Of a stretch of DNA of 64,000 nt, positions 1-64,000 are shown in pieces; positions within the stretch are counted from its first letter, which is position 1, and each line of letters opens with the position of its first letter. The stretch comes from Burkholderia sp. BCC0322. GTDB taxonomy: Bacteria; Pseudomonadota; Gammaproteobacteria; Burkholderiales; Burkholderiaceae. Below the pieces are notes generated by a model. That model was not told where the DNA came from. It saw only the letters and a program-made list of their open reading frames with translations, and ran no database searches. The translations under genes were made by a program, and so were the position numbers. The stretch spans positions 31,527-95,526 of the forward strand of contig NZ_CADFDU010000020.1 of the NCBI RefSeq assembly GCF_902833045.1, given 5' to 3'.

Positions 1-467
1 ACGGCGTGCAGGTCGGGACACCGTTCGCGGTGACGGAAGAAGGCGATGCGCATCCGCACTTCAAGCGCGTGCTGGCTGATGCGACGCCCGACGACATCGT
101 CGAATTCGTCAGCGTGACGGGGCTGCCTGCACGTGCGGTGAAGACGCCGTGGCTCGATCGTTACCTGCGCAACGAGACGCGCATCCGCACCAAGCTCGGT
201 GCGCTGAAGCAGCGTTGCCCGACCGCGCTCGAATGCCTGAGCGTATGCGGCTTGCGCGACGGCATCGAGAAGTTCGGCCATTTCTGCATCGATACGCGGC
301 TCGCGGCTGCATTGCGCGGCGACGTCGCGAACGGGCTGTTCTTCCGTGGCCGCGAAGCGCTGCCGTTCGGTCGTGCGATCCGCAGCGTGCGCGATTTGCT
401 CGATCTGCTGCTGACGGGCTGTGCGACCGAGCCTGCGGCAAACCGTCCCACGTTTACGCTGGCTTGA
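1..467 (+). CDS. Nitronate monooxygenase family protein (C-terminal part)
   Basis: The reading frame is open from the first base of the window and ends with TGA at 465-467, so only about the last 154 residues are visible and the start lies upstream. The sequence begins GVQVGTPFAVTEEGDAHP, which matches the FMN/phosphate-binding end of the TIM barrel in the nitronate monooxygenase / 2-nitropropane dioxygenase family. These FMN enzymes oxidise alkyl nitronates such as propionate 3-nitronate to carbonyl products and nitrite in the cytoplasm. The C-terminal part has a short cysteine-bearing helix region (CPTALECLSVCG) common in long proteobacterial members. OmpW follows after 65 bases on the same strand. 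Family call is fairly secure; substrate is inferred from the family only. Confidence 0.75.
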   Translation, partial: GVQVGTPFAVTEEGDAHPHFKRVLADATPDDIVEFVSVTGLPARAVKTPWLDRYLRNETRIRTKLGALKQRCPTALECLSVCGLRDGIEKFGHFCIDTRLAAALRGDVANGLFFRGREALPFGRAIRSVRDLLDLLLTGCATEPAANRPTFTLA

Positions 468-532
468 CGGATATCAACATGACGAAAAGACCCTACGAGG
501 AGAATGGAAACCATTCTTTGGGGGTCCGTACC

Positions 533-1174
533 ATGCATAAAACGATTCGAACTTGTGTTGTCGCTGCCGCCGTTGCGGCTGCTTTCGCCGCGATGCCTTC
601 GCTGTCGCACGCGGCCTCTCCCGGCGACGGCATCAACCAGGGCGACGTCCTGGTCCGGCTGCGTGCGATCAGCATCCAGCCGAACGAACGCGCGAGCGAT
701 ACGCTGGGCGCGCTGAACGTCGGCGTGAACAACGCGATCGTGCCCGAGCTCGACTTCACGTACATGATCCGCGACTACCTCGGCGTCGAGCTGATCCTCG
801 GCACGTCGAGGCACCAGCTGACGTCGAGCCTCGGCAATCTCGGCGGCGTGGGCGTGCTGCCGCCGACGCTGCTGCTGCAGTACCACTTCAACCACGCCGG
901 CAAGGTGCGTCCGTACGTCGGCGCGGGGGTGAACTACACGTACTTCTACAACAACGGGCTCAACGTCGGCGGGGAGGGCGTGTCGATCAACAAGAGCAGC
1001 TTCGGCCCGGCGCTGCAGTTCGGCGTTGACGTGCAGTTGACGAAGAAGGTGTTCATGAACGTCGACGTGAAGAAGATCTGGATGAGCACCGATGCGACGC
1101 TCGGCGACAAGGGCATCGGCACGCTGCACATCGATCCGCTGATCGTCGGGGTGGGCGTCGGGATGAAGTTCTAG
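533..1174 (+). CDS. ompW: OmpW family outer membrane protein
   Basis: A 213-residue protein with a typical Sec signal peptide (MHKTIRTCVVAAAVAAAF..., cleavage after SHA near residue 26) followed by alternating amphipathic strands and a terminal phenylalanine (GVGMKF), as expected of an eight-stranded OmpW beta-barrel. Family hallmarks are visible: GDVLVRLRAISIQPNE at the N-terminus, PTLLLQYHFN, VRPYVGAGVNYTYFY and the conserved DVKKIWM near the C-terminus. OmpW barrels form narrow hydrophobic channels in the outer membrane and are implicated in uptake of small hydrophobic compounds and stress response. The start at 533 was chosen because it gives a clean signal peptide; an in-frame ATG at 479 would add 18 residues ahead of it. 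A strong terminator follows. Confidence 0.9.
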   Translation: MHKTIRTCVVAAAVAAAFAAMPSLSHAASPGDGINQGDVLVRLRAISIQPNERASDTLGALNVGVNNAIVPELDFTYMIRDYLGVELILGTSRHQLTSSLGNLGGVGVLPPTLLLQYHFNHAGKVRPYVGAGVNYTYFYNNGLNVGGEGVSINKSSFGPALQFGVDVQLTKKVFMNVDVKKIWMSTDATLGDKGIGTLHIDPLIVGVGVGMKF

Positions 1175-1205
1175 GCGCGTTCGGAAAAGAACAGAGTTGG
1201 GGTTG

Positions 1206-1236
1206 GCGGCATGGCGGTCGGCATGCCGCTTTTTTT
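1206..1236 (+). terminator. Rho-independent terminator after ompW
   Basis: Perfect 8-base arms GCGGCATG (1206-1213) and CATGCCGC (1222-1229) with an 8-base loop, followed directly by seven T. It ends just before the convergent DUF1289 gene. Confidence 0.85.
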
Positions 1237-1249
1237 ATGCGCGGCGGAT

Positions 1250-1453
1250 TTACAGCTTGTCGTACTGGAAGCGCATCGCGGTGCCTTCGCGCTGGATGCG
1301 CTCCCACACCGCGCGCTTTTCGTCGTCGCTCAGGAACACCCAGTTCGACACCTCGGCGGCCGTGCGGCCGCAGCCCTTGCAGACTTCGTCGAAGAGGGTC
1401 GAGCACACGCCGATGCAGGGGCTGTCGGGAAGGTCGTGGAGATTGGAGGCCAT
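1250..1453 (-). CDS. DUF1289 domain small cysteine-cluster protein
   Basis: A 67-residue protein, convergent with ompW. The DUF1289 signature is clear: SPCIGVCSTLFDEVCKGCGR followed by T-x-x-E-V-x-x-W (TAAEVSNW). The four cysteines (C-x3-C-x7-C-x2-C) look able to bind a metal, although the role of the family is not established. The C-terminal half is a charged helix (DDEKRAVWERIQRE). The start at MASNLHDL fits the usual family length; an in-frame ATG 12 codons upstream (1489) is a possible alternative, and neither has a strong ribosome binding site. It appears to be a single-gene unit. Confidence 0.8.
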   Translation of the reverse strand: MASNLHDLPDSPCIGVCSTLFDEVCKGCGRTAAEVSNWVFLSDDEKRAVWERIQREGTAMRFQYDKL

Positions 1454-1877
1454 CGGAAGGGTGCGCGCAGTTGAATCGTCAGCCGCCATTTTAATGCATC
1501 GCGGGCGGGCGGGCGGTCGGACGGGTGCGGCCGGCATGCCGCACCGGTGCCGTGACTCGACAGTGCGGCCGGGTTCGGGCACAGCCGCCAGGCGGTTCGC
1601 AGCCGGCCGGCGCACGCGGTTTCGCCGCCGCCCGTTTTTCCCGGTGGACAGCCGCCGATTACCCGATAGAATTCCCCGGGAACACCCCGCCGCACGGGCG
1701 GCCAGCCTGGCCGGCGGCGGGAATCTGTTCCGTTTGCGCGACATCGGTATGATTTTTTTGTGACGGCGCGCGAATGATGGTAGTTTTCGGGGTTTTCGAG
1801 GGGCGGCGCGCCAGAATGCGCCGCCATGACGAGGCAGACGGCAGCCGGACACACGGTCCGGCCGGAGGGAGAACGGG
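1454..1877. promoter_or_regulatory. Intergenic control region upstream of potF
   Basis: 424 bases between the divergent DUF1289 gene and potF. It holds a perfect 8-base inverted repeat (GGTGCGGC at 1524-1531 and GCCGCACC at 1538-1545) and, around 1745-1770, a run of T followed by GTGACGG. potF has a good ribosome binding site (GGAGGGAGAACGGG) just before its ATG. No gene was seen here. The promoter must lie in this stretch, but I cannot place its boxes confidently. Confidence 0.4.
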
Positions 1878-2972
1878 ATGAAAGCAAAGGTAGTGGGCCG
1901 GTTCGCAGCGCTCGCGCTGTGCGTGGGTGCATCGGCGGCAGCGGCGAAGGATACGCAGCTCAATGTCTATAACTGGTCGGACTACATTGCGAAGGACACG
2001 ATCCCGAACTTCGAGAAGCAGACGGGGGTCAAGGTCCGCTACGACAACTACGACAGCGACGACACGCTGCAGGCGAAGCTGCTGACGGGCAGCTCGGGCT
2101 ACGACATCGTCGTGCCGACCAGCAACTACGCGGGCAAGCAGATCGCCGCCGGCATCTTCGCGCCGCTCGACAAGTCGAAGCTGCCGAACCTCAAGTACCT
2201 CGATCCGCAACTGATGGCGCTCGTCGCCGGCGCGGACCCGGGCAACAAGTACTCGGTGCCCTGGGCATACGGCACGACCGGTCTCGCCTACAACCTGACG
2301 AAGGCGCAGCAGGCGCTCGGCAAGGTCCCGCTCGACAACTGGGACATCCTGTTCAAGCCGGAAAACCTGTCGAAGCTCAAGAGCTGCGGCGTGTCGGTGC
2401 TCGACGCGCCCGACCAGATGTTCGCGGCGGCGCTGCACTACATCGGCAAGGATCCGATGAGCACGAACCCGGCCGACTACAAGGCCGCGATGGACGTGCT
2501 GAAGAAGATCCGCCCGTTCATCACGCAATTCAACTCGTCGGGCTACATCAACGACCTGGTCGGCGGCGACATCTGCTTCGCGTTCGGCTGGTCGGGCGAC
2601 GTCGTGATCGCGAAGCATCGCGCGATCGAGGCGAAGAAGCCGTACAAGATCGAGTACTACATTCCGAAGGGCGGCGCGCCGGTCTGGTTCGACGTGATGG
2701 CGATTCCGAAGGACGCGAAGAACAAGGAAGCGGCCCTCGAGTGGATCAACTACATCGAGGACCCGAAGGTCCACGCGGCGATCACGAACGCGGTGTACTA
2801 CCCGAGCGCCAACGCCGAGGCTCGCAAGTACGTGCGGCCCGACGTCGCGAACGACCCGGCCGTCTATCCGCCGGCCGACGTCGTGAAGACGTTGTTCCTG
2901 CTCAAGCCGTTGCCGCCGGAAGTCCAGCGTCTGCAGACGCGTCTGTGGACCGAGCTGAAGTCGGGCCGCTGA
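1878..2972 (+). CDS. potF: Polyamine ABC transporter periplasmic binding protein (PotF type)
   Basis: A 364-residue protein with a signal peptide (residues 1-23, ending ASAAAA) followed by the PotD/PotF opening LNVYNWSDYIAKDTIPNF. It captures putrescine or spermidine in the periplasm and hands it to the PotH/PotI permease. Family motifs visible are YDIVVPTSNYAGKQI, SVPWAYGTTGLAYN (lining the polyamine site) and FAFGWSGDVVIA. Length agrees with E. coli PotF (370). It is the first gene of potFGHI, and a hairpin in the 85-base gap before potG may let the binding protein be made in excess over the membrane parts. Whether putrescine or spermidine is preferred cannot be told from sequence alone. 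Confidence 0.93.
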   Translation: MKAKVVGRFAALALCVGASAAAAKDTQLNVYNWSDYIAKDTIPNFEKQTGVKVRYDNYDSDDTLQAKLLTGSSGYDIVVPTSNYAGKQIAAGIFAPLDKSKLPNLKYLDPQLMALVAGADPGNKYSVPWAYGTTGLAYNLTKAQQALGKVPLDNWDILFKPENLSKLKSCGVSVLDAPDQMFAAALHYIGKDPMSTNPADYKAAMDVLKKIRPFITQFNSSGYINDLVGGDICFAFGWSGDVVIAKHRAIEAKKPYKIEYYIPKGGAPVWFDVMAIPKDAKNKEAALEWINYIEDPKVHAAITNAVYYPSANAEARKYVRPDVANDPAVYPPADVVKTLFLLKPLPPEVQRLQTRLWTELKSGR

Positions 2973-2999
2973 TACGCGCCGATGTTCCCAGCAGTCATG

Positions 3000-3025
3000 A
3001 AGCCCCTGGTGCCCCCGGGGGCTTT
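3000..3025 (+). terminator. Intercistronic hairpin between potF and potG
   Basis: AAGCCCC (3000-3006) pairs with GGGGCTT (3018-3024), with a short GC-rich loop, then TTG. It probably acts as a partial terminator or as a 3' stabilising stem that raises potF mRNA over potGHI, as is common for ABC binding-protein genes. The T-run is weak, so read-through is expected. Confidence 0.55.
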
Positions 3026-3057
3026 GTTCGTTCAACGCAGGAGAGAAGCAGCACATC

Positions 3058-4218
3058 ATGAATAGCCAGTCGGGTGCGCCGGTCGCGGGCGCATCGTCCT
3101 CCGTTTCCTCCTCCGGCGCCGATGCGCGCGCCGAGAACTTTGTCCAGATCGTCGACGTCGTCAAGAAGTTCGGCGACACCGAAGCCGTGCGCAGCGTCAA
3201 CCTGACCGTGCGCCAGGGCGAGCTGTTCGCGCTGCTCGGCAGCTCGGGCTGCGGCAAGTCGACGTTGCTGCGGATGCTCGCGGGCCTCGAGACGGTCACG
3301 TCGGGCAAGATCCTGATCGACGGCGAGGACCTCGCGCAGATGCCGCCGTACAAGCGGCCCGTGAACATGATGTTCCAGTCGTATGCGCTGTTCCCGCACA
3401 TGTCGGTCGAGTCGAACGTCGCGTTCGGTCTCAAGCAGGAAGGCACGCCGAAGGCCGAGCTGAAGGAGCGTGTCGCTTCGGCGCTCGAACTCGTGCAGAT
3501 GAGCAAGTACGCGAAGCGCAAGCCGCATCAGCTGTCCGGCGGCCAGCAGCAGCGCGTCGCGCTCGCGCGCTCGCTGGTCAAGCGGCCGAAGCTGCTGCTG
3601 CTCGACGAGCCGATGTCCGCGCTCGACAAGCAGATCCGCCAGCGCACGCAGATCGAGCTCGTCAACATCCTGAACAAGGTCGGCGTCACCTGCATCATGG
3701 TCACGCACGACCAGGAAGAGGCGATGACGATGGCCAATCGCCTCGCGGTGATGAGCGAAGGGCAGATCGTGCAGATCGGCTCGCCGAACGAAGTGTACGA
3801 ATATCCGAACAGCCGCTTCTCGGCCGAATTCATCGGCTCGACGAACCTGTTCGACGGCGTGACGGTCGAGGACGAACCCGACCACGTGTATATCGAGTCG
3901 CCGGAGCTGCCGAGCCGGCTGTACGTGAGCCACGGGATTTCGGGCCCGCTCGGGATGCCGGTCACGGTGTCGGTGCGCCCCGAACGGATCGCGCTGACGC
4001 GCAAGCCGCCCGAAGGCGCGTTCAACTGGGCGCGCGGCCGGATCAGCAACGTCGCGTACATGGGCGGCTATTCGCTGTATCACGTGAAGCTCGATGCGGG
4101 CAAGACGGTGATCGCGAACGTGTCGAGCCTCGCGATTTCGGAGCTCGACACACCGGCGCTCGGCGACGAGATCTACGTGCGCTGGAGCGCGACGGCCGGC
4201 GTGGTGCTGACGTCATGA
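3058..4218 (+). CDS. potG: Polyamine ABC transporter ATP-binding protein (PotG/PotA type)
   Basis: 386 residues. It powers polyamine import across the inner membrane. Walker A is GSSGCGKST (about residues 61-69), the Q-loop lies in MMFQSYALFPHM, the ABC signature is LSGGQQQRVALARS and Walker B is LLLLDEPMSALD, followed by the H-loop (VTHDQEEAM). The C-terminal third (from about 270) is the TOBE regulatory domain (VSVRPERIAL). The first 28 residues are a Ser/Ala-rich extension not needed for the fold. The gene ends in ATGA, overlapping potH by four bases, which implies translational coupling. Confidence 0.95.
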   Translation: MNSQSGAPVAGASSSVSSSGADARAENFVQIVDVVKKFGDTEAVRSVNLTVRQGELFALLGSSGCGKSTLLRMLAGLETVTSGKILIDGEDLAQMPPYKRPVNMMFQSYALFPHMSVESNVAFGLKQEGTPKAELKERVASALELVQMSKYAKRKPHQLSGGQQQRVALARSLVKRPKLLLLDEPMSALDKQIRQRTQIELVNILNKVGVTCIMVTHDQEEAMTMANRLAVMSEGQIVQIGSPNEVYEYPNSRFSAEFIGSTNLFDGVTVEDEPDHVYIESPELPSRLYVSHGISGPLGMPVTVSVRPERIALTRKPPEGAFNWARGRISNVAYMGGYSLYHVKLDAGKTVIANVSSLAISELDTPALGDEIYVRWSATAGVVLTS

Positions 4219-5141
4219 GCGCGTTCAAGTCCCTGCTCGAGTGGCCGGTGCGGCGCTTCAACCTGACGGGCGCCACGGCGGTCGTCGCCGGGCCGTTCAC
4301 GTGGCTCGTGCTGTTCTTCCTCGTGCCGTTCGTGCTGGTCGTCAAGATCAGCTTCGCGGAACTGCAGCTCGGCATCCCGCCGTACACGGAGCTCGCGTCG
4401 TACGCGGACGGCGTCGTGCACGTCGCGCTGAACCTGTCGCACTATGCGTTCCTGTTCACCGACAGCCTGTATTTCGCGACCTACGTGAACTCGGTGTGGG
4501 TGGCCGCCGTGACGACGCTGCTGTGTCTGCTGATCGGCTATCCGATGGCGTACTACATCGCGCGCTCGAACCCGGCGACCCGCAACCTGCTGATGATGGG
4601 CGTGATGCTGCCGTTCTGGACGTCGTTCCTGATCCGCGTGTACGCGTGGATCGGCATCCTGAAGAACAACGGGCTGCTGAACAACTTCCTGATGTGGATC
4701 GGCCTCACGCATACGCCGATCGAGCTGTATCGCACCAACTACGCGGTGTACATCGGGATGGTCTATTCGTACCTGCCGTTCCTCGTGATGCCGCTCTACG
4801 CGCACCTCGTGAAGATGGACCTGCGCCTGCTCGAAGCCGCGTACGACCTGGGCGCCAAGCCCTGGAAGGCGTTCGTGCAGATCACGCTGCCGCTGTCGAA
4901 GAACGGGATCATCGCGGGCTGCCTGCTCGTGTTCATCCCGGCGGTGGGCGAGTACGTGATTCCCGAGCTGCTCGGCGGCGCGAACACGCTGATGATCGGC
5001 CGCGTGATGTGGAATGAGTTCTTCAACAACGCAGACTGGCCGATGGCGTCGGCGGTGACCTGCGCAATGGTGCTGCTGCTGCTCGTGCCGATGGCGATGT
5101 TCCAGCACTTCCAGGCGAAGGAGCAGGGGGGCCGTCGATGA
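4215..5141 (+). CDS. potH: Polyamine ABC transporter permease (PotH type)
   Basis: 308 residues with six predicted membrane helices, the first at about residues 27-50 (FTWLVLFFLVPFVLVVKISF). The binding-protein-dependent permease EAA loop is visible as EAAYDLGAKPWKAFVQITLP, the contact point for PotG. It forms the heterodimeric channel with PotI. It overlaps potG and potI by four bases (ATGA) on each side, so the three are translationally coupled. Family hallmarks include PFWTSFLIRVYAW and the periplasmic segment between helices 1 and 2 that is usual for PotH. Confidence 0.94.
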   Translation: MSAFKSLLEWPVRRFNLTGATAVVAGPFTWLVLFFLVPFVLVVKISFAELQLGIPPYTELASYADGVVHVALNLSHYAFLFTDSLYFATYVNSVWVAAVTTLLCLLIGYPMAYYIARSNPATRNLLMMGVMLPFWTSFLIRVYAWIGILKNNGLLNNFLMWIGLTHTPIELYRTNYAVYIGMVYSYLPFLVMPLYAHLVKMDLRLLEAAYDLGAKPWKAFVQITLPLSKNGIIAGCLLVFIPAVGEYVIPELLGGANTLMIGRVMWNEFFNNADWPMASAVTCAMVLLLLVPMAMFQHFQAKEQGGRR

Positions 5142-5959
5142 AGCCGAATCGTTACCTGCAGTTCGCGGCGCTGTTTGCCGGCTTTGCGTTCCTGTACATC
5201 CCGATCATCAGCCTGATCGTCTATTCGTTCAACGAGTCGAAGCTCGTCACCGTGTGGTCGGGTTTCTCGTTCAAGTGGTACTCGGCGCTCGTCGAGGACG
5301 ACGAGTTGCTGACCGCCGCGTGGCTGTCGCTGAAGATCGGCGTGCTGACCGCGTTCGCGTCGGTGTTCATCGGCACGTGGGCCGGCTTCGTGCTCGCGCG
5401 GATGGGGCGCTTTCGCGGTTTCGCGCTGTTCAGCGGGATGATCAACGCGCCGCTCGTGATCCCCGAGGTGATCCAGGGGATCTCGCTGCTGCTGCTGTTC
5501 ATCGAGCTGGCGAAGTGGATCGGCTGGCCGGCCGAGCGCGGCATCTTCACGATCTGGCTCGGCCACGTGATGCTGTGCATCTCGTACGTCGCGATCATCG
5601 TGCAGTCGCGTGTGCGCGAGCTGAATCCGTCGCTGGAAGAGGCCGCGCTCGATCTCGGCGCGACGCCGCTGAAAGTGTTCTTCACGATCACGCTGCCGCT
5701 GATCTCGCAGGCGCTGATCGCGGGCTGGCTGCTGTCGTTCACGCTGTCGATCGACGACCTCGTGCTGTCGGCGTTCCTGTCGGGCCCCGGCTCGACGACG
5801 CTGCCGCTCGTCGTGTTCTCGCGCGTGCGCCTCGGGCTGAACCCGGAAATGAACGCGCTCGCGACGCTGTTCATCGTTGCGGTGACGGCCGGCGTCGTGA
5901 TCGCGAACTTCGTGATGCTGCGGCAGGAGCGCAAGCGGATGGCGGGGTTCGCGACCTGA
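5138..5959 (+). CDS. potI: Polyamine ABC transporter permease (PotI type)
   Basis: 273 residues and six membrane helices. The opening FLYIPIISLIVYSFNESKL is characteristic of PotC/PotI. The EAA loop is EEAALDLGATPLKVFFTITL, and SFTLSIDDLVLSAFLSGPG is the conserved PotC/PotI stretch after it. Last gene of the operon, overlapping potH by ATGA and followed within 30 bases by a strong terminator. Confidence 0.94.
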   Translation: MKPNRYLQFAALFAGFAFLYIPIISLIVYSFNESKLVTVWSGFSFKWYSALVEDDELLTAAWLSLKIGVLTAFASVFIGTWAGFVLARMGRFRGFALFSGMINAPLVIPEVIQGISLLLLFIELAKWIGWPAERGIFTIWLGHVMLCISYVAIIVQSRVRELNPSLEEAALDLGATPLKVFFTITLPLISQALIAGWLLSFTLSIDDLVLSAFLSGPGSTTLPLVVFSRVRLGLNPEMNALATLFIVAVTAGVVIANFVMLRQERKRMAGFAT

Positions 5960-5982
5960 CGTTCAGGTCATGATCGCCATGG

Positions 5983-6024
5983 AAAACGCCCGGTGCCGAC
6001 GACGAGTCGGGCCGGGCGTTTTGT
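5983..6024 (+). terminator. Rho-independent terminator of potFGHI
   Basis: AAAACGCCCGG (5983-5993) pairs perfectly with CCGGGCGTTTT (6012-6022), with an inner CCGAC/GTCGG stem. The symmetric A and T runs could let it work on both strands, also closing the TauE-side operon. Confidence 0.9.
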
Positions 6025-6131
6025 TGGGTGGCGCTGCGTGCGGATCGGCGCCGGTCAGGATGCGATTGCGACGGACGAAGGGCGCCAGCGCCACGGCATG
6101 GGTTCGATGTCCGTGCCCGACCGTGGCCGCC

Positions 6132-6938
6132 TCATGCGTGGAACGCCGCCTTCGCCAGCAGCCCGAGCGCGACGCACACGAGCACGGCCGCGAATCCGGC
6201 CTGCACGTGCCGGGCGGCGAGGTGGCGTGACGCGCCGCGACCGGCGGCCATGCCGAGCGCGGTCGCGACGGTGAACCACAACGTCACGTCGAGCGGTGCG
6301 CGCGTGCCCGACACGAGCGTGGCGATGACACCGCCGGTGCCGACGAGCGCGATCACCATCAGCGACGTCGCGACGACGCCGTGCATCGACACGTTCGTGA
6401 ACTTGCGCAGCATCGGCACGATCACGAAGCCGCCGCCCACGCCGAGCAGCCCCGTCATCAGGCCCGTCATCGCACCGGTCGACGCAAGCGCGACGCCGAC
6501 CGGCCAGGACCAGACGAGCCGGCCCGTATCGGGATTCACGCGGCCGACGCACAGCGGCGACGCTGCCGCGTCGACCGGCGCGTGCCGCAGCGCCTGCAAC
6601 AACAGGCGGCCGGCGACGACCAGCATCGTCAGCGCGAACAGCGCGAGCAGCAGGCGTTGCGGCAGCACATGCGCGAGCCGTACGCCGAGCGTGGTCAGCG
6701 GCACGCCGGCCACGGCCATCAGCAGCGCCGCGCGGTAGCGCACGAGCCCGCGGCGGAAACCTTCGAGCGCGCCGAGCGCGGCGCTGCCCGCCACCGCGAC
6801 GAGCGCGACGGGCGTGGCCTGCTGCATCGGCCAGCCCATGCCGACGACGAGCGCGGGCACCGCGAGGATGCCACCGCCGGCGCCGGTCAGGCCGAGCACG
6901 GCGCCGACGAAACCGCCCAGTACGAGGGAAATCAGCAT
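6132..6938 (-). CDS. TauE/SafE family anion (sulfite) exporter
   Basis: 268 residues, mostly membrane. Two homologous halves each start with the family's glycine-rich motif: GGFVGAVLGLTGAGGGILAVP near the N-terminus and GLMTGLLGVGGGFVIVPML near residue 155, as in TauE/SafE exporters. Members export sulfite, sulfoacetate or related anions. It is the last gene of a minus-strand operon after a sulfide:quinone reductase fusion (18-base gap) and a persulfide dioxygenase, whose product is sulfite. Sulfite export is therefore the natural inference here, though substrate cannot be read from the sequence. Confidence 0.85.
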   Translation of the reverse strand: MLISLVLGGFVGAVLGLTGAGGGILAVPALVVGMGWPMQQATPVALVAVAGSAALGALEGFRRGLVRYRAALLMAVAGVPLTTLGVRLAHVLPQRLLLALFALTMLVVAGRLLLQALRHAPVDAAASPLCVGRVNPDTGRLVWSWPVGVALASTGAMTGLMTGLLGVGGGFVIVPMLRKFTNVSMHGVVATSLMVIALVGTGGVIATLVSGTRAPLDVTLWFTVATALGMAAGRGASRHLAARHVQAGFAAVLVCVALGLLAKAAFHA

Positions 6939-6956
6939 GACGTCATCGCGCTCCGG

Positions 6957-8627
6957 TCAACGTGCGATCGCGGGCTTCGCGAGCCATTCGCGGCCCTTGA
7001 GCATCGCCTTCCAGTAGAGCGGCGGCAGCACGCGTTCCTTGAGCAGCCACGCGAGGCGCGACGGACGCTTGCCGTCGATCAGCCACGCGGGGAAGGTCGG
7101 TGCGACCTTGCCGCCGTACAGGAATTCGGCGAGCACGATCTTGCCGCGCTCAACCGTGAGCGGGCATGAGCCATAGCCGTCGTACGCGGCGTCGCCGTGT
7201 GCGTGGCCGAGCGACGCGAGCAGGTTGTGTGCCACCACCGGTGCCTGCTTGCGGGCGGCCGCGGCCGTTTTCGCATTGGTCGTGTTGGTGGCGTCGCCGA
7301 GCGCGTAGATGTCCGGAAACTGCTTGTGGCGCAGTGTCGCCGGATCGACGTCGATCCAGCCGGCCGCGTCGGCGAGCGGGCTCGAACGCACGAAGTCGGG
7401 CGCCTTCTGCGGCGGCACGACGTGGATCATGTCGAACGCGCGCACGACGGTTTCCTTGCCGCCGTCCGGCAGCGCGCGCGCGAACGTCGCGCGGCGCGCG
7501 GGCCCGTCGATCGACACGAGGTTGTGGCCGAACGACAGCGCGATGTCATAGCTTTTCACATACTCCATCAGCGCGGGCACGTAGTCGGCGACACCGAACA
7601 GCGCGGCGCCCGCATTCAGGAACTCGACGTTCGCGGCTTCGAGGCGGCCCGCGCGCCGCCAGTGATCGCACGACAGGTACATCGCCTTCTGTGGCGCGCC
7701 CGCGCACTTGATCGGCATCGGCGGTTGCGTGAAGAGCGCGTTGCCGCCGCGGAACGCGCGCACGAGCTCCCACGTGTACGGCGCGAGATCGTAGCGGTAG
7801 TTGGACGTGACGCCGTTGCGGCCGAGCGTGTCGGCGAGCCCTTCGATCGCGTGCCAGTCGAGCTTGAGCCCCGGACACACGACGAGCTTGCGATACCCGA
7901 TGCGGCGACAGCCGTCGAGGACGACGGTGTGCGCGTCGGGCTCGAAGCCCGCGACGGCGGCCTGGATCCGCTGCACGCCACGCGGCAGCACGTCGGTCAT
8001 TCGGCGTGCGGTGGTCTCGGGCCGGAACACGCCCGCGCCGACCATCGTCCAGCCGGGCTGGTAGTAGTGGACGTCGGCCGGGTCGATCACCGCGATGTCG
8101 AGCGACGCATCGCGCGCGAGCAGGCTCGACGCGACCGCGATGCCGGCAGCGCCCGCGCCGACGATCACGATGTCGTGCCGCGCATCGACGGCCGGTGCCG
8201 CCTGCCTGCCGCCTTGCACGACACGCGAGGCGAGCGCGCGCAGGTCGTAGCCGGCTGCGCCGGCCGTCGCGACGATGTCGTTCAGCGGCCGCAGGCCGGC
8301 TTGCGACAGCGCCCACAGCGTGGCCGAGCGCGTGCCGCTGCGGCAATACGCGAGCACCGGGCCTTCGAGCGACGCGAGGAGCGCGCCGAACTGCGCGGCC
8401 TGGTCGTCGGTCACCTTGCCCGTATCGACCGGCAGGTAGTGCACGTCGATGCCGAGCGGCACGGCGGCCGCGCGGATCTCGGTGACGGTCGGCTGGTCGG
8501 GGCCTTCTCCGTCGGGGCGGTTGCAGATGATCGCGCGGATGCCGGTTGCGTGAAGCGCGGGCAGGTCGGCCGCCGCGATCTGCGGCGAGACCGACAGCGT
8601 GTCGGTCAGCTTGCGGATGGTGGTCAT
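6957..8627 (-). CDS. Phosphatase-like (DUF442/TIGR01244) domain fused to sulfide:quinone oxidoreductase
   Basis: 556 residues in two domains. Residues 1-110 are a TIGR01244/DUF442 domain of the dual-specificity phosphatase/rhodanese fold, with a C-x5-R loop at C95-R100 (YCRSGTR). From about 150 onward it is an FAD flavoprotein (VIVGAGAAGIAVASSLL) that resembles mitochondrial-type SQR: IKCAGAPQK (C308) and GSCPL (C488) are the two redox cysteines expected to form the sulfur-bridging pair, and VVPPQKAPD and IYALGDATN are typical. It should oxidise sulfide to sulfane sulfur and pass electrons to quinone at the membrane, with the N-terminal domain perhaps relaying persulfide. It lies 30 bases from the persulfide dioxygenase gene. 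The fusion recurs in proteobacteria. Confidence 0.85.
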   Translation of the reverse strand: MTTIRKLTDTLSVSPQIAAADLPALHATGIRAIICNRPDGEGPDQPTVTEIRAAAVPLGIDVHYLPVDTGKVTDDQAAQFGALLASLEGPVLAYCRSGTRSATLWALSQAGLRPLNDIVATAGAAGYDLRALASRVVQGGRQAAPAVDARHDIVIVGAGAAGIAVASSLLARDASLDIAVIDPADVHYYQPGWTMVGAGVFRPETTARRMTDVLPRGVQRIQAAVAGFEPDAHTVVLDGCRRIGYRKLVVCPGLKLDWHAIEGLADTLGRNGVTSNYRYDLAPYTWELVRAFRGGNALFTQPPMPIKCAGAPQKAMYLSCDHWRRAGRLEAANVEFLNAGAALFGVADYVPALMEYVKSYDIALSFGHNLVSIDGPARRATFARALPDGGKETVVRAFDMIHVVPPQKAPDFVRSSPLADAAGWIDVDPATLRHKQFPDIYALGDATNTTNAKTAAAARKQAPVVAHNLLASLGHAHGDAAYDGYGSCPLTVERGKIVLAEFLYGGKVAPTFPAWLIDGKRPSRLAWLLKERVLPPLYWKAMLKGREWLAKPAIAR

Positions 8628-8657
8628 GTCGGGGTTCTCGGTTGGGGGCGGCGGCGC

Positions 8658-9542
8658 TCAGATCGCGTCGAGCGGGATCTTCAGGTAGCGCACGCCGTTG
8701 TTTTCGGGCTCGGGCAGGTGGCCGGCGCGCATGTTGACCTGCACGGACGGCAGCATCAGCACGGGCATCGCGAGCGTGGCGTCGCGTGCGGTGCGCATCG
8801 CGACGAAATCGTCCTCGGTCACGCCGTCCTTCACGTGCACGTTCGCGCGGCGCTGCTCGGCCACGGTCGTCTCGAACCGCACGTCGCGGCCGCCCGGCTG
8901 GTAGTCGTGGCACAGGTACAGGCGCGTGTCGGGCGGCAGCGCGAGCACGCGGGCGATCGAGCGGTACAGCGTGCGCGCGTCGCCGCCGGGGAAGTCGCAG
9001 CGGGCCGTGCCGTAGTCGGGCATGAACAGCGTGTCGCCGACGAATGCCGCGTGCTGCGTCGCATCGTCGACGCAGTAGGTCATGCATGCTGGCGTATGGC
9101 CCGGCGTATGCAGCGCGCGGATCGTCAGCGCGCCGAGCGCGAGCGTGTCGCCGTCGTCGAGCAGCCGGTCGAACTGGCGGCCGTCGTGCGCGAAGCCGGG
9201 GCCTGCGTTGAACAGCGTGCCGAACACGTGCTGCACGCGGCGCACGTGCGAACCGATCGCGATCTGGCCGCCGACGTGTTCCTTCAGGTACGGTGCGGCC
9301 GACAGGTGGTCGGCGTGCACATGGGTTTCGAGCAGCCAGTGAACGTCCGCGCCGAGTTCGGCGACGCGGGCGATCAGCCGGTCGGCGCTCGCCGTGTGCG
9401 TGCGGCCGGATTTAGGGTCGTAGTCGAGCACGCTGTCGATCAGCGCGCATGCGCGGCTCGCGGTATCGAGCAGCAGATAGCTGACGGTGTGGGTCGCCGG
9501 GTCGAAAAAGCCTTCGACCGACAGCGTGGGGGCGTTGCTCAC
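8658..9542 (-). CDS. MBL-fold persulfide dioxygenase (ETHE1/Blh-like)
   Basis: 294 residues from the GTG at 9542. The metallo-beta-lactamase metal motif H-x-H-x-D-H (HVHADH) and the later HTPGHTPACM and FVGDTLFMPDYGTARCDFPGG stretches match ETHE1-type persulfide dioxygenases, mononuclear iron enzymes that oxidise glutathione persulfide to sulfite. Start choice: GTG at 9542 has a GAGGA ribosome binding site 7 bases upstream and gives a usual N-terminus (SNAPTLSVEGFFDP). An in-frame ATG at 9569 would add 9 residues but lacks a binding site and would sit about 9 bases after the predicted sigma-54 transcript start. First gene of the sulfide-oxidation operon. Confidence 0.85.
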   Translation of the reverse strand: MSNAPTLSVEGFFDPATHTVSYLLLDTASRACALIDSVLDYDPKSGRTHTASADRLIARVAELGADVHWLLETHVHADHLSAAPYLKEHVGGQIAIGSHVRRVQHVFGTLFNAGPGFAHDGRQFDRLLDDGDTLALGALTIRALHTPGHTPACMTYCVDDATQHAAFVGDTLFMPDYGTARCDFPGGDARTLYRSIARVLALPPDTRLYLCHDYQPGGRDVRFETTVAEQRRANVHVKDGVTEDDFVAMRTARDATLAMPVLMLPSVQVNMRAGHLPEPENNGVRYLKIPLDAI

Positions 9543-9588
9543 GGGGGTATCCTCGATCAGGTTCTGCATCTGCAATCGGGATCGGTAA

Positions 9589-9605
9589 CTCAAGAAGCGT
9601 GCCAG
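9589..9605 (-). promoter_or_regulatory. Sigma-54 promoter of the persulfide dioxygenase operon
   Basis: On the minus strand the sequence reads CTGGCACG-CTTC-TTGAG, very close to the sigma-54 consensus YTGGCACG-N4-TTGCW. The -24 half is perfect; the -12 half has GA for GC. It lies about 47 bases before the chosen GTG start and faces the operon, while a sigma-54 activator is encoded divergently, which supports the call. Confidence 0.7.
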
Positions 9606-9711
9606 CCTGCATCGTGGTACCGGCCGATCTGCCAGGGACTTGATTCGGCTCGGATTTTCGGTGCAACCGCGGCGATGCGCAGGTGTCGGCGGCACCGGTT
9701 CGCCACGGTGA

Positions 9712-9760
9712 ACTGCCACAACTGGCAGTGCCGTGGCAGAATTGGCAGTCTGCGTGGCAG
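9712..9760. promoter_or_regulatory. TGGCAG operator array (probable FisR-type binding sites)
   Basis: A perfect inverted repeat ACTGCCA-CAAC-TGGCAGT (9712-9729) is followed by further TGGCAG copies at 9734, 9743 and 9755, spaced 9-12 bases, close to one helical turn. The array lies 110-170 bases upstream of the sigma-54 promoter, the usual place for an enhancer, and 33-80 bases upstream of the activator gene itself, which would allow autoregulation. Confidence 0.6.
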
Positions 9761-9792
9761 TTCGTCAGGCAGCCCCTACACCGAGCGTCCGC

Positions 9793-11190
9793 ATGAATCC
9801 GCACGACACCATCCCGATCGTCCCCGCGCCGCGCCGCGACGTCATGCCCGACGTGCGCGCGCTCGTCGCGTATCTCGAGCAGGATCCGCAGCCGATGATC
9901 GTCGTCGATCCCGACTACCGCATCCTCGCGGCGAACGATGCGTACCGGCGCCAGTTCGGCGTCGCGGGCGTCGAGCACGTGGGCCGGCACTGCTTCCAGG
10001 TCTCGCATCACTACGACGTGCCGTGCGACCAGGCCGGCGAGCATTGCCCGATGAAGCAGGCGCTCGAATCGCGCGGGCTGAACCGCGTGCTGCACATCCA
10101 CCACACGCCGCGCGGCCCCGAGCATGTCGACGTCGAATTGCGGCCGATCTTCGATGCGCAGGGCAACGTGATCGCGTACGTCGAGCGGCTGACGACGGTG
10201 CGCAGCGCGTCCGCGCAGCCGAGTGCGGAAGGGCTCGTCGGCGGCGCGGACGCGTTCAATGCGGCGCTCGGCGCATTGCAGCGCGTCGCGCCCTCGATGC
10301 TGCCGGTGCTGCTGCTCGGCGAATCGGGCACCGGCAAGGAACTGTTCGCCCGCGCGCTGCACGAGGCGAGCGACCGCGCAATGGGGCCGTTCGTCGTCGT
10401 CGATTGCTCGGGGATCGCCGAGACGCTGTTCGAGAGCGAACTGTTCGGCTACGAGAAGGGCGCGTTCACCGGCGCGAACCAGCGCAAGCCGGGCCTCGTC
10501 GAGACCGCGCAGGGCGGCACGCTGTTTCTCGACGAGATCGGCGACGTGCCGCTGCCGATGCAGGTGAAGCTGCTGCGGCTGATCGAGTCGGGCACGTTCC
10601 GGCGCGTCGGCGGCGTCGAGGCGCTGCGCGCGGATTTCCGGCTCGTCGCGGCCACGCACAAGCCGCTGCGCGAGATGATCGACGACGGCCGGTTCCGGCA
10701 GGATCTCTATTACCGGATCAACGCGTTTCCGATTCCGTTGCCGGCGCTGCGCGACCGGCGCGGCGACGTCGCGCTGCTGGCCGAATCGATCCTGCGGCGG
10801 ATCGCGAATGCGCGTACCGGCGCGGGCGACGCGAGCGCCCGGCCGTTCGCGGCCCGGCCGTTCGTGCTGACCGAGCCCGCACGGGCGTGCCTCGAAGCGT
10901 ATGGATGGCCGGGCAACATCCGCGAGCTGCGCAACGTGCTCGAGCGCGCGTGCCTGTTCGCGGACGACGGGACGATCCGCATCGAGCACCTGCCAGCGGA
11001 GCTGGTCGCCGCATCGGCGGCGCCGCAGGACCATACGGCCGATGCGCGCGGCGTGTCGGACGCGGAGCTGGTGCGGATCGCGCACACGTTCGACGGCACG
11101 CGCAAGGCGCTCGCCGAACAGGTCGGCATGAGCGAGCGGACGTTGTACCGGCGGATGAAAGCGCTCGGGCTCGGATCGCGCGAGCGCTGA
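9793..11190 (+). CDS. fisR: Sigma-54-dependent activator, FisR-type sulfane sulfur sensor
   Basis: 465 residues. The N-terminal sensory domain (about 20-140, PAS-like) carries three cysteines C67, C78 and C85 with spacings of 11 and 7, identical to C53, C64 and C71 that sense sulfane sulfur in Cupriavidus FisR. The central AAA+ domain has Walker A GESGTGKE, the sigma-54 contact loop KGAFTGA and the Walker B region [13 protein letters not shown]. The C-terminal Fis-type helix-turn-helix ends in [17 protein letters not shown]. It is divergent from the dioxygenase/SQR/exporter operon and should activate it when persulfides accumulate. Start at ATG 9793; an upstream in-frame ATG at 9733 would fall inside the operator array. 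Confidence 0.88.
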
Positions 11191-11262
11191 ACGGGAGGGC
11201 GGCTGGCAGCGGCAGGCGGCTTTGTCGATAATGGCGCGTTCGATCCTGCCTCCACGTCAACG

Positions 11263-11793
11263 ATGAAGACACGCTTCCTTTCGCCCGGTCTGTTTCTTGC
11301 GGCCACTGCGCTGTGCAATCCGGCACAAGCCGCCGCCCAATACACATGGACCGACGCGGCCGGCGCCCATGCGGTGACGCTCGCCAGGACCGAATCCGGC
11401 GACGACGTCGAACTCAAGGTGGCCGCGACGCTCGACGGCCGGCCCGACTGGACCGTACGCGACTACGTGAAGGCCTGCCCGGTCGACGTGATCCTCGACG
11501 TCGTGCCCGCGTCGATCGAAATGCGCGACCTGCTCGGCAACGGCCGCAAGCAGTTCCTGTTCGCGTACAAGATCGGCTGCCGCGGCGACGTCAGTGCCGA
11601 CCAGGTCAAGTACTTCCTGGTCGACCAGGGCACGAAGTACGTGCTCCGCGGCGAGGAAACCGTCACGGTCAACGGCAAGTTCATGGACGGCGGCGCGGCG
11701 CCCGTGCCGAATGCGGACCTGAAAGCCCAACCCGCGTTTCTGCGCTACATGACGAAGCATTGGCACGGGATCAGCGTGCGCGACTATCGATAG
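11263..11793 (+). CDS. Exported protein of unknown function
   Basis: 176 residues with a signal peptide (MKTRFLSPGLFLAATALCNPAQAAAQ, cleavage near residue 26). The mature part has two halves: a polar strand-rich start (YTWTDAAGAHAVTLARTESGDD) and a segment DLLGNGRKQFLFAYKIGCRGDVS, which resembles the small FG-GAP-like repeat seen in proteins that report on calcium-binding loops. Two cysteines (in KACPVD and KIGCRGD) could form a disulfide. It lies 72 bases after fisR on the same strand and meets the MerR gene tail to tail. I do not recognise a function; it is likely periplasmic. Confidence 0.6.
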   Translation: MKTRFLSPGLFLAATALCNPAQAAAQYTWTDAAGAHAVTLARTESGDDVELKVAATLDGRPDWTVRDYVKACPVDVILDVVPASIEMRDLLGNGRKQFLFAYKIGCRGDVSADQVKYFLVDQGTKYVLRGEETVTVNGKFMDGGAAPVPNADLKAQPAFLRYMTKHWHGISVRDYR

Positions 11794-11801
11794 GCGCGCA
11801 C

Positions 11802-12830
11802 TCAACGCGCAGGCGCGAGCTGCGCCATCGCCTCCCGCACGAAGCCGATCAGCGTGTCGTCGATCCACGAATCCTGCGTCAGCGACGGCTCGTTCATCAG
11901 CGCCTGGCGGAATTTCGCATGCGTGGCCGGATCGTTGCCGGCATAGCTGCAGAACAGCGCGAGCCAGCGCTGCGCGAGCGCGCGGCCCTCCGGTGAATCC
12001 GGCCTGGCGCCCGCATCGATCGCGTCGCGTACGTCGCCCATCAGTTGCGGCCATGCCATCGCGCTTTCACCGTAGTGGGCGCGCATGAAGCGAATCTCGT
12101 CCGGCGCGAGATACTTCTCGAAGATCCGCATCTTGGTTTCCGACGACGCGCGCAGCACATAGTCGCGCAGCGCGGTCGAAATGCCGATCTTCGACTGCAT
12201 CGCCGGTTCGTGCTCGTGCATCAGGTTCAGCTTCGCCAGCAGCCGCGGGTCGTTGTTCGTGTCGCGCACGAGCAGCGACATCCAGCTGCTGGCGAGCGCA
12301 CGGGTGCGTTCGTCCTCGGCGGGTACGCCCGCATCGTGCAGCGCACGCACCTCGTCGACGAGTGCGATCCATTCGGCGTCGCCCGCCTGGCTCTTCTGGT
12401 ACATCGGCAGGCGCGCGAGTTCTTCCGCGGAAAAATATTTGTCGTACACGGTCATCAACTCCAGTGTGGTGAGCCAATCGGCCAGCTCCGGCTCCGTGCC
12501 CGCGGCGAGCTGCGCGTGCAGGCTCACGAGCCGTTCGCGCAGCTGCGCGGTCTGCGCGAGCTGACGGTCGAGCAGCGCGATCTGCTTCGCGACGATCTCG
12601 ACGAGCGGGGTGTCGGGCTGGTTCAGGTGGTCGCCGATTTCGGCGAGCGACAGGCCGAAGCGACGCAGCGCCTGGATCTGGTGGAGCCGGGCGATGTCGT
12701 GGCGGTCGTACAGCCGGTAGCCGTTGTCGGCGCGCGCCGAAGGCGTCAGCAGACCGATCGCGTGATAGTGATGAAGCGTGCGGACGGTCAGCCCGCTGCG
12801 TTTCGCCAGTTCTCCCACTTTCAGTCGCAT
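11802..12830 (-). CDS. MerR-family regulator with duplicated TipAS-like ligand domain
   Basis: 342 residues. Residues 1-70 are a MerR winged helix-turn-helix (VGELAKRSGLTVRTLHHYHAIGLL ... DNGYRLYDRHDI), then a dimerisation coiled coil (about 80-120). The rest has two related helical blocks, about 130-225 and 230-340, each with an aromatic/acidic start, W-x2-L-x-DV/EVR, a D-A-G segment and R-ALA-x-RW/SW, like the TipAS ligand-binding domain of TipA regulators. Such proteins activate drug-resistance or stress genes after binding peptide-like ligands. The target is not obvious; the gene stands alone downstream of an RND operon on the same strand. Confidence 0.82.
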   Translation of the reverse strand: MRLKVGELAKRSGLTVRTLHHYHAIGLLTPSARADNGYRLYDRHDIARLHQIQALRRFGLSLAEIGDHLNQPDTPLVEIVAKQIALLDRQLAQTAQLRERLVSLHAQLAAGTEPELADWLTTLELMTVYDKYFSAEELARLPMYQKSQAGDAEWIALVDEVRALHDAGVPAEDERTRALASSWMSLLVRDTNNDPRLLAKLNLMHEHEPAMQSKIGISTALRDYVLRASSETKMRIFEKYLAPDEIRFMRAHYGESAMAWPQLMGDVRDAIDAGARPDSPEGRALAQRWLALFCSYAGNDPATHAKFRQALMNEPSLTQDSWIDDTLIGFVREAMAQLAPAR

Positions 12831-12904
12831 TCGTTCCTCCGTTCGGGTCGCACACTGGAGTCTCGAACGTTACGCTACGTGAGGGTCAAGCGGAAGATCG
12901 GGAA

Positions 12905-12937
12905 TCGGGTGCGCGGGGAAATGCCGCGCGCACCCGA
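12905..12937 (-). terminator. Terminator hairpin after the RND operon
   Basis: Perfect 11-base arms TCGGGTGCGCG (12905-12915) and CGCGCACCCGA (12927-12937) with an 11-base loop, just past the end of the minus-strand outer-membrane factor gene. There is no long T run, so it may be a bidirectional or Rho-assisted terminator. Confidence 0.65.
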
Positions 12938-12950
12938 CGGCAGGGCCGGC

Positions 12951-14525
12951 TTATTGCGGCGAAGGCGGGGCGCCCGCGGTGGCGGCGCGCGCTTGCTGAC
13001 CGGTTGCGGCGTCGCCGGCTGCCGGGTCGGTCTTGCCGGACCGGCCGGACCGGCCGGCCTGGTCGACCGGCGGCGTGCCCATCGCCTGGTAAAGCCGCGC
13101 AGTATCCGCGAACCGCGCGCCGGTCGCGCGGATCTCGTCGAGCCGCGCGTTGCGGTACTGCAGCTCGCTGGCGCGCGCGGCCGACGGTGGCAGCGCGCCG
13201 AGCCGCACGCGGGCCGCCGCGTCGTCGTACGCGCCGCGCGCGGACAGTGCGGCACGCGACGACGCGTCGAGCGCCTCCGCGTCATGCTCGAGCGCCGCGA
13301 GCGAATCGGCGACGTTCTGAAACGCGCCGAGCACGGCCTGCTTGTACTGGTCGACGGCGGCCTCGTAGGTCGCCTTCGCCGCGCGGCGCTGCGCGAGCAG
13401 TGCGCCGCCATGGAAGATCGGCTGGCTCAGCGACGCGCCGACGTTCCAGATCGCGCCGGCGCCCGACAGCATCGCCGGCCAGCTGAAGCCGCCTTTGCCC
13501 ATCGCGGCCGACAGCGACAGCTGCGGGAACATCTGCGCGGTCGCGAGCCCCACTTCGGCCGCGGCGGCCTTCAGCCCCGCGTCGGCTGCCTGGATGTCCG
13601 GGCGGCTTTGCAGCAGGTCGGACGGCACGACGACGGGCACTTGCTCGGGCAGGTGCAGGTCGGCGAGCGTGAGATCGGCCGGCGGTTGGTCGGGCGTGCG
13701 GCCGATCAGCACCGCGAGCGCATGGCGCGCCGAGTCGCGCTGCTGGCGCAGCGCGGGCAGGCTCGCCGCGAACGTGTCGGCGCTTTGCCGTGCGTTCAGC
13801 GCGTCGCTGCGCGAGGCCGAACCGAGCGCGTAGCGGCGTTCGGCATCGTGCGCCTGGTCGTTCGCGAGCGCGACGAGCCGCTCGGTCGTGCTGATCTGCG
13901 CGTTGAGCACCGATACCGTGATCGACGCGGTGACGATGTTCGCGGCCAGCGCGCGCCGCGCGGATTCGAGCTGGAACGCGCTGACGTCGACGCGCCGCGC
14001 CAGCGCACGGTTCGCGAAACGCGACGCGCCGAACAGGTCGATCGTGTAGCTCGCCTGCAGTTGGCCGACGAACGTGTCGTACAACAGCGTCGGCGCGCCG
14101 AGCGCGGGAATCGGCACGCCGAGCGCACGCTGGCGCGTGGCCTGGCCGCCCGCGTCGATCGACGGCAGCATCGAGCTGCCGATCTGCCCGCGCAACTGTT
14201 CGCGCGCGGCATCGAGCGAGTGCGATGCCGCGCTCAACGTCGGGCTGTTGCGCAGCCCTTCGTCGACGAGCGCGTTCAGCGCGTCGGAGCGGTACTGCTT
14301 CCACCAGTCGGGCACCGGTTGCGCGCCGACCTCGAACTGCTGTGCGACGCCTTGCGCGGACACGGTCTGCTGGGCTTGCGGCGTGGTGCCGTAATGCGCG
14401 GGCGACGGCATCGCGGGCGGCTCGCCGCTCGGCGCGAACCAGGCGCAGCCCGCGAGCGGGCCGGCGAGGCTCGCCACGGCGAGTGCCCGCACGGCTTGGG
14501 TTTTCAGGTTCATCGATCGATCCAT
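12951..14525 (-). CDS. RND efflux outer membrane lipoprotein (NodT/OprM family)
   Basis: 524 residues. The start at 14525 has a GGGAG site 7 bases upstream and gives a lipoprotein signal with lipobox LAGC (cysteine near residue 26). The body is the two-repeat TolC-like fold: W-W-K-Q-Y-R-S-D-A-L motif near residue 65 (VPDWWKQYRSDALNALVDEGL), LPSIDAGGQATRQ, RPDIQAADAGLKAAAAEVGLA at the start of the second repeat and NVGASLSQPIFHGGALLAQRRAA. It forms the trimeric outer-membrane exit duct. The C-terminus is extended by about 35 Gly/Arg/Ala-rich residues. It starts within a few bases of the RND gene's stop, so it is translationally linked. Confidence 0.93.
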   Translation of the reverse strand: MDRSMNLKTQAVRALAVASLAGPLAGCAWFAPSGEPPAMPSPAHYGTTPQAQQTVSAQGVAQQFEVGAQPVPDWWKQYRSDALNALVDEGLRNSPTLSAASHSLDAAREQLRGQIGSSMLPSIDAGGQATRQRALGVPIPALGAPTLLYDTFVGQLQASYTIDLFGASRFANRALARRVDVSAFQLESARRALAANIVTASITVSVLNAQISTTERLVALANDQAHDAERRYALGSASRSDALNARQSADTFAASLPALRQQRDSARHALAVLIGRTPDQPPADLTLADLHLPEQVPVVVPSDLLQSRPDIQAADAGLKAAAAEVGLATAQMFPQLSLSAAMGKGGFSWPAMLSGAGAIWNVGASLSQPIFHGGALLAQRRAAKATYEAAVDQYKQAVLGAFQNVADSLAALEHDAEALDASSRAALSARGAYDDAAARVRLGALPPSAARASELQYRNARLDEIRATGARFADTARLYQAMGTPPVDQAGRSGRSGKTDPAAGDAATGQQARAATAGAPPSPQ

Positions 14526-14527
14526 GG

Positions 14528-17500
14528 TCAGGCTCCCGACGGCGCCGCCGGCGTGCCGCCGCGAGGCGGCGGGCCGTCCTGCGGGTCGCGTTCGTCGCGC
14601 TTCACGCGGAACCACGTCGCATACAGCGCGGGCAGGTAGAACAGCGTCAGCACGGTCGCACTCGTGATGCCGCCCATCAGCGCGGTCGCCATCGGCCCGA
14701 AGAAGTTCGAGCGCAACAGCGGGATCAGCGCGAGCACGGCGGCCGCGGCCGTCAGCGTGATCGGGCGGAAGCGCCGCACGGTCGCGCCGATGATCGCGTC
14801 AATACGCCGGTGGCCGGCCGCGATGTCCTGTTCGATCTGGTCGACGAGGATCACCGAGTTGCGCATGATGATCCCGAACATCGCGATCACGCCGAGCATC
14901 GCGACGAAGCCGAACGGCTGGCCGAACAGCAGCAGCGTGGCAACCACACCGATCAACCCGAGCGGTGCGGTCAGCACGACCATCAGCACGCGCGAGAAGC
15001 TCTGCAGCTGGATCATCAGCAGCGTGAACACGGCGATCGCCATCAACGGCATTTGCGCATTGATCGATTTCTGCGCCTTCGCGCTTTCCTCGACCGAGCC
15101 GCCGATGTTGATCTGATAGCCGACCGGCAGTTGCGCGCGCAACGTGTTCAGCTTGGCGTCGACCGCATGCGTGACGTCGATGCCCTGCGCGCCGGCGCGC
15201 ACGTCCGACTGCACGGTGATGGTCGGCTGGCGGTCGCGTTCCCACACGACGCCGTATTCGAGCGTCGGCTTGAAGCGGCCGAGCGAGCCGAGCGGCACCG
15301 GGCCGTTCGGGGTCGGCAGCGCGAGGCCGGCGAGCTTCGCGGGATCGACTCGGTCGGCCTTTGGCGCGCGCAGGTCGACCGCGATCAGCTTGTCGCGCTC
15401 GCGGTATTGCGTGACGGTCGTGCCGGACAGCGTCATCGCGAGGAAGCTCGAGACGTCCTGCGACGTGACGTTCAGCTCGCGCGCCTTCTTCTGGTCGATC
15501 TCGAAGCGTACCGAACGCTCGGCCGGCTCGTCCCAGTCGAACTGCACGTTGACCGTGCGTGCGTCGCCGCGCATCGTCGCCGCGACCTTCTCGGCGATCG
15601 AGCGGACCGTCGCGATGCTGTCGCCGCTCACGCGGAACTGCACCGGATAGCCGACCGGCGGGCCGTTCTCGAGCCGCGACAGCCGCCAGCGCACGGCCGG
15701 GAACTGCTCGCGCAACGTGGTTTCGAGCCAGGTCGCGAGCTTCTCGCGGTCCTTCACCGAGTGCGCGGTGATCACGAACTGCGCGAAGTTCGGCAACTGA
15801 AGCTGCTGGTCGAGCGGCAGGTAGAAGCGCGGCGCGCCGCTGCCGACGAAGTTCACCGAATGATCGATCTCGGGGCGTTTGTCGATCACTTTCTCGAGGC
15901 GTTCGGTCTCGCGCAGCGTCGCCGCGAACGATGCGCCTTCGGGCAGCCGCAGGTCGACCAGCAGTTCGGGGCGATCGGAACTCGGGAAGAACTGCTGCGG
16001 CACGAGCGAGAAACCCATCATCGCCACGACGAAGAGCGCGCCCGTGATCAGCAGCACGACGAAGCGCCGCTCGATGCACCAGTCGATCCAGCCGCGCAGC
16101 CGCCGGTAGAAACGCGTGTCGTAGATGTCGTGCTCGTGGTCGTCGGGCAGGTGCGCCTCGTGCGCCTGCCGCTTGCGCTCGGGCAGCAGGTGGAAGCCGA
16201 GCAGCGGGATCAGCACGACCGCCGCGAACCACGACGCGATCAGCGCGATCGCCGACACCTCGAAGATCGAGCGCGTGTATTCGCCGGTGCTCGATTTCGC
16301 GAGCGCGATCGGCAGAAAGCCCGACACGGTAACGAGCGTGCCGGTCAGCATCGGGAACGCGGTGCTCGTATAGGCGAACGCGGCGGCGCGTGCGCGGGTG
16401 TAGCCCTGCTCGAGCTTCACGGCCATCATCTCGACCGCGATGATCGCATCGTCGACGAGCAGCCCGAGCGCGAGCACGAGCGTGCCGAGCGACACCTTGT
16501 GCAGCCCGATGTCGAACAGGTACATGAAGAGGGCGGTGACCGCGAGCACGACGGGAATCGAGATCACGACCACCATCCCGGTGCGCAGGCCGAGCGACAC
16601 GAGGCTCACGACCAGCACGATCGCGACCGCTTCCGCGACGGCCTCGAGGAAGTCGTCGACCGAATGCGCGACCGCGTGCGGCATGCTTGATACCAGCGTC
16701 AGCTTGAGGCCGGCCGGCAGTTGCGCCTGCAGGTCCTTCGATTCCTCGTCGAGCGCCTTGCCGAGCCGGATCACGTCGCCGCCCGGCTGCATCGTGACGC
16801 CGATGCCGAGCACTGCCTTGCCGTTCGCGCGCATCTGCGTGACGGCCGGATCGTCGTAGCCGCGCGTCACCGTCGCGAGATCGCCGAGCCGGAACGTGCG
16901 ACCGTTGATGCGGATCAGCGTGTCGGCGATCGCGCCGACGTTGTCGAACTGGCCGCTCGGCCGCACGAACACGCGGTCGTCGGCGGTCGTCAGCGTGCCT
17001 GCCGACGAGATGTCGTTCTGCGCGTTGATCGCCTGCCCGAGCTGCTGCGGCGAGATGCCGAGGCGCGTGAGCTGCGCGTTGTTGACCTCGATGAAGATCC
17101 GCTGGTCGGGGTCGCCGAAATAGTTGACCTTGCCGACGCCCGGCACGCGCAGCAGCACGGTGCGGAGCTGGTCGGCGTAGTCGTGCAGCTGCGCGGGCGT
17201 GAAGCCGTCGCCCTCGAGGGTCCAGATGTTGGTGTAGACGTCGCCGAATTCATCGTTGAAGAACGGGCCCTGCACGCCGGGCGGCAGCGTATAGCCGATG
17301 TCGCCGACCTTCTTGCGGATCTGGTACCAGGTCTCGGGCACGTCCTTCACGAGCGCCGAATCCTTCATCGTGAAGAAGATCAGCGATTCGCCGGGGCGCG
17401 AATAGCTGCGCAGGAAGTCGATGGCCGGCGTTTCCTGCAGCTTGCGGCCGATCCGGTCGGTCACCTGTTCCTGCACCTGCCGCGCGCTCGCGCCGGGCCA

Positions 17501-17677
17501 GAACGTGCGGATCACCATCACGCGGAACGTGAACGGCGGGTCTTCGGACTGCGCGAGGCGCGTGTAAGCGAGGATGCCCGCGAGCGTCGCGAGCGCGATC
17601 AGGTAGACGACCAGCGCCTGGTGGCGCAGCGCCCACGCCGACAGGTTGAAGCGGCCTTCTTCGTAGGAAACGCTCAC
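14528..17677 (-). CDS. RND multidrug efflux transporter, inner-membrane pump
   Basis: 1049 residues with 12 helices and two large periplasmic loops. The GTG start at 17677 overlaps the adaptor gene's stop codon (GTGA) and has GGAGGA nine bases upstream; a longer open frame ahead is antisense noise. The N-terminus (FNLSAWALRHQALVVYL) and first loop (RTFWPGASARQVQEQVTDRIGRKL) resemble the TriC/MexK branch of proteobacterial RND pumps. The proton-relay aspartate pair is in GLLVDDAIIAVE, and the helix 10 lysine/arginine region is VAMLGVIAMFGIIMRNSVIL. It takes substrates from periplasm or membrane and passes them through the adaptor and lipoprotein duct. TetR repressor encoded divergently. Confidence 0.93.
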   Translation of the reverse strand: MSVSYEEGRFNLSAWALRHQALVVYLIALATLAGILAYTRLAQSEDPPFTFRVMVIRTFWPGASARQVQEQVTDRIGRKLQETPAIDFLRSYSRPGESLIFFTMKDSALVKDVPETWYQIRKKVGDIGYTLPPGVQGPFFNDEFGDVYTNIWTLEGDGFTPAQLHDYADQLRTVLLRVPGVGKVNYFGDPDQRIFIEVNNAQLTRLGISPQQLGQAINAQNDISSAGTLTTADDRVFVRPSGQFDNVGAIADTLIRINGRTFRLGDLATVTRGYDDPAVTQMRANGKAVLGIGVTMQPGGDVIRLGKALDEESKDLQAQLPAGLKLTLVSSMPHAVAHSVDDFLEAVAEAVAIVLVVSLVSLGLRTGMVVVISIPVVLAVTALFMYLFDIGLHKVSLGTLVLALGLLVDDAIIAVEMMAVKLEQGYTRARAAAFAYTSTAFPMLTGTLVTVSGFLPIALAKSSTGEYTRSIFEVSAIALIASWFAAVVLIPLLGFHLLPERKRQAHEAHLPDDHEHDIYDTRFYRRLRGWIDWCIERRFVVLLITGALFVVAMMGFSLVPQQFFPSSDRPELLVDLRLPEGASFAATLRETERLEKVIDKRPEIDHSVNFVGSGAPRFYLPLDQQLQLPNFAQFVITAHSVKDREKLATWLETTLREQFPAVRWRLSRLENGPPVGYPVQFRVSGDSIATVRSIAEKVAATMRGDARTVNVQFDWDEPAERSVRFEIDQKKARELNVTSQDVSSFLAMTLSGTTVTQYRERDKLIAVDLRAPKADRVDPAKLAGLALPTPNGPVPLGSLGRFKPTLEYGVVWERDRQPTITVQSDVRAGAQGIDVTHAVDAKLNTLRAQLPVGYQINIGGSVEESAKAQKSINAQMPLMAIAVFTLLMIQLQSFSRVLMVVLTAPLGLIGVVATLLLFGQPFGFVAMLGVIAMFGIIMRNSVILVDQIEQDIAAGHRRIDAIIGATVRRFRPITLTAAAAVLALIPLLRSNFFGPMATALMGGITSATVLTLFYLPALYATWFRVKRDERDPQDGPPPRGGTPAAPSGA

Positions 17678-18783
17678 GATGCGAAGTCCTCCGGATGCAG
17701 CGGCGCGATCGCGCGTACCTTCTCGCCCGCGCTGACCGTGTGCACACCCTGCAGCACCACGCGTTCGCCGGGCTGCAGCCCGTGCGACACCGTCACCGTG
17801 CGCTCGTTGAAGCGCGCGACGTCGACGCGGCGCAGCTCGAGCGTGTCGTCCTTCGTGCGTACGACCCATACGGCCGGTTGCTGGCCATCGTGGAACAGCG
17901 CGGTCGCGGGCAGCGTGATCGACGGCGCGGCGCCGGCGGCCGGCGCGCCGTCGAACGCGACGCTGGCCGTCATGCCGAGCTTGATTGCCGGATCGGGCGC
18001 GGCGAGCGTGAGCTTCACGCGATAGGTGCGGCTTTGCGGATCGGCGGCCGGCGCGATTTCGCGCACCTTCGCGGCGAACGAGCGGCCCGGCAGCGACGGC
18101 AGTGTGACGCTAGCCGCGTGGCCGGGCGTGAGCGACGCAAGCGCGGCCTCGGGCACGTCGCTGATCACGTCGACGTCGCCGGACCACGCGAGCTGGTAGA
18201 CGGCCTGGCCGGCCGACACGTTCTGGCCGGTATCGGCCTGTTCGGCGGTGATGGTGCCCGCGTGATCGGCGACGAGCGTGGCGTAGCGGAGCTGGTTCTT
18301 CGCGAGCGCGAGCTGCTGCTGCGCCTGGTCGTGCTGCGCGAGCGCCGACGTGTAGCTGTTCTCGGTCTGCTCGAGCTGCGCGGTGGCGATCAGGTTTTCG
18401 CGCGCCTGCGCGCGATCGCGGTCGAGCTGCTGCTTCGCGAACGCGAGGCTGTGCGTCGCGGCATCGAGTTGCGCCTGCGCGCTCGCGGCGTTCTTCTCGA
18501 CGTCGGACGGATCGAGCAGCGCGACGACCTGGCCGACCTTGACCGTATCGCCGAGGCGTACCTTGCGCTCGATGATCTTGCCGGCGATGCGGAACGACAG
18601 CGGGGTGGCATAGCGAGGCTGGATCTCGCCGGGGAGCGTGCTGGCGACGGCGGCGCCGTCGGCATGGGCGGGCAGTGCGACGACGGGGCGCGGCGCGGGC
18701 GGCGCGGATTCTTTCGGATGACAGGCGGCGAGGACGAGCGCGGCGCCGACCAACAGCGCGGCGCGGGAACCGGAGCGATTCAC
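17674..18783 (-). CDS. RND efflux periplasmic adaptor lipoprotein
   Basis: 369 residues from a GTG start at 18783 with GGGGG six to ten bases upstream. Lipoprotein signal with lipobox LAAC (about residue 21: ALVLAAC). It has the membrane-fusion layout: barrel-sandwich/lipoyl half motifs (GKIIERKVRLGDTVKVGQVVALLDPSD), a helical hairpin (about 90-165, LDAATHSLAFAKQQLDRDRAQ), the second lipoyl half (ADHAGTITAEQADTGQNVSAG), then beta-barrel and membrane-proximal domains. It couples the RND pump to the outer-membrane lipoprotein. First gene of the three-gene operon, 187 bases from the divergent tetR. Confidence 0.92.
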   Translation of the reverse strand: MNRSGSRAALLVGAALVLAACHPKESAPPAPRPVVALPAHADGAAVASTLPGEIQPRYATPLSFRIAGKIIERKVRLGDTVKVGQVVALLDPSDVEKNAASAQAQLDAATHSLAFAKQQLDRDRAQARENLIATAQLEQTENSYTSALAQHDQAQQQLALAKNQLRYATLVADHAGTITAEQADTGQNVSAGQAVYQLAWSGDVDVISDVPEAALASLTPGHAASVTLPSLPGRSFAAKVREIAPAADPQSRTYRVKLTLAAPDPAIKLGMTASVAFDGAPAAGAAPSITLPATALFHDGQQPAVWVVRTKDDTLELRRVDVARFNERTVTVSHGLQPGERVVLQGVHTVSAGEKVRAIAPLHPEDFAS

Positions 18784-18907
18784 GAAACCCCCAGATGAGG
18801 TGAGAGCGAGAGCGGAACGAAGCCGGCAAGCGCGGCGGGCGCTTGCCCCGAGCGGCGCCGGGCACGGGCGCGCGGACACCATCTTTCAGAAACTGTGGCG
18901 AATTCTA

Positions 18908-18921
18908 ATACACACCTGTAT
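18908..18921. promoter_or_regulatory. Candidate TetR operator in the RND/tetR divergent promoter
   Basis: ATACA-CACC-TGTAT, a perfect inverted repeat centred between the adaptor gene (start 18783) and tetR (start 18971). Position and symmetry fit a repressor site that controls both directions. Confidence 0.5.
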
Positions 18922-18970
18922 CTGAATGCAAAGATGAATCCGAAAGGGGATTGGTGCTAGACTGCGCGCC

Positions 18971-19591
18971 ATGAAACCTCAGCGCTTAACCCGCGAGCAG
19001 AGCAGGGACCAGACGCGCGAACGTCTGCTGAATGCCGCGCATCGTATTTTTCTGAAGAAAGGCTTTGTGGCCGCGAGCGTCGAGGACATTGCGGCCGCGG
19101 CGGGCTTTACGCGCGGTGCGTTCTACTCGAATTTCCGCAGCAAGTCGGAACTGCTGCTCGAACTGCTCGCGCGCGACCATGATTCGGTGCGGGCCGATTT
19201 CGAAGCGATCTTCGAGGAAGGCGGCCCGCGCGAGCAGATGGAGTCGATGGCGCTCGCGTACTACCGGACGCTGTTTCGCGACGACGAATATTCGCTGCTA
19301 TGGGGCGAGGCGAAGCTGCAAGCGGCGCGCGACGCGAAGTTTCGCGTGCGCTTCAACCAGTTCCTGCACGCCAAGCGGCTGCAGATGGCCGAGTTCATCC
19401 AGCGCTTCGCCGAGCGCGCGGGCACGCCGCTGCTCTTGCCGGCCGAGACGCTCGCGTTCGGCCTGATGTGCCTGTGCGACGGTGTGCAGTCGTTTTACAC
19501 GGCCGATCCGCAGCATGTGTCGGCCGACTCGGCCGAAGCGGTGCTCGCCGGGTTCTTCGCGCGGGTCGTGCTGGGCCGCGCGCCGGACTGA
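18971..19591 (+). CDS. TetR/AcrR family repressor of the RND pump
   Basis: 206 residues. The N-terminal helix-turn-helix is typical: RERLLNAAHRIFLKKGFVAASVEDIAAAAGFTRGAFYSNF (shown in part; residues about 17-58), with Y/F residues ending the recognition helix. The C-terminal ligand-binding domain is all-helical. A cysteine pair in GLMCLCDG near residue 160 is notable. It is divergent from the RND operon and almost certainly its local repressor, released by pump substrates. The inducer is unknown. Confidence 0.9.
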   Translation: MKPQRLTREQSRDQTRERLLNAAHRIFLKKGFVAASVEDIAAAAGFTRGAFYSNFRSKSELLLELLARDHDSVRADFEAIFEEGGPREQMESMALAYYRTLFRDDEYSLLWGEAKLQAARDAKFRVRFNQFLHAKRLQMAEFIQRFAERAGTPLLLPAETLAFGLMCLCDGVQSFYTADPQHVSADSAEAVLAGFFARVVLGRAPD

Positions 19592-19691
19592 GCGGGGCGG
19601 CGGGTGCACGGGCGTCGTGCTCGCCCGCGGCAGACGGCAGACGGCAGGCGGCATGCGATGAAGCGGTGCGGCGCGCGCCGCGCCACGCGCG

Positions 19692-21425
19692 TCAGCGCTC
19701 GCCCGTCATCCGCCGATACGCGTCGAGCAGCGACGTCTTGTAGACCACCCCCGCGAGCGTCGGCTCGGCCTCGCTCTCGATCACCGGCAGCCGTTCGCCC
19801 TGGAACGCCATGAAGCGTTCGAGCGCGGTGGCCAGCGGCATGTCGGGCGTGAGGAGCGGAAACGGCGTGTGCGCGTAGTGTGCGGCCGTCTTGTCGGTCG
19901 TGTCGCGCTTGTCGAGCAGGTCCGACGTGATGTCCTTCAGCGCGACCGCGCCGCGAAAGCGCCCGGCGTCGTCGGTCACGTACAGGTACTTCACCGGATA
20001 TTCGAGGAACACGCGCGTCATGTCCGCGACGCTCGCCGAGAGCGGCACGACCGTCTGCGCGGGCTGGATCAGCTCGCGCATCTGCGTGGTGCGCAGCCGC
20101 ATCCGCTCCTGCGCGTCCTGGTAGTGGTGCAGCGTGATCTCGTACATCGACGTCGTGCCCGTCGCACGGGCGACGAAATACGCGAACACGCACGACACCA
20201 GCAGCGGCAGCACGACCTGGTAGCTCAGCGTCATCTCGAAGATCATCAGGATCGCCATCAGCGGCGCCTGCGTGGCGCCCGCCATGAACGCGCCCATCCC
20301 GACGATCGCATACGCGAAGTACGCCGACGTATGGCCGGGCCACAGCGCTTCCATCACGAGCCCGAACAACGAACCGAACACCGCGCCGACGAACAGCGTC
20401 GGCGTGAAGACGCCGCCGATCGCGCCCGAGCCGGCGGTCGCGGCGGTGGCGATCACCTTGAACACGAGCACCGCGACGAGCGCCTGCCAGGTCCATGGCG
20501 AATGGAGGATATGGTTCACGACGCTGTAGCCGTTGCCCCACACGTCCGGAGTCCACACCGAGATCACGCCGACGACGAGGCCGCCGAGCGCGAGCCGCGC
20601 GGGCAACGGCACCGGCAGCCGCTTGAACTGGTTCTTCGACGCGTCGAGCAGGTGCAGGAACTGCGGCGCGAGCACGCCGCACAGCGCGCCGAGCACGACG
20701 AACAGCAGCACCTCGGGGCCGGTGACGGCCGGAAACACCGGCATCTCGTACGGCGGACGGTAGCCGACGAATTCGCGCATCACGATGTTCGCGACGACCG
20801 ACGCGACGACCATCGGCCCGAAACTCTCCATCGCGATCGTGCCGAGCACGATCTCAGATACGAAGAAGGCGCCGGCGATCGGCGCGTTGTAGGCGGACGT
20901 GATGCCGGCCGCCGCCCCGCAGGCGACCAGCAGGCGCAGGCGCGGCGGGTCGAAGTGCGCGAAGCGGCCGACGAGCGACGCGGCGAGCGCCGCGAGCTGC
21001 ACCATCGGGCCTTCGCGGCCGATCGAGCCGCCGCTGCCGATCGTCAGCAGCGACGACACGCTGCGCCACAGGCTCTGGCGGACCGGCACGATGCCGTTGC
21101 CGAGCGCGACCGATTCCATGTAGTCGGTCTTGCCGGCCTTCTTGTCGTCGCGCGTCGCGAGCAGCAGCACGCAGCCGGCGAGGAAGCCGCCCGCGGCCGG
21201 CATCCAGAACCGCACGTACCACGGCAGGCTCTTCGCCATCTGCACGAAGCTGCCGCTGTGCCCGGAGATCATGCGCTGCATCAGGTCGATGCCTTCGCGG
21301 AACGCCATCGTGGCAAAGGCGCCGCCGACGCCGACGATGGCCGACCAGATCAGCATCGTATGGGCGTCCGACAGGCGGAACAGCGTTTGGGCGCGAGTGC
21401 GCAGCTTCAGCAGGAACGAGAGCAC
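19692..21425 (-). CDS. CLC-family chloride channel/antiporter with C-terminal CBS pair
   Basis: 577 residues. The membrane part (about 1-430) holds the CLC anion-pathway motifs GSGGSIGREGP (the glutamate of GREGP is the gating/proton residue), GITSAYNAPIAGAFFVSE and GGVFTPTLFVGAVFGSL. Residues about 450-577 form two CBS domains (LIQPAQTVVPLSASVADM... and FPLLTPDMPLATALERFMAFQGERLPVIE), which usually bind adenine nucleotides and tune transport. Members exchange chloride for protons, aiding acid resistance or charge balance. The gene is a single unit, convergent with tetR. Confidence 0.92.
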   Translation of the reverse strand: MLSFLLKLRTRAQTLFRLSDAHTMLIWSAIVGVGGAFATMAFREGIDLMQRMISGHSGSFVQMAKSLPWYVRFWMPAAGGFLAGCVLLLATRDDKKAGKTDYMESVALGNGIVPVRQSLWRSVSSLLTIGSGGSIGREGPMVQLAALAASLVGRFAHFDPPRLRLLVACGAAAGITSAYNAPIAGAFFVSEIVLGTIAMESFGPMVVASVVANIVMREFVGYRPPYEMPVFPAVTGPEVLLFVVLGALCGVLAPQFLHLLDASKNQFKRLPVPLPARLALGGLVVGVISVWTPDVWGNGYSVVNHILHSPWTWQALVAVLVFKVIATAATAGSGAIGGVFTPTLFVGAVFGSLFGLVMEALWPGHTSAYFAYAIVGMGAFMAGATQAPLMAILMIFEMTLSYQVVLPLLVSCVFAYFVARATGTTSMYEITLHHYQDAQERMRLRTTQMRELIQPAQTVVPLSASVADMTRVFLEYPVKYLYVTDDAGRFRGAVALKDITSDLLDKRDTTDKTAAHYAHTPFPLLTPDMPLATALERFMAFQGERLPVIESEAEPTLAGVVYKTSLLDAYRRMTGER

Positions 21426-21472
21426 GGCTGAACTGAAAGAAGGCGATGGAAAACGACGCGAAGCATAGCACT

Positions 21473-21510
21473 GCGCCGCGCCCGCGGAACCATCCCGTCG
21501 GGCGCGGCGC
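21473..21510 (-). terminator. Strong hairpin terminator after the yeiH-type gene
   Basis: Twelve-base perfect arms GCGCCGCGCCCG (21473-21484) and CGGGCGCGGCGC (21499-21510) with a 14-base loop, between the YeiH gene's end and the CLC gene's start, both on the minus strand. No T run follows. Confidence 0.6.
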
Positions 21511-21533
21511 GCGAAGTGTCACGGGCGGGCAAC

Positions 21534-22601
21534 TCAGCCAAGCCAGTGCTGCACGGCCCAGGTGATCCCGTAGCCGCCGGCGATCAGCCAGACGTACAGG
21601 ATCAGGCCGGTCATCAGCGCACGGGGGCCGGCTGCGCGGATCTGCGCGACGCGGGTTTCGATGCCGAGCGCGGTCATCGCCATCGTCAGCGCGAAGGTGT
21701 CGAGCACGTTCAGCGTGTGCGTGACGTCGGCGGGCAGCACGTTCAGCGAGTTGACGATCACGAAGCCGAGGAAACCGAGCGCGAACCAGGGCACGGCCAC
21801 CTTGCGCTTGCCTTGCGCGCCGCCGGCGGTGGCATGCGCCGAGCGGGCGAGCCACCAGCCGAGCACCAGCAGCACCGGCACGAGCAGCATCACGCGGGTC
21901 ATCTTGACGATCGTCGCGACGTGCGCGACCTGCGGGCTGATGTCGCTCGCCGCGCCGACCACCTGCGCGACCTCGTGGATCGTGCCGCCGAAGAACAGGC
22001 CGAGGCCGGCCGGATCGAGATTCAGCAGCCCGGCGTGATACGCGAGCGGGTACAGGAACATCGACAGCGTGCCGAACAGCACGACACTGCCCACGGCCAT
22101 CGCGCTCTGGTGCGGCTTCGACTGCAGCGTCGACTCGAACGCGAGCACGGCGGCCGCGCCGCAGATCGCGCTGCCTGCGGCGGTCAGCAAGGCGGAGTCG
22201 CGGTCGAGCTTCATGATCTTCATGCCGGCCCAGGTGCCGATCACGAGCGTGCTGACGACGACCAGTACCGACACCGTCAGGCCCGGCAGCCCGACCTGCG
22301 CGATTTCCTGCAGGCTCACGCGCAACCCGAAGAACGCGACCGCGATGCGCAGCAGCTTGCGCGCGGAGAAATTGACGCCGGCCGCCCAGCTGGCCGGCAT
22401 GCCGTCGCGCAGCGCGTTGCCGTACAGCGCACCGGCGACGATGCCGACGATCAGCGGCGACAGGCCGAGCCCCGCGATCGCGGGAAGCTGGGACAGGCTC
22501 GTGACGGCGGCGGCGAACAGCGCGACGAACAGCACGCCGTTCAATTGGCCGCGCATCGACGGCGCGGCGGGGCTGAGATGGGGAGTCGGGGCAGTGGACA
22601 T
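21534..22601 (-). CDS. YeiH/UPF0324 family putative sulfate exporter
   Basis: 355 residues and about ten membrane helices. Family landmarks: GLGLSPLIVGIVAGALYGNAL near the N-terminus, FSARKLLRIAVAFFGLRVSLQEI, GSAICGAAAVLAFE (conserved cysteine) and FFGGTIHEVAQVVGA. UPF0324 proteins are inner-membrane proteins tentatively linked to sulfate or sulfite efflux. A LysR regulator starts 112 bases away on the other strand, the same arrangement as E. coli yeiE-yeiH, which supports co-regulation. Function in the family is still weakly established. Confidence 0.87.
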   Translation of the reverse strand: MSTAPTPHLSPAAPSMRGQLNGVLFVALFAAAVTSLSQLPAIAGLGLSPLIVGIVAGALYGNALRDGMPASWAAGVNFSARKLLRIAVAFFGLRVSLQEIAQVGLPGLTVSVLVVVSTLVIGTWAGMKIMKLDRDSALLTAAGSAICGAAAVLAFESTLQSKPHQSAMAVGSVVLFGTLSMFLYPLAYHAGLLNLDPAGLGLFFGGTIHEVAQVVGAASDISPQVAHVATIVKMTRVMLLVPVLLVLGWWLARSAHATAGGAQGKRKVAVPWFALGFLGFVIVNSLNVLPADVTHTLNVLDTFALTMAMTALGIETRVAQIRAAGPRALMTGLILYVWLIAGGYGITWAVQHWLG

Positions 22602-22650
22602 GGGAGCACCGTGATGGAGCGTGTTGCGATGCTGTAATCCTAATTTCGTT

Positions 22651-22660
22651 ATATCGATAT
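22651..22660. promoter_or_regulatory. Palindrome ATATCGATAT between yeiH and lysR genes
   Basis: A perfect 10-base palindrome in an AT-rich part of the 112-base divergent region, plausible as the core of a LysR T-N11-A site. TTGTGATTTGTGACG beside it may belong to the promoters. Confidence 0.4.
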
Positions 22661-22713
22661 GAAAAATTGTGATTTGTGACGTAAACTATCCGGAAAGCCG
22701 ATAATTCTTCCTC

Positions 22714-23607
22714 ATGACCCCGGATCAACTGATAACGTTCGCCGCCGTCGCCGAACACCTGAACATCAGCCACGCCGCCGTGTCGCTGCATCTGTCGCAG
22801 CCGGCCGTGTCGGGCCAGTTGCGGCTGTTGCAGGACGAATTCGGCGAGCCGCTGTACCAGCGCGAAGGCCGCGGCATCCGCCTGACCCCGGTCGGCGAAC
22901 AGCTCGCGCAGTACGCGAGGGCGCAGCGCGACACCTTTGCGCAGGCGCGCGCGTTTCGTGACGCGGTACGCGGCCTCGAGGCCGGCACGCTGCGCATCGG
23001 CGCGAGCACGACCCCCGCGAGCTACCTGCTGCCGTACTTGATCGCGGCGTTCCAGCCGCGCGCGCCACGCGTGGCGATCCATACGATGAGCGGCAACACG
23101 GCCGACGTGGTCGCGGCGCTGCCGTCGCTCGATATCGCGATGATCGAAGGGCCGCCCGGCGAGGCACTGCCGCCGGGCACCGTGGTGCATGCGTGGCGCG
23201 AGGACGAGATCGTGGCGATCGTGCCGGCCGGTCATCCGCTGGCCGCGCCCGAATATGCGCCGGGGGTCACGCTCGACGCGCTGGCGGCCCATCCGCTCGT
23301 ACTGCGCGAGGCGGGCTCCGCCGTGCGGCAACTCGTCGAGCGCGCGTTCGCGCAAGGCGCGGCGCCGATGCGCGTCGCGTTCGAGATCGCGGGCGTCGAG
23401 GCGGTGAAGGAAGCCGTGCGGGCCGGGATGGGCGTCGGGTTCGTATCGGCGATGTCGCTGCGTCACGACGATGCCGCGCTCGTCCTGCGCTCGCTCGCGC
23501 CCGCGTCGCTCACACGCCACTTTTCCATCCTCGTGCCGCATGGCGGCGCGCCGTCGCGGGTCGCCGCCCAATTCCTCGAAATGAGCCTCGCGCACGACAT
23601 CGCGTGA
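22714..23607 (+). CDS. LysR-family regulator (YeiE/CysB-like), divergent from YeiH
   Basis: 297 residues. The winged helix-turn-helix covers residues 1-60 (LITFAAVAEHLNISHAAVSLHLSQPAVSGQ... LLQDEFGEPLYQREGRGIRLTPVG), and the rest is a two-lobe periplasmic-protein-like effector domain (LRIGASTTPASYLLPYLIAAF; SGNTADVVAAL). The HTH seems to carry an unusual duplication: 'HAAVSLHLSQPAVSGQL' reads like two overlapping recognition helices, though this is usual for the YeiE branch. It likely controls the yeiH-type gene. Inducer unknown; sulfite is known for E. coli YeiE relatives. Confidence 0.88.
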   Translation: MTPDQLITFAAVAEHLNISHAAVSLHLSQPAVSGQLRLLQDEFGEPLYQREGRGIRLTPVGEQLAQYARAQRDTFAQARAFRDAVRGLEAGTLRIGASTTPASYLLPYLIAAFQPRAPRVAIHTMSGNTADVVAALPSLDIAMIEGPPGEALPPGTVVHAWREDEIVAIVPAGHPLAAPEYAPGVTLDALAAHPLVLREAGSAVRQLVERAFAQGAAPMRVAFEIAGVEAVKEAVRAGMGVGFVSAMSLRHDDAALVLRSLAPASLTRHFSILVPHGGAPSRVAAQFLEMSLAHDIA

Positions 23608-23731
23608 ACGGCCGGATCCGGCCCGGGAACGCGCGATGCGAACCGTCAGGTGCGCGATTTCGTGATGCCCCATCTTAGGGATTTTCTCTATGGCGTGGGT
23701 CTGACGCGAAGCGCACCATCCGTCTCAAGCA

Positions 23732-23749
23732 AATGGAACCGGTTCCATT
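23732..23749. promoter_or_regulatory. PtxS-type operator of the 2-ketogluconate operon
   Basis: AATGGAACCGGTTCCATT is a perfect 18-base palindrome 18 bases before kguE. Its core TGGAACCGGTTCCA differs at only two symmetric positions from the Pseudomonas PtxS site TGAAACCGGTTTCA. The site would block transcription or translation start of the operon until 2-ketogluconate releases PtxS. Confidence 0.8.
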
Positions 23750-23767
23750 CCGGTGAAAAAGGGCAAA

Positions 23768-24532
23768 ATGACAGATATCGTGATCGTGGCGAGCGCATTC
23801 GGGATGGATCGCGTGCGTCAGGAGGGCCACGGCGCATTCATCGCGACCGCGGCGGCATCCGGTGCGGCCGGCTTCGAGGTGCGGCGCGAACTGTTCGCGT
23901 CCGAAGCGGAAGCCGCACCCGCCGCGCTGGCCGCGCTCGGCGCGCAACTGGCGAGCCACGGGCTGTGGTCGGTCTATTCGACGCCGGCCAACCTGTACAC
24001 GGAAACGGGTGCGCTCGATGCGGACGCGTTGCGCAGCGCGCTTGCGGAAGCCGACGCGCTCGGTGCGCGCTTCGTGAAATTCCAGCTCGGCGGCTTCGCC
24101 GGCGACGCGCACGCCGCGGACATCGTCGCGCTGTCGCGCGGCGCGCGGGCCCGTGTGGTGGTCGAGAACGGCCAGCTTCCGGTGGGCGGCGCGCTCGCGC
24201 AGTTCCGCGAGCTGTTCGCGGCGTTGGCCGCGGCGGGCACGCCCGATGCGCTCGGGATGACCTTCGACATCGGCAACTGGCAGTGGCCGGGCGAAGCGCC
24301 GCTTGACTGCGCGCAAGTGCTCGCGCCGCATGTGGAATACATTCATTGCAAGGCGGTCGCGGGCGAGGGTGCGCGCCGTTTCGCCGCCGCGCCAGCGCCG
24401 AACGACCCGCTCGTGACCGGCGTGCTCGCGGCGCTGCCGCGGCAGGCGCCGCGCGGTATCGAGTTCCCGTTCGACGCGGCCGACCTGGCGGGCGACGCAT
24501 GCCGGCGCGTCGCGTGGCTCGCGACCGCGTGA
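23768..24532 (+). CDS. kguE: KguE-type TIM-barrel epimerase/isomerase of 2-ketogluconate catabolism
   Basis: 254 residues, AP-endonuclease-2/xylose-isomerase-like TIM barrel. Visible barrel motifs are VKFQLGGFAGD, VVVENGQLPVGGAL, GMTFDIGNWQWPGE and VEYIHCKAV, where glutamate, aspartate and histidine would hold a divalent metal. It heads the kguE-kguK-kguT-kguD cluster, known from Pseudomonas for 2-ketogluconate use; the exact reaction of KguE is not firmly known. Start at 23768 rather than the ATG five codons upstream is chosen because MTDIVIVASAF begins the first strand. A PtxS-type operator precedes it; kguK follows after 28 bases. Confidence 0.8.
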   Translation: MTDIVIVASAFGMDRVRQEGHGAFIATAAASGAAGFEVRRELFASEAEAAPAALAALGAQLASHGLWSVYSTPANLYTETGALDADALRSALAEADALGARFVKFQLGGFAGDAHAADIVALSRGARARVVVENGQLPVGGALAQFRELFAALAAAGTPDALGMTFDIGNWQWPGEAPLDCAQVLAPHVEYIHCKAVAGEGARRFAAAPAPNDPLVTGVLAALPRQAPRGIEFPFDAADLAGDACRRVAWLATA

Positions 24533-24560
24533 CGGCGGAAGGATCCTGGAGAGTTCATTC

Positions 24561-25553
24561 ATGAAAGCAGCACTCGATGTCGTGACCTACGGCGAAGCGA
24601 TGGCGATGTTCGTCGCGACCGAGCCCGGCCATCTCGCGCACGCGACGCAATTCACGAAGCGGATCGCGGGCGCCGACCTGAACGTCGCGATCGGCCTGTC
24701 GCGGCTCGGCTTCCGGGTCGGCTGGATGAGCCGTGTCGGTCGCGATTCGTTCGGCGGCTACGTGCTCGACACGCTGGCGCGCGAGGGCATCGACGCGTCG
24801 TGCGTGACGGTCGACCCGCGTTATCTGACCGGCTTCCAGCTGAAGTCCCGCAACGACGACGGCAGCGACCCGACCGTCGAATATTTTCGCAAGGGCTCGG
24901 CCGCGAGCCACCTGTCGTGCGACGACTACGTGGCCGACTATGTGCTCGGCGCGCGCCACCTGCACCTGACGGGCGTCGCGCCGGCGATCTCCGCGACGTC
25001 GTGCGAGCTCGCGTTCAAGCTCGCGCGCGAAATGCGCGCGGCCGGCAAGACGATCTCGTTCGACCCGAACCTGCGCCCGACGCTGTGGCCGTCCGCCGAC
25101 GTCATGGCGAAGACGCTGAACGCGCTCGCGTCGCTGGCGGACTGGGTGCTGCCGGGCATCGCCGAAGGGCGGCAACTGACCGGGCACGACACGCCGGCCG
25201 ACATCGCGGGCTTCTATCTGGCGCAGGGTGCGCGCGGTGTCGTGATCAAGCTTGGTGCCGACGGCGCGTACTACCGGACGGCCGACGGTCATGACGGCAC
25301 GGTGGCGGGCGAGCGCGTGCAGAACGTCGTCGACACGGTCGGCGCCGGCGACGGCTTCGCGGTCGGCGTGGTCAGCGCGCTGCTGGAGGGCAAGACGATC
25401 GAGCAGGCCGTGGCGCGCGGCAACCGGATCGGCGCGTTCGCGATCCAGGTGATCGGCGACTCGGAAGGGCTGCCGACCCGCGCCGCGCTCGATCGATTCG
25501 AAAACGTCAGCAATCGCGCCGATCGCTTAGAGGAAACCTTCACCGCGCAATGA
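24561..25553 (+). CDS. kguK: 2-ketogluconate kinase (PfkB/ribokinase family)
   Basis: 330 residues. PfkB signature 1 is reflected in KRIAGADLNVAIGLSRLGFRVGW and signature 2 in VDTVGAGDGFAVGVVSALL, where the aspartate of GAGD is the catalytic base. ATP-dependent phosphorylation of 2-ketogluconate to 6-phospho-2-ketogluconate is inferred from the cluster; by sequence alone 2-keto-3-deoxygluconate kinase (KdgK) would be equally possible. A GGAG site precedes ATG 24561. The 109-base gap to kguT is the largest in the operon but shows no terminator. Confidence 0.85.
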   Translation: MKAALDVVTYGEAMAMFVATEPGHLAHATQFTKRIAGADLNVAIGLSRLGFRVGWMSRVGRDSFGGYVLDTLAREGIDASCVTVDPRYLTGFQLKSRNDDGSDPTVEYFRKGSAASHLSCDDYVADYVLGARHLHLTGVAPAISATSCELAFKLAREMRAAGKTISFDPNLRPTLWPSADVMAKTLNALASLADWVLPGIAEGRQLTGHDTPADIAGFYLAQGARGVVIKLGADGAYYRTADGHDGTVAGERVQNVVDTVGAGDGFAVGVVSALLEGKTIEQAVARGNRIGAFAIQVIGDSEGLPTRAALDRFENVSNRADRLEETFTAQ

Positions 25554-25662
25554 GAGGCCGGACACGGCACAATCCGCGGACTCTTTCGCCGTGCACGCGC
25601 ACGGCAACGTACGGGACCGGGGCGCGCGCCGAAGCGTGCGTTCCGACACAGGAGACATTCTG

Positions 25663-26943
25663 ATGGCCAACACACTTGCTGCCCGCCGCTGGTGGACGAT
25701 CATGCCGATCGTCTTCATCACGTACAGCCTCGCCTACCTCGACCGCGCGAACTACGGATTCGCGGCCGCGGCCGGCATCAACCAGGACCTCGGGATCAGC
25801 AAGGGCCTGTCGTCGCTGATCGGCGCGCTGTTCTTTCTCGGCTACTTCTTCTTCCAGATCCCCGGCGCGATCTATGCGGAACGCCGCAGCGTGAAGAAGC
25901 TCGTGTTCGTCAGCCTCATCCTGTGGGGCGCTTGCGCGGCGCTCACGGGCGTGGTCAGCAACATCCCGTCGCTGATGGCGATCCGCTTCGTGCTCGGCGT
26001 CGTCGAGGCGGCCGTGATGCCGGCGATGCTGATCTACATCAGCAACTGGTTCACGAAGAACGAGCGCTCGCGCGCGAATACGTTCCTGATCCTCGGCAAC
26101 CCGGTCACCGTGCTGTGGATGTCGATCGTGTCGGGCTATCTCGTGCACGAATTCGGCTGGCGCCACATGTTCATCGCCGAAGGCGTGCCGGCCGTCCTCT
26201 GGGCCGTGTGCTGGTGGTTCCTCGTGCAGGACAAGCCGGCCGATTCGCCGTGGCTCAACGCGCAGGAAAAGCGTGACCTCGACGCCGCACTCGCGGCCGA
26301 GCAGGCAGCGATCAAGCCCGTGCGCAACTATGGCGAGGCGTTCCGTTCGCCGGCCGTGATCAAGCTGTGCGCACAGTATTTCTGCTGGAGCATCGGCGTG
26401 TACGGCTTCGTGCTGTGGCTGCCGTCGATCGTCAAGAACGGCTCCGACCTCGGGATGGTCGCGACCGGCTGGCTGTCCGCGCTGCCGTATCTCGCCGCGA
26501 CGATCGCGATGCTTGCCGCATCGTGGGCGTCCGACAAGGTCGGTTCGCGCCGCGGTTTCGTGTGGCCGTTCCTGCTGATCGGCGCGGCTGCATTCGCCGC
26601 ATCGTACGCACTCGGCTCGTCGCACTTCTGGATTTCGTATGCGCTGCTGGTCGTCGCAGGTGCCGCGATGTACGCGCCGTACGGCCCGTTCTTCGCGATC
26701 GTGCCCGAACTGCTGCCGAAGAACGTCGCCGGCGGCGCGATGGCGCTGATCAACAGCATGGGCGCGCTCGGCTCGTTCGTCGGCTCGTACTTCGTCGGCT
26801 ACCTGAACGGTGCGACCGGCTCGCCCGTCGCGTCGTACGCATTCATGAGCGCCGCGCTCGTCGCGGCGGTGATCCTCACGCTGTCCGTCAAACCCCAGGC
26901 GCGCGATACGCATTCGCTCGCGACGCCGCTGCAAGGAAAATGA
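25663..26943 (+). CDS. kguT: 2-ketogluconate transporter, MFS (anion:cation symporter family)
   Basis: 426 residues and 12 membrane helices. The anion:cation symporter group pattern is present: YSLAYLDRANYGFAAA in helix 1, the loop motif AERRSVKKLVF after helix 2, and FVLGVVEAAVMPAMLIYISNWF in helix 4. Similar carriers take up glucarate, hexuronates and ketogluconate by proton symport. ATG at 25663 has GGAGA eight bases upstream. It ends ATGA, overlapping kguD. Confidence 0.87.
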   Translation: MANTLAARRWWTIMPIVFITYSLAYLDRANYGFAAAAGINQDLGISKGLSSLIGALFFLGYFFFQIPGAIYAERRSVKKLVFVSLILWGACAALTGVVSNIPSLMAIRFVLGVVEAAVMPAMLIYISNWFTKNERSRANTFLILGNPVTVLWMSIVSGYLVHEFGWRHMFIAEGVPAVLWAVCWWFLVQDKPADSPWLNAQEKRDLDAALAAEQAAIKPVRNYGEAFRSPAVIKLCAQYFCWSIGVYGFVLWLPSIVKNGSDLGMVATGWLSALPYLAATIAMLAASWASDKVGSRRGFVWPFLLIGAAAFAASYALGSSHFWISYALLVVAGAAMYAPYGPFFAIVPELLPKNVAGGAMALINSMGALGSFVGSYFVGYLNGATGSPVASYAFMSAALVAAVILTLSVKPQARDTHSLATPLQGK

Positions 26944-27914
26944 ATCAGATGAAGCCCCGTATCGTCGCGTACAAGCCGCTGCCCGATGACGTCCTCGCGT
27001 ACCTGCGCGAGCATGCGGACGTCGTGCGGGCCGACGGCGCCGCAGCCCTCGCCGATGCACTCGGCGACGCGGACGGCGCGATCGGCGCGAGCCTGAAGGT
27101 CACGCCGCAGATGCTCGACCGCGCCCCGCGGCTGAAGGCGTGGTCGACGATCTCGGTCGGCTACGACAACTTCGACGTCGCGGATCTCACGCGGCGCGGC
27201 ATCGTGCTCGCGCATACGCCGGACGTACTGACCGAGTCGACCGCCGATACGGTGTTTTCGCTGATTCTCGCGTCCGCGCGACGCGTGGTCGAGCTGGCCG
27301 AGTGGGTGAAGGCCGGCCACTGGCATCACAGTATCGGCCCCGACCTGTACGGCACCGACGTGCAGGGCAAGACGCTCGGCATCGTCGGGCTCGGGCGGAT
27401 CGGCGGCGCGGTCGCGCGCCGCGCCGCGCTCGGCTTCCGGATGCAGGTGCTGTACGCGAACCGCTCCGCGCACGGGGAAGCCGAGACGCAGTACGGCGCG
27501 CGGCGCGTCACGCTCGACGAACTGCTCGCGCAATCGGATTTCGTGTGCCTGCAGGTGCCGCTGTCTGCGCAAACGCACCACCTGATCGGCGCGGCCGAAT
27601 TCGCGAAGATGAAGCGCGGCGCGATCCTGATCAACGCATCGCGCGGGCCGGTGGTCGACGAAGCCGCGCTGATCGATGCGCTGCGCGCGGGCACGATCCG
27701 TGGCGCGGGGCTCGACGTGTTCGAGAAGGAGCCGTTGCCGGCCGATTCGCCGCTGTTGCAGATGAAAAATGTCGTCGCGCTGCCGCATATCGGCTCGGCG
27801 ACGCACGAGACGCGCCACGCGATGGCGCGCTGCGCCGCGGAAAACCTGGTCGGCGCGCTGGCCGGCACGCTGCGCACGAATCTCGTCAATCCGGATGCGC
27901 TCGCGCACGCCTGA
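26940..27914 (+). CDS. kguD: 2-ketogluconate (6-phosphate) reductase, D-2-hydroxyacid dehydrogenase family
   Basis: 324 residues. NAD(P)-binding fold with GLGRIGGAVARRAALGF, then catalytic residues in order: arginine in NASRGPVVDE, glutamate in GAGLDVFEKEPLP and histidine in LPHIGSATHETR. In this cluster it should reduce 6-phospho-2-ketogluconate to 6-phosphogluconate, feeding the Entner-Doudoroff or pentose phosphate route; GhrB-type glyoxylate/hydroxypyruvate reduction is the alternative. ATG at 26940 overlaps the kguT stop (ATGA), and an internal ATG at 26949 is another possible start. Confidence 0.87.
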   Translation: MNQMKPRIVAYKPLPDDVLAYLREHADVVRADGAAALADALGDADGAIGASLKVTPQMLDRAPRLKAWSTISVGYDNFDVADLTRRGIVLAHTPDVLTESTADTVFSLILASARRVVELAEWVKAGHWHHSIGPDLYGTDVQGKTLGIVGLGRIGGAVARRAALGFRMQVLYANRSAHGEAETQYGARRVTLDELLAQSDFVCLQVPLSAQTHHLIGAAEFAKMKRGAILINASRGPVVDEAALIDALRAGTIRGAGLDVFEKEPLPADSPLLQMKNVVALPHIGSATHETRHAMARCAAENLVGALAGTLRTNLVNPDALAHA

Positions 27915-28169
27915 GCCGCGGCGGGTAGCGGGGCGGGCACCGGTCGATGGTTGGCCGGTGGTCGGCCGATAGGGGCCGGCTTCGTTAGAGTCGATGGTCT
28001 TGGTGCCGGAGCGCTGGCTGCGTTATGATCGCCCGCGTCGCATCGACGGCCCGGCAACGCTGCCGGCGGCGTCCCGCGACGGGTATCCGCGCCAGGTCCG
28101 GTGCGGCCGACTGCTTTTGCAGGTGACCGGGGCGGGTGCCGACGCGCCGGCGCCGATCGGCAGAAGCAG

Positions 28170-28263
28170 GGGATCAGCGTAAGCTCAAGCATCAACGCTG
28201 ACCGACTGCGAAGCATGGGATCCGCGTAAGTGCCGAAGCGCTGGAGCGCTACCGCGGGTCGAC
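28170..28263. repeat. Tandem intergenic hairpin repeat, copy 1 (two diverged units)
   Basis: Two related units, 28170-28206 and 28217-28263, are joined by the 10-base link TGCGAAGCAT. The second holds GGGATCCGCGTAAG, an 8-base internal duplication (GAAGCGCT/GGAGCGCT) and the end CGCGGGTCGAC. The same two-unit structure occurs at 45179-45276 between the exbD genes. Arms fold back on each other (CCGCGTA... TACCGCGG). In both places the repeat ends CGACAGGAG just before a translated start, so it also supplies a Shine-Dalgarno sequence. The remaining bases of the 27915-28278 gap show no gene. Confidence 0.75.
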
Positions 28264-28278
28264 AGGAGATTCCACCGG

Positions 28279-28356
28279 GTGGCTTACGTTTCCAACAACA
28301 AAGGTCCGTCTGCTCACGAAGCGGCGCGGATCGTACGTCGCGAGGCACGACAGTGA
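28279..28356 (+). CDS. Possible 25-codon leader ORF overlapping ptxS start
   Basis: GTG at 28279 lies 10 bases after AGGAG (28264-28268). The frame runs 25 codons (VAYVSNNKGPSAHEAA...) and stops at TGA 28354-28356, overlapping the GTG of ptxS in GTGA. This layout suggests translational coupling or a leader peptide. No homology is recognised and it could be chance. Confidence 0.3.
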   Translation: MAYVSNNKGPSAHEAARIVRREARQ

Positions 28357-29396
28357 CCGATTCGCAACCAACCACGACGCGTCCGGCGACGATCAGCGAT
28401 GTCGCGCGCGAGGCCGGCACGGGCAAGACCAGTGTGTCGCGCTACCTGAACGGCGAGACACACGTGCTGTCCACCGATCTGCGCCAGCGGATCGAATCGG
28501 CCATCGCGCGGCTCAACTACCGGCCGAACCAGATGGCGCGCGGGCTCAAGCGCGGCCGCAATCGCTTGCTCGGCATGCTCGCGGCCGACCTGACCAATCC
28601 CTATACCGTCGAAGTGCTGCAGGGCGTCGAGGCCGCGTGCCACGCGCTCGGCTACATGCCGCTGATCTGTCACGCGGCAAACGAAGTCGAGATGGAGCGC
28701 CGCTTCCTGCAGTTGCTCACGACTTACCGCGTCGAAGGGCTGATCGTCAACGCGCTCGGCGCCGACGAGGACGTGCTGCGCCCGCTGCGCGGGGCCGGCA
28801 TTCCGGCCGTGCTCGTCGACCGGACGGTCGAGGGCTTCGAGGCCGACCTGATCGGCCTCGACAACGCCGACGCGATCGAGACGGCACTCGCGCACCTGGT
28901 CGAACACGGTTTCGACGCGATCCATTTCGTCGTGCAGCCGTTCGAGCGCGTCAGTTCGCGGCGCCTGCGCGAGGCTGCGTTCCGCGCGGCACTGGCGGCG
29001 CGCGGGCTGACGGTGCCGTCGACGGTCGTGCTCGACCTGAACGCGCCCGACGCAGCCACGGCGGCGCTGGCCGACATCGATGCCCGCATCGACGACGCGG
29101 CGCGGCGCGGCGCGCGCGCGGCGCTGTTCGCCGCGAACGCGCCGGTCGCGCTCGCGATCGCGCGCCACCTGCGCGCGCGGTTCGGCGCCGCATGGCAGCA
29201 GAAGGCGGCGCTGCTGTCGATCGACGACCCGGAATGGGCCGAACTGATCGGCATCACGACGATCCGCCAGCCGACCTACGAAATCGGCTACAAGGCTGTC
29301 GAATTCGTGCACGAGCGGATCGACGGCGCGGCGGGCGACGTACGCGTCTCGCTGTTGCCGGGCGAGCTGGTTGCGCGCGCGTCGACCGCAAGCTGA
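28353..29396 (+). CDS. ptxS: LacI-family repressor of the 2-ketogluconate operon (PtxS)
   Basis: 347 residues from GTG 28353 (GAGG seven bases upstream). The LacI helix-turn-helix and hinge are clear: ATISDVAREAGTGKTSVSRY then LNYRPNQMARGLKRG, with the hinge-helix leucine-like position intact. The effector domain has the periplasmic-binding fold (LLGMLAADLTNPYTVEVLQGVE; GLIVNALGADED; LIGLDNADAIETALAHL). It follows kguD after 438 bases that hold a dispersed repeat and a possible leader ORF. PtxS represses kgu genes and its own gene in Pseudomonas, with 2-ketogluconate as inducer; the perfect operator before kguE supports the same role. Confidence 0.85.
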   Translation: MTDSQPTTTRPATISDVAREAGTGKTSVSRYLNGETHVLSTDLRQRIESAIARLNYRPNQMARGLKRGRNRLLGMLAADLTNPYTVEVLQGVEAACHALGYMPLICHAANEVEMERRFLQLLTTYRVEGLIVNALGADEDVLRPLRGAGIPAVLVDRTVEGFEADLIGLDNADAIETALAHLVEHGFDAIHFVVQPFERVSSRRLREAAFRAALAARGLTVPSTVVLDLNAPDAATAALADIDARIDDAARRGARAALFAANAPVALAIARHLRARFGAAWQQKAALLSIDDPEWAELIGITTIRQPTYEIGYKAVEFVHERIDGAAGDVRVSLLPGELVARASTAS

Positions 29397-29402
29397 GTAT
29401 CA

Positions 29403-29439
29403 TTCGGGGCACGCAGCGCGCCAGATGCGCTGCCCCGAA
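29403..29439 (+). terminator. Hairpin between ptxS and the YhfC gene
   Basis: TTCGGGG (29403-29409) pairs with CCCCGAA (29433-29439), and inner CAGCGC pairs with GCGCTG, with a small bulge. No T run follows, so it may be a weak terminator or an mRNA-stabilising stem. Confidence 0.45.
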
Positions 29440-29450
29440 CAAGGAAATAC

Positions 29451-30239
29451 ATGACTGTCGCTCCCGTCACGCTGGCGGTGCTGATCGCCGCCACGCTGAT
29501 CATCGCGCTCCTGCCGCTCGTCCTCTTCCGACTCCTGCGCAAGCCGCTGGCGCTGAACCGCCGCGACACGATCGTCGGCGTCGCCGTCTTCACGTTGTTT
29601 GCGATGATCCTCGAACGCGCGTTCCACGGGCTCGTGCTGAGCCAGACGCCGCCGGACGGCTGGCTCACGCAGCCGCTTGCGTTCGTCGCGTACAGCGCGC
29701 TCGCGACCGCCGTGTTCGAGGAAGTCGGCCGCTATCTCGGGATGCGTTTCCTGAACCGCCGCTACGGCCCGTCAGCGGGCGACAGCCGCGGAATCGGCTA
29801 CGGGATCGGTCACGGTGGCGCCGAAGCATGGTTCGTCGGCGTACTCGTGTGGGGCCAGTGGTCGTATCTCGCGTGGCTCGCGAGCCGCGGCCAGCTCGAA
29901 ACGCAACTCGCCGACCTGCCGGGCGATACCGTCGTGCGGCTGCACGTGATGCTTGCGACGCTGTCGGCACAGTCGATCCTGCTGTTGCTGCTCGAACGCT
30001 GCGCGGCATTCGTGCTGCAGCTTGCGCTGTCGGTGCTGGTCTGGCGCGGCGTGCGCGCCGGCCGCGCGGGCGTGTTGCCGCTCGCGATCGTGCTGCATGC
30101 GCTGGCGGCTGCGCCGGCATTGCTGTATCAGGTTCGCGTGCTGCCGGCCGGCTGGGTCGAGGCCGCGCATTTCATGCTGGCCGCGATCCTGGCCGTCGTG
30201 CTGGTGAAGGTGTGCCGGCCGTCGCAATCGGCAGCCTGA
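29451..30239 (+). CDS. YhfC-family putative intramembrane metalloprotease
   Basis: 262 residues, about seven membrane helices. Conserved motifs FEEVGRYLGMRFL (EE-x3-R) in one helix and GIGHGGAEAWFVG in the next supply glutamates and a histidine arranged as in the CPBP/YhfC group of intramembrane proteases. Substrates are unknown for this family. The C-terminus is a helix with AAHFMLAAILAVVLVK. ATG 29451 has AAGGA six bases upstream. The next gene follows after 13 bases and may be co-transcribed. Confidence 0.8.
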   Translation: MTVAPVTLAVLIAATLIIALLPLVLFRLLRKPLALNRRDTIVGVAVFTLFAMILERAFHGLVLSQTPPDGWLTQPLAFVAYSALATAVFEEVGRYLGMRFLNRRYGPSAGDSRGIGYGIGHGGAEAWFVGVLVWGQWSYLAWLASRGQLETQLADLPGDTVVRLHVMLATLSAQSILLLLLERCAAFVLQLALSVLVWRGVRAGRAGVLPLAIVLHALAAAPALLYQVRVLPAGWVEAAHFMLAAILAVVLVKVCRPSQSAA

Positions 30240-30252
30240 CGGGAGAGACGGA

Positions 30253-30615
30253 ATGGATGACTATCTGATCGAATGCCAGAGCGCGGAATTCGACGCGCTT
30301 GCCCGCGTGATTTGCGAGCTCTTTCCGGAGCAGACGCGTTTTGCCGAAAGCAGCGACGCCCGCGGGCGCTTCCTGTCCGTTCACTGGCTCGCGATGCGTT
30401 TCGGCTCGACGCCGAAGCGGATGACGCTCGATATCCGTATCGTGCCGGCCGCGCTCGCGCGCTACCTGGCGCTCAAGGCGATGCAGCGCGCACGCAGCCA
30501 TGCGGTGCTGCATGCGTATACGGAAGCGATGCTCGGGTCGCTCGAGGAGCGTCACGCGGCCGGTGAGGCCGTCGAGCGCGACGCGGAACTCGAACTCGAC
30601 GAAGACTTTGCGTGA
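30253..30615 (+). CDS. DUF3022-type small protein
   Basis: 120 residues, soluble, with an acidic tail (ELELDEDFA). The N-terminal half has FLSVHWLAMRFGSTPKRMTLDIRI, and the second half is helical. It looks like the Burkholderiaceae-restricted DUF3022 family, of unknown function. It lies 13 bases after the YhfC protease gene and is probably in its operon. A strong bidirectional hairpin follows. Confidence 0.65.
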   Translation: MDDYLIECQSAEFDALARVICELFPEQTRFAESSDARGRFLSVHWLAMRFGSTPKRMTLDIRIVPAALARYLALKAMQRARSHAVLHAYTEAMLGSLEERHAAGEAVERDAELELDEDFA

Positions 30616-30620
30616 CCGTT

Positions 30621-30643
30621 CGCGCCGGCGCCATGCCGGCGCG
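30621..30643. terminator. Bidirectional terminator hairpin
   Basis: CGCGCCGGC (30621-30629) and GCCGGCGCG (30635-30643), perfect 9-base arms with loop GCCAT, between two convergent genes. Confidence 0.65.
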
Positions 30644-30648
30644 TCGCA

Positions 30649-31080
30649 TTACGCGTCGCGGTAAACCTGCGCGAAGCGCTGCGCCTGCACGACACCGTAG
30701 TCGCCGGGCGCATACTGCATCACCCAGTCGCCGGCGACGCCGCGCAGCATGTCGCCGTTTTCCGAGCGGGCGATCGTGAAGGGCTCGTCCATCCGGCGGG
30801 CGAGCACGACGGCAGGCCGGTTCCGGTAGTCGCCCGGTTCGCCGTGCGCGAGCGCCGGATCGGCGGGCAGGTATTTGGCGTCGAAGCGCGCGCGCGACAC
30901 GACCCAGCGGTCGCCGGTCGAGCCCGTGATCAGCGCGTCGCCCGCGGCATAGCGGTTCGGGCCTTCGAGGCTCATCAATTCGCCGTCGGCCTCCGCGAAG
31001 GACACGGCGACGGTTTCGTCCTTGACGACGCGGCGGGCCTGCGGATCGGTACGCAGGTCGAGGTGCTTGAGTTCGAGCAT
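30649..31080 (-). CDS. PGDYG-domain protein
   Basis: 143 residues. It contains YAPGDYGVVQAQRFAQVY near the C-terminus, the motif that names the PGDYG family, and a second similar site GEPGDYRNRPAVVLAR, suggesting two related halves each with a cupin-like strand pattern. The opening MLELKHLDLRTDPQARRVVKDETV is charged and soluble. No function is established. It stands alone between terminators. Confidence 0.65.
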   Translation of the reverse strand: MLELKHLDLRTDPQARRVVKDETVAVSFAEADGELMSLEGPNRYAAGDALITGSTGDRWVVSRARFDAKYLPADPALAHGEPGDYRNRPAVVLARRMDEPFTIARSENGDMLRGVAGDWVMQYAPGDYGVVQAQRFAQVYRDA

Positions 31081-31214
31081 GGCGGGGAAGTGCGGGAAAG
31101 CTGGAAAGCCCGGAGCTTATCCCGAATCCGGCGCGCCGTGTGACGCGCCGGTCGCCTGGCGTGGCGCGGCGCCGTTCGGCCCGGACGGGCGGTACGGCGC
31201 CTGCGGGGAGGGCG

Positions 31215-31760
31215 TCAGGGCTGCGCGGGTGCGCTGGCGGCCGGTGCGGCTGCCGCCTTGGCTTCCTTGCCTTTCGTCTTGCCCTTGCCGCGGTGTTCGC
31301 CGCCGTGGTGCAGCCAGCTGCGGAACGTCGTGTCGGCCAGCGCCTTCTGGTCGGCCGGGAAGCTCTCGTAGAGCGGCGCAAAGGCGTCGGCGAGCTTCTT
31401 TGCGCCGTCGGCGTTGGCCTGCGACAGTTCCGCGTACTGTTTCATGTCGTCGAGTGCGGAGACGTCGTGCTTGGCCATCCGTTCGCGATAGAGGCGCCCC
31501 ATCGTGTCGCCGTTGTCGCGCATCGTGTCGGCGAACGTCTTCCACTGCGGTTCCTGCGCCGACGTGATCTTCAACTGGTCGTGCAGGTACTTGATGCGCT
31601 GCTCGACGCGCGCTTCGTGGCGCGCCTCGCGCTGCTCGGCGCTCGGGGCCGAAGCCGCGGCCGTCGTGGCCTGGGCGGGCGCTTGCGGCTGTGCCGGGGT
31701 TTGCGCGAACGCGCTGGCCGCAACCGCGAGCGTCGCGAGGGTGAGCGAGATTTTCTTCAT
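31215..31760 (-). CDS. Spy/CpxP-like LTxxQ periplasmic protein
   Basis: 181 residues from ATG 31760 (GGAGAG site). A signal peptide (MKKISLTLATLAVAASAFAQ) is followed by an Ala/Pro-rich linker and an all-helical region with RIKYLHDQLKITSAQEPQWK, the LTxxQ-type motif. Such proteins bind unfolded envelope proteins under stress. The C-terminus is an unusual Gly/Lys/Ala tail (HRGKGKTKGKEAKAAAAP), probably disordered. About 390 bases separate its start from the lrp-type gene; that space holds only its own promoter and the leader of lrp. Confidence 0.75.
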   Translation of the reverse strand: MKKISLTLATLAVAASAFAQTPAQPQAPAQATTAAASAPSAEQREARHEARVEQRIKYLHDQLKITSAQEPQWKTFADTMRDNGDTMGRLYRERMAKHDVSALDDMKQYAELSQANADGAKKLADAFAPLYESFPADQKALADTTFRSWLHHGGEHRGKGKTKGKEAKAAAAPAASAPAQP

Positions 31761-32117
31761 GATTGGCTCTCCGGGGTGGTGTCTTGCGAGCGGGCGCGGC
31801 GGCAATTGCCGCAAGCGCGCTTCTCGCGTCGCCTGCTATTAGTAGCACGTTGCGTGCGGCGCGGCAGTGAATGCGACACTTGCTTACATCCGATACGAAT
31901 CGAAATTGAAAGGGATATCGCGGGTCGACACGGGGCCCGCGATGGTGCGGCGCGTACCGGCACCCGGCGCGGAAAGTGGGCGGCAAGTGCGATCCGGATG
32001 CGGTCGTGGCGCACGGACAAGGCAGCGCCACTGCATGACGGCGCGCGATCGCGCAGTCGTGCGATGCCGTTTGGGCGTACCGGCGTTCGGCGCTATCATC
32101 GCGTCACATTCCACTTA

Positions 32118-32138
32118 GCCGGCGCGTGTCGCGCCGGC
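32118..32138 (+). promoter_or_regulatory. Stem-loop just upstream of the Lrp-type start codon
   Basis: GCCGGCGCG (32118-32126), loop TGT and CGCGCCGGC (32130-32138), a perfect 9-base stem ending 8 bases before ATG 32147, where a ribosome binding site would be. It could hold translation down, or be an operator for the regulator itself. It also makes the GTG at 32126 an unlikely start. Confidence 0.5.
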
Positions 32139-32146
32139 CCAGCCTC

Positions 32147-32611
32147 ATGCGTCCACCCCGCCTCGACCAACTCGACGATCTCGACCGGCAACTCGTCGCG
32201 CTGTTGCAAGCCGATGCGCGCGCAAGCGTCGCGGATCTCGCGCGCCAGCTCGACGTCGCGCGCACGACGGTCGTCGCACGCATCGCGCGGCTCGAACGCA
32301 CCAACGTGATCGCCGGCTATAGCGTCCGGCTCGGGCAGGACGTGCTCGACGCGAGCATTTACGCGTATGTCGGCATCATCCTCACGCCGAAGTTCGGCAA
32401 GGATGTGTTGCGCAAGCTCGACCGGATGCCCGAAGTGCAGTTGCTTTGTGCGGTGAGCGGCGAGTACGACTACGTCGCGTGGCTGCGTGCCGATTCGCCC
32501 GAACGGCTCAACGACCTGCTCGACCAGATCGGCACGCTCGAAGGCGTCGAACGCACGACCACGTCGATCATTCTTTCACGCAAGATCGACCGCGGGACGA
32601 TCGGCGGCTGA
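32147..32611 (+). CDS. Lrp/AsnC-family transcriptional regulator
   Basis: 154 residues. Residues 6-60 form the AsnC-type helix-turn-helix (LDDLDRQLVALLQADARASV ... LARQLDVARTTVVARIARLE), and the C-terminal half is the RAM/ACT-like ligand domain (YAYVGIILTPKFGKDVLRKL; VSGEYDYVAWLRADSPERL). Members form octamers that respond to amino acids. It ends three bases before the convergent histidine kinase gene. Target genes are not obvious locally. Confidence 0.9.
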   Translation: MRPPRLDQLDDLDRQLVALLQADARASVADLARQLDVARTTVVARIARLERTNVIAGYSVRLGQDVLDASIYAYVGIILTPKFGKDVLRKLDRMPEVQLLCAVSGEYDYVAWLRADSPERLNDLLDQIGTLEGVERTTTSIILSRKIDRGTIGG

Positions 32612-32614
32612 CGC

Positions 32615-34039
32615 TCAAGCGCGGTGTTCGTCGCGCGGCGCATGTCGCGCCGGTGTATCGGCCCGGCTGTCGGGTTCCGACGCGGCGGCCGGCCGCGCCA
32701 GCGGAATCCGCACCGAGATGCGCAACCCGCGCGATTCCGCTTCGTCCGCATACGCGAGCATGATGCGGGCGCCCAACCGGTCCGCGACGATCTTCACGAT
32801 CGACAGGCCGAGCCCGGAGCCGATCTGCGCGTTGCCGGGCACCCGGTAGAACGGATCGAACACGCGCTCGCGCTCGTGCGGCGCGATACCCGGGCCGGTA
32901 TCGGAGATCGTCACGCCTACGTGCGTGCCGGTCCGCTGCGTCGACAGGTCCACGCGGCCGCCCGGCGGCGTGTAGCGGATCGCGTTGTCGACCAGGTTCA
33001 TCACGAGCGACGCGAGTTCGAGCTCGTCGGCGGGTACGGAGGCGTCCGGGCCGTCCTCGATGCCGATGTCGATCGTTTTCGCTTCCGCGAGCGGCATCAG
33101 GTCTTCCAGCACGCGGCGATAGACCGCATGTACCGACACGTTGCCGGGCGGCGCGGCCGGCGCGCTTTGCGCCCGTGCTAGCGCAAGCAACTGCCCGATC
33201 AGGTGGCGGCTGCGATCGAGCCCGCCGCGCAGCGCGGCGAGCCGCGCGCGCGCATCGTCCGGCAGGTCGGCATCGGCGAGGCGCTCTGCCTGCAGCGACA
33301 TCGCCGTGAGCGGCGAGCGCAGTTCGTGTGCGGCGTCGGCGACGAAGCGGCGCTGCGCGGCGACCGACTGCGCGACGCGCTCCAGCATCCGGTTGATCGC
33401 GACGACGAACGGCCGCACCTCGACCGGCACGCGTTCGGCCGGCACCGGGCGCAGGTCGTGCTCGTCGCGCGCATCGATGCCGGCGGACAGCGCGGCCACC
33501 GGGCGGAACAGCTTGCGCACGAGATCGGCGACGAGCAGCAGCAGGATCGGGACGAGGATCAGCAGCGGCAACGCGGTGCGCCACGCGCTTTCGCGAGCGA
33601 CGTCGTCGCGCATGCCGGCTTCCTGCGCGACCGCGATGCGCTCGCCGTTCGCGAAGGTCCGGACCATCACGCGATACGTGCTGCCGCCTGCATCGACCGT
33701 ATGCAGTCCGTCGGCGAGTGTCGGCGCCAGCGCGAGCCGCGGCATGCCGTCGCTGCCCGGCTGCGGTGCGCCGCCGAGCGGCTGCACGAACACGCGCGAC
33801 AGCTCGTCGCTTTCGCGTGCGGGTGCGCCGGCGGCGGCATGGAGCGAGGGCGCTCGCGAGTGGTCGAGCAGTGTCGCGACCTCGCGTAGCACGTCGTCCT
33901 GCAGTTCGTGCGCTTCGTCGAATGCCGACGAGAACGCGAACGCGGCCGCGGCCGTCGCGACGACCAGGATCGCGGCCGACAGCGCGACCGACAGGCGAAA
34001 CCCGATCGATTCGCTCAGGCGTTTCTTGAAACCATCCAT
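32615..34039 (-). CDS. Two-component sensor histidine kinase (QseC-like)
   Basis: 474 residues. Membrane helices at about 14-36 and 158-178 bracket a periplasmic sensor segment of about 120 residues. After a HAMP-like linker come the H-box VADAAHELRSPLTAM (phosphorylated histidine), N-box LVDNAIRYTPPGG, G1 DTGPGIAPHERERVF and G2 GSGLGLSIVK. The C-terminal 30 residues are a polar tail. Its start overlaps the response regulator gene by 25 bases, so the pair is translationally coupled. The signal is unknown. Confidence 0.92.
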   Translation of the reverse strand: MDGFKKRLSESIGFRLSVALSAAILVVATAAAAFAFSSAFDEAHELQDDVLREVATLLDHSRAPSLHAAAGAPARESDELSRVFVQPLGGAPQPGSDGMPRLALAPTLADGLHTVDAGGSTYRVMVRTFANGERIAVAQEAGMRDDVARESAWRTALPLLILVPILLLLVADLVRKLFRPVAALSAGIDARDEHDLRPVPAERVPVEVRPFVVAINRMLERVAQSVAAQRRFVADAAHELRSPLTAMSLQAERLADADLPDDARARLAALRGGLDRSRHLIGQLLALARAQSAPAAPPGNVSVHAVYRRVLEDLMPLAEAKTIDIGIEDGPDASVPADELELASLVMNLVDNAIRYTPPGGRVDLSTQRTGTHVGVTISDTGPGIAPHERERVFDPFYRVPGNAQIGSGLGLSIVKIVADRLGARIMLAYADEAESRGLRISVRIPLARPAAASEPDSRADTPARHAPRDEHRA

Positions 34040-34680
34040 CCCGCACCCCTGACGTTCTTGATCACGGTGCTGCCGAGCTTGCGGCGCAGCGAATGGATCA
34101 GAAATTCGACCGCGTTGCTTTCGACTTCCTCGCCCCAGCCGTACAGGCGATCCTCGAGTTCGCGCCGCGACAGGATCGCGCCCGGGCGCACCAGCAGTGC
34201 GCGCAACAGCGAGAATTCGCGATTCGACAGCGGCACCGGTGCGTGCCCGTCGACCACGGCCTCGCGCGTTGTGGGGTCGAGCGACACGATCCCGTTGCTC
34301 AGCAGCGGCGCGGCGGAACCGGCCCGGCGCCGGATCGCGACGCGAATCCGCGCAAGCAGCTCGGCCATCTCGAACGGCTTCACGATGTAGTCGTCGGCGC
34401 CGCCGTCGAGGCCGGCCAGACGATCGTCGAGCCCGTCGCGCGCGGTGACGATCAGCAGCGGCGCGCCGGCGTCCTTCGCGCGGATGGCGGCCAGCACGTC
34501 GAGCCCGTCGCGGCCGGGCAGGCCGAGGTCGAGCAGGACCAGGTCGTAGGGCTGTGAGGCGAACGCGGTCAACGCGTGCACGCCGTCGGTGACCCAGTCG
34601 GTGGCGTATGACGCGTCTTTCAGCGCGGCATGGACGGCCTCGCCGATCATCGGGTCGTCTTCGACGAGCAGTATTCGCAT
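34015..34680 (-). CDS. OmpR/PhoB-family response regulator (QseB-like)
   Basis: 221 residues. The receiver domain has the acidic pair D8/D9 and phospho-acceptor D51 (LVLLDLGLPGRDG), with the switch lysine in VKPFEM. The C-terminal winged helix (PVPLSNREFSLLRALLVRPGAI ... EVESNAVEFLIHSLRRKLG) is PhoB-type. It precedes the kinase gene on the minus strand with a 25-base overlap. Single promoter expected before 34680; the lipoprotein gene upstream (34760) could be read into it. Confidence 0.93.
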   Translation of the reverse strand: MRILLVEDDPMIGEAVHAALKDASYATDWVTDGVHALTAFASQPYDLVLLDLGLPGRDGLDVLAAIRAKDAGAPLLIVTARDGLDDRLAGLDGGADDYIVKPFEMAELLARIRVAIRRRAGSAAPLLSNGIVSLDPTTREAVVDGHAPVPLSNREFSLLRALLVRPGAILSRRELEDRLYGWGEEVESNAVEFLIHSLRRKLGSTVIKNVRGAGWMVSRNA

Positions 34681-34759
34681 GCGTGTTCTCCGTGCCGCGC
34701 CAACGCCGCCAGCGTATGCGATTCCCGCACGGGCGTCACGTGCCGCGCGCGCGGCGTCC

Positions 34760-35197
34760 TTATTTGCCGCTGAACCGGTCGAGGACCGTGAGCAGGTTCT
34801 TCATCGCGGCAGCCGAATCGGCCTGGGTCGGATGGTCGGCACGCAGCGCGGAAAGCGCGCGGTCGATCTCCTGGTCGACCATGTGCCAGTCGGCGGCGGC
34901 GCGCGGCTTGAGGCCGGCTTCGGCCGAGTCCCACGCGATCTCGAGATCCTTGATGCGCGTTTTCGCGCCGGGCAGGTCGCCCTTGGCGACGCGCGTGTTC
35001 ACGTCGACGGCGATCGTGCGGAACTGCGACAGGTCGCCGAGTTTCGATGCGTGGGTCGCAGCAGGCGATGCGGAGGCCGAGGCGGGCGCCGAAGTCGATG
35101 CATTCGCATCCTGCTGCTTCGAGCAGCCGGCGGCGCCCAGCAGCGCAATCGCGGCCGCGGCAACGGCGAGACGGGAAACGGGATGGGGGATGCGCAT
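34760..35197 (-). CDS. Small lipoprotein of unknown function
   Basis: 145 residues from ATG 35197 (GAGGA site). Lipoprotein signal with lipobox GAAGC (cysteine near residue 25), a Ser/Ala linker, then a helical domain DLSQFRTIAVDVNTRVAKGD, IKDLEIAWDSAEAGLKPR and DWHMVDQEIDRALSALR. No family with known function is recognised. It lies 57 bases after the COG4705 membrane gene on the same strand and the two are likely co-expressed, with the two-component genes possibly further downstream in the same unit. Confidence 0.7.
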   Translation of the reverse strand: MRIPHPVSRLAVAAAAIALLGAAGCSKQQDANASTSAPASASASPAATHASKLGDLSQFRTIAVDVNTRVAKGDLPGAKTRIKDLEIAWDSAEAGLKPRAAADWHMVDQEIDRALSALRADHPTQADSAAAMKNLLTVLDRFSGK

Positions 35198-35253
35198 GGC
35201 GTGTCCTCGATTCGATGAACGGGAAGAACGAAACAAACGGAAAGGAAGGGGCG

Positions 35254-36036
35254 TCAGTCGGCGGTACCGGCGCGCGTGCGCGGGCCGCCGCCGAACTGCG
35301 CGACGGCGACGAGCAGCACGATCACGGTCAGGAACAGCAGGCTCGTCCAGGCGGCGCCGAAGCCGAGCCCGCCATAGGTGCGCGCCTGCGTGAGCAGGTC
35401 GCCGAGCGACGCGCCGAACGGGCGCGTCAGGATGTACGCGATCCAGAACGCGAGCACCGCATCGACGCCGAGCCGCCAGATCGCGAACACGGCCGCGATC
35501 AATGCGCCGAAGCACAGCGCGCCGAGCGTGAAGCCGAGCCCGAGCGCCTCGGTTGCGAGATCGCCCGCGGCGGTGCCCAGTGCGAACGTGCAGAGGATCG
35601 CGGCCCAGTAGAACAGCTCGCGCCGCGGCGTGACGATCGTGTCGATCGACAGCGTGCCTTCGACGCGATGCCACACGAAGAAGATCGCGGCGAGCGCGAC
35701 GGCAAATGCGGCGGTACTCGCATAGAGACTGACGTTCAGGCCGTCGGTGAGCAGGTCGGTGATCTGCGTGCCAACGATGCTGACCAGCACCACCGTGAGC
35801 CAGTAGATCCATGGCACGTAGCGGCGCGTGCGCAACTGCAGCCACAGCGCGATCGCGAGCAGCGACGCCATTGCGACGCGCGTGACGGTCTGGCCGAGTC
35901 CCGCGTTGACCGCGAGAAAGTCCGCGCCGGTTTCGCCGACCGTGGTCGACATGATCTTGATGATCCAGAACGAGAGCGCGACGTCGGGCACCTTGTTCAG
36001 CCAGTGCGGCGTGCGATGAGCGGGCAGGGATTGCAT
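35254..36036 (-). CDS. COG4705-type integral membrane protein
   Basis: 260 residues, about seven to eight membrane helices. The opening PHWLNKVPDVALSFWIIKIMSTTVGETGADF is the hallmark of COG4705 membrane proteins, with conserved TT-x-GET-x-AD. Inner-membrane function is unknown. The start at 36036 has a perfect AGGAGG site six bases upstream. A PPII-like RR/GT tail (GGGPRTRAGTAD) ends it. First gene of a probable operon with the lipoprotein. Confidence 0.75.
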   Translation of the reverse strand: MQSLPAHRTPHWLNKVPDVALSFWIIKIMSTTVGETGADFLAVNAGLGQTVTRVAMASLLAIALWLQLRTRRYVPWIYWLTVVLVSIVGTQITDLLTDGLNVSLYASTAAFAVALAAIFFVWHRVEGTLSIDTIVTPRRELFYWAAILCTFALGTAAGDLATEALGLGFTLGALCFGALIAAVFAIWRLGVDAVLAFWIAYILTRPFGASLGDLLTQARTYGGLGFGAAWTSLLFLTVIVLLVAVAQFGGGPRTRAGTAD

Positions 36037-36129
36037 GCGATGCCTCCTGGGCAAGCGGGTGGTCGGCATGCAGTCTGAAACGGAAGACTTAGGCCAGCCA
36101 TAGCGAGGCCGGCAGCGGGGAAAAAATCT

Positions 36130-36165
36130 CGTTTCGACATTTCGACGAAATGTGTCGTCGAAACG
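36130..36165. promoter_or_regulatory. Nested inverted repeats upstream of the saccharopine dehydrogenase family gene
   Basis: Inner arms ACATTTCG (36137-36144) and CGAAATGT (36146-36153) around one A, and outer arms CGTTTCGAC (36130-36138) and GTCGAAACG (36157-36165). The dense TTTCGAC/GTCGAAA pattern, 120-155 bases before ATG 36285, looks like a regulator site. Confidence 0.55.
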
Positions 36166-36284
36166 TCGAATTTATAGGTCGTTTCGCATCATTCTTCGTC
36201 TTGGAACTGATTTTGCGCGTCCCTAAACTGTGTTCATGGCTCAACGCCGCTCACAACACCCACCCATCATCAGGAGATAAGCGC

Positions 36285-37385
36285 ATGAAAATCGCCATCG
36301 TCGGCGCAGGTCTGATCGGCCACACCATTGCTCACATGCTGCGTGAAACGGGCGACTACGAAGTCGTCGCGTTCGACCGTGATGCGGATGCGCTTGCGAA
36401 GCTGTCGCGCGAAGGCATCGCGACGCAACGGGTCGATTCGGCCGACGCGAATGCGATTCGCGAAGCCGTGAAGGGCTTCGATGCGCTCGTCAACGCGCTG
36501 CCTTACTACCTCGCGGTCAACGTTGCCGCTGCCGCGAAGGCTGCCGGCGTCCACTACTTCGACCTGACCGAAGACGTGCGCGCGACCCATGCGATCCGCG
36601 AACTGGCCGAAGGCTCCGACCGTGCGTTCATGCCGCAGTGCGGCCTCGCACCGGGCTTCATCGGTCTCGCCGCACACGAACTGGTGAACGGCTTCAGCGA
36701 AGTGCGCGACGTGAAGATGCGCGTCGGCGCGCTGCCCGAGTACCCGACCAACGCGCTGAAGTACAACCTGACGTGGAGCGTCGACGGCCTGATCAACGAA
36801 TACTGCCAGCCGTGCGAAGCGATCCGCGACGGCCGCAAGCAATGGGTGCAGCCGCTCGAAGGCCTCGAGCACTTCTCGCTGGACGGCACCGAATACGAAG
36901 CGTTCAACACGTCGGGCGGCCTGGGCACGCTGTGCGAGACGCTGTCGGGCAAGGTCGAGACGCTCGACTACAAGTCGGTGCGCTATCCGGGCCACCGCGA
37001 TCTCGTGCAGTTCCTGCTCGAAGACCTGCGCCTGTCGACCGACCGCGACACGCTGAAGTCGATCATGCGCCGCGCGGTGCCGTCGACGAAACAGGACGTC
37101 GTGCTCGTGTTCATCACGGTGACGGGCGTGAAGGACGGCCAACTGGTGCAGGACGTGTTCACCCGCAAGATTTTCGCGAAGGACGTGTGCGGGATGCACA
37201 TGAGCGCGATCCAGATCACGACGGCCGGCGCGATGTGCGCGGTGCTGGATCTGTTCCGCGAAAAGAAGCTGCCGCAGAGCGGTTTCATCCCGCAGGAAAA
37301 GGTGTCGTTGAAGGCGTTCCTGTCGAACCGCTTCGGCAAGCTGTACGAAGGCGGCACGATGGAGCGCGTGCACGCGGTGGCCTGA
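36285..37385 (+). CDS. Saccharopine dehydrogenase family protein
   Basis: 366 residues from ATG 36285 (AGGAGAT seven bases upstream). NAD(P)-binding Rossmann start MKIAIVGAGLIGHTIAHML, then LPYYLAVNVAAAAKAAGVHYFDLTEDV and CGLAPGFIGLAAHELV, typical for the Lys9/saccharopine reductase group. These enzymes act on lysine-derived intermediates; in bacteria with this single-domain form the reaction is often oxidative lysine catabolism, but the substrate cannot be fixed here. Single-gene unit with a strong terminator after it. Confidence 0.85.
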   Translation: MKIAIVGAGLIGHTIAHMLRETGDYEVVAFDRDADALAKLSREGIATQRVDSADANAIREAVKGFDALVNALPYYLAVNVAAAAKAAGVHYFDLTEDVRATHAIRELAEGSDRAFMPQCGLAPGFIGLAAHELVNGFSEVRDVKMRVGALPEYPTNALKYNLTWSVDGLINEYCQPCEAIRDGRKQWVQPLEGLEHFSLDGTEYEAFNTSGGLGTLCETLSGKVETLDYKSVRYPGHRDLVQFLLEDLRLSTDRDTLKSIMRRAVPSTKQDVVLVFITVTGVKDGQLVQDVFTRKIFAKDVCGMHMSAIQITTAGAMCAVLDLFREKKLPQSGFIPQEKVSLKAFLSNRFGKLYEGGTMERVHAVA

Positions 37386-37418
37386 CCGCCCGCCAGCCTC
37401 AGGCACGAGGGCCGTACG

Positions 37419-37456
37419 ACGCCGGGAGCGCAGCAGCGCTTCCGGCGTTGTTTTTT
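37419..37456 (+). terminator. Rho-independent terminator
   Basis: ACGCCGG-G-AGCGC (37419-37431), loop AGCA, GCGCT-T-CCGGCGT (37436-37448), then TG and six T. Closes the saccharopine dehydrogenase family gene and faces the convergent AAA gene. Confidence 0.9.
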
Positions 37457-37479
37457 GCGGGGAACGAGGAAGTAACCGG

Positions 37480-38097
37480 TCAGGCCGGCAGCGGCGGGAC
37501 GATCGTGGCTACCGGCGGAGGCGGCGCGATGCGGTACAGCAGCGCATCGACGTCGGCATCGGATGGCGCGGTGTTGTCGAACATCACGATGCCGTCGCAT
37601 TCGTGGCCGGTCGGCACGAAGCGGCGCTGCCGGTATTCGTCCCAGTGCGCGAGCTTGTACGCATCGTTCGGATTGCCGCGCGCGACGATCCGCTGGTGCG
37701 CGACGTCCTCCGACGTGTGGACCCAGACGACCGTCAGTGTGACGTCGGGCGCGATGCCGAGCCACGCGCGGTCGAGAATGCGGCGATCGCGCACTTCGCG
37801 CGACAGCGGGCCGACCACGAGCGCGCCGATGCCGAGCGCGAGATTTTCGCGGGCGGTGTCGAGCAGGCCCTGGTATTCGGGATCGCGCAGGTGCTTCAGG
37901 TAGAGCGGGCTGTCGCGGTCGTTCGGATCCTCGGTGAGCGCGCCCATCGCGGCCGAACTGTAGCGGCCGTACAGCGTGTCCTTGTCGAGCAGGCAGAAGG
38001 CCTCGCCGGTCGCGCGCATCAGCGGCCCGATGAGCCGCTTCGCGAGCGTGGTCTTGCCGGTGCCGGCGTGACCGCAGAAGAACACCAGGTGCGTCAC
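37480..38097 (-). CDS. P-loop ATPase/kinase of the AAA-33 type
   Basis: 205 residues from GTG 38097. Walker A GHAGTGKTT (residues 9-17) follows a hydrophobic first strand (HLVFFC). Later features are VVGPLSREVRD, a lid-like VARGNPNDAYKLAHWDEYRQRRF and the Walker-B-like DVTLTVVWVHTSED. The fold resembles small nucleoside/chloramphenicol-kinase-like AAA_33 proteins. Its GTG overlaps the cydX stop codon (GTGA), so translation of the two is coupled. The substrate is unknown, and the link to a cytochrome bd subunit is unexplained. Confidence 0.75.
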   Translation of the reverse strand: MTHLVFFCGHAGTGKTTLAKRLIGPLMRATGEAFCLLDKDTLYGRYSSAAMGALTEDPNDRDSPLYLKHLRDPEYQGLLDTARENLALGIGALVVGPLSREVRDRRILDRAWLGIAPDVTLTVVWVHTSEDVAHQRIVARGNPNDAYKLAHWDEYRQRRFVPTGHECDGIVMFDNTAPSDADVDALLYRIAPPPPVATIVPPLPA

Positions 38098-38240
38098 GAA
38101 GCCTTGCCTCCCGAGCGCGAGCTCGACGCGCCGTTGCGCTTGTCGCCTCGCGAGAAGACTTCCGCTTCCAGCCACATCGCGTTGATGATGCCGAAGCCGA
38201 GCGCCACGCCGATGCCGAGTATCCACGAGAAATACCACAT
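38094..38240 (-). CDS. cydX: Cytochrome bd oxidase small subunit CydX
   Basis: 48 residues. MWYFSWILGIGVALGFGIINAMWLE is nearly the CydX/YbgT consensus (MWYFSWILG...N-x-M-W-x-E), a single membrane helix that sits against CydA and is needed for full bd-I oxidase activity. AAGGAGA lies eight bases before ATG. The C-terminus is longer than E. coli CydX (37) with a polar tail (DKRNGASSSRSGG). cydA and cydB are not in this window on either side: corA is divergent upstream, and a P-loop protein is coupled downstream. (Motif shown exceeds no family length; key residues are W2, Y3, N20 and E25.). Confidence 0.85.
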   Translation of the reverse strand: MWYFSWILGIGVALGFGIINAMWLEAEVFSRGDKRNGASSSRSGGKAS

Positions 38241-38263
38241 GGGTCTGTCTCCTTGACGGTTGG

Positions 38264-38281
38264 GCCGCACGGCCGTGCGGC
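38264..38281. promoter_or_regulatory. Perfect palindrome between cydX and corA
   Basis: GCCGCACGG followed directly by CCGTGCGGC, an 18-base perfect palindrome 24 bases upstream of cydX. It may be a regulator site or the leftover terminator of a lost upstream gene. Confidence 0.4.
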
Positions 38282-38419
38282 TTGTGGTCCGAAGTGTCCG
38301 GGTGCGCATGCTGCGGCGCACGCAGCCCGATCATGACCAATATCGCCGTGCCGCGCAAGCCGGGCCGCCCGCGCAGCAAACCGGTAAACTGATGCGCAAA
38401 CCGCAACATCACGGACAAC

Positions 38420-39397
38420 ATGCTGATCAACTGTGCTGCATACCAGGACGGCCGCAAGCTGGCCGACATCGATATCGACGCCATCAGCGACTACGTGTCG
38501 AAGCCCGAATGCTTCGTGTGGGTCGCGCTGAAGGATCCGACGCCCGACGAAATCGACCTGATGGGCGAGGAGTTCGGGCTGCACGAGCTCGCGCTCGAGG
38601 ATGCCCGCAAGGGGCATCAGCGGCCGAAGATCGAGGAGTACGGCGATTCGCTGTTCGCGGTGCTGCATACGGTCGAGCTCGACGATGACGGCGAATTCAA
38701 GCTGGGCGAGCTGAACGTGTTCGTCGGCCCGAACTACGTGCTGTCGATTCGCAACCATACCGAGCAGGATTTCCGCGAAGTGCGCAAGCGCTGCGAGCGC
38801 GAGCCGCATCTGTTGCAGGAAGGCTCGGCGTTCGTGTTCTACGCGCTGATGGACCAGGTCGTCGACCGCTATTTCCCGATCCTCGAATCGCTCGGCGCCG
38901 AACTCGAGGAACTCGAGGACCGCATCTTCGCGAAGGCCACGCCCGCGTCGGCGCGCGCGATCATCGAGGATCTCTATTCGCTGAAGCGCCGGCTCGTGAT
39001 GCTGCATCAGCACACGGCGCCGCTGATCGAGCCGCTCGCGAAACTCACGGGGGGACGCATCCCGCAGATATGCAACGGGATGGAGCATTACTTCCGCGAC
39101 GTGTACGATCATCTGCAGCGGATCGTGAAGACGATCGAGGGGCGGCGCGAGATGGTCGTGACAGCGGTCCAGGTCAACCTCGGAATGATCTCGCTCGCCG
39201 AGAACGAGGTGACCAAGCGGCTCGGCTCGTTCGCCGCGCTGTTCGCGATACCGACGATGATCGCCGGCATCTACGGGATGAACTTCGCGAACATGCCCGA
39301 GTTGCACTTGAAATACGGGTTCTACGGCTGCATCGCCGTGATGGTCGTCGCCGACTTCGCGCTGTGGTGGCGATTCAAGCGGGCAGGGTGGCTGTAG
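38420..39397 (+). CDS. corA: CorA magnesium/cobalt transporter
   Basis: 325 residues. The large cytoplasmic N-terminal funnel is followed by a long stalk helix and two C-terminal membrane helices. The signature GMN is in IYGMNFANMPEL at the end of helix 1, which forms the ion selectivity ring, and the polytopic end is positively charged (WWRFKRAGWL). It imports Mg2+ as a pentamer. Divergent from cydX. Confidence 0.95.
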   Translation: MLINCAAYQDGRKLADIDIDAISDYVSKPECFVWVALKDPTPDEIDLMGEEFGLHELALEDARKGHQRPKIEEYGDSLFAVLHTVELDDDGEFKLGELNVFVGPNYVLSIRNHTEQDFREVRKRCEREPHLLQEGSAFVFYALMDQVVDRYFPILESLGAELEELEDRIFAKATPASARAIIEDLYSLKRRLVMLHQHTAPLIEPLAKLTGGRIPQICNGMEHYFRDVYDHLQRIVKTIEGRREMVVTAVQVNLGMISLAENEVTKRLGSFAALFAIPTMIAGIYGMNFANMPELHLKYGFYGCIAVMVVADFALWWRFKRAGWL

Positions 39398-39404
39398 TCT
39401 CGCT

Positions 39405-39698
39405 TCACGCGCGGGGCGGCGCGTGCTTGCCGACCACGACGCGCCACGGACGCACGCGCCACGATTTCACGAGGCCGTTCTGCACGTACGGATCGGCGCG
39501 CGCGAACGACTCGGCCGCCTCCGGCGAATCCCCTTCGAACACGAGCACGGCCTGGTCGGCCGGGTCCGACAGCGCGCCGGCGAGCACCAGCTCGCCGCGC
39601 TCGGTCGCAGCCTGCGCAAGCGCGAGGTGCTGGGCGCGGAACGGTTCGCGACGGGACAGATAATCGTCGACGAGTTCGTAGGTCAACTGGTAATGCAT
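39405..39698 (-). CDS. YciI-family protein
   Basis: 97 residues. MHYQLTYELVDDYLSRREPFRAQHL has the YciI opening with conserved histidine (R-x2-HL), and the family's D-P-F/Y motif appears as ARADPYVQNGLV. YciI proteins adopt a ferredoxin-like fold with a putative His-Asp active site; the reaction is unknown. The gene ends seven bases from the end of corA. The 224 bases upstream hold a perfect 22-base palindrome. Confidence 0.85.
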   Translation of the reverse strand: MHYQLTYELVDDYLSRREPFRAQHLALAQAATERGELVLAGALSDPADQAVLVFEGDSPEAAESFARADPYVQNGLVKSWRVRPWRVVVGKHAPPRA

Positions 39699-39883
39699 GG
39701 TGGCTCCAGGGAGAGTCGTGGCAGCCGGGCCGTCGGCGCGGCTGTCAGTCAGTCTGCTGCGGGCAGTATAGGGCAGGCGGACGATCGCGGCACAACACGA
39801 GAGGCGGCGTGCCTGCGTCTGAAACGCAACTAACGGTCTGAGCGCAATCCGTCCTGGAATCCTGGTTGCAACGCACCTTCGAT

Positions 39884-39905
39884 GCAGCCATGTCGACATG
39901 GCTGC
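39884..39905. repeat. Perfect 22-base palindrome
   Basis: Arm GCAGCCATGTC (39884-39894) is followed with no spacer by its exact reverse complement (39895-39905), then six C. It sits just after the adenosine-specific kinase gene (minus strand) and upstream of the YciI gene. It could be a terminator or a regulator site. Confidence 0.6.
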
Positions 39906-39922
39906 CCCCCGGCGGTCCATCC

Positions 39923-40411
39923 CTACGCCTTGTAGCCGATCGAACGCAGCAGATCCTTGCGCCAGCGGATGTCGTCGTCATTTTCGACACCGAGCGGCCC
40001 GAAGCCGTCGACGACGCCGACGATCCCGCGCCCTTGCGCGGTTTCCGCGACGATCACGTCGGTCGGGTTCGCGGTCGCGCAATAGATCCGGCAAACCTCT
40101 GGCACGGCCTTGATTGCATTGAGTACGTTGACCGGATAGAAGCCGTCGCCGAGGAACACGATGAACGCGTGGCCGGCGCCGATCGCGCTGGCGTTGCGAC
40201 ATGCAAGCTCGACGAGCGCCGTATCGGTGCCGGAGTGGCGCACCAGCCGCTTGCCTGACGCCTCGCAGAATGCGAGCCCGAAGCGGATGCCGGGCACGGT
40301 GCCGACCAGCGCCTCGTGGATGTCCTCGACGGACTTGATGAAATGCGACTGGCCGAGGATGAAGTTCACGGTCTCGGGTTTGTCGACGGCGACGGTGTGC
40401 AGTTGCAGCAT
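39923..40411 (-). CDS. Adenosine-specific kinase (PF04008/DUF355 family)
   Basis: 162 residues. Landmarks of the family: NFILGQSHFIKSVEDIHEAL, PGIRFGLAFCEASGKRLVR, GHAFIVFLGDGFYPVNVLNAIK and CRIYCATANPTDVIVAET. The proteins form compact trimers; a Pyrobaculum member was reported to bind adenosine and AMP, hence the name, but activity is weakly documented. It is divergent from the cysteine synthase-like gene. The family is more usual in archaea and thermophiles. Confidence 0.85.
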   Translation of the reverse strand: MLQLHTVAVDKPETVNFILGQSHFIKSVEDIHEALVGTVPGIRFGLAFCEASGKRLVRHSGTDTALVELACRNASAIGAGHAFIVFLGDGFYPVNVLNAIKAVPEVCRIYCATANPTDVIVAETAQGRGIVGVVDGFGPLGVENDDDIRWRKDLLRSIGYKA

Positions 40412-40555
40412 GGCGGACCTCGTCTCGCGATGCGGCGCATGCGCCGCAATGGGCTCTTCAAGCTTAATACGCGAGCGCCGGCGACGAAAGCCGCGAGGGC
40501 GGCCTATCCTTCGTTGTGTGTGGCGCGTGCGCCGCGCGAAGCAACGGAGGCAGAC

Positions 40556-41545
40556 ATGGACGTGCGACACGGCTTCGTCGACTGCGTGGGGCGCACGCCG
40601 CTGATTCGCTTGACGAAGCTCAGCGCCGAGACGGGCTGCGAGATCCTGGGCAAGGCGGAATTCATGAATCCGGGCGGATCGGTGAAGGATCGCGCGGCAC
40701 TCTACATCATCCGCGACGCCGAACGGCGTGGCGTGCTGAAGCCGGGCGGCACCGTCGTCGAGGGCACGGCGGGCAACACCGGCATCGGTCTGGCACATAT
40801 CTGCGCGGCGCGCGGGTATCGCTGCGTGATCGTGATTCCCGACACGCAATCGCCGGACAAGCTGGCGATCCTGCGTACGCTCGGCGCCGAGGTGCGTCCG
40901 GTGCCGGCGGCCCCCTACCGTGACCCGAACAACTATCAGAAGATTGCCGGACGGCTCGCGGACGAACTCGACAACGCGGTGTGGGCCAATCAGTTCGACA
41001 ACGTCGTCAATCGTCAGGCGCACTACGAGACGACCGGGCCCGAGATCTGGCGCGATACGGCGGGCACGATCGATGCGTTCGTCTGCGCGACCGGGACGGG
41101 CGGCACGCTGGCCGGCGTGAGCCGGTATCTGAAAGAGCAGAATCCGGACGTCCGGATCGTGCTGGCCGACCCGCCCGGCAGCGGGCTCTACGGGTACGTG
41201 AAATCGGGCGACCTCGGCGCGGAAGGCAGCTCGATCACCGAAGGCATAGGATCGACGCGCGTCACCATGAACCTTGCGGGCACGCCGATCGACGACGCCG
41301 TGCGGATCGACGATCAGCAGTGCGTGACGATGGTCTACCGGTTGCTGCGCGAGGAGGGGCTGTATGTCGGCGGTTCGAGCGGCATCAACGTCGCGGCAGC
41401 GGCGTGGCTGGCCCGCCGGATGGGCCCGGGGCACACGATCGTGACCTTGCTGTGCGACCGTGGCGACATCTATCGCGCACGGCTTTTCAATCGGGAATGG
41501 CTGCGCGAAAAGGGACTAGACCCGGGGACTGAACCCGTGAGTTGA
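40556..41545 (+). CDS. Cysteine synthase A family PLP enzyme
   Basis: 329 residues from ATG 40556 (ACGGAGG five bases upstream). The PLP lysine is K44 in NPGGSVKDRAA, the substrate loop is EGTAGNTGIGLA and the phosphate loop is CATGTGGTLAGVSRYL. O-acetylserine plus sulfide to cysteine is the default reaction. The C-terminus (LREKGLDPGTEPVS) and the N-terminus (DCVGRTPLIRLTKL) are close to the 'cysteine synthase A, type II' group of proteobacteria, some of which act on other beta-substituted amino acids. Confidence 0.87.
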   Translation: MDVRHGFVDCVGRTPLIRLTKLSAETGCEILGKAEFMNPGGSVKDRAALYIIRDAERRGVLKPGGTVVEGTAGNTGIGLAHICAARGYRCVIVIPDTQSPDKLAILRTLGAEVRPVPAAPYRDPNNYQKIAGRLADELDNAVWANQFDNVVNRQAHYETTGPEIWRDTAGTIDAFVCATGTGGTLAGVSRYLKEQNPDVRIVLADPPGSGLYGYVKSGDLGAEGSSITEGIGSTRVTMNLAGTPIDDAVRIDDQQCVTMVYRLLREEGLYVGGSSGINVAAAAWLARRMGPGHTIVTLLCDRGDIYRARLFNREWLREKGLDPGTEPVS

Positions 41546-41656
41546 GCCCGTTCGAGGCGCGGCGGAGGCGAGGATTCCCATCCGCCGGAATGCGACCTAT
41601 GCTGAACGAATCCGGTGCGAACGCCGTTCGCCCGTTTCGCCCAGACGAGGTGTGCC

Positions 41657-42142
41657 ATGCCTGTGTCAGCCACCCTGCAGGATTGCCTGCGTCAGAAGTC
41701 ATCGCGGTACGAAGTGGTGTACCACCCCTATAGCCATACGAGCATGGAGACGGCCGCCGCCGCGCATATACCCGGCGATCGCCTCGCGAAAACCGTGCTC
41801 CTCGAAGACGACGAAGGCTACGTCGCCGCCGTATTGCCGACCACGCACGCCGTGCGCCTGTCGGATCTCTGGGTGAAGACGGGACGTCATCTCGTGCTCG
41901 CCCGTGAGGTCGAACTGCGCGAGCTGTTCAAGGATTGCGACATGGGCGCGTTGCCGCCGGTGTGCATGGCGTACGGCATGAAGACGTTTCTGGAGGAACG
42001 TCTTGCGCAGCAGCCGGAAGTCTATTTCGAGGCCGGCGACCACGAAGCGCTGATCCACATGATGCAGGATGAATTCCTGACACTGATGGAGACGGCCGAG
42101 CGTGCGCATTTCTCGCACAAGATGCAGGGCATGCACGCCTGA
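41657..42142 (+). CDS. YbaK/ProX-type aminoacyl-tRNA deacylase
   Basis: 161 residues. The deacylase fold is seen in TAAAAHIPGDRLAKTVLLEDDEGYVAAVLP (positions about 34-63, key lysine in AKTVLL) and the GALPPVCMAYGMKTFLEE substrate loop. Members hydrolyse mischarged tRNAs such as Cys- or Ala-tRNA(Pro). C-terminal region ends in a histidine-rich helix (HFSHKMQGMHA). It is 111 bases after the cysteine synthase-like gene, on the same strand. Confidence 0.82.
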   Translation: MPVSATLQDCLRQKSSRYEVVYHPYSHTSMETAAAAHIPGDRLAKTVLLEDDEGYVAAVLPTTHAVRLSDLWVKTGRHLVLAREVELRELFKDCDMGALPPVCMAYGMKTFLEERLAQQPEVYFEAGDHEALIHMMQDEFLTLMETAERAHFSHKMQGMHA

Positions 42143-42615
42143 TGCGCGCGGTGTGTGGGCGCTGGTCGGTGCGTGTCTGACGGGTCGCGCGTAGAGGCGG
42201 CAAATGGTCGCGCGATAGTTAATTCGGTATGCGAAATTATTCGAGAGATTTTTCGAATGCCGGATCCATCACGAAATTTGTGTCGCAGTGCAGACTAAAT
42301 TTCTGGATATCCGGAGTGCTGCTGACGTTCTGAAGAAGCTGTGTCGACCAGCTCGAGGCAATTGATCAGCGTATCTGGCGACCGATGGGGGCGCCGATGA
42401 GGGGAGGCGTGCATCTCGTCAGTCGCATCCGGAGCGGGCCATTTTGGTGCGGCGCGGGAAATATGCCTATATTTATGCTGAAGCAGATTAATATCCGGTT
42501 TTGCATATACCCATACAATTCAATTACCGTTTTTATAATAAAAGACTGATTTCTGCTTACCGGAATATTATTTGAGTAAACCCTCCAAACTTTGTATTCG
42601 GGTATCAAATAAAGT
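42143..42615. other. AT-rich gene-free spacer
   Basis: From about 42215 to 42880 the base composition drops sharply below the surrounding DNA, with runs such as ATATGCCTATATTTATGC and TTTTTATAATAAAAG. The only open frame here (42366-42608, minus) looks like chance translation. The stretch may bind H-NS-like proteins and may mark the left edge of an acquired block. No gene seen. Confidence 0.5.
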
Positions 42616-42645
42616 TTGACGTCAAAATTTTTTCCTTGCTATCTT
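42616..42645 (+). promoter_or_regulatory. Sigma-70-type promoter
   Basis: TTGACG (42616-42621), 18-base spacer with an A/T run, TATCTT (42640-42645). Transcription would start near 42651, just before a strongly folded RNA segment. Confidence 0.55.
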
Positions 42646-42650
42646 CTGCA

Positions 42651-42765
42651 CCCAAGTGAACGGCGCCACTGACATCACCGTGTAACGAACGGTGGGTTGT
42701 CATACGAAATGTAAGGTGCCGTCCGCTCAGCTGACAATTGCCTGAACGTGCTGGCGCGTTTTTTT
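42651..42765 (+). ncRNA. Candidate structured RNA or leader with its own terminator
   Basis: Three nested stems are visible: CGGCGCC (42661-42667) with GGTGCCG (42715-42721), TGACA (42670-42674) with TGTCA (42698-42702), and CACCGT (42676-42681) with ACGGTG (42689-42694), loop GTAACGA. A terminator follows: AACGTG-CTGG-CGCGTT (42745-42760) and then five further T. A sigma-70-type promoter lies just upstream. It may be a small RNA or a riboswitch-like attenuator before tonB, whose start is 190 bases further. No known family is recognised. Confidence 0.45.
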
Positions 42766-42822
42766 CGGTGCATAACCGGGGCGCGCCGGCCGGAACGATT
42801 CCTTGAAAAAGAATGAATTTGC

Positions 42823-42850
42823 ATTCGAATTGAATTCTTTCAATTCGAAT
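42823..42850. promoter_or_regulatory. 12-base inverted repeat upstream of tonB
   Basis: ATTCGAATTGAA (42823-42834), TTCT, TTCAATTCGAAT (42839-42850), perfect arms 107 bases upstream of the tonB start, in AT-rich sequence. A good candidate for an operator controlling the tonB-exb operon. It is not a clear Fur box. Confidence 0.55.
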
Positions 42851-42956
42851 TGCTAATTGAATTTGAAATGAAATGTTCGGGTTGATGTGGTGGTGATGCC
42901 GACCTGGCTTCGCCGCCAGCAGCAATCCGATACTGGGCGAATCGCTTGGGGGATGG

Positions 42957-43664
42957 ATGGTGGGCATGAAAGTCGAAGAACGTCTGGCTACGTCGAACAG
43001 CGGGCTGGCTACGCTGGGCCGTCCGCGAGAGTTCGGCAAGAAGCAACAGAACCCGGTACGCCGGTTCGGCGGCATCGGAATCGTCCTGGTGCTGCATGCC
43101 GTGCTGATCTACGCGCTGCTCAACGGCCTCGCGACGAAAGTCGTGCAGGTGATCCAGCACCCGATCGAAACCCGCATCATCGAGCCGGTCAAGCCGCCGC
43201 CGCCGCCGCCGATGCCCGTAGTCAAGCTCCCGCCGCCGAAATTCGCGCCGCCGCCGCCGCCGTTCGTCCCGCCGCCGGAAGTGCCGGTGCAGGCGCCGCC
43301 GCAGGCGACGATCACGCACCAGTCGGCCCCGGTACCGTCCGCGCCGGCCGTGCAGGCGCCGGTCGTGGCGCCTCCGGCGCCGGCCAAGCCGGTCAGCCAT
43401 GACGTGGGGGTGGTTTGCCCGAATTCGGACACGCTTCGCGCGTCGATCCAGTATCCGAAGGAAGCGCAGGAAAACAACATCACGGGCGATGTGACCATCG
43501 AATTCGTCGTGGATGCGGAAGGGAACATCACGAACGAGCGCGTGGCGCAGTCGGCCGATCCGATCCTCGATCGCGCTGCCTTCAACACCGTGAAGCGATT
43601 CAAGTGCGTCGCGCAGGGCCAGCCGGTACGGGTCCAGGTTCCGTTCTCGTTCAATCTGAATTGA
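42957..43664 (+). CDS. tonB: TonB energy transducer
   Basis: 235 residues. A cytoplasmic lead is followed by one membrane helix (about 38-58, GIVLVLHAVLIYALLNGLA), a long proline-rich periplasmic stretch (about 74-135) and a C-terminal TonB domain with IQYPKEAQENNITGDVTIEF and VKRFKCVAQGQPVRVQVPF. TonB carries energy from the ExbB/ExbD motor to outer-membrane receptors. ATG 42957 has GGGGG upstream; ATG 42966 (MKVEERL, preceded by GGTGG) is an alternative start. First gene of the dedicated TonB operon. Confidence 0.92.
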   Translation: MVGMKVEERLATSNSGLATLGRPREFGKKQQNPVRRFGGIGIVLVLHAVLIYALLNGLATKVVQVIQHPIETRIIEPVKPPPPPPMPVVKLPPPKFAPPPPPFVPPPEVPVQAPPQATITHQSAPVPSAPAVQAPVVAPPAPAKPVSHDVGVVCPNSDTLRASIQYPKEAQENNITGDVTIEFVVDAEGNITNERVAQSADPILDRAAFNTVKRFKCVAQGQPVRVQVPFSFNLN

Positions 43665-43750
43665 TGCAGTGGGCGGTCCGGTGCGATCCGGGCCGGGAAA
43701 AACCATCTCGAACTGACGTATTAAGTTCATCGAAATAACTGGAGTGGGGT

Positions 43751-44668
43751 ATGACGAAGCGTTCACTGGCCGCGCTGGCGGCAAGCATCCTGATGTCCGT
43801 CGCGGCAATCGACGGGTTCGTTGCACCGCAACTCGCCCACGCGCAGGCAAGCGGCACGGCCGGCACACCGGCACAGGCCGCGGCACCGTCGGCTGCGCCG
43901 GCCCCGGCTCCGGCCGCCGCCGAGCCGGCTCCGCCGCCCGCGCCGGCCACGACGGAAGCGGTCGAGAATCCGTACGGGCTCGGCGCGCTATGGAAGAACG
44001 GCGATTTCGTCGCCCGTTTCGTGCTGATCCTGCTCGTGATCATGTCGATGGGAAGCTGGTACATCATGATCACGAAGTTCGTGGAGCAGTTGCGCGCCAA
44101 TCGCCGCGCGAAGCTGGCGGACGCGCAGCTCTGGTCCGCGCCGTCGCTGGCCGAGGGCGCCAAACTGCTCGACGAGGCATCGCCGTTCCGCTTCATCGCC
44201 GAAACGGCGATCGAGGCCGGCGAGCATCATGACGAGGCGCTGCTGGAAGCGGTGGACCGCAATACGTGGATCGACGTGTCGGTCGAGCGCTCGATCACGA
44301 ACGTGTCGAACCGGATGCAGGACGGGCTCGCATTCCTGGCCACGGTGGGCTCCACCGCGCCGTTCGTCGGGCTGTTCGGCACGGTCTGGGGGATCTATCA
44401 CGCGCTGACGGCCATCGGCATCGCCGGCCAGGCGTCGATCGACAAGGTCGCCGGCCCGGTGGGCGAGGCGCTCATCATGACCGCGATCGGCCTCGCCGTC
44501 GCGGTGCCGGCGGTACTCGGCTACAACTTCCTGGTCCGGCGCAACAAGTCGGTGATGGAGCGGGTCCGCAACTTCGGCGCGCAACTGCACACGGTGCTGC
44601 TGGCCGGCAATCGGCGCCCGGTACGCGCGTCGTCGTCGTCGCCGGCGGCTGCGTCGCTCGCGAACTGA
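43751..44668 (+). CDS. exbB: ExbB proton-channel subunit
   Basis: 305 residues. The first 35 residues look like a signal peptide (ILMSVAAIDGFVAPQLAHAQ), followed by an Ala/Pro-rich linker. The MotA/TolQ/ExbB core has three helices: about 93-115 (FVARFVLILLVIMSMGSWYIM), and TVGSTAPFVGLFGTVWGIYHAL and the following AIGLAVAVPAVLGYN. Partner of ExbD in the proton-driven motor for TonB. The C-terminal tail is Ser/Ala-rich. It is 86 bases after tonB. Confidence 0.93.
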   Translation: MTKRSLAALAASILMSVAAIDGFVAPQLAHAQASGTAGTPAQAAAPSAAPAPAPAAAEPAPPPAPATTEAVENPYGLGALWKNGDFVARFVLILLVIMSMGSWYIMITKFVEQLRANRRAKLADAQLWSAPSLAEGAKLLDEASPFRFIAETAIEAGEHHDEALLEAVDRNTWIDVSVERSITNVSNRMQDGLAFLATVGSTAPFVGLFGTVWGIYHALTAIGIAGQASIDKVAGPVGEALIMTAIGLAVAVPAVLGYNFLVRRNKSVMERVRNFGAQLHTVLLAGNRRPVRASSSSPAAASLAN

Positions 44669-44688
44669 TCGGCTGACGGAGACGCGCG

Positions 44689-45111
44689 ATGGCCATGAAC
44701 GTCGGGCAGGACGATAGCGACGAGGTGATCGCCAACATCAACACGACGCCGCTCGTCGACGTGATGCTGGTGTTGCTGATCATCTTCCTGATCACGATTC
44801 CGGTCGTGACGCACACGATCCAGCTTCAGTTGCCGAAGGAGACGGTGCAGCCGCTGCAGACGACGCCGAAAAGCGTCGAGATCGCGGTGAACCGGGACGG
44901 CGATTTCTTCTGGGGCGAACAGCTGGTGGATGCACAGACGCTGCTCGCGAAGCTGAAGGACGTGTCGCAGCAGCAGCCGCAGCCGAGCGTCCACGTGCGG
45001 GGCGACCAGAACACGCGCTACGAGTTCATCGGCCGGGTGGTCACGATGTGCGAGCGCGCTGGGATCGCGAAGCTGTCGTTCATTACCGAGCCGCCTGCGC
45101 GCGGTGGATAG
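44689..45111 (+). CDS. exbD: ExbD biopolymer transport subunit, first copy
   Basis: 140 residues. Short cytoplasmic N-terminus, a single helix carrying the essential aspartate in NTTPLVDVMLVLLIIFLITI, then a periplasmic domain (VHVRGDQNTRYEFIGRVVTMCERAGI). It is the peptidoglycan-facing partner of ExbB. Starts 20 bases after exbB. Confidence 0.93.
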   Translation: MAMNVGQDDSDEVIANINTTPLVDVMLVLLIIFLITIPVVTHTIQLQLPKETVQPLQTTPKSVEIAVNRDGDFFWGEQLVDAQTLLAKLKDVSQQQPQPSVHVRGDQNTRYEFIGRVVTMCERAGIAKLSFITEPPARGG

Positions 45112-45178
45112 TCGCGCGCGGGAATCGTGGTGGAACAGGGGGCTGGCGGCAAGTGGGGGAGCGCTGACGCCGGTTGGC

Positions 45179-45276
45179 TGCGAAGGACGGGATCTGCGTG
45201 AGCGCTAAAGCACTGACGCGGGTCGACCGCGAAGCATGGGACCCGCGTAAGCGCTGAAGCGCTAACGCGGGTCGAC
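45179..45276. repeat. Tandem intergenic hairpin repeat, copy 2 (two 49-base units)
   Basis: Two 49-base units (45179-45227, 45228-45276) differ at only a few positions, each with a 10-base link (TGCGAAGGAC or CGCGAAGCAT) and a 39-base core ending ACGCGGGTCGAC. A degraded third unit end precedes them (45160-45178). Within the second core, CCCGCGTAAGCGCT can pair with AGCGCTAACGCGGG with one mismatch, a long stem. The repeat ends CGACAGGAG, which is the ribosome binding site region of the second exbD. It matches the element at 28170-28263. Confidence 0.85.
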
Positions 45277-45287
45277 AGGAGTCGAAG

Positions 45288-45719
45288 ATGGGAATGAATG
45301 TGCCTTCGGGCGGTAGCAACGCCGAACCGGAAGTGATGGTCGATATCAACACCACGCCGCTGATCGACGTGATGCTGGTGTTGCTGATCATGCTGATCAT
45401 CACGATCCCGATTCAGATGCATTCGGTGAAGATGGACCTGCCGGTCGGTAATCCACCGCCGCCGGCCACGCCGCCGGAAATCGTGCAGATCGACATCGAC
45501 TTCGACGGCACGACGACCTGGAACGGTGCGCCGGTGCCGGACCGCGCGGCGCTCGAGTCGAAATTGACCCAGGTGGCGGCGGAACCCGTGCAGGCGGAGA
45601 TCCACCTGCGTCCCAACAAGCTGGCGCCATACAAGGACGTGGCCGCCGTGCTCGCATCCGCGCAACGCGTGGGCGCGACCAAGATCGGCCTGATCGGTAA
45701 CGAACAGTTCATGCAATGA
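45288..45719 (+). CDS. ExbD biopolymer transport subunit, second copy
   Basis: 143 residues, paralogous to the previous gene: NTTPLIDVMLVLLIMLIITIPI carries the same aspartate, then a periplasmic domain (IHLRPNKLAPYKDVAAVLASAQ). It is separated from the first exbD by 176 bases holding a tandem hairpin repeat that ends in its ribosome binding site. Two ExbD proteins with one ExbB and one TonB suggest a mixed or alternating motor, as in some TonB systems that serve large receptors. Confidence 0.92.
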   Translation: MGMNVPSGGSNAEPEVMVDINTTPLIDVMLVLLIMLIITIPIQMHSVKMDLPVGNPPPPATPPEIVQIDIDFDGTTTWNGAPVPDRAALESKLTQVAAEPVQAEIHLRPNKLAPYKDVAAVLASAQRVGATKIGLIGNEQFMQ

Positions 45720-45735
45720 AGACACGGACGAGCCG

Positions 45736-46926
45736 ATGAACCAGCAACGATGGAAACAGCTGATGGCGGTGACGGCGCTCGGCGCGGCCGGCCTGTTCGG
45801 ACGCCCGGCGTTGCCGGCGGACGCGCTGCGGCCGGACGTGGCGAAACCGTTGGCGGCCGCGCAGGAGCTGTACCGGGCGCACAAGTATCGCGACGCGCTC
45901 GGCAAGATCGCCCAGGCGGCGGCCGTGCCGAACCGGACGCCGTACGAAACCTACATGGTGGAGGAGATGCGCGGCGCGGCAGCGATGGCGGCCGGCGACT
46001 CGGGCACGGCCGCGCAGGCCTACGAGAGCGTGCTGAACTCGGGACGGCTGTCGGGCGAGGACGAACAGCGGACAACGGCGGCGCTGGCCGGCATCTACTT
46101 CCAGCAGAAGAACTACCCGCTGGCGATCCGGGTCGCGCAGCGCTACCTGAAGGCGGGTGGCTCGGATCCGGAAATGCGCACGCTGCTCACGCAGTCTTAC
46201 TACCTGTCCAACGATTGCGCGCCGCTCGTGAGCCAGTTGAAAGCGAGCACGGACGCGCAGGCGAATGGCGGACACGCACCGGATGAAGGGCAGCTGCAGA
46301 TGCTGGCGACCTGTGCGCAGAAAGTGAAGGACGGCAACGCCTATCGCGGTGCGCTCGGACTGCTGGTGGCTTATCACCCGAGCCCCGCGTACTGGGACGA
46401 AATGGTTACCGCCATTCGCGGCAACCCCGGTTATCTGCCGTCGCTCGACCTCGACATCTACCGGTTACGTCGCGCAACGGGCTCGCTCGCGACCGCCAAC
46501 GCGTACATGGAGATGACACAGCTCGCGCTGGTTGCGGGGTCACCCGCCGAGGGCAAGCAGGTGATCGACCAGGGGTTCGCGTCCGGCGTACTCGGCAAGG
46601 ACGCGCAGGCGGATCGCGAGAAGCGGCTGCAGACGCTCGCCGCAAAACGCGCGCAATCGGGCGGCGATGCCACGACACCGGCAGCGCCGATCGACGCGGG
46701 CATGAACCTCGTCTTCGCGGGTCATGCGCAGGAGGGGCTGCAGATGATGGAGCAGGCGATCGCGAAGGGAGGGCTCGAGCATCCCGATGCGGCGCGGCTG
46801 CGGCTCGGCGAGGCGTATTACGTGGCCGGCCAGAAGACGCATGCGGTCCAGGTGCTGCGCACGGTCAAGGGTACCGACGGTTCCGGTGATCTGGCACGGC
46901 TCTGGACGGTGGTGGCGTCACGGTAA
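45736..46926 (+). CDS. Tetratricopeptide-repeat periplasmic protein of the TonB operon
   Basis: 396 residues, with an N-terminal hydrophobic stretch (LMAVTALGAAGLFGRPALPA) that looks like a signal peptide. The rest is helical with TPR-like spacing: AAAQELYRAHKYRDALGKIAQA, AAMAAGDSGTAAQAYESVL, TTAALAGIYFQQKNYPLAIR and LRLGEAYYVAGQKTHAVQVL. TPR proteins linked to TonB clusters (TtpC in Vibrio) help TonB reach large receptors; a similar role is inferred. It starts 16 bases after exbD2. Confidence 0.8.
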   Translation: MNQQRWKQLMAVTALGAAGLFGRPALPADALRPDVAKPLAAAQELYRAHKYRDALGKIAQAAAVPNRTPYETYMVEEMRGAAAMAAGDSGTAAQAYESVLNSGRLSGEDEQRTTAALAGIYFQQKNYPLAIRVAQRYLKAGGSDPEMRTLLTQSYYLSNDCAPLVSQLKASTDAQANGGHAPDEGQLQMLATCAQKVKDGNAYRGALGLLVAYHPSPAYWDEMVTAIRGNPGYLPSLDLDIYRLRRATGSLATANAYMEMTQLALVAGSPAEGKQVIDQGFASGVLGKDAQADREKRLQTLAAKRAQSGGDATTPAAPIDAGMNLVFAGHAQEGLQMMEQAIAKGGLEHPDAARLRLGEAYYVAGQKTHAVQVLRTVKGTDGSGDLARLWTVVASR

Positions 46927-47038
46927 CGCAACGGAAGTACACGGCCGCGCGCAACGCGAGCGGTCGGAAAGCGGTGTGCCGCCGCGATCGCACCCATGCA
47001 CGACGAGCAGGTAAGCCGATGGAAAGGGGCAATCTTGT

Positions 47039-47055
47039 TAATTAGTAAACCGAAT
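47039..47055. promoter_or_regulatory. 17-base motif before the XRE gene
   Basis: TAATTAGTAAACCGAAT, which matches 13 of 17 bases of TCATTAGTATGACGAAT at 47939-47955. The two copies lie 172 and 184 bases upstream of the XRE/cupin gene and the receptor gene. They are likely sites for one regulator. The rest of 46927-47226 shows no gene. Confidence 0.5.
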
Positions 47056-47226
47056 GAAATGAGCAAGCGCTGCGAGGCCGCACGACGCCAGTGCATTGCC
47101 GCACCGCGCGTGGCTTGCACGTCGCGACAGCGTGCGGCGGGGGATCGCGCCGGGCCGGCTGCATCACGGCATCGGTCGAGGCTTGACGACATCAAACCGA
47201 TTTCGACTGCGAGGGACCGTCTTTCC

Positions 47227-47802
47227 ATGGTTTTGCCCCCTGATGAGTCGGTGCTCGTTGCCGTGTCGCTCGGCAACAAGATCCGGGCGCTGCGCCAGCG
47301 CCTGAAACTCACGCTCGACGAAACGTCGACGATCGCCGGCATTTCGAAGCCGTTCCTGTCGCAGGTCGAGCGCGGGCGAGCGACGCCGTCGATCACGTCG
47401 CTGGTGCGGATCGCGAAGGCGCTGGGCGTGACGATGCAGTACTTCATCGACACGCCGACGGAAGCGCGCTCGGTATGCCGCGGCAACGCGCTGCAGTATT
47501 TCCAGTTCACGAACTCGGCCAGCCGGTTCGCCAGGCTGACGAACCCGGTGGACAGCCGCAAGCTCGACGCGATTCTCGTCCGGATGCCGGCGGGGCAGCT
47601 TCCGTCCGAGATGACGACGCACGCGGGCGAGGAGTTCGTCTACGTATTGCGCGGGCAGTTGGCGCTGACGCTGGAGGATTGCACGTTCACGCTGAACGAG
47701 GGCGATACCGCGCATTACGAATCGACAATGCCGCATGCGTGGCGCAATACGGCCGACGAAGAGGCGGTGATCGTCTGGGTCGGCACGCCCAGGCTGTTCT
47801 AG
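47227..47802 (+). CDS. XRE-family regulator with C-terminal cupin
   Basis: 191 residues. Residues 11-68 are the XRE helix-turn-helix (IRALRQRLKLTLDETSTIAGISKPFLSQVERGRATPS, shown over the segment positions 17-52), and residues about 105-190 are a small cupin barrel (MTTHAGEEFVYVLRGQLALTLED, with H/E ligands, and YESTMPHAWRNTADEEA). Such proteins sense small metabolites through the cupin. The start at 47227 has GAGGGA about ten bases upstream; a longer open frame from 46996 lacks the family's N-terminus. It sits between the TonB operon and the receptor gene and is the likely local regulator. Confidence 0.88.
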   Translation: MVLPPDESVLVAVSLGNKIRALRQRLKLTLDETSTIAGISKPFLSQVERGRATPSITSLVRIAKALGVTMQYFIDTPTEARSVCRGNALQYFQFTNSASRFARLTNPVDSRKLDAILVRMPAGQLPSEMTTHAGEEFVYVLRGQLALTLEDCTFTLNEGDTAHYESTMPHAWRNTADEEAVIVWVGTPRLF

Positions 47803-47937
47803 CGAAGGCGGCCGGCAGGAAGGAGAAATACCCGATCGGATGCGGAGGGGGGGCATCAAGGCGCGCACACAGGCTCGCCGCGTGCAGAACCCGCTGTCCG
47901 CCGAATCGGGAAGAAGCAGGCAATGCGCTCAATGTAG

Positions 47938-47955
47938 GTCATTAGTATGACGAAT
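47938..47955. promoter_or_regulatory. 17-base motif and inverted repeat before the receptor gene
   Basis: TCATTAGTATGACGAAT (47939-47955), the second copy of the motif at 47039. GTCAT-TAGT-ATGAC (47938-47951) forms a perfect inverted repeat here. The 336-base region 47803-48138 otherwise holds no gene; the receptor's ribosome binding site is GAGAGGGAAGAAA. Confidence 0.5.
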
Positions 47956-48138
47956 CAAAATAGAAAACAACGGTGACGCTGGATGGTGCGGGTGACCCGA
48001 GGCCGATCCGTTCGAGTCGTGGCAGTCGAAAGCGTGGCAATCGCGGGTTCCGGTACACGGGCACCCAGGACGCGCAAGGAATTCACAAGGTTCCGGCGCA
48101 CAGCAGGTGGGGTCTTACTACGAGCGAGAGGGAAGAAA

Positions 48139-50931
48139 ATGAAGCAGAGAGTGTTGGCGTTGGCAATCAAGAGGATAGTCTGGGCGGAACTGGCGCTGAC
48201 GGCCGCACTGGCGCCGCCGGCGTTCGCCCAGAGCCAGCCGGCGCCGGGCGCCGTCGCGATCGCGGATGCGGTCGCGAGCGGCGCGCCCGTGACCGTTGCA
48301 CAGGCGGGCGGCACGGCGGGCAGCGCCGCGGCACCGGACGCTGCGGCGCCCGATGCGGCACCCGGTGCAGCGGCCGAGGCGACGCCTGCCGCACCCGCCG
48401 CGAACGGGCAGGGCAAGGTCGCGCAGATCAAGCGGTTCGAAGTGACGGGCTCGCTGATCCGGCAAGCCGACAAGACGGGTTTCCAGCAGGTGCAGACGAT
48501 CACGCCGAAGGAAATCCAGGCCAGCGGCGCGGTGACTGTCGCCGACTTCCTGCGCGATGCGGCAGCCAACTCGGCGAACAGCTGGGGCGAAGGGCAGTCG
48601 GGCAACTTCGCGGCCGGAGCAGCCGGCATTGCACTGCGCGGCCTCTCGGAGAAGTACACGCTCGTGTTGGTCGACGGCCAGCGCGTCGCGCCGTATGCAT
48701 TCTTCTCGAACAGCGTCGATTCGTTCTTCGACCTCAACACGATCCCGCTCAACGACATCGAGCGGATCGAAATCGTGAAGACGGGCGCCGTGTCGCAGTA
48801 CGGTTCGGACGCGATCGGCGGTGTCGTCAACATCATCACGAAACACAATTTCCGCGGCCTGCAGCTCGACGGCAGCCTCGGCAGCGCGATCAACGCCGGC
48901 AATGGCGACGGCACGATGAAGTTCGGCGTGCTCGGCGGCTTCGGTGACCTGAACGCCGACCGCTTCAACGTGACGGCCGCGCTCAGCTACTACAAGTCGA
49001 ACGGCTTCACGCTGGCCGACCGTGATTCCACGCGCAACCAGGACTTCACGGGCAAGCCGGGCGGCTTCTCGCTGCTCGCGCCGTCCTACTGGAACATGCC
49101 CGACGGCAGTGCGCAGGCGCTTAGCGGCGGCTGCCCGTTCGGCGGCTCGGTTCGTCCGGCCGCGTCGAATTCGCTGTCGGCCGGGTTGCCGGGCACCGTC
49201 TGCGGGTACAACACGGCGGAAAGCACGTCGATCCTGCCGATGACCGAGCGCCTGAACGCGAAGCTCCATGGTGACTTCAAGATCGACGACAAGACGACCG
49301 CGTTCGCCGACTTTCTGGAGAGCTACAACACGACCACGACCAACGACGGCCTGTGGAACAACGTGATCGGTAACTCGCAGAACCCGGCGCTCGTCTGGAA
49401 TCCGCAGACGAAGCTGCTGTCGCCGTTCAACTACACGGTACCGGCCAGCAACCCGTACAACACGACCGGCGCGGCCACGCCGCTCACCTATGCGTTTCCG
49501 AACACGGTCGCGCAAAAGACCTGGGCCAACTACTGGCGGGCGGCCGCCGGCATCAAGGGGTCGTTCACGCTGCCGTACGGCGACTGGGACTGGGCGACGT
49601 CGGTCAGCCATTCGCAGAGCACTGTGTCGAACGTGTTCACGAACCAGCTGAATGTGAATGCGCTGAACAACATCTACCAGAACGGCACGCTGAATTTCGC
49701 GAACCCGGCCGCGACGCCGAACGCGTTCAACGGTCTCTATCAGGAGGCGAACAACCTCGGCATCTCGAAGCTCGACACGATCGATGCGACGCTGTCGACG
49801 CCGAACCTGTTCCATCTGCCGGCCGGCGACGTCGGCATCGGCTTCGGCGCGCAGTTCACGCACCAGAGCGAAACGCTGACGCCGGGTTCCGAGTACCTGA
49901 GCGGGGCCGTCATCACACCGGACCTCGAGACGGTGGATGGCCAGCGCAACGTCGCGGCTATCTATTACCAGATCAACATACCGATCATCGAGAACCTGAC
50001 GTTCAGCCAGGCAGGCCGCTACGATCACTACACCGACGTGGGCGGCGCTTTCTCGCCGCGCTTCGCGTTGCGGTACCAGCCGATCAAGGCGCTCACGTTG
50101 TATACGTCGTACAACCGCGGCTTCCGCGCGCCGACCTTCGTCGAGGACAGCAAGTCGCAGACGCTCGGCATCCAGGTCGATCCGGCCACCGGCCAGAACT
50201 ACACGTCGATCACCGTCGGCAACCCGAACCTCGCGCCGGAACGCACGCGCAACCTCAATATCGGCTTTCAGGTCTCGCCGAGCCGTTACACCGACCTCAG
50301 CTTCGACTGGTACAAGATCCGCATCGACAACGTGATCGGCCAGGGCAAGCCATCGCAGGTCGTGACCGACCCGACGACCGGCCAGCTGCTGTACAAGGTG
50401 ATTCCGTACCAGAACCTCGGCTACCTCGACACGAACGGCTTCGAAGGCACGTTCCGCCAGGGCCTGCCCCTGAAGGGCTGGGGCACGATTACGCTTTCGG
50501 GCGACTGGGCTTACGTCAACAGCTACAAGATCGGCTTCCCGGGCGCCGCGCCGGTCAACGGCGCGGGCAACAACTTCACGATCACGCAGCCGTTCGGCGG
50601 CAGCTTCCCGCGCTGGCGCGGCAACACGACGCTGGACTGGAACTACCGGAAGTTCGATGCGGCGCTGACGTGGCAGTTCACGGGCCCGTACGCGCAGAAC
50701 CTGATGCCCGAGCCGAGCAAGGTCGGTTCGTACAGCCAGTTCAACCTGATGGTGACGTACACGGGCTTCAAGAACTGGACGATCTACGGTGGCATCGACA
50801 ACCTCTTCAACCGCACGCCGCCGTACGACCCGATCTTCGCGAACGGCACGCTGAGCCAGAGCGGGTACGACACGTCGGTGTACTCGTACATCGGCCGGTT
50901 CGCGCAGGTCGGCGCGACGTACAAGTTCTGA
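48139..50931 (+). CDS. TonB-dependent outer-membrane receptor
   Basis: 930 residues. Signal peptide (1-30), then a 60-residue Ala/Pro low-complexity stretch, a TonB-box-like segment KRFEVTGSLIRQ (about 98-109), the plug domain (to about 230: TPKEIQASGAVTVADFLRDA, RGLSEKYTLVLVDGQRV, VKTGAVSQYGSDAIGGVVNIIT) and a 22-strand barrel ending in TYKF. Strand motifs such as SYNRGFRAPTFVEDS and NLAPERTRNLNIGFQ are typical. The class is not diagnostic for siderophores and includes receptors for peptides and sugars. Placement between a dedicated TonB complex and a peptide ABC importer suggests it passes the same substrate across the outer membrane. Confidence 0.92.
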   Translation: MKQRVLALAIKRIVWAELALTAALAPPAFAQSQPAPGAVAIADAVASGAPVTVAQAGGTAGSAAAPDAAAPDAAPGAAAEATPAAPAANGQGKVAQIKRFEVTGSLIRQADKTGFQQVQTITPKEIQASGAVTVADFLRDAAANSANSWGEGQSGNFAAGAAGIALRGLSEKYTLVLVDGQRVAPYAFFSNSVDSFFDLNTIPLNDIERIEIVKTGAVSQYGSDAIGGVVNIITKHNFRGLQLDGSLGSAINAGNGDGTMKFGVLGGFGDLNADRFNVTAALSYYKSNGFTLADRDSTRNQDFTGKPGGFSLLAPSYWNMPDGSAQALSGGCPFGGSVRPAASNSLSAGLPGTVCGYNTAESTSILPMTERLNAKLHGDFKIDDKTTAFADFLESYNTTTTNDGLWNNVIGNSQNPALVWNPQTKLLSPFNYTVPASNPYNTTGAATPLTYAFPNTVAQKTWANYWRAAAGIKGSFTLPYGDWDWATSVSHSQSTVSNVFTNQLNVNALNNIYQNGTLNFANPAATPNAFNGLYQEANNLGISKLDTIDATLSTPNLFHLPAGDVGIGFGAQFTHQSETLTPGSEYLSGAVITPDLETVDGQRNVAAIYYQINIPIIENLTFSQAGRYDHYTDVGGAFSPRFALRYQPIKALTLYTSYNRGFRAPTFVEDSKSQTLGIQVDPATGQNYTSITVGNPNLAPERTRNLNIGFQVSPSRYTDLSFDWYKIRIDNVIGQGKPSQVVTDPTTGQLLYKVIPYQNLGYLDTNGFEGTFRQGLPLKGWGTITLSGDWAYVNSYKIGFPGAAPVNGAGNNFTITQPFGGSFPRWRGNTTLDWNYRKFDAALTWQFTGPYAQNLMPEPSKVGSYSQFNLMVTYTGFKNWTIYGGIDNLFNRTPPYDPIFANGTLSQSGYDTSVYSYIGRFAQVGATYKF

Positions 50932-50963
50932 TGGCGGTCGCGATGCACTGACAGGTTTTGGAC

Positions 50964-51008
50964 AGGCCGCTCCACGTCCACTACCCCCTTTTCGGGGCGG
51001 CCTTTTTT
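50964..51008 (+). terminator. Rho-independent terminator after the receptor gene
   Basis: AGGCCGC (50964-50970) pairs with GCGGCCT (50997-51003), with an inner CCCC/GGGG stem, then six T. The ABC importer genes therefore have their own promoter or rely on read-through. Confidence 0.85.
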
Positions 51009-51169
51009 CACCTGGCGCCACGACGGCCCGCAACCGGGACGCGCGGCGGTGCAGTTCATCCGATCGTGACCAGCACGAACCATCCGCGGGACGCGGCCGT
51101 ATGCTGCGTCCGGCACGGGCATCGATTGCGCGCAGGCTTCACACCCGCACGCTTCCGGACAGACTGACC

Positions 51170-53092
51170 ATGAGACTGTTGAATGGGCGACGGGCACGCG
51201 CGCCGCGCCACTCGCACCTGACGCGCACGCACGGGCGGATGCGCACCGCCACGCGCGCCGCGCTGCTCGCGTGCGCCGCGTGGCTCGTATCGGGCGGCGT
51301 CATGCCGCAGGCCGCGCTCGCCGTGCCGGCGATCTCGCAATACGACCATCCGAAATATCCACCGGGCTTCACGCATTTCGACTACGCGAATGCGGATGCG
51401 CCGGACAGCGGCACGCTCCAGTTCGAAAACTACGACGAATCGCAGAGCTACGACTCGCTGAACCCGTTCCTCGTGCGCGGCGCACCCGCACCGGACATCA
51501 AGAACCTGATGTTCGACACGCTGATGCAGCGCAGCTGGGACGAGCTCGCGTCCGAATACGCGCTGATTGCGGACGACGTCGAAGTCGCGCCCGACGGGCT
51601 GTCGGCGGCGTTCCACATCAACCCGGCCGCACGCTTCTCGAACGGCGACCCGATCACCGCGGCCGACGTCAAGTATTCGTTCGACACGCTGACCAGCCCG
51701 CAGGCGTCGCCGCTGTACAACGCGCAGTTCGCGATCATCAAGCGCGCGGTGGTGGTCGACGGCCACACGGTGCGCTTCGAGTTCAAGCACGCGGAGCGCG
51801 ACGCCGCGCTGATCGCGGGCGACCTGCCCGTGTTCTCGCCGAAATGGGGGCAGCGCGCGGACGGCACGCGACCGCCGTTCGACCAGATCGCGAACGTGCC
51901 GCCGATCGCGAGCGGGGCGTACCTGATCGACCAGCGCAAGAACGACAAGCAGATCAGCTACGTGCGCAACCCGCATTACTGGGCGGCGAACCTGCCGTCG
52001 CGACGCGGCATGTTCCGCTTCGCGCACGTGTCGTTCAAGCTGTACCTGGACCAGTACACGGCGCTCGAAGCGTTCAAGGCCGGCGACATCGACGCGCGGA
52101 TGGAATACAGCGCGACGCAGTGGGCGCGCAAATATGTCGGCAAGAACTTCCGCAACGGCATGCTCAAGCGCGGCGAGTTTCCCGACGGCCCCGCACAGAT
52201 GCAGGGCTTCCTGATGAACATGCGCAAGCCGATGTTCCAGGACGTGCGGGTGCGGCATGCACTCGCGCTGGCGTTCGATTTCGACTGGATGAGCCGGATG
52301 ATGTTCTACGGGCAATACCGCCGGACCAACAGTTTCTGGGAGGCGAGCCCGTTCGCGGCATCCGGCATGCCGAGCGAGAAGGAGCTCGCGCTGCTCGAGC
52401 CGTTCCGCTCGGCGCTGCCGCCGGAGGTGTTCGGCCCGATGGTCCAGCAGCCTTCGACGCTGCCGCCGAACTCGCTGCGCGCGAACCTGAAGGAAGCGCG
52501 CGACCTGCTCGCGCAGGCCGGCTGGCATTACCGCGACGGCGCGCTGCGCGACGCGAACGGCACGCCGATGACGATCGAGATCATCGACGACCAGCCCGGC
52601 ATGGACCGCCTGATCCTGCCGTACACGCAGGCGCTCGCGATGCTCGGCATCCACGCGTACCTGCGCGAGATCGACAGCGCGGTTTACCTGAAGCGCCTCG
52701 ACAATTTCGAGTACGACATGACGACGTACATCTACCTGCCCGTGACGATTCCGGGGGCGGAGCTGACGCGCCGCTTCGGCAGCGCTGCCGCGTCGCAGCC
52801 CGGCTCCGAGAACTATCCTGGTGTGAAGTCGAAGGCCGTCGATGCGCTGATCCGCGCGGCGCTCGCGGCCGACACGCTCGACGATCTCGAGACGGCCACG
52901 CACGCGCTCGACCGCGTGCTGATCAACCTGTACGCACTGATCCCGCAGTACTACCTGCCGAACGCGCGGATCGCGTACAAGGCGACGCTCGGCCACCCGG
53001 CGATCGTGCCGGATTCCTATCAGTACGAGGACTGGATCATCGATTACTGGTACGTGAAGCAGCCGGCGGCGAAACCCGCGCCTGCCGCCTGA
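51170..53092 (+). CDS. yejA: Peptide ABC transporter binding protein (YejA-like)
   Basis: 640 residues. A long N-terminus with a signal-like segment (AALLACAAWLVSGGVMPQAALA) is followed by the SBP_bac_5 oligopeptide-binding fold: YDHPKYPPGFTHFDYANADAP, FENYDESQSYDSLNPFL, FSNGDPITAADVKYSFDTL and GSENYPGVKSKAVDALI. The pattern is that of YejA, the binding protein of the YejABEF importer, which in E. coli brings in microcin C and other peptides. ATG 51170 is used; ATG 51239 (MRTATRAALLAC) would give a shorter signal peptide and is plausible. Next gene follows after 13 bases. Confidence 0.88.
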   Translation: MRLLNGRRARAPRHSHLTRTHGRMRTATRAALLACAAWLVSGGVMPQAALAVPAISQYDHPKYPPGFTHFDYANADAPDSGTLQFENYDESQSYDSLNPFLVRGAPAPDIKNLMFDTLMQRSWDELASEYALIADDVEVAPDGLSAAFHINPAARFSNGDPITAADVKYSFDTLTSPQASPLYNAQFAIIKRAVVVDGHTVRFEFKHAERDAALIAGDLPVFSPKWGQRADGTRPPFDQIANVPPIASGAYLIDQRKNDKQISYVRNPHYWAANLPSRRGMFRFAHVSFKLYLDQYTALEAFKAGDIDARMEYSATQWARKYVGKNFRNGMLKRGEFPDGPAQMQGFLMNMRKPMFQDVRVRHALALAFDFDWMSRMMFYGQYRRTNSFWEASPFAASGMPSEKELALLEPFRSALPPEVFGPMVQQPSTLPPNSLRANLKEARDLLAQAGWHYRDGALRDANGTPMTIEIIDDQPGMDRLILPYTQALAMLGIHAYLREIDSAVYLKRLDNFEYDMTTYIYLPVTIPGAELTRRFGSAAASQPGSENYPGVKSKAVDALIRAALAADTLDDLETATHALDRVLINLYALIPQYYLPNARIAYKATLGHPAIVPDSYQYEDWIIDYWYVKQPAAKPAPAA

Positions 53093-53105
53093 CGGAGGAA
53101 CGACG

Positions 53106-54158
53106 ATGCTGGCATACATACTCAGGCGATTGCTGCTGATGATCCCGACGCTGATCGGGGTGGTGACGATCACGTTCGCGGTGACGCAGTTCGTGCCGGG
53201 CGGCCCGGTCGAACAGGTGCTCGCGCAATTGCGCCACGGCAGCGCGCGCGGCGGGGAGGCGGGCGGCGCAGGCGGCGGCTACCACGGCAGCCAGGGCGTC
53301 GATCCGCAGCAGATCGAGCAGATCCGCAAGCAGTTCGGCTTCGACAAGCCGCCGCTCGAGCGCTACGTGCTGATGCTGAAAAGCTATGCGACGTTCGACC
53401 TCGGCCAGTCCTATTTCGCGCATCGCAGCGTGTGGGCGGTGATCCGCTCGAAGCTGCCGGTGTCGATCACGCTCGGGATGTGGACGGTGATCCTCACGTA
53501 CCTGGTGTCGGTGCCGCTCGGCATCGCGAAGGCGGTGCGCAACGGGTCGCGGTTCGACACCGTGACGAGCGTGCTGGTGCTGGCCGGCTACGCGGTGCCC
53601 GGCTTCGTGCTCGGCGTGCTGCTGCTGATGCTGTTCGGCGGCGGCACGTTCTGGCAGGTGTTCCCGATGCGCGGGCTCACGTCCGACAACTTCGACGACC
53701 TGACGCTGATCGGCAAGGCGCTCGACTACCTGTGGCACATCGTGATGCCGGTGACGGCGTCGGTCATCGGCAACTTCGCGATCGTCACGATCCTGACCAA
53801 GAACACGTTCCTCGAGGAAATCGGCCGGCAGTACGTGCTGACCGCACGCGCGAAGGGCGCGCCGGAGCGCGACGTGCTGTGGAAGCACGTGCTGCGCAAC
53901 GCGGCGATCCCGTTGCTCACCGGGCTGCCGGCCGCGTTCGTCGGCGCCTTCCTGAACGGCAACCTGCTGATCGAGACGCTGTTCTCGCTCGACGGCATGG
54001 GGCAACTGTCGTATGACTCGGTGATCCGCCGCGACTATCCGGTCGTGCTCGGCTCGCTGTTCCTGTTCACGCTGATCGGCCTGCTGACCAAACTCATCGC
54101 GGATATCTGCTATGTCCTCGTCGACCCCCGCATCCAGTTCAACCGCCTGGACCACTGA
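53106..54158 (+). CDS. yejB: Peptide ABC transporter permease (YejB-like)
   Basis: 350 residues and six helices. MLAYILRRLLLMIPTLIGVVT and FVPGGPVEQVLAQL are the DppB/YejB start; LARHGSARGGEAGGAGGGY is a Gly-rich periplasmic loop of YejB type. The EAA loop is VLTARAKGAPERDVLWKHVL. It overlaps yejE by 47 bases. Confidence 0.92.
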   Translation: MLAYILRRLLLMIPTLIGVVTITFAVTQFVPGGPVEQVLAQLRHGSARGGEAGGAGGGYHGSQGVDPQQIEQIRKQFGFDKPPLERYVLMLKSYATFDLGQSYFAHRSVWAVIRSKLPVSITLGMWTVILTYLVSVPLGIAKAVRNGSRFDTVTSVLVLAGYAVPGFVLGVLLLMLFGGGTFWQVFPMRGLTSDNFDDLTLIGKALDYLWHIVMPVTASVIGNFAIVTILTKNTFLEEIGRQYVLTARAKGAPERDVLWKHVLRNAAIPLLTGLPAAFVGAFLNGNLLIETLFSLDGMGQLSYDSVIRRDYPVVLGSLFLFTLIGLLTKLIADICYVLVDPRIQFNRLDH

Positions 54159-55224
54159 CCCGGCGTGCGTCGCGTGCGCGGCCTCGCCGTCGCCGTGGCG
54201 GCGCACGTGGCTGCGCTTTCGCGCGCAGCCGCTCGGGTACTGGAGCCTCGTGATCTTCACCGTGCTGTTCGCGCTCAGCCTGGGTGCGGACCTGCTGTCG
54301 AACGACCGGCCGCTGATCGTGCGCTACGACGGGCACTATTACTTCCCGATCGTGAAGGACTATCCGGAAACCCTGTTCGGCGGCGATTTTCCCGCGATGA
54401 CGAACTATCTCGATCCGTATATCCGCTCGAAGCTCGAGTCGCACGGCAATTTCGCGATCTATCCGCCGAACCGCTATCGTTACGACACGATCGACTATTT
54501 CGCGTCGCGGCCGTATCCGGCGCCGCCGTCGTCGAGCAACTGGCTCGGCACCGACCAGTTCGGGCGCGACGTGCTCGCGCGGCTGCTGTACGGGTTCCGC
54601 CTGTCGGTGCTGATGGCGTTCGCGCTGACCGTGTCGGGCGTGCTGGTGGGCGTGCTGACCGGCGCGCTGCAGGGCTTCTACGGCGGCCGCACCGACCTGG
54701 TCGGGCAGCGCCTGATCGAGATCTGGAGCGCGCTGCCGGACCTGTACCTGCTGATCATCTTCGCGTCGATCTTCACGCCGTCGCTGTGGCTGCTGTTCAT
54801 CCTGCTGTCGATGTTCGGCTGGCTCGTGCTGTCCGACTACGTGCGTGCCGAATTCCTGCGCAATCGCGCGCTCGACTACGTGAAAGCGGCGCGCACGATG
54901 GGGCTGACGAACGCGCAGATCATGTGGCGCCACGTGCTGCCGAACAGCCTCACGCCGGTGATCACGTTCCTGCCGTTCCGGATGAGCGCGGCGATCCTGT
55001 CGCTGACGAGCCTCGACTTCCTGGGCCTCGGCGTGCCGCCGCCGACGCCGAGCCTCGGCGAGCTGCTGCAGGAGGGCAAGAACAACCTGGATGCGTGGTG
55101 GATCTCGATCGCGGCGTTCGCGGCGCTGGTGGTGACGCTGCTGCTGCTCACCTTCATGGGCGATGCGCTGCGCAACGCGCTCGACACGCGCACGCGCGGT
55201 TCGGCATTCGGCGGAGGGCGGTGA
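54112..55224 (+). CDS. yejE: Peptide ABC transporter permease (YejE-like)
   Basis: 370 residues. The N-terminus (MSSSTPASSSTAW...) is cytoplasmic and low-complexity; the first helix is about 42-62. The long periplasmic segment with NDRPLIVRYDGHYYFPIVKDYPE is specific to YejE. The EAA loop is VKAARTMGLTNAQIMWRHVLPN, and SLDFLGLGVPPPTPSLGELL is conserved in DppC-type permeases. The ATG lies inside the 3' end of yejB, and no later good start exists before the first helix. Confidence 0.92.
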   Translation: MSSSTPASSSTAWTTDPACVACAASPSPWRRTWLRFRAQPLGYWSLVIFTVLFALSLGADLLSNDRPLIVRYDGHYYFPIVKDYPETLFGGDFPAMTNYLDPYIRSKLESHGNFAIYPPNRYRYDTIDYFASRPYPAPPSSSNWLGTDQFGRDVLARLLYGFRLSVLMAFALTVSGVLVGVLTGALQGFYGGRTDLVGQRLIEIWSALPDLYLLIIFASIFTPSLWLLFILLSMFGWLVLSDYVRAEFLRNRALDYVKAARTMGLTNAQIMWRHVLPNSLTPVITFLPFRMSAAILSLTSLDFLGLGVPPPTPSLGELLQEGKNNLDAWWISIAAFAALVVTLLLLTFMGDALRNALDTRTRGSAFGGGR

Positions 55225-56867
55225 TGACGCGACCGTTGCTGCAGATCGACGGGTTTTCCGCGCATTTCGGCGCGAACGCGGCCGTCCAGGACCTGAGCCT
55301 GTCGATCGGCCGCGGCGAGCGCGTGGCGCTCGTCGGCGAGTCGGGGTCGGGCAAGAGCGTGACCGCGCTGGCGATCCTGCGGCTCGCGCAGCAGGCGACG
55401 CTGTCGGGGCGGATGCTGTTCGACGGCGAGGATCTGCTCGCGAAGACCGAGCAACAGATGCGCGGGATTCGCGGCGCCGATATCGCGATGGTGTTCCAGG
55501 AGCCGATGACGGCGCTCAATCCGCTGTATACGATCGGCAAGCAGATCGCCGAGAGCCTGCGGCTGCACGAAGGGCTGCGCCCGGGCGACGCGCGCGAGCG
55601 CGGGATCGCGCTGCTGCGGCGCACCGGGATTCCGGAGCCGGAGCGGCGCATCGACAGCTTCCCGCACCAGCTGTCGGGCGGGCAGCGGCAACGCGCGATG
55701 ATCGCGATGGCGCTGGCGTGCCGGCCGCGCTTGCTGCTGGCGGACGAGCCGACCACCGCGCTCGACGTGACGGTGCGCCAGCAGATCGTCGATCTGCTGA
55801 TCGAACTGCAGGAGCAGGAGGCCGCCGCGCGCGGGATGGCCGTGCTGCTGATCACGCACGACCTGAACCTCGTGCGGCGCTTCGCGCAGCGTGTGGCCGT
55901 GATGGAGAAGGGCGTGCTGGTGGAAACCAACACGACCGCCGAGCTGTTCGCGGCGCCGCAGCACCCGTATACGCGCCGGCTGCTCGACAGCGCGCCGCAA
56001 CGGGCGGTCGAGCCGGTCGCCGCCGGCGCGCAGACGATCCTCGACGTGCGGCATCTCGCCGTCGACTACCGGATCGCGGCAAAGGGCTGGCGCTCAGTGC
56101 TCGGCAAGACGACGTTTCGCGCCGTGCACGACGTGCAGCTGAGCCTGAAACGAGGCGAAACGCTCGGGATCGTCGGCGAGTCGGGCTCGGGGAAATCGAC
56201 GCTCGCGGCCGCGGTGCTCGGCCTGCAGCGGCCGGCGTCGGGCGGGATCGAGATCGACGGCATGCCGCTGGCGTCGCTGCGCACGACGCAGGGCCGGCGC
56301 ACGCTGTACGGGCGCATGCAGGTGGTGTTCCAGGATCCGTTCGGCTCGCTGTCGCCGCGCATGACGGTCGAGCAGATCGTCGGCGAAGGGCTGGGCGTGC
56401 ACCGGCCGCAGGTGGCCGGCGACGCGCGGCGGGCGCGGATCGCCGCGCTGCTGCAGGAGGTCGGCCTGCCGGCCGAGGCGATGCTGCGCTATCCGCACGA
56501 GTTTTCCGGCGGGCAGCGGCAGCGGATCGCGATCGCGCGGGCGCTGGCGGTGGAGCCGGAGCTGCTGGTGCTCGACGAGCCGACGAGCGCGCTCGACGTG
56601 TCGATCCAGAAGCAGGTGCTGAATCTGCTGACGAATCTTCAAAAGAAGTACAAACTCAGCTACCTGTTCATCACGCACGATCTGGCGGTGATGCGCGCGA
56701 TGGCCCACCGGGTCATCGTGATGAAGGCGGGGCGCGTGGTCGAGGCGGGCGAGACGCTCGACGTGCTGCACGCGCCGTCCCATCCGTATACGCGGGCGTT
56801 GCTCGCGTCGTCCATGCTGGCGCCCGAGCATGGCCCGCAGCAGAGGCAAGAGAGAACCGATGATTGA
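55224..56867 (+). CDS. yejF: Peptide ABC transporter ATPase with two nucleotide-binding domains (YejF-like)
   Basis: 547 residues from ATG 55224, which overlaps the yejE stop by one base (TGATG). Two ABC domains in tandem: Walker A GESGSGKSVTA and LSGGQRQRAMIAMAL with LLADEPTTALD in the first, and GESGSGKSTLAAAVLGL, FSGGQRQRIAIARAL and LVLDEPTSALDVS in the second. YejF energises peptide import through YejB/YejE. It overlaps the metallopeptidase gene by eight bases. Confidence 0.93.
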   Translation: MTRPLLQIDGFSAHFGANAAVQDLSLSIGRGERVALVGESGSGKSVTALAILRLAQQATLSGRMLFDGEDLLAKTEQQMRGIRGADIAMVFQEPMTALNPLYTIGKQIAESLRLHEGLRPGDARERGIALLRRTGIPEPERRIDSFPHQLSGGQRQRAMIAMALACRPRLLLADEPTTALDVTVRQQIVDLLIELQEQEAAARGMAVLLITHDLNLVRRFAQRVAVMEKGVLVETNTTAELFAAPQHPYTRRLLDSAPQRAVEPVAAGAQTILDVRHLAVDYRIAAKGWRSVLGKTTFRAVHDVQLSLKRGETLGIVGESGSGKSTLAAAVLGLQRPASGGIEIDGMPLASLRTTQGRRTLYGRMQVVFQDPFGSLSPRMTVEQIVGEGLGVHRPQVAGDARRARIAALLQEVGLPAEAMLRYPHEFSGGQRQRIAIARALAVEPELLVLDEPTSALDVSIQKQVLNLLTNLQKKYKLSYLFITHDLAVMRAMAHRVIVMKAGRVVEAGETLDVLHAPSHPYTRALLASSMLAPEHGPQQRQERTDD

Positions 56868-58311
56868 CGAGAACCGGGCGCCGGGCGCCCGAGCCGTGCA
56901 GGCGGCGCAGGCGTTGCGCAGCGACGCCGATTTCTGGTCGCTGCGCATCGTCGACGAGACGATCGACGAACACGCAGTGCGCAACGACGTCGCGCAGCCG
57001 TTTTCTCGGACGCGCGAGCGCGGCGCGATGCTGACGGCCTGGGCCGGCACCGGCGCGGGCTATGCGGCGACGCCGGACCTGTCCGCAGCCGGGTTGCAGG
57101 CGGCGCTCGACATCGCCACCGCGCGGGCGCGGGCCAGCGCGCCGTGGGCGCTGGTCGATCATCGTCAGGCTGCGCGCCCGCAGGCGAGCGGCACGTATGC
57201 GTCGCCGGATGTCGACGCGGCGCTGCCGTCGCGCGCGGAATGGATCGAGCGTCTCGCGCACGAATGCGCGGCGGCGAACCTCGGCGCACGGATCGTCGAG
57301 CGCGCGGCGAGCGTGATGATCGTGCACACCGAGCAGTGCTACGTGACGAGCGACGGCGTGCGGATCGACCAGCGCTTCCGCTTCCTGATGCCCGAGTTGC
57401 AAGCGGTTGCCCATGGCGACGGCGACACGCAGACGCGCTCGCTCGGTCAATCGGGCACGCTGGCGCAGGGCGGCATCGACGTGCTGGAGCGCTACGGTTT
57501 CGACGGCGCCGGCGTTCGTATTGCCGACGAGGCGCTGCAGTTGCTCGCCGCGCCGAACTGCCCGGCCGGCCGGCGCGACCTGCTGCTGATGCCGGACCAG
57601 ATGATGCTGCAGATCCACGAGTCGATCGGGCATCCGCTCGAGCTCGACCGGATTCTCGGCGACGAGCGCAACTTCGCCGGATCGAGCTTCGTCAGGCCGG
57701 AGATGGTCGGCCACTATCAATATGGCTCGCCGCTGCTGAACGTCACGTTCGATCCGGAGCCTGCGGCCGAAGCCGCGTCCTACGCGTTCGACGACGACGG
57801 CACGCCGGCGCGCAAGCAATACCTGATCCGCAACGGCGTGCTCGAACGGCTGCTCGGCGGGGCGCTGTCGCAGCAGCGTGCGGGCCTGCCGGGCGTGGCC
57901 AACTCGCGCGCGTCGAGCTGGAACCGCGCGCCGATCGACCGGATGGCGAACCTGAACGTCGAACCGGGCGACCAGTCGCTCGATGCGCTGATCGCGGGCA
58001 CCGAGCACGGGATCCTGATGCGGACCAACACGTCCTGGTCGATCGACGACCACCGCAACAAATTCCAGTTCGGCTGCGAATTCGGGCAACTGATCGAGAA
58101 CGGCCGGCTCACGCAGGTCGTCAAGCGCCCGAACTACCGCGGCATCTCCGCCCAGTTCTGGCGCAGCCTGCGCGCGGTCGGCGATGCGAGCACGTTCGGC
58201 ATTTACGGCACGCCGTACTGCGGGAAGGGCGAGCCTGCGCAGATCATCCGGGTCGGCCACGCCGCGCCGACCTGCGTGTTCGCCGGCGTCGACGTATTCG
58301 GAGGCGCGTGA
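56860..58311 (+). CDS. TldD-like metallopeptidase (catalytic subunit)
   Basis: 483 residues. The zinc motif H-E-x3-H is at H253-E254-H258 (QIHESIGHPLELD), and the TldD-type cysteine C454 is present in GTPYCGKGEPAQ. TldD/TldE hetero-oligomers thread unfolded peptides into a closed cavity and cut them, as with microcin B17 precursor. ATG 56860 overlaps yejF by eight bases, so it is co-translated with the peptide importer. This copy differs from the housekeeping tldD, which would normally stand elsewhere. Confidence 0.88.
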   Translation: MIDENRAPGARAVQAAQALRSDADFWSLRIVDETIDEHAVRNDVAQPFSRTRERGAMLTAWAGTGAGYAATPDLSAAGLQAALDIATARARASAPWALVDHRQAARPQASGTYASPDVDAALPSRAEWIERLAHECAAANLGARIVERAASVMIVHTEQCYVTSDGVRIDQRFRFLMPELQAVAHGDGDTQTRSLGQSGTLAQGGIDVLERYGFDGAGVRIADEALQLLAAPNCPAGRRDLLLMPDQMMLQIHESIGHPLELDRILGDERNFAGSSFVRPEMVGHYQYGSPLLNVTFDPEPAAEAASYAFDDDGTPARKQYLIRNGVLERLLGGALSQQRAGLPGVANSRASSWNRAPIDRMANLNVEPGDQSLDALIAGTEHGILMRTNTSWSIDDHRNKFQFGCEFGQLIENGRLTQVVKRPNYRGISAQFWRSLRAVGDASTFGIYGTPYCGKGEPAQIIRVGHAAPTCVFAGVDVFGGA

Positions 58312-59672
58312 TGACGGGATTCGATCCGATGGCACGCCGTGGCGGAATCGACTGGTACGCGTATTTCACGCGGCTCGCCGAGGACGCGCAACGGCTGACG
58401 ACGCCCGCCGAAACCGTGCTGCTCGGCTTCTCCGGCGAAACGTCCGACTTCATCCGCTTCAATGGCGGCAGGATTCGCCAGACCGGACGCGTCACGCAGG
58501 GGCGGCTGTCCGTGCGGCTCGTCGACGGGGCGCGACAGGCGCACTCGACGCTGACCGTCTGCGGCGATCCGGCGGCCGACCTGCGCGAACTGGCGCACGC
58601 GGTTGCCGTGTTGCGCGACGGCCTGCGCGATGCGCAGGACGACCCGCACCTGCTGTTCGACACCTCGTCGTGGGTGCAGGAAACGCGCCGCACCGGGCGC
58701 CTGCCGGATGCGGACGGGCTCGCGCGAATCGTGGCCGAATGCGCGCGCGGGCTCGACTTCGTCGGTTTTTACGCGGGCGGCACGCTGGCGCGCGGCTTCG
58801 CATCGTCGACCGGCAGCCGCGGCTGGTACGAGGTCGAGAATTTCAACTTCAGCTGGTCGCTGTACGACCCGAGCGGCCGCGCGATCAAGACCGTCCATGC
58901 GGGCGACGACTGGCGCGATGAAGTGTTCGCGGCCAAGGTCGACGCGGCCGCTGCTCGGTTGCCCGTGCTCGGCCGCACGCCGAAGGCGCTTGCCCCCGGG
59001 CGCTATCGCGCGTACTTCACACCGGACGCCATTCTCGAGATGACGAGCCTGCTCGGCTGGAGCGGCTTCTCGGCGCGCGCCGTGGCGAGCGCCCGCAGCC
59101 CGCTGCATCGCCTGTACGCCGGCGAGGTCGCGCTCGATCCGCGCGTGTCGATCACCGAGGATTTCTCGCTGGGCATCGCGCCGGCGTTCAACGCGGACGG
59201 CTACCGGCGCGACAGCGTGCCGCTCGTCGTCGAAGGGCGGGGCGCCGGGCAGCTCGTGTGCGCACGCACCGCGCGCGAGCACGGGCGCACGCCGAACGGC
59301 GCGGACAACGCCGAATCGCCGCAGTCGCTGACGATCGCGGGCGGCACGCTCGCCGATGCCGACGTGCTGGCCGCGCTCGACACGGGGCTCTACGTCGGCA
59401 ACCTCTGGTACCTGAACTTCTCGGACCCGATCGCGTGCCGGATGACGGGGATGACGCGCTTCGCGACGTTCTGGGTCGAAGGCGGGCGCATCGTCGCGCC
59501 GGTCGACGCGATGCGGTTCGACGACAGCTTCTACCGGCTGTTCGGGTCGGCGCTCGAGCAGCTCGGCGCGGTGCCGGCGCTGCTCGCGAACGACGACACG
59601 TACGGCGAGCGGGCCACCGGAGGCGCGCGGCTGCCGGGGCTGCTCGCGCGTTCGTTCGAGCTCACGCTGTAG
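58311..59672 (+). CDS. TldE/PmbA-like partner subunit
   Basis: 453 residues from ATG 58311, overlapping the preceding stop codon by one base. The PmbA/TldD fold is seen in TVLLGFSGETSDFIRFNGGRIRQTGRV and later YVGNLWYLNFSDPIACRMTGM, but the H-E-x3-H zinc motif is absent, as in TldE. It is needed with the TldD-like subunit for peptide cleavage. The two genes follow the yejABEF-type importer, which implies action on imported peptides. Confidence 0.87.
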   Translation: MTGFDPMARRGGIDWYAYFTRLAEDAQRLTTPAETVLLGFSGETSDFIRFNGGRIRQTGRVTQGRLSVRLVDGARQAHSTLTVCGDPAADLRELAHAVAVLRDGLRDAQDDPHLLFDTSSWVQETRRTGRLPDADGLARIVAECARGLDFVGFYAGGTLARGFASSTGSRGWYEVENFNFSWSLYDPSGRAIKTVHAGDDWRDEVFAAKVDAAAARLPVLGRTPKALAPGRYRAYFTPDAILEMTSLLGWSGFSARAVASARSPLHRLYAGEVALDPRVSITEDFSLGIAPAFNADGYRRDSVPLVVEGRGAGQLVCARTAREHGRTPNGADNAESPQSLTIAGGTLADADVLAALDTGLYVGNLWYLNFSDPIACRMTGMTRFATFWVEGGRIVAPVDAMRFDDSFYRLFGSALEQLGAVPALLANDDTYGERATGGARLPGLLARSFELTL

Positions 59673-59693
59673 CGCGTTCGCCGACACTCGCCG

Positions 59694-62600
59694 ATGCCGT
59701 CATTCTTCATCGACCGTCCGGTATTTGCGTGGATCGTCGCGCTCGCGATCGTCGTCGCGGGCGTGCTCGCCATTCCGCAGTTGCCGATCGCGCAGTATCC
59801 GCGCCTGGCGCCGCCGCGGGTCGTGATCACCGCGTCCTACCCGGGCGCGTCGACCGAGACGGTCGATGCCGACGTCGGCAGCATCATCGAGGAAAGCCTC
59901 GACGGCGCCGACGGGCTGCTGTACTACGAGACGAGCAGCGACGGCCACGGCAACCTCGAGATCGACGTGACGTTCGCGCCCAGCACCGATCCGGACATCG
60001 CGCTCGTCGACGTCAACAACCGGTTGAAGCAGGTCGAGCCGCGGCTGCCGCAGCAGGTCGTCCAGCAGGGGATCGGCGTGTTCAAGGCGGCGAACACGTT
60101 CCTGATGCTCGTCACGCTGACGTCGACCGACGGCACGCGCGATTCCGCGCAGCTCGGCGATTACCTGAACCGTTACGTCCTGCGCGAGCTCAAGCGTGCG
60201 CCGGGTGTCGGTGCGGCCGAGCTGTGGGATGCCGACGAGGCGCTGCGCGTCTGGCTCGATCCGGTCAAGTTGCGCGAGTACGATCTCGGCGCCGATGACG
60301 TGATCGCGGCAATCGGCGCGCAGAACGCGACGGTCACGGCCGGCGCGATCGGCGACGCGCCGTTCGTGCGCGGCCAGCAGCTCACCGCGACAGTCGTGGT
60401 CAAGGGCCAGCTCACGTCGCCCGAGGAGTTCGGCCGGATCGTGCTGAAGTCGAAACAGGACGGCTCGGTGGTGCGCGTGGCCGACGTCGCGCGCGTCGAG
60501 ATCGGCCGCGACGACTATTCGTTCTATTCGCGGTTGAACGGGCGGCCAGCCGCGACGGTCGGCATCCAGCTCGGCCCGCGCGGTAATGCGCTCGAAACGT
60601 CGAACGCGATCCGCGCGCGGCTCGCGGAACTCTCGCGGACGCTGCCGCCGGGCGTGGCGGTCGAGATTCCGTTCGACGGCGCGCACTTCGTCAAGATCGC
60701 GATCCACGAAGTCGTGCTGACGCTCGTCGAGGCTGTCGTGCTGGTGTTCTGCGTGATGTGGCTGTTCCTGCGCGACCTGCGCTACACGTTGGTGCCGACC
60801 GTCGTGATTCCGGTCACGCTGATGGGCGCGTTCGTCGCGATGTGGGCGTTCGGGCTGTCGATCAACGTGTTCACGATGTTCGGCCTCGTGCTGGCGATCG
60901 GCATCCTGGTCGACGATGCGATCGTCGTCGTCGAGAGCGTGCACCGTGTGATGGAGGAGGGCGTGCTGCCGCGCGAGGCCACGCGCCGGGCCATGAAGCG
61001 GATCGGCGGGGCGATCGTCGGCGTGACCGCGGTGCTGACCGCCGTGTTCGTGCCGATGGCGTTTTTTCCGGGCAGCGTCGGCGGCATCTACCGGCAGTTC
61101 GCGGTCGCGATGATCGCGTCGATGCTGGTTTCGTCGTTCATGGCGCTGTCGCTCACGCCCGCGCTGTGCGCGAACCTGCTGAAGCCGGTCGCGCGACACG
61201 ATGGCGGCGCCGGCCGTGCGCAGCGACGCGGCATCGGCGCGCGTCTGGCCGACCGGTTCGGTGCGGCCTTCGCGCGCGCCGAAACCGGTTATCGCCGCGT
61301 CGCCGTGTTTGCCGTGCGTCGCACCGGCGTGGTCGTGGCCGTCTATGCGGCGCTCGTGATCGGATGCGGGCTGCTGTACTGGATGATGCCGGGCGGTTTC
61401 CTGCCGACCGAGGACCAGGGACAACTGCAGGTGATGATCCAGTTGCCGGCCGGCGCCACGCAGGCGCGCACGCTCGCGGTCGTCGAGCGTGTGGAGGCGA
61501 TCCTGCACGGGGAGCCGGCGATTGCGAACGTGACGAGCGTGATCGGCTGGAGTTTCGTGGGCAGCGGGCAGAACGTCGGGATGGCGTTCGTGGAACTGAA
61601 GGACTGGGCGAAGCGCGACGTCGACGCGATGGCGTTGCGCGACCGGCTCAACACGCGTTTCGGCGCGATCCTCGACGGCGATGTCGAAGCGGCGCTGCCG
61701 CCTTCGGTGCGCGGCATCGGGCATTCGGACGGCTTCACGTTCCGGCTCGAGGATCGCGGCGGGGTCGGGCTCGACGCGTTGAAGGCGGCCCGCGAGCAGC
61801 TTGCCGAGCGCGCGAAGGCGGATTCGCTGCTTTCCGCCGTGCATTTCGAGGACCTGCCGGACGCGCCGCGCATCGAGCTCGATGTCGATCGCGCGAAGGC
61901 ATATGCGCTTGGCGTGCCGTTCGAGCGGATCGCAGGGCTGCTGGGCGGCACGTTTGGCTCGAACTACATCAACGACTTTCCGGCGTCGGGCCGGATGCGG
62001 CGGGTGATCATCGAGGCCGATCCGGAAGCTCGTGCGACCGATACGCAGCTGATGGCGCTGACCGTGCCGAACCGCACCGGCGACATGGTGCCGCTGTCGG
62101 CGATTGCCGCGCCGCACTGGACGATCGGGCCGGTGATGCTGAACCGGTACAACGGTTATCCGTCGCTCGACATCAGCGGCCGGGCGGCCACCGGCACGAG
62201 TTCGGGCGCGGCGATGGCGGAGATGGAGCGGCTTGCCGGTGCGCTGCCGGCCGGGATCGGCTTCGACTGGGTCGATGCGGCGCGCGAGGAGCAGATCGCC
62301 GCGCGGCAGACGCCGCTGCTCGTCGGGCTGTCGGTGCTCGCGGTTTTCATGGCGCTGGCCGCGCTGTACGAAAGCTGGACGATTCCGCTGTCCGTGCTGA
62401 CGATCGTGCCGCTCGGCATGATCGGCGCGCTCGCGGCGGCGCTCGCGCGCGGCATGCCGAACGACGTGTATTTCAAGGTCGGGATGATCACCGTGGTCGG
62501 GCTGGCGGCGAAGAACGCGATCCTGATCGTGCAGTACGCGCGTGACCTGGCCGGGCGCGGCGTGCCGCTGCGGCAGGCGGTGATCGACGCGGCCGCGGCG

Positions 62601-62855
62601 CGCTTCCGGCCGATCGTGATGACGTCGATGGCGTTCCTGCTCGGTGTCGTGCCGCTCGTGCTGGCGACGGGCGCAGGCGCGGAAAGCCGGCGGTCGATCG
62701 GCACGGGCGCGTTCGGAGGCGTGCTGGCGGCGACGGTGTTCGGGCTCGTGTTCGCGCCGGTGGCGTTTCGGGTTGTCGCGTCCGTGGGCCGGCGTGGTCG
62801 GCGCGTGGGGACGGCCACGCACGATGCGCGTCAGGCGGAGACGGTTCGGGAGTGA
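59694..62855 (+). CDS. RND efflux pump subunit without local adaptor (AcrB/HAE1 type)
   Basis: 1053 residues, 12 helices. MPSFFIDRPVFAWIVALAIVV is the HAE1 start; the proton-relay aspartates are in GILVDDAIVVVE, the lysine of helix 10 in GLAAKNAILIVQ, and the pore/exit regions (FKVGMITVVGL) are typical. No adaptor or outer-membrane factor gene is adjacent; the gene follows the TldE-like gene by 21 bases, in the same direction. It may borrow an adaptor from elsewhere and could expel the imported compound or its cleavage product. Confidence 0.9.
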   Translation: MPSFFIDRPVFAWIVALAIVVAGVLAIPQLPIAQYPRLAPPRVVITASYPGASTETVDADVGSIIEESLDGADGLLYYETSSDGHGNLEIDVTFAPSTDPDIALVDVNNRLKQVEPRLPQQVVQQGIGVFKAANTFLMLVTLTSTDGTRDSAQLGDYLNRYVLRELKRAPGVGAAELWDADEALRVWLDPVKLREYDLGADDVIAAIGAQNATVTAGAIGDAPFVRGQQLTATVVVKGQLTSPEEFGRIVLKSKQDGSVVRVADVARVEIGRDDYSFYSRLNGRPAATVGIQLGPRGNALETSNAIRARLAELSRTLPPGVAVEIPFDGAHFVKIAIHEVVLTLVEAVVLVFCVMWLFLRDLRYTLVPTVVIPVTLMGAFVAMWAFGLSINVFTMFGLVLAIGILVDDAIVVVESVHRVMEEGVLPREATRRAMKRIGGAIVGVTAVLTAVFVPMAFFPGSVGGIYRQFAVAMIASMLVSSFMALSLTPALCANLLKPVARHDGGAGRAQRRGIGARLADRFGAAFARAETGYRRVAVFAVRRTGVVVAVYAALVIGCGLLYWMMPGGFLPTEDQGQLQVMIQLPAGATQARTLAVVERVEAILHGEPAIANVTSVIGWSFVGSGQNVGMAFVELKDWAKRDVDAMALRDRLNTRFGAILDGDVEAALPPSVRGIGHSDGFTFRLEDRGGVGLDALKAAREQLAERAKADSLLSAVHFEDLPDAPRIELDVDRAKAYALGVPFERIAGLLGGTFGSNYINDFPASGRMRRVIIEADPEARATDTQLMALTVPNRTGDMVPLSAIAAPHWTIGPVMLNRYNGYPSLDISGRAATGTSSGAAMAEMERLAGALPAGIGFDWVDAAREEQIAARQTPLLVGLSVLAVFMALAALYESWTIPLSVLTIVPLGMIGALAAALARGMPNDVYFKVGMITVVGLAAKNAILIVQYARDLAGRGVPLRQAVIDAAAARFRPIVMTSMAFLLGVVPLVLATGAGAESRRSIGTGAFGGVLAATVFGLVFAPVAFRVVASVGRRGRRVGTATHDARQAETVRE

Positions 62856-62857
62856 GC

Positions 62858-62879
62858 GAGCGCGGCGGCGGCCGCGCTC
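62858..62879 (+). terminator. Hairpin after the RND subunit gene
   Basis: GAGCGCGGC (62858-62866), loop GGCG, GCCGCGCTC (62871-62879), perfect 9-base arms; no T run. It closes the long plus-strand block. Confidence 0.55.
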
Positions 62880-62949
62880 CGTTAGTCTGCAGGAGTCTGT
62901 TGACGATCCAGCTTCGATGGATCGAGGTGCTCCGGCGTGCCGGAAACCG

Positions 62950-63130
62950 ACCGCTGCAAACCAACGGAAGTATGGCGACGAAGTGTGGCGATCGTTGCGC
63001 GATCAGCGCCAGTATTGCTCGACCCACGGGCAGACTTGTTGCCAGTCGGCGGATTTCGTAAGGCGGGAAATACGTCGGCGCGGCCGATGTCGCAAGTGCG
63101 GCGTCGACGCGGCCGATGTTGCGATGCCGG
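62950..63130 (-). pseudogene. Remnant of a patatin-like phospholipase
   Basis: On the minus strand near 63120-63050 the frame reads NIGRVDAALATSAAPTYFPPYEI. ATSAAPTYFPP is the block that precedes the catalytic aspartate loop in patatin-like lipases. The serine motif and the D-G-G/A motif are not found nearby, and the frame is interrupted, so only a fragment remains. The rest of 62880-63391 has no convincing gene; a hairpin CCCGTG/CACGGG lies at 63337-63355. Confidence 0.3.
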
Positions 63131-63391
63131 GCTCGCGGGTTTACGCGACCCGAAAATTCTCGCCGCGATGTGTCACATCTACGGGCACGGGACGACAAAT
63201 ACCACGCCAGTCGAACAATCAGTCGTCAGCCGATTCGTCGTAGCGCTTACCGGGGAGAAGCCTTTCGATCACCCGGTCGATTAATCGGACGAGATTTCGA
63301 TGTCTGCTGGCAAATTCATCACACGCGCTCAGGAAACCCGTGCATCTGACACGGGCGCTTCCAGACGCTCCTTTTTGACAGGAGAACCCTG

Positions 63392-63697
63392 ATGAACCCG
63401 ATTCAAAAGCTCATGCTGTGTGCCGCCATTCCGTTCCTGCTTGTCACCGGTGCTGCTCAGGCAGACGGCGGTGGCATTGGCCGCAGCGGTACTTATATGT
63501 CGCACACAAGCGACTGGCCCATGATGATGATGGACAAGCTCACGCCCGAACAGCGCACGCAAGCGATCGTCATCCAGCAGAAAATGATGGCGATGGAAAT
63601 AGAGCACAACGAAGCAATGGCAAAGATGCAAATGCAGTACGACAGGGAAATGATGAGCATGCAGAACCAGTTGCTCGAACTCTACAAGGGGCACTGA
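63392..63697 (+). CDS. Methionine-rich exported small protein
   Basis: 101 residues with a signal peptide (KLMLCAAIPFLLVTGAAQAD, cleavage near residue 24). The mature part is one long helix with clustered methionines (DWPMMMMDKL, QKMMAMEIEHNEAMAKMQMQ, EMMSMQNQ), about 14 in 76 residues, plus histidines. Such methionine clusters can bind Cu(I) or Ag(I) in the periplasm, but this is only a suggestion; no family is recognised. AGGAGA precedes ATG by six bases. It lies between a degraded region and an IS-like end, in accessory DNA. Confidence 0.65.
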   Translation: MNPIQKLMLCAAIPFLLVTGAAQADGGGIGRSGTYMSHTSDWPMMMMDKLTPEQRTQAIVIQQKMMAMEIEHNEAMAKMQMQYDREMMSMQNQLLELYKGH

Positions 63698-63703
63698 GCG
63701 TGG

Positions 63704-63732
63704 CGAGCCCGCTGTCAAATTCCGGGCTCGCT
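63704..63732 (+). terminator. Hairpin after the methionine-rich gene
   Basis: GCGAGCCC (63704-63711) and GGGCTCGC (63725-63732), perfect 8-base arms with a 13-base loop; no clear T run. Confidence 0.5.
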
Positions 63733-63921
63733 CGTCCGTTCATGCATTGAATCCGTCAGGCCGGATACGGCGTCGCAGTCGGGTTGCGGAATCCAGGACG
63801 TCGCGATGTTGGCTTGCCACGGTAGTAAAGACTGATTTCCCATCGGATCGGGGCTGCGGGCGTGGAAAGTAATATGCATCCCAAAGTGATTTGACATAAT
63901 CAAGATTATCGATAGTTTTGG

Positions 63922-64000
63922 TGTAAGAGCAAAGTTGTAATGTCGCATCTGAGCAAAGTTGAAATGTCGTAGTTCAAGGGTTTCGGCGCATGCTGGCGGC
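63922..64000. mobile_element. Probable insertion sequence end (IS21-like), cut by the window edge
   Basis: GAGCAAAGTTGTAATGTCG (63927-63945) and GAGCAAAGTTGAAATGTCG (63951-63969) are direct repeats 24 bases apart that differ at one position. Multiple near-identical repeats just inside the end, with a TG at the tip, are typical of IS21-family termini. No transposase is visible before the window ends. Confidence 0.4.

Follow-up and report, generated by a model that had tools for sequence, protein, structure and literature searches.

What does a bacterium take up when it encodes a TonB motor, an outer-membrane receptor, a peptide importer, a metallopeptidase pair and an efflux permease in a single row, and do these genes belong to one pathway? 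The question is raised by a stretch of 64,000 nucleotides from Burkholderia sp. BCC0322 (the window), in which gene calls and HMM matches delimit a 14-gene island, all on the + strand, at 42957..62855 (Table 1). The families matched are TonB_C, MotA_ExbB, ExbD (twice), TPR, HTH_3 with Cupin_2 and TonB-dependent receptor barrel with plug on the motor, regulator and receptor side, and SBP_bac_5, BPD permease (twice), a double ABC ATPase, PmbA_TldD (twice) and ACR_tran for importer, peptidase and pump; this confirms every gene, the common strand and the coordinates given in a preliminary description of the locus. Our reading, which we hold to be probable if only just, is that the island serves dedicated, TonB-energised uptake of a peptide natural product that carries modifications and is produced by other microbes, with trimming, acetylation and efflux as optional extras.

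Table 1. Features of the island, with positions in the window.
Feature	Position	Strand	Evidence
tonB, proline-rich linker and TonB C-terminal domain	42957..43664	+	PF03544 62.4 bits; proline-rich stretch
exbB	43751..44668	+	PF01618 112.5 bits
exbD1, TPLVD motif retained	44689..45111	+	PF02472 103.4 bits
exbD2, TPLID motif retained	45288..45719	+	PF02472 88.3 bits
TPR protein, apparent signal peptide (by eye)	45736..46926	+	PF13432; 16 bp after exbD2
XRE-cupin regulator	47251..47802 (start uncertain; longest ORF from 46996)	+	HTH_3 and Cupin_2
Receptor-gene leader, untranslated, conserved	48010..48138	+	alignment of six Bcc rows
TonB-dependent receptor, exchangeable in relatives	48139..50931	+	PF00593, PF07715
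Terminator-like hairpin and T-run, 3' of receptor gene	50964..51008	+	conserved in Bcc rows
sbpA, YejA-like solute-binding protein (SBP)	51239..53092 (start may be 51170)	+	PF00496
yejB-like permease	53106..54158	+	NF011712 431.8 bits, cut-off 445
yejE-like permease	54112..55224	+	NF011596 389.8 bits, cut-off 439
yejF-like double ATPase, two Walker A and two signatures	55224..56867	+	NF011713 619.5 bits, cut-off 834
tldD-like metallopeptidase subunit	56860..58311	+	PF19289, PF01523; PDB 5nj5 3.1e-22
tldE-like partner	58311..59672	+	PF19289 76.2 bits; no HExxxH
rnd, RND (HAE1) efflux permease, VDDA, AKNAI and TSMAF motifs	59694..62855	+	NF000282 1303.7 bits, cut-off 1250

The energising end of the island comprises a TonB C-terminal domain, ExbB and ExbD proteins with the membrane aspartate motif, next to a receptor with plug and barrel. 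In several relatives, too, the TPR gene follows exbD2 (it is absent there in G025, G009 and G011), and among 59 long-flank loci in which yejF is matched the XRE-cupin regulator gene is found in 44, while a different exbB-exbD-tonB set stands beside the same importer in eight. From sbpA to rnd, genes abut or overlap (gaps of 13, -47, -1, -8, -1 and 21), and intergenic gaps of 324, 336 and 307 bp lie around regulator and receptor. Because of the latter, and of the hairpin with T-run between receptor and sbpA, the island may be split into several transcription units; the fold z-score of this hairpin is only -0.99 and it was not picked up by a simple terminator scan. We rejected a riboswitch in the receptor leader, for which Rfam gives nothing above its curated threshold (a single match is at chance level) and which folds no better than shuffles (z 0.35). 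That the leader codes for an N-terminal extension of the receptor was dismissed on account of a 1-nt gap in L011 and an in-frame stop in L012.

As regards import, a family 5 SBP, two BPD permeases and a double ATPase in a single gene row make up a YejABEF-type transporter of the same subfamilies as the microcin C importer of E. coli, and the closest solved structures to the SBP include PDB 4ony (1e-102), 7z8e, YejA (7z6f) and MbnE (5icq). It differs from E. coli YejABEF in that yejB, yejE and yejF all score under the NCBIfam Yej cut-offs and in having its own receptor and TonB motor alongside. Since G001, the nearest genome examined, also has a second YejA-like protein (53%), the island importer is, as judged from sequence, a Yej-like paralogue. 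For the peptidase, PmbA_TldD domains are encoded in two tandem genes. In E. coli TldD, Glu263 is catalytic and His262, His267 and Cys454 bind zinc (PMC5810440); all four are retained in the island TldD (HESIGH at 253, CGK at 454), and the HExxxH motif and C-terminal Cys are missing from its partner. The pair thus resembles E. coli TldD/TldE in heterodimer type and in a zinc site confined to TldD, yet stays far below the TldD equivalog cut-offs (71.9 against 513 and 88.6 against 635 bits) while passing that of Pfam, and is encoded together with an importer. Related genomes contain another TldD at 26-28% identity. For export, the HAE1 permease has the proton-relay motifs, but from tonB to the window end there is neither an adaptor (membrane-fusion) nor an outer-membrane partner gene beside it, so that the claim of a self-contained system fails for this step.

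Whether these genes belong together, as had been proposed, can be judged from relatives, and here the proposal is supported. The order yejB-yejE-yejF immediately upstream of tldD recurs in 59 out of 80 named loci; a 60th (L014, B. paludis) has only yejF remnants, having lost the importer and kept tldDE-rnd. With L014 included, the 59 long-flank loci with a yejF match contain the receptor in 56 cases, RND in 52 and a pair of acetyltransferase (GNAT) genes, which many relatives have added and the window lacks, in 42. The 20 importer-less loci, some of them short-flanked, have no RND, no receptor and one GNAT (of another kind). Besides the remaining seven long-flank loci, G009, G025 and G011 also lack RND, which is fragmented in G007. 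An assembly of parts distantly related to those of the island is found on P. aeruginosa plasmid CP124675.1, which reads tldD-tldE-ABC exporter-tonB-exbB-exbD-receptor and continues SBP-yejB-E-F-adaptor-RND-GNAT, RND here having an adaptor gene. In a TldD tree, the plasmid protein belongs to a clade of 12; the 11 further members are from Pseudomonas where named, and near these no matching importer was seen in the stretches examined, three of which reach less than 2.5 kb upstream. The plasmid copy and the tree lead us to reject the idea that importer-tldDE adjacency is one clade's chance.

The preliminary description had also named unlinked receptor, importer and peptidase genes in relatives as grounds for refutation, and this is partly the case. 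tldDE occurs without the importer in 20 of the 80 named loci and, because 15 of 18 genomes with stand-alone tldDE have no close relative (at least 68%) of the module's SBP, appears to work without this importer as well. Conversely, a Pseudomonas receptor-importer block, usually with ExbB-ExbD, goes without tldDE in all 19 places read, and five Burkholderia islands at the same site have kept motor, receptor (called as two pieces in G004), importer and RND and have lost tldDE, leaving at the junction a scar that resembles the tldD start. In light of these scar islands tldDE is not an obligatory step: it is dispensable, and the island is modular. Otherwise near-identical islands of relatives differ in the receptor alone. 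That parts are kept, lost, swapped or rebuilt among relatives suggests to us that they work together.

How, then, might the parts act? In our preferred reading, the receptor would bind the peptide product at the cell exterior and the private TonB-ExbB-ExbD1/ExbD2 motor would power its entry into the periplasm, from where the YejA-like protein and YejBEF would pass it to the cytoplasm. The add-on parts probably cut the imported molecule and pump out products. In the cytoplasm, the TldD/TldE-like peptidase may trim the peptide from its N-terminus, and the two GNAT enzymes of many relatives (genes absent from the window, on which this step rests) could acetylate the products of trimming. The RND permease, with adaptor and outer-membrane partners encoded elsewhere, would expel products that are toxic or spent, and control is envisaged to lie with the XRE-cupin protein, which would switch the system on sensing a small ligand.

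Precedent for such chemistry comes from microcin C, which is imported by YejABEF and acetylated in its processed form by the GNAT enzyme MccE2 (PMC9239234); by its title, a paper cited there reports activation of Yersinia McC by TldD/E. The microcin C set (YejABEF, peptidases, MccE2, MccC) as described shares import, peptide trimming, acetylation and export with the island, but its peptidases are PepA, PepB and PepN and its exporter is of the MFS type (PMC9239234). In the island, a TonB receptor adds an outer-membrane step to these functions, and no mcc-type gene (MccB-type nucleotidyltransferase or precursor) was recognised among its HMM-identified genes. In E. coli, import and immunity genes for microcin C are located apart.

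The closest known arrangement is SppR-SppABCD of P. aeruginosa, likewise a receptor gene and an ABC importer in one operon (PMC12506151; title cited in PMC12728205). In the island, too, the receptor gene adjoins its ABC importer; unlike the island, SppR-SppABCD, which we compare by description only, comes without mention of a private TonB motor, TldDE, GNAT or RND in the descriptions cited. The view that the chain is undescribed therefore has to be narrowed: a receptor with co-transcribed importer is already described, while the full gene set appears in no title among the matches listed from open-access PMC literature. The Spp importer is of the peptide ABC type.

Substrates other than a peptide product to be processed have to be weighed. 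Piracy of peptide xenosiderophores or metallophores, where a metal-loaded chelator would be imported in whole, TldDE or GNAT would free the metal and RND would export the empty chelator, is possible though doubtful. It could draw on the receptor plug, similar to Cir and FepA-type receptors, on a pairing of import with export that is compatible with chelator recycling, and on the presence of Methylocystis MbnE, which binds methanobactin, among the solved relatives of the SBP. SppR-SppABCD, moreover, is said to import xenosiderophores (PMC12506151), although the title of the original Spp paper, as given in reference lists, contains the word 'putative'. Against piracy, the regulator is an XRE-cupin protein, and a search with a Fur-box consensus found no such site near island genes, including upstream of receptor or motor (best matches 13 of 19, at position 500 and twice within exbD2). 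We accordingly rejected Fur regulation, and the missing box counts weakly against an iron siderophore. Nor are GNAT and TldDE known to be components of siderophore uptake systems.

Peptide ABC importers are often nutritional, and the island might scavenge ordinary or modified oligopeptides for nitrogen, TldDE being a general cytoplasmic peptidase and RND an overflow valve. In line with this, TldDE of the same subfamily is also found near Dpp-like importers (L120, L122 and L125), with peptidase genes close by (S9 in L120, M3 in L122). We nevertheless consider scavenging quite unlikely since a TonB motor of its own, an exchangeable receptor, GNATs in tandem and an RND pump would be unusual for plain nutrition, and a second Yej-type SBP (51-55% identity) is available in all 26 Burkholderia genomes examined. 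Finally, the cell might process a peptide of its own, a secreted precursor being re-imported, cut by TldDE, acetylated and re-exported as signal or antibiotic. TldD/E cleaves the leader of microcin B17 (PMC5810440), and in B. stagnalis the island is followed, some 5 kb downstream, by a radical-SAM/insulinase cluster with a gene for a 55-aa peptide. Yet this cluster occurs in B. stagnalis-type stretches only (L091, G011; few relatives were read that far), which is why we dismissed it as the source of the cognate product; within the island no precursor gene was recognised, small ORFs lying outside the systematic search, and foreign ligands better fit the receptor differences. To our minds, own-peptide processing is highly unlikely.

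Returning to uptake of a foreign peptide product, one may go further and envisage that competitors' peptide antibiotics are imported via the exchangeable receptor, stripped by TldDE, and their warhead acetylated and exported, which would turn weapons into food and clear the surroundings; receptor swapping would then follow the changing antibiotic repertoire in soil. We regard this elaboration as unlikely, but should the cargo prove to be an antibiotic, the island would matter for sensitivity or tolerance that depends on uptake, and would offer an entry route for peptide drugs. More generally, a path leading from the cell surface to a peptidase and a pump, assembled at least twice from distantly related parts, gives a handle on peptide natural products exchanged by Gram-negative bacteria, and the exchangeable receptor makes ligand choice testable. 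Copies on P. aeruginosa plasmids, two more of which carry most of the CP124675.1 assembly, suggest that the island can move.

HMM matches name every gene of the one-strand chain that the preliminary description had proposed, and this part of it is borne out (Table). The genes from sbpA, which encodes the YejA-like solute-binding protein (SBP), through yejB-yejE-yejF-tldD-tldE to rnd are tightly packed and overlap in most cases. The YejF-like ATPase has both Walker A motifs and both signature motifs intact, the ExbD membrane Asp motif is intact and present twice, and the RND permease retains intact VDDA, AKNAI and TSMAF motifs; those of ExbD and RND we take to be proton-path residues. TldD carries HESIGH at 253 and CGK at 454, neither found in TldE, and in an alignment these motifs fall on His262, His267 and Cys454, which according to PMC5810440 bind zinc in E. 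coli TldD. In a scan of named genomes, the closest TldD homologues were those of Burkholderia aenigmatica, lata and puraquae (97-98%), and by similarity only the source would be placed in the Burkholderia cepacia complex (Bcc).

Coordinates of features in the window and in two related loci
Feature	Sequence	Position	Strand	Remarks
Gene chain tonB to rnd	window	42957-62855	+	
Inverted repeat	window	42823-42850		5' of tonB; perfect, 12 bp (ATTCGAATTGAA / TTCAATTCGAAT)
Receptor leader	window	48010-48138		non-coding
Outer-membrane factor-like, permease-like and adaptor-like ORFs	window	12951-18783	-	assigned by eye and weak similarity only
Radical-SAM (x3), insulinase-type protein, 55-aa peptide gene, AzlCD	L091 (B. 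stagnalis)	27767-35612		about 5 kb 3' of island
387-aa protein with two GNAT-like halves	L031	12771-13934		by reading

Because gaps flank the regulator and the receptor gene and a terminator-like hairpin (fold z only -0.99) lies 3' of the latter, several transcripts are suggested; a promoter and terminator scan did no better than shuffles (2 vs 1.8 and 8 vs 11.5), and this hairpin was not among its matches. No Fur box was found near the island genes in a consensus search. Six Bcc rows share an almost unchanged receptor leader, part of which is also kept in genome G007; it has no curated Rfam match and its fold is not significant (z 0.35). Similar TTAG-centred sequences, seen by eye only, precede both regulator and receptor and may be operators of the XRE-cupin regulator. 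The inverted repeat 5' of tonB has two differences in G001 and is unrecognisable in G007, G025 and G009.

The comparative evidence is strong. From 543 relatives of TldD in named genomes the best 80 were kept, so the locus sample leans to close kin. Within it, 59 of 80 loci have the called genes yejB-yejE-yejF-tldD with this gene order, L014 has yejF remnants only, and 20 have no importer. The placement of the motor varies. Long-flank loci, where yejF is matched and each side extends for 9 kb or more, number 59 (L014 counted, L029 left out); among them we find tldE in 59, yejB and SBP in 58 each, receptor in 56, RND in 52, the XRE regulator in 44 and a tandem GNAT acetyltransferase pair 3' of tldE in 42. 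With flanks ending at ~10 kb, which makes these counts lower bounds, a TonB-motor gene is visible in 19/59, and a motor or TPR gene in 35/59. The motor lies 5' of the rest in the window and in Trinickia L073, L077, L080 and L083, 3' and on the opposite strand in L019, L022, L026 and L034, and eight loci have a different exbB-exbD-tonB set. The 20 importer-less loci, of which some are covered for just 0.2-9 kb to one side, showed no RND, receptor, motor or tandem GNATs; one has a RimL-like GNAT. On the TldD tree, where nine long-branched rows (L092 included) are flagged unsure, the importer-tldDE state clusters (11 changes vs 33.0 in shuffles), in part through near-copies. Also scored as import-linked in this count are L120, L122, L125 and L092, which have importers of other kinds or distant ones.

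Receptor relatives (E up to 1e-100) occur in 45/249 Pseudomonas genomes, and 19 places in 18 of those 45 were read over 17-20 kb, one extended to 35 kb. Receptor, SBP, yejB and yejE are present at all 19, yejF at 18, exbB and exbD at 14, a matching tonB at three, an RND pump at one (L154) and an ABC exporter resembling that of plasmid CP124675.1 at two (L152, L160); tldD was found at none within these stretches. Fourteen places (among L144-L163) hold an exbB-exbD-receptor-SBP-yejBEF block without tldDE, and the five others lack motor genes. Since these places have it without tldD, the receptor-importer block is a separate module, with exporters and tldDE attached to it in some lineages. The same tldDE subfamily also lies near more distant Dpp-like peptide importers in 3/20 stretches (L120, L122, L125), L120 carrying an S9 and L122 an M3 peptidase gene. 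In overlapping samples, the TldE subfamily (E up to 1e-30) was found in 27/300 genomes order-wide and 16/398 phylum-wide, six of these 16 by weak matches only (1e-32 to 4.2e-31).

Loss goes by modules. Across 25 Burkholderia-genus genomes (G001-G025), the module SBP (at least 80%) is present in 16, its TldD in 10, split in two in one of them (G015), and both in nine. The islands of G004, G013, G019, G021 and G022 share the position behind ybaK and have the genes from tonB through yejF as well as rnd, without tldDE (the G004 receptor is called in two pieces, and the G013 contig stops after rnd). Their yejF-rnd junctions hold a short tldD-start-like sequence followed by rnd upstream sequence; this remnant is best read as a deletion scar, and tldDE would accordingly have been lost from these five islands after earlier presence. 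G010 and G023 likewise have SBP and no module TldD, while B. paludis L014 is the converse case, keeping tldDE-rnd with yejF as ~60% remnants only. RND is absent in G009, G025 and G011 and fragmented in G007. Of 18 genomes with stand-alone tldDE, three encode a close module SBP at another place (68-77%); one of these three, P. dilworthii (L056), is also the source of L032. The remaining 15 have SBP paralogues at only 51-53%, or 36-40% in the four Pseudomonas. Short matches to the island's far side near ybaK (37-72 bp, 78-95%) in 7/15 genomes without module TldD may hint, no more, at an empty site.

The receptor varies apart from its partners. The 50 loci whose receptor call is usable give 1225 island pairs, and in 66 of these YejF is at 95-100%. 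Within the 66, receptors span 52-100% (lower quartile 57), while SBP does not fall below 88% nor TldD below 91%. Per 300 bases, DNA identity between L064 and L068 (part of whose GNAT stretch is missing) is 86-98% in regulator, SBP, importer and tldDE and 49-78% in the receptor gene, a dip repeated in L063/L067, L044/L037 and L035/L037; L044/L037 and L035/L037 are likewise low (53%) ahead of the receptor, at 901-1200. The contrast pair L064/L063, with like receptors, shows 65-93% across that region. Tandem divergent receptors occur within one island in L020, L021 and L028, and second SBPs in L031 and L045. Such exchange could be explained by selection favouring other ligands or, equally, by selection against phages and bacteriocins that use the receptor.

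A second, distantly related assembly is found on the P. aeruginosa plasmid CP124675.1, annotated (Pfam for adaptor, RND and GNAT) as tldD-tldE-ABC exporter-tonB-exbB-exbD-receptor-SBP-yejB-yejE-yejF-adaptor-RND-GNAT. Identity to the window is 57% for TldD, 55 for YejF, 54 for YejB, 50 for YejE, 46 for RND, 44 for TldE, 38 for ExbD, 37 for ExbB, 33 for SBP and 28 for the receptor; TonB and adaptor have no match in the island, and the GNAT is 26-33% identical to those of island relatives. The 13.4-kb tldD-to-yejB stretch is present at 99% identity or more in 3/72,556 plasmid records, yejF, adaptor, RND and GNAT having been read in one record only.

To the preliminary description the full chain had looked undescribed. 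According to the portions available of PMC12506151 and PMC12728205, P. aeruginosa SppR-SppABCD already pairs a receptor with a co-transcribed importer tied to xenosiderophore uptake. The extension by private motor, TldDE, GNATs and RND was not found in the open-access literature among the matches listed. In L091, and in G011 too, a radical-SAM/insulinase cluster looks like a peptide natural-product cluster. The minus-strand efflux ORFs of the window look like a second, separate and complete RND set.

A precedent for the probable working of the island, uniting import, peptide stripping and acetylation, is microcin C, where, in the part of PMC9239234 available, YejABEF imports, peptidases strip the peptide and the GNAT MccE2 acetylates the processed toxin. 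TldD/E is also said, in a paper's title, to activate a Yersinia microcin C compound inside producing cells. Tandem GNATs are absent from the window; the two of L042 score 100.7 and 109.3 of 236 bits against N-acetyltransferase PRK10140, below cut-off, and L031 encodes the two-halved GNAT-like protein of the Table.
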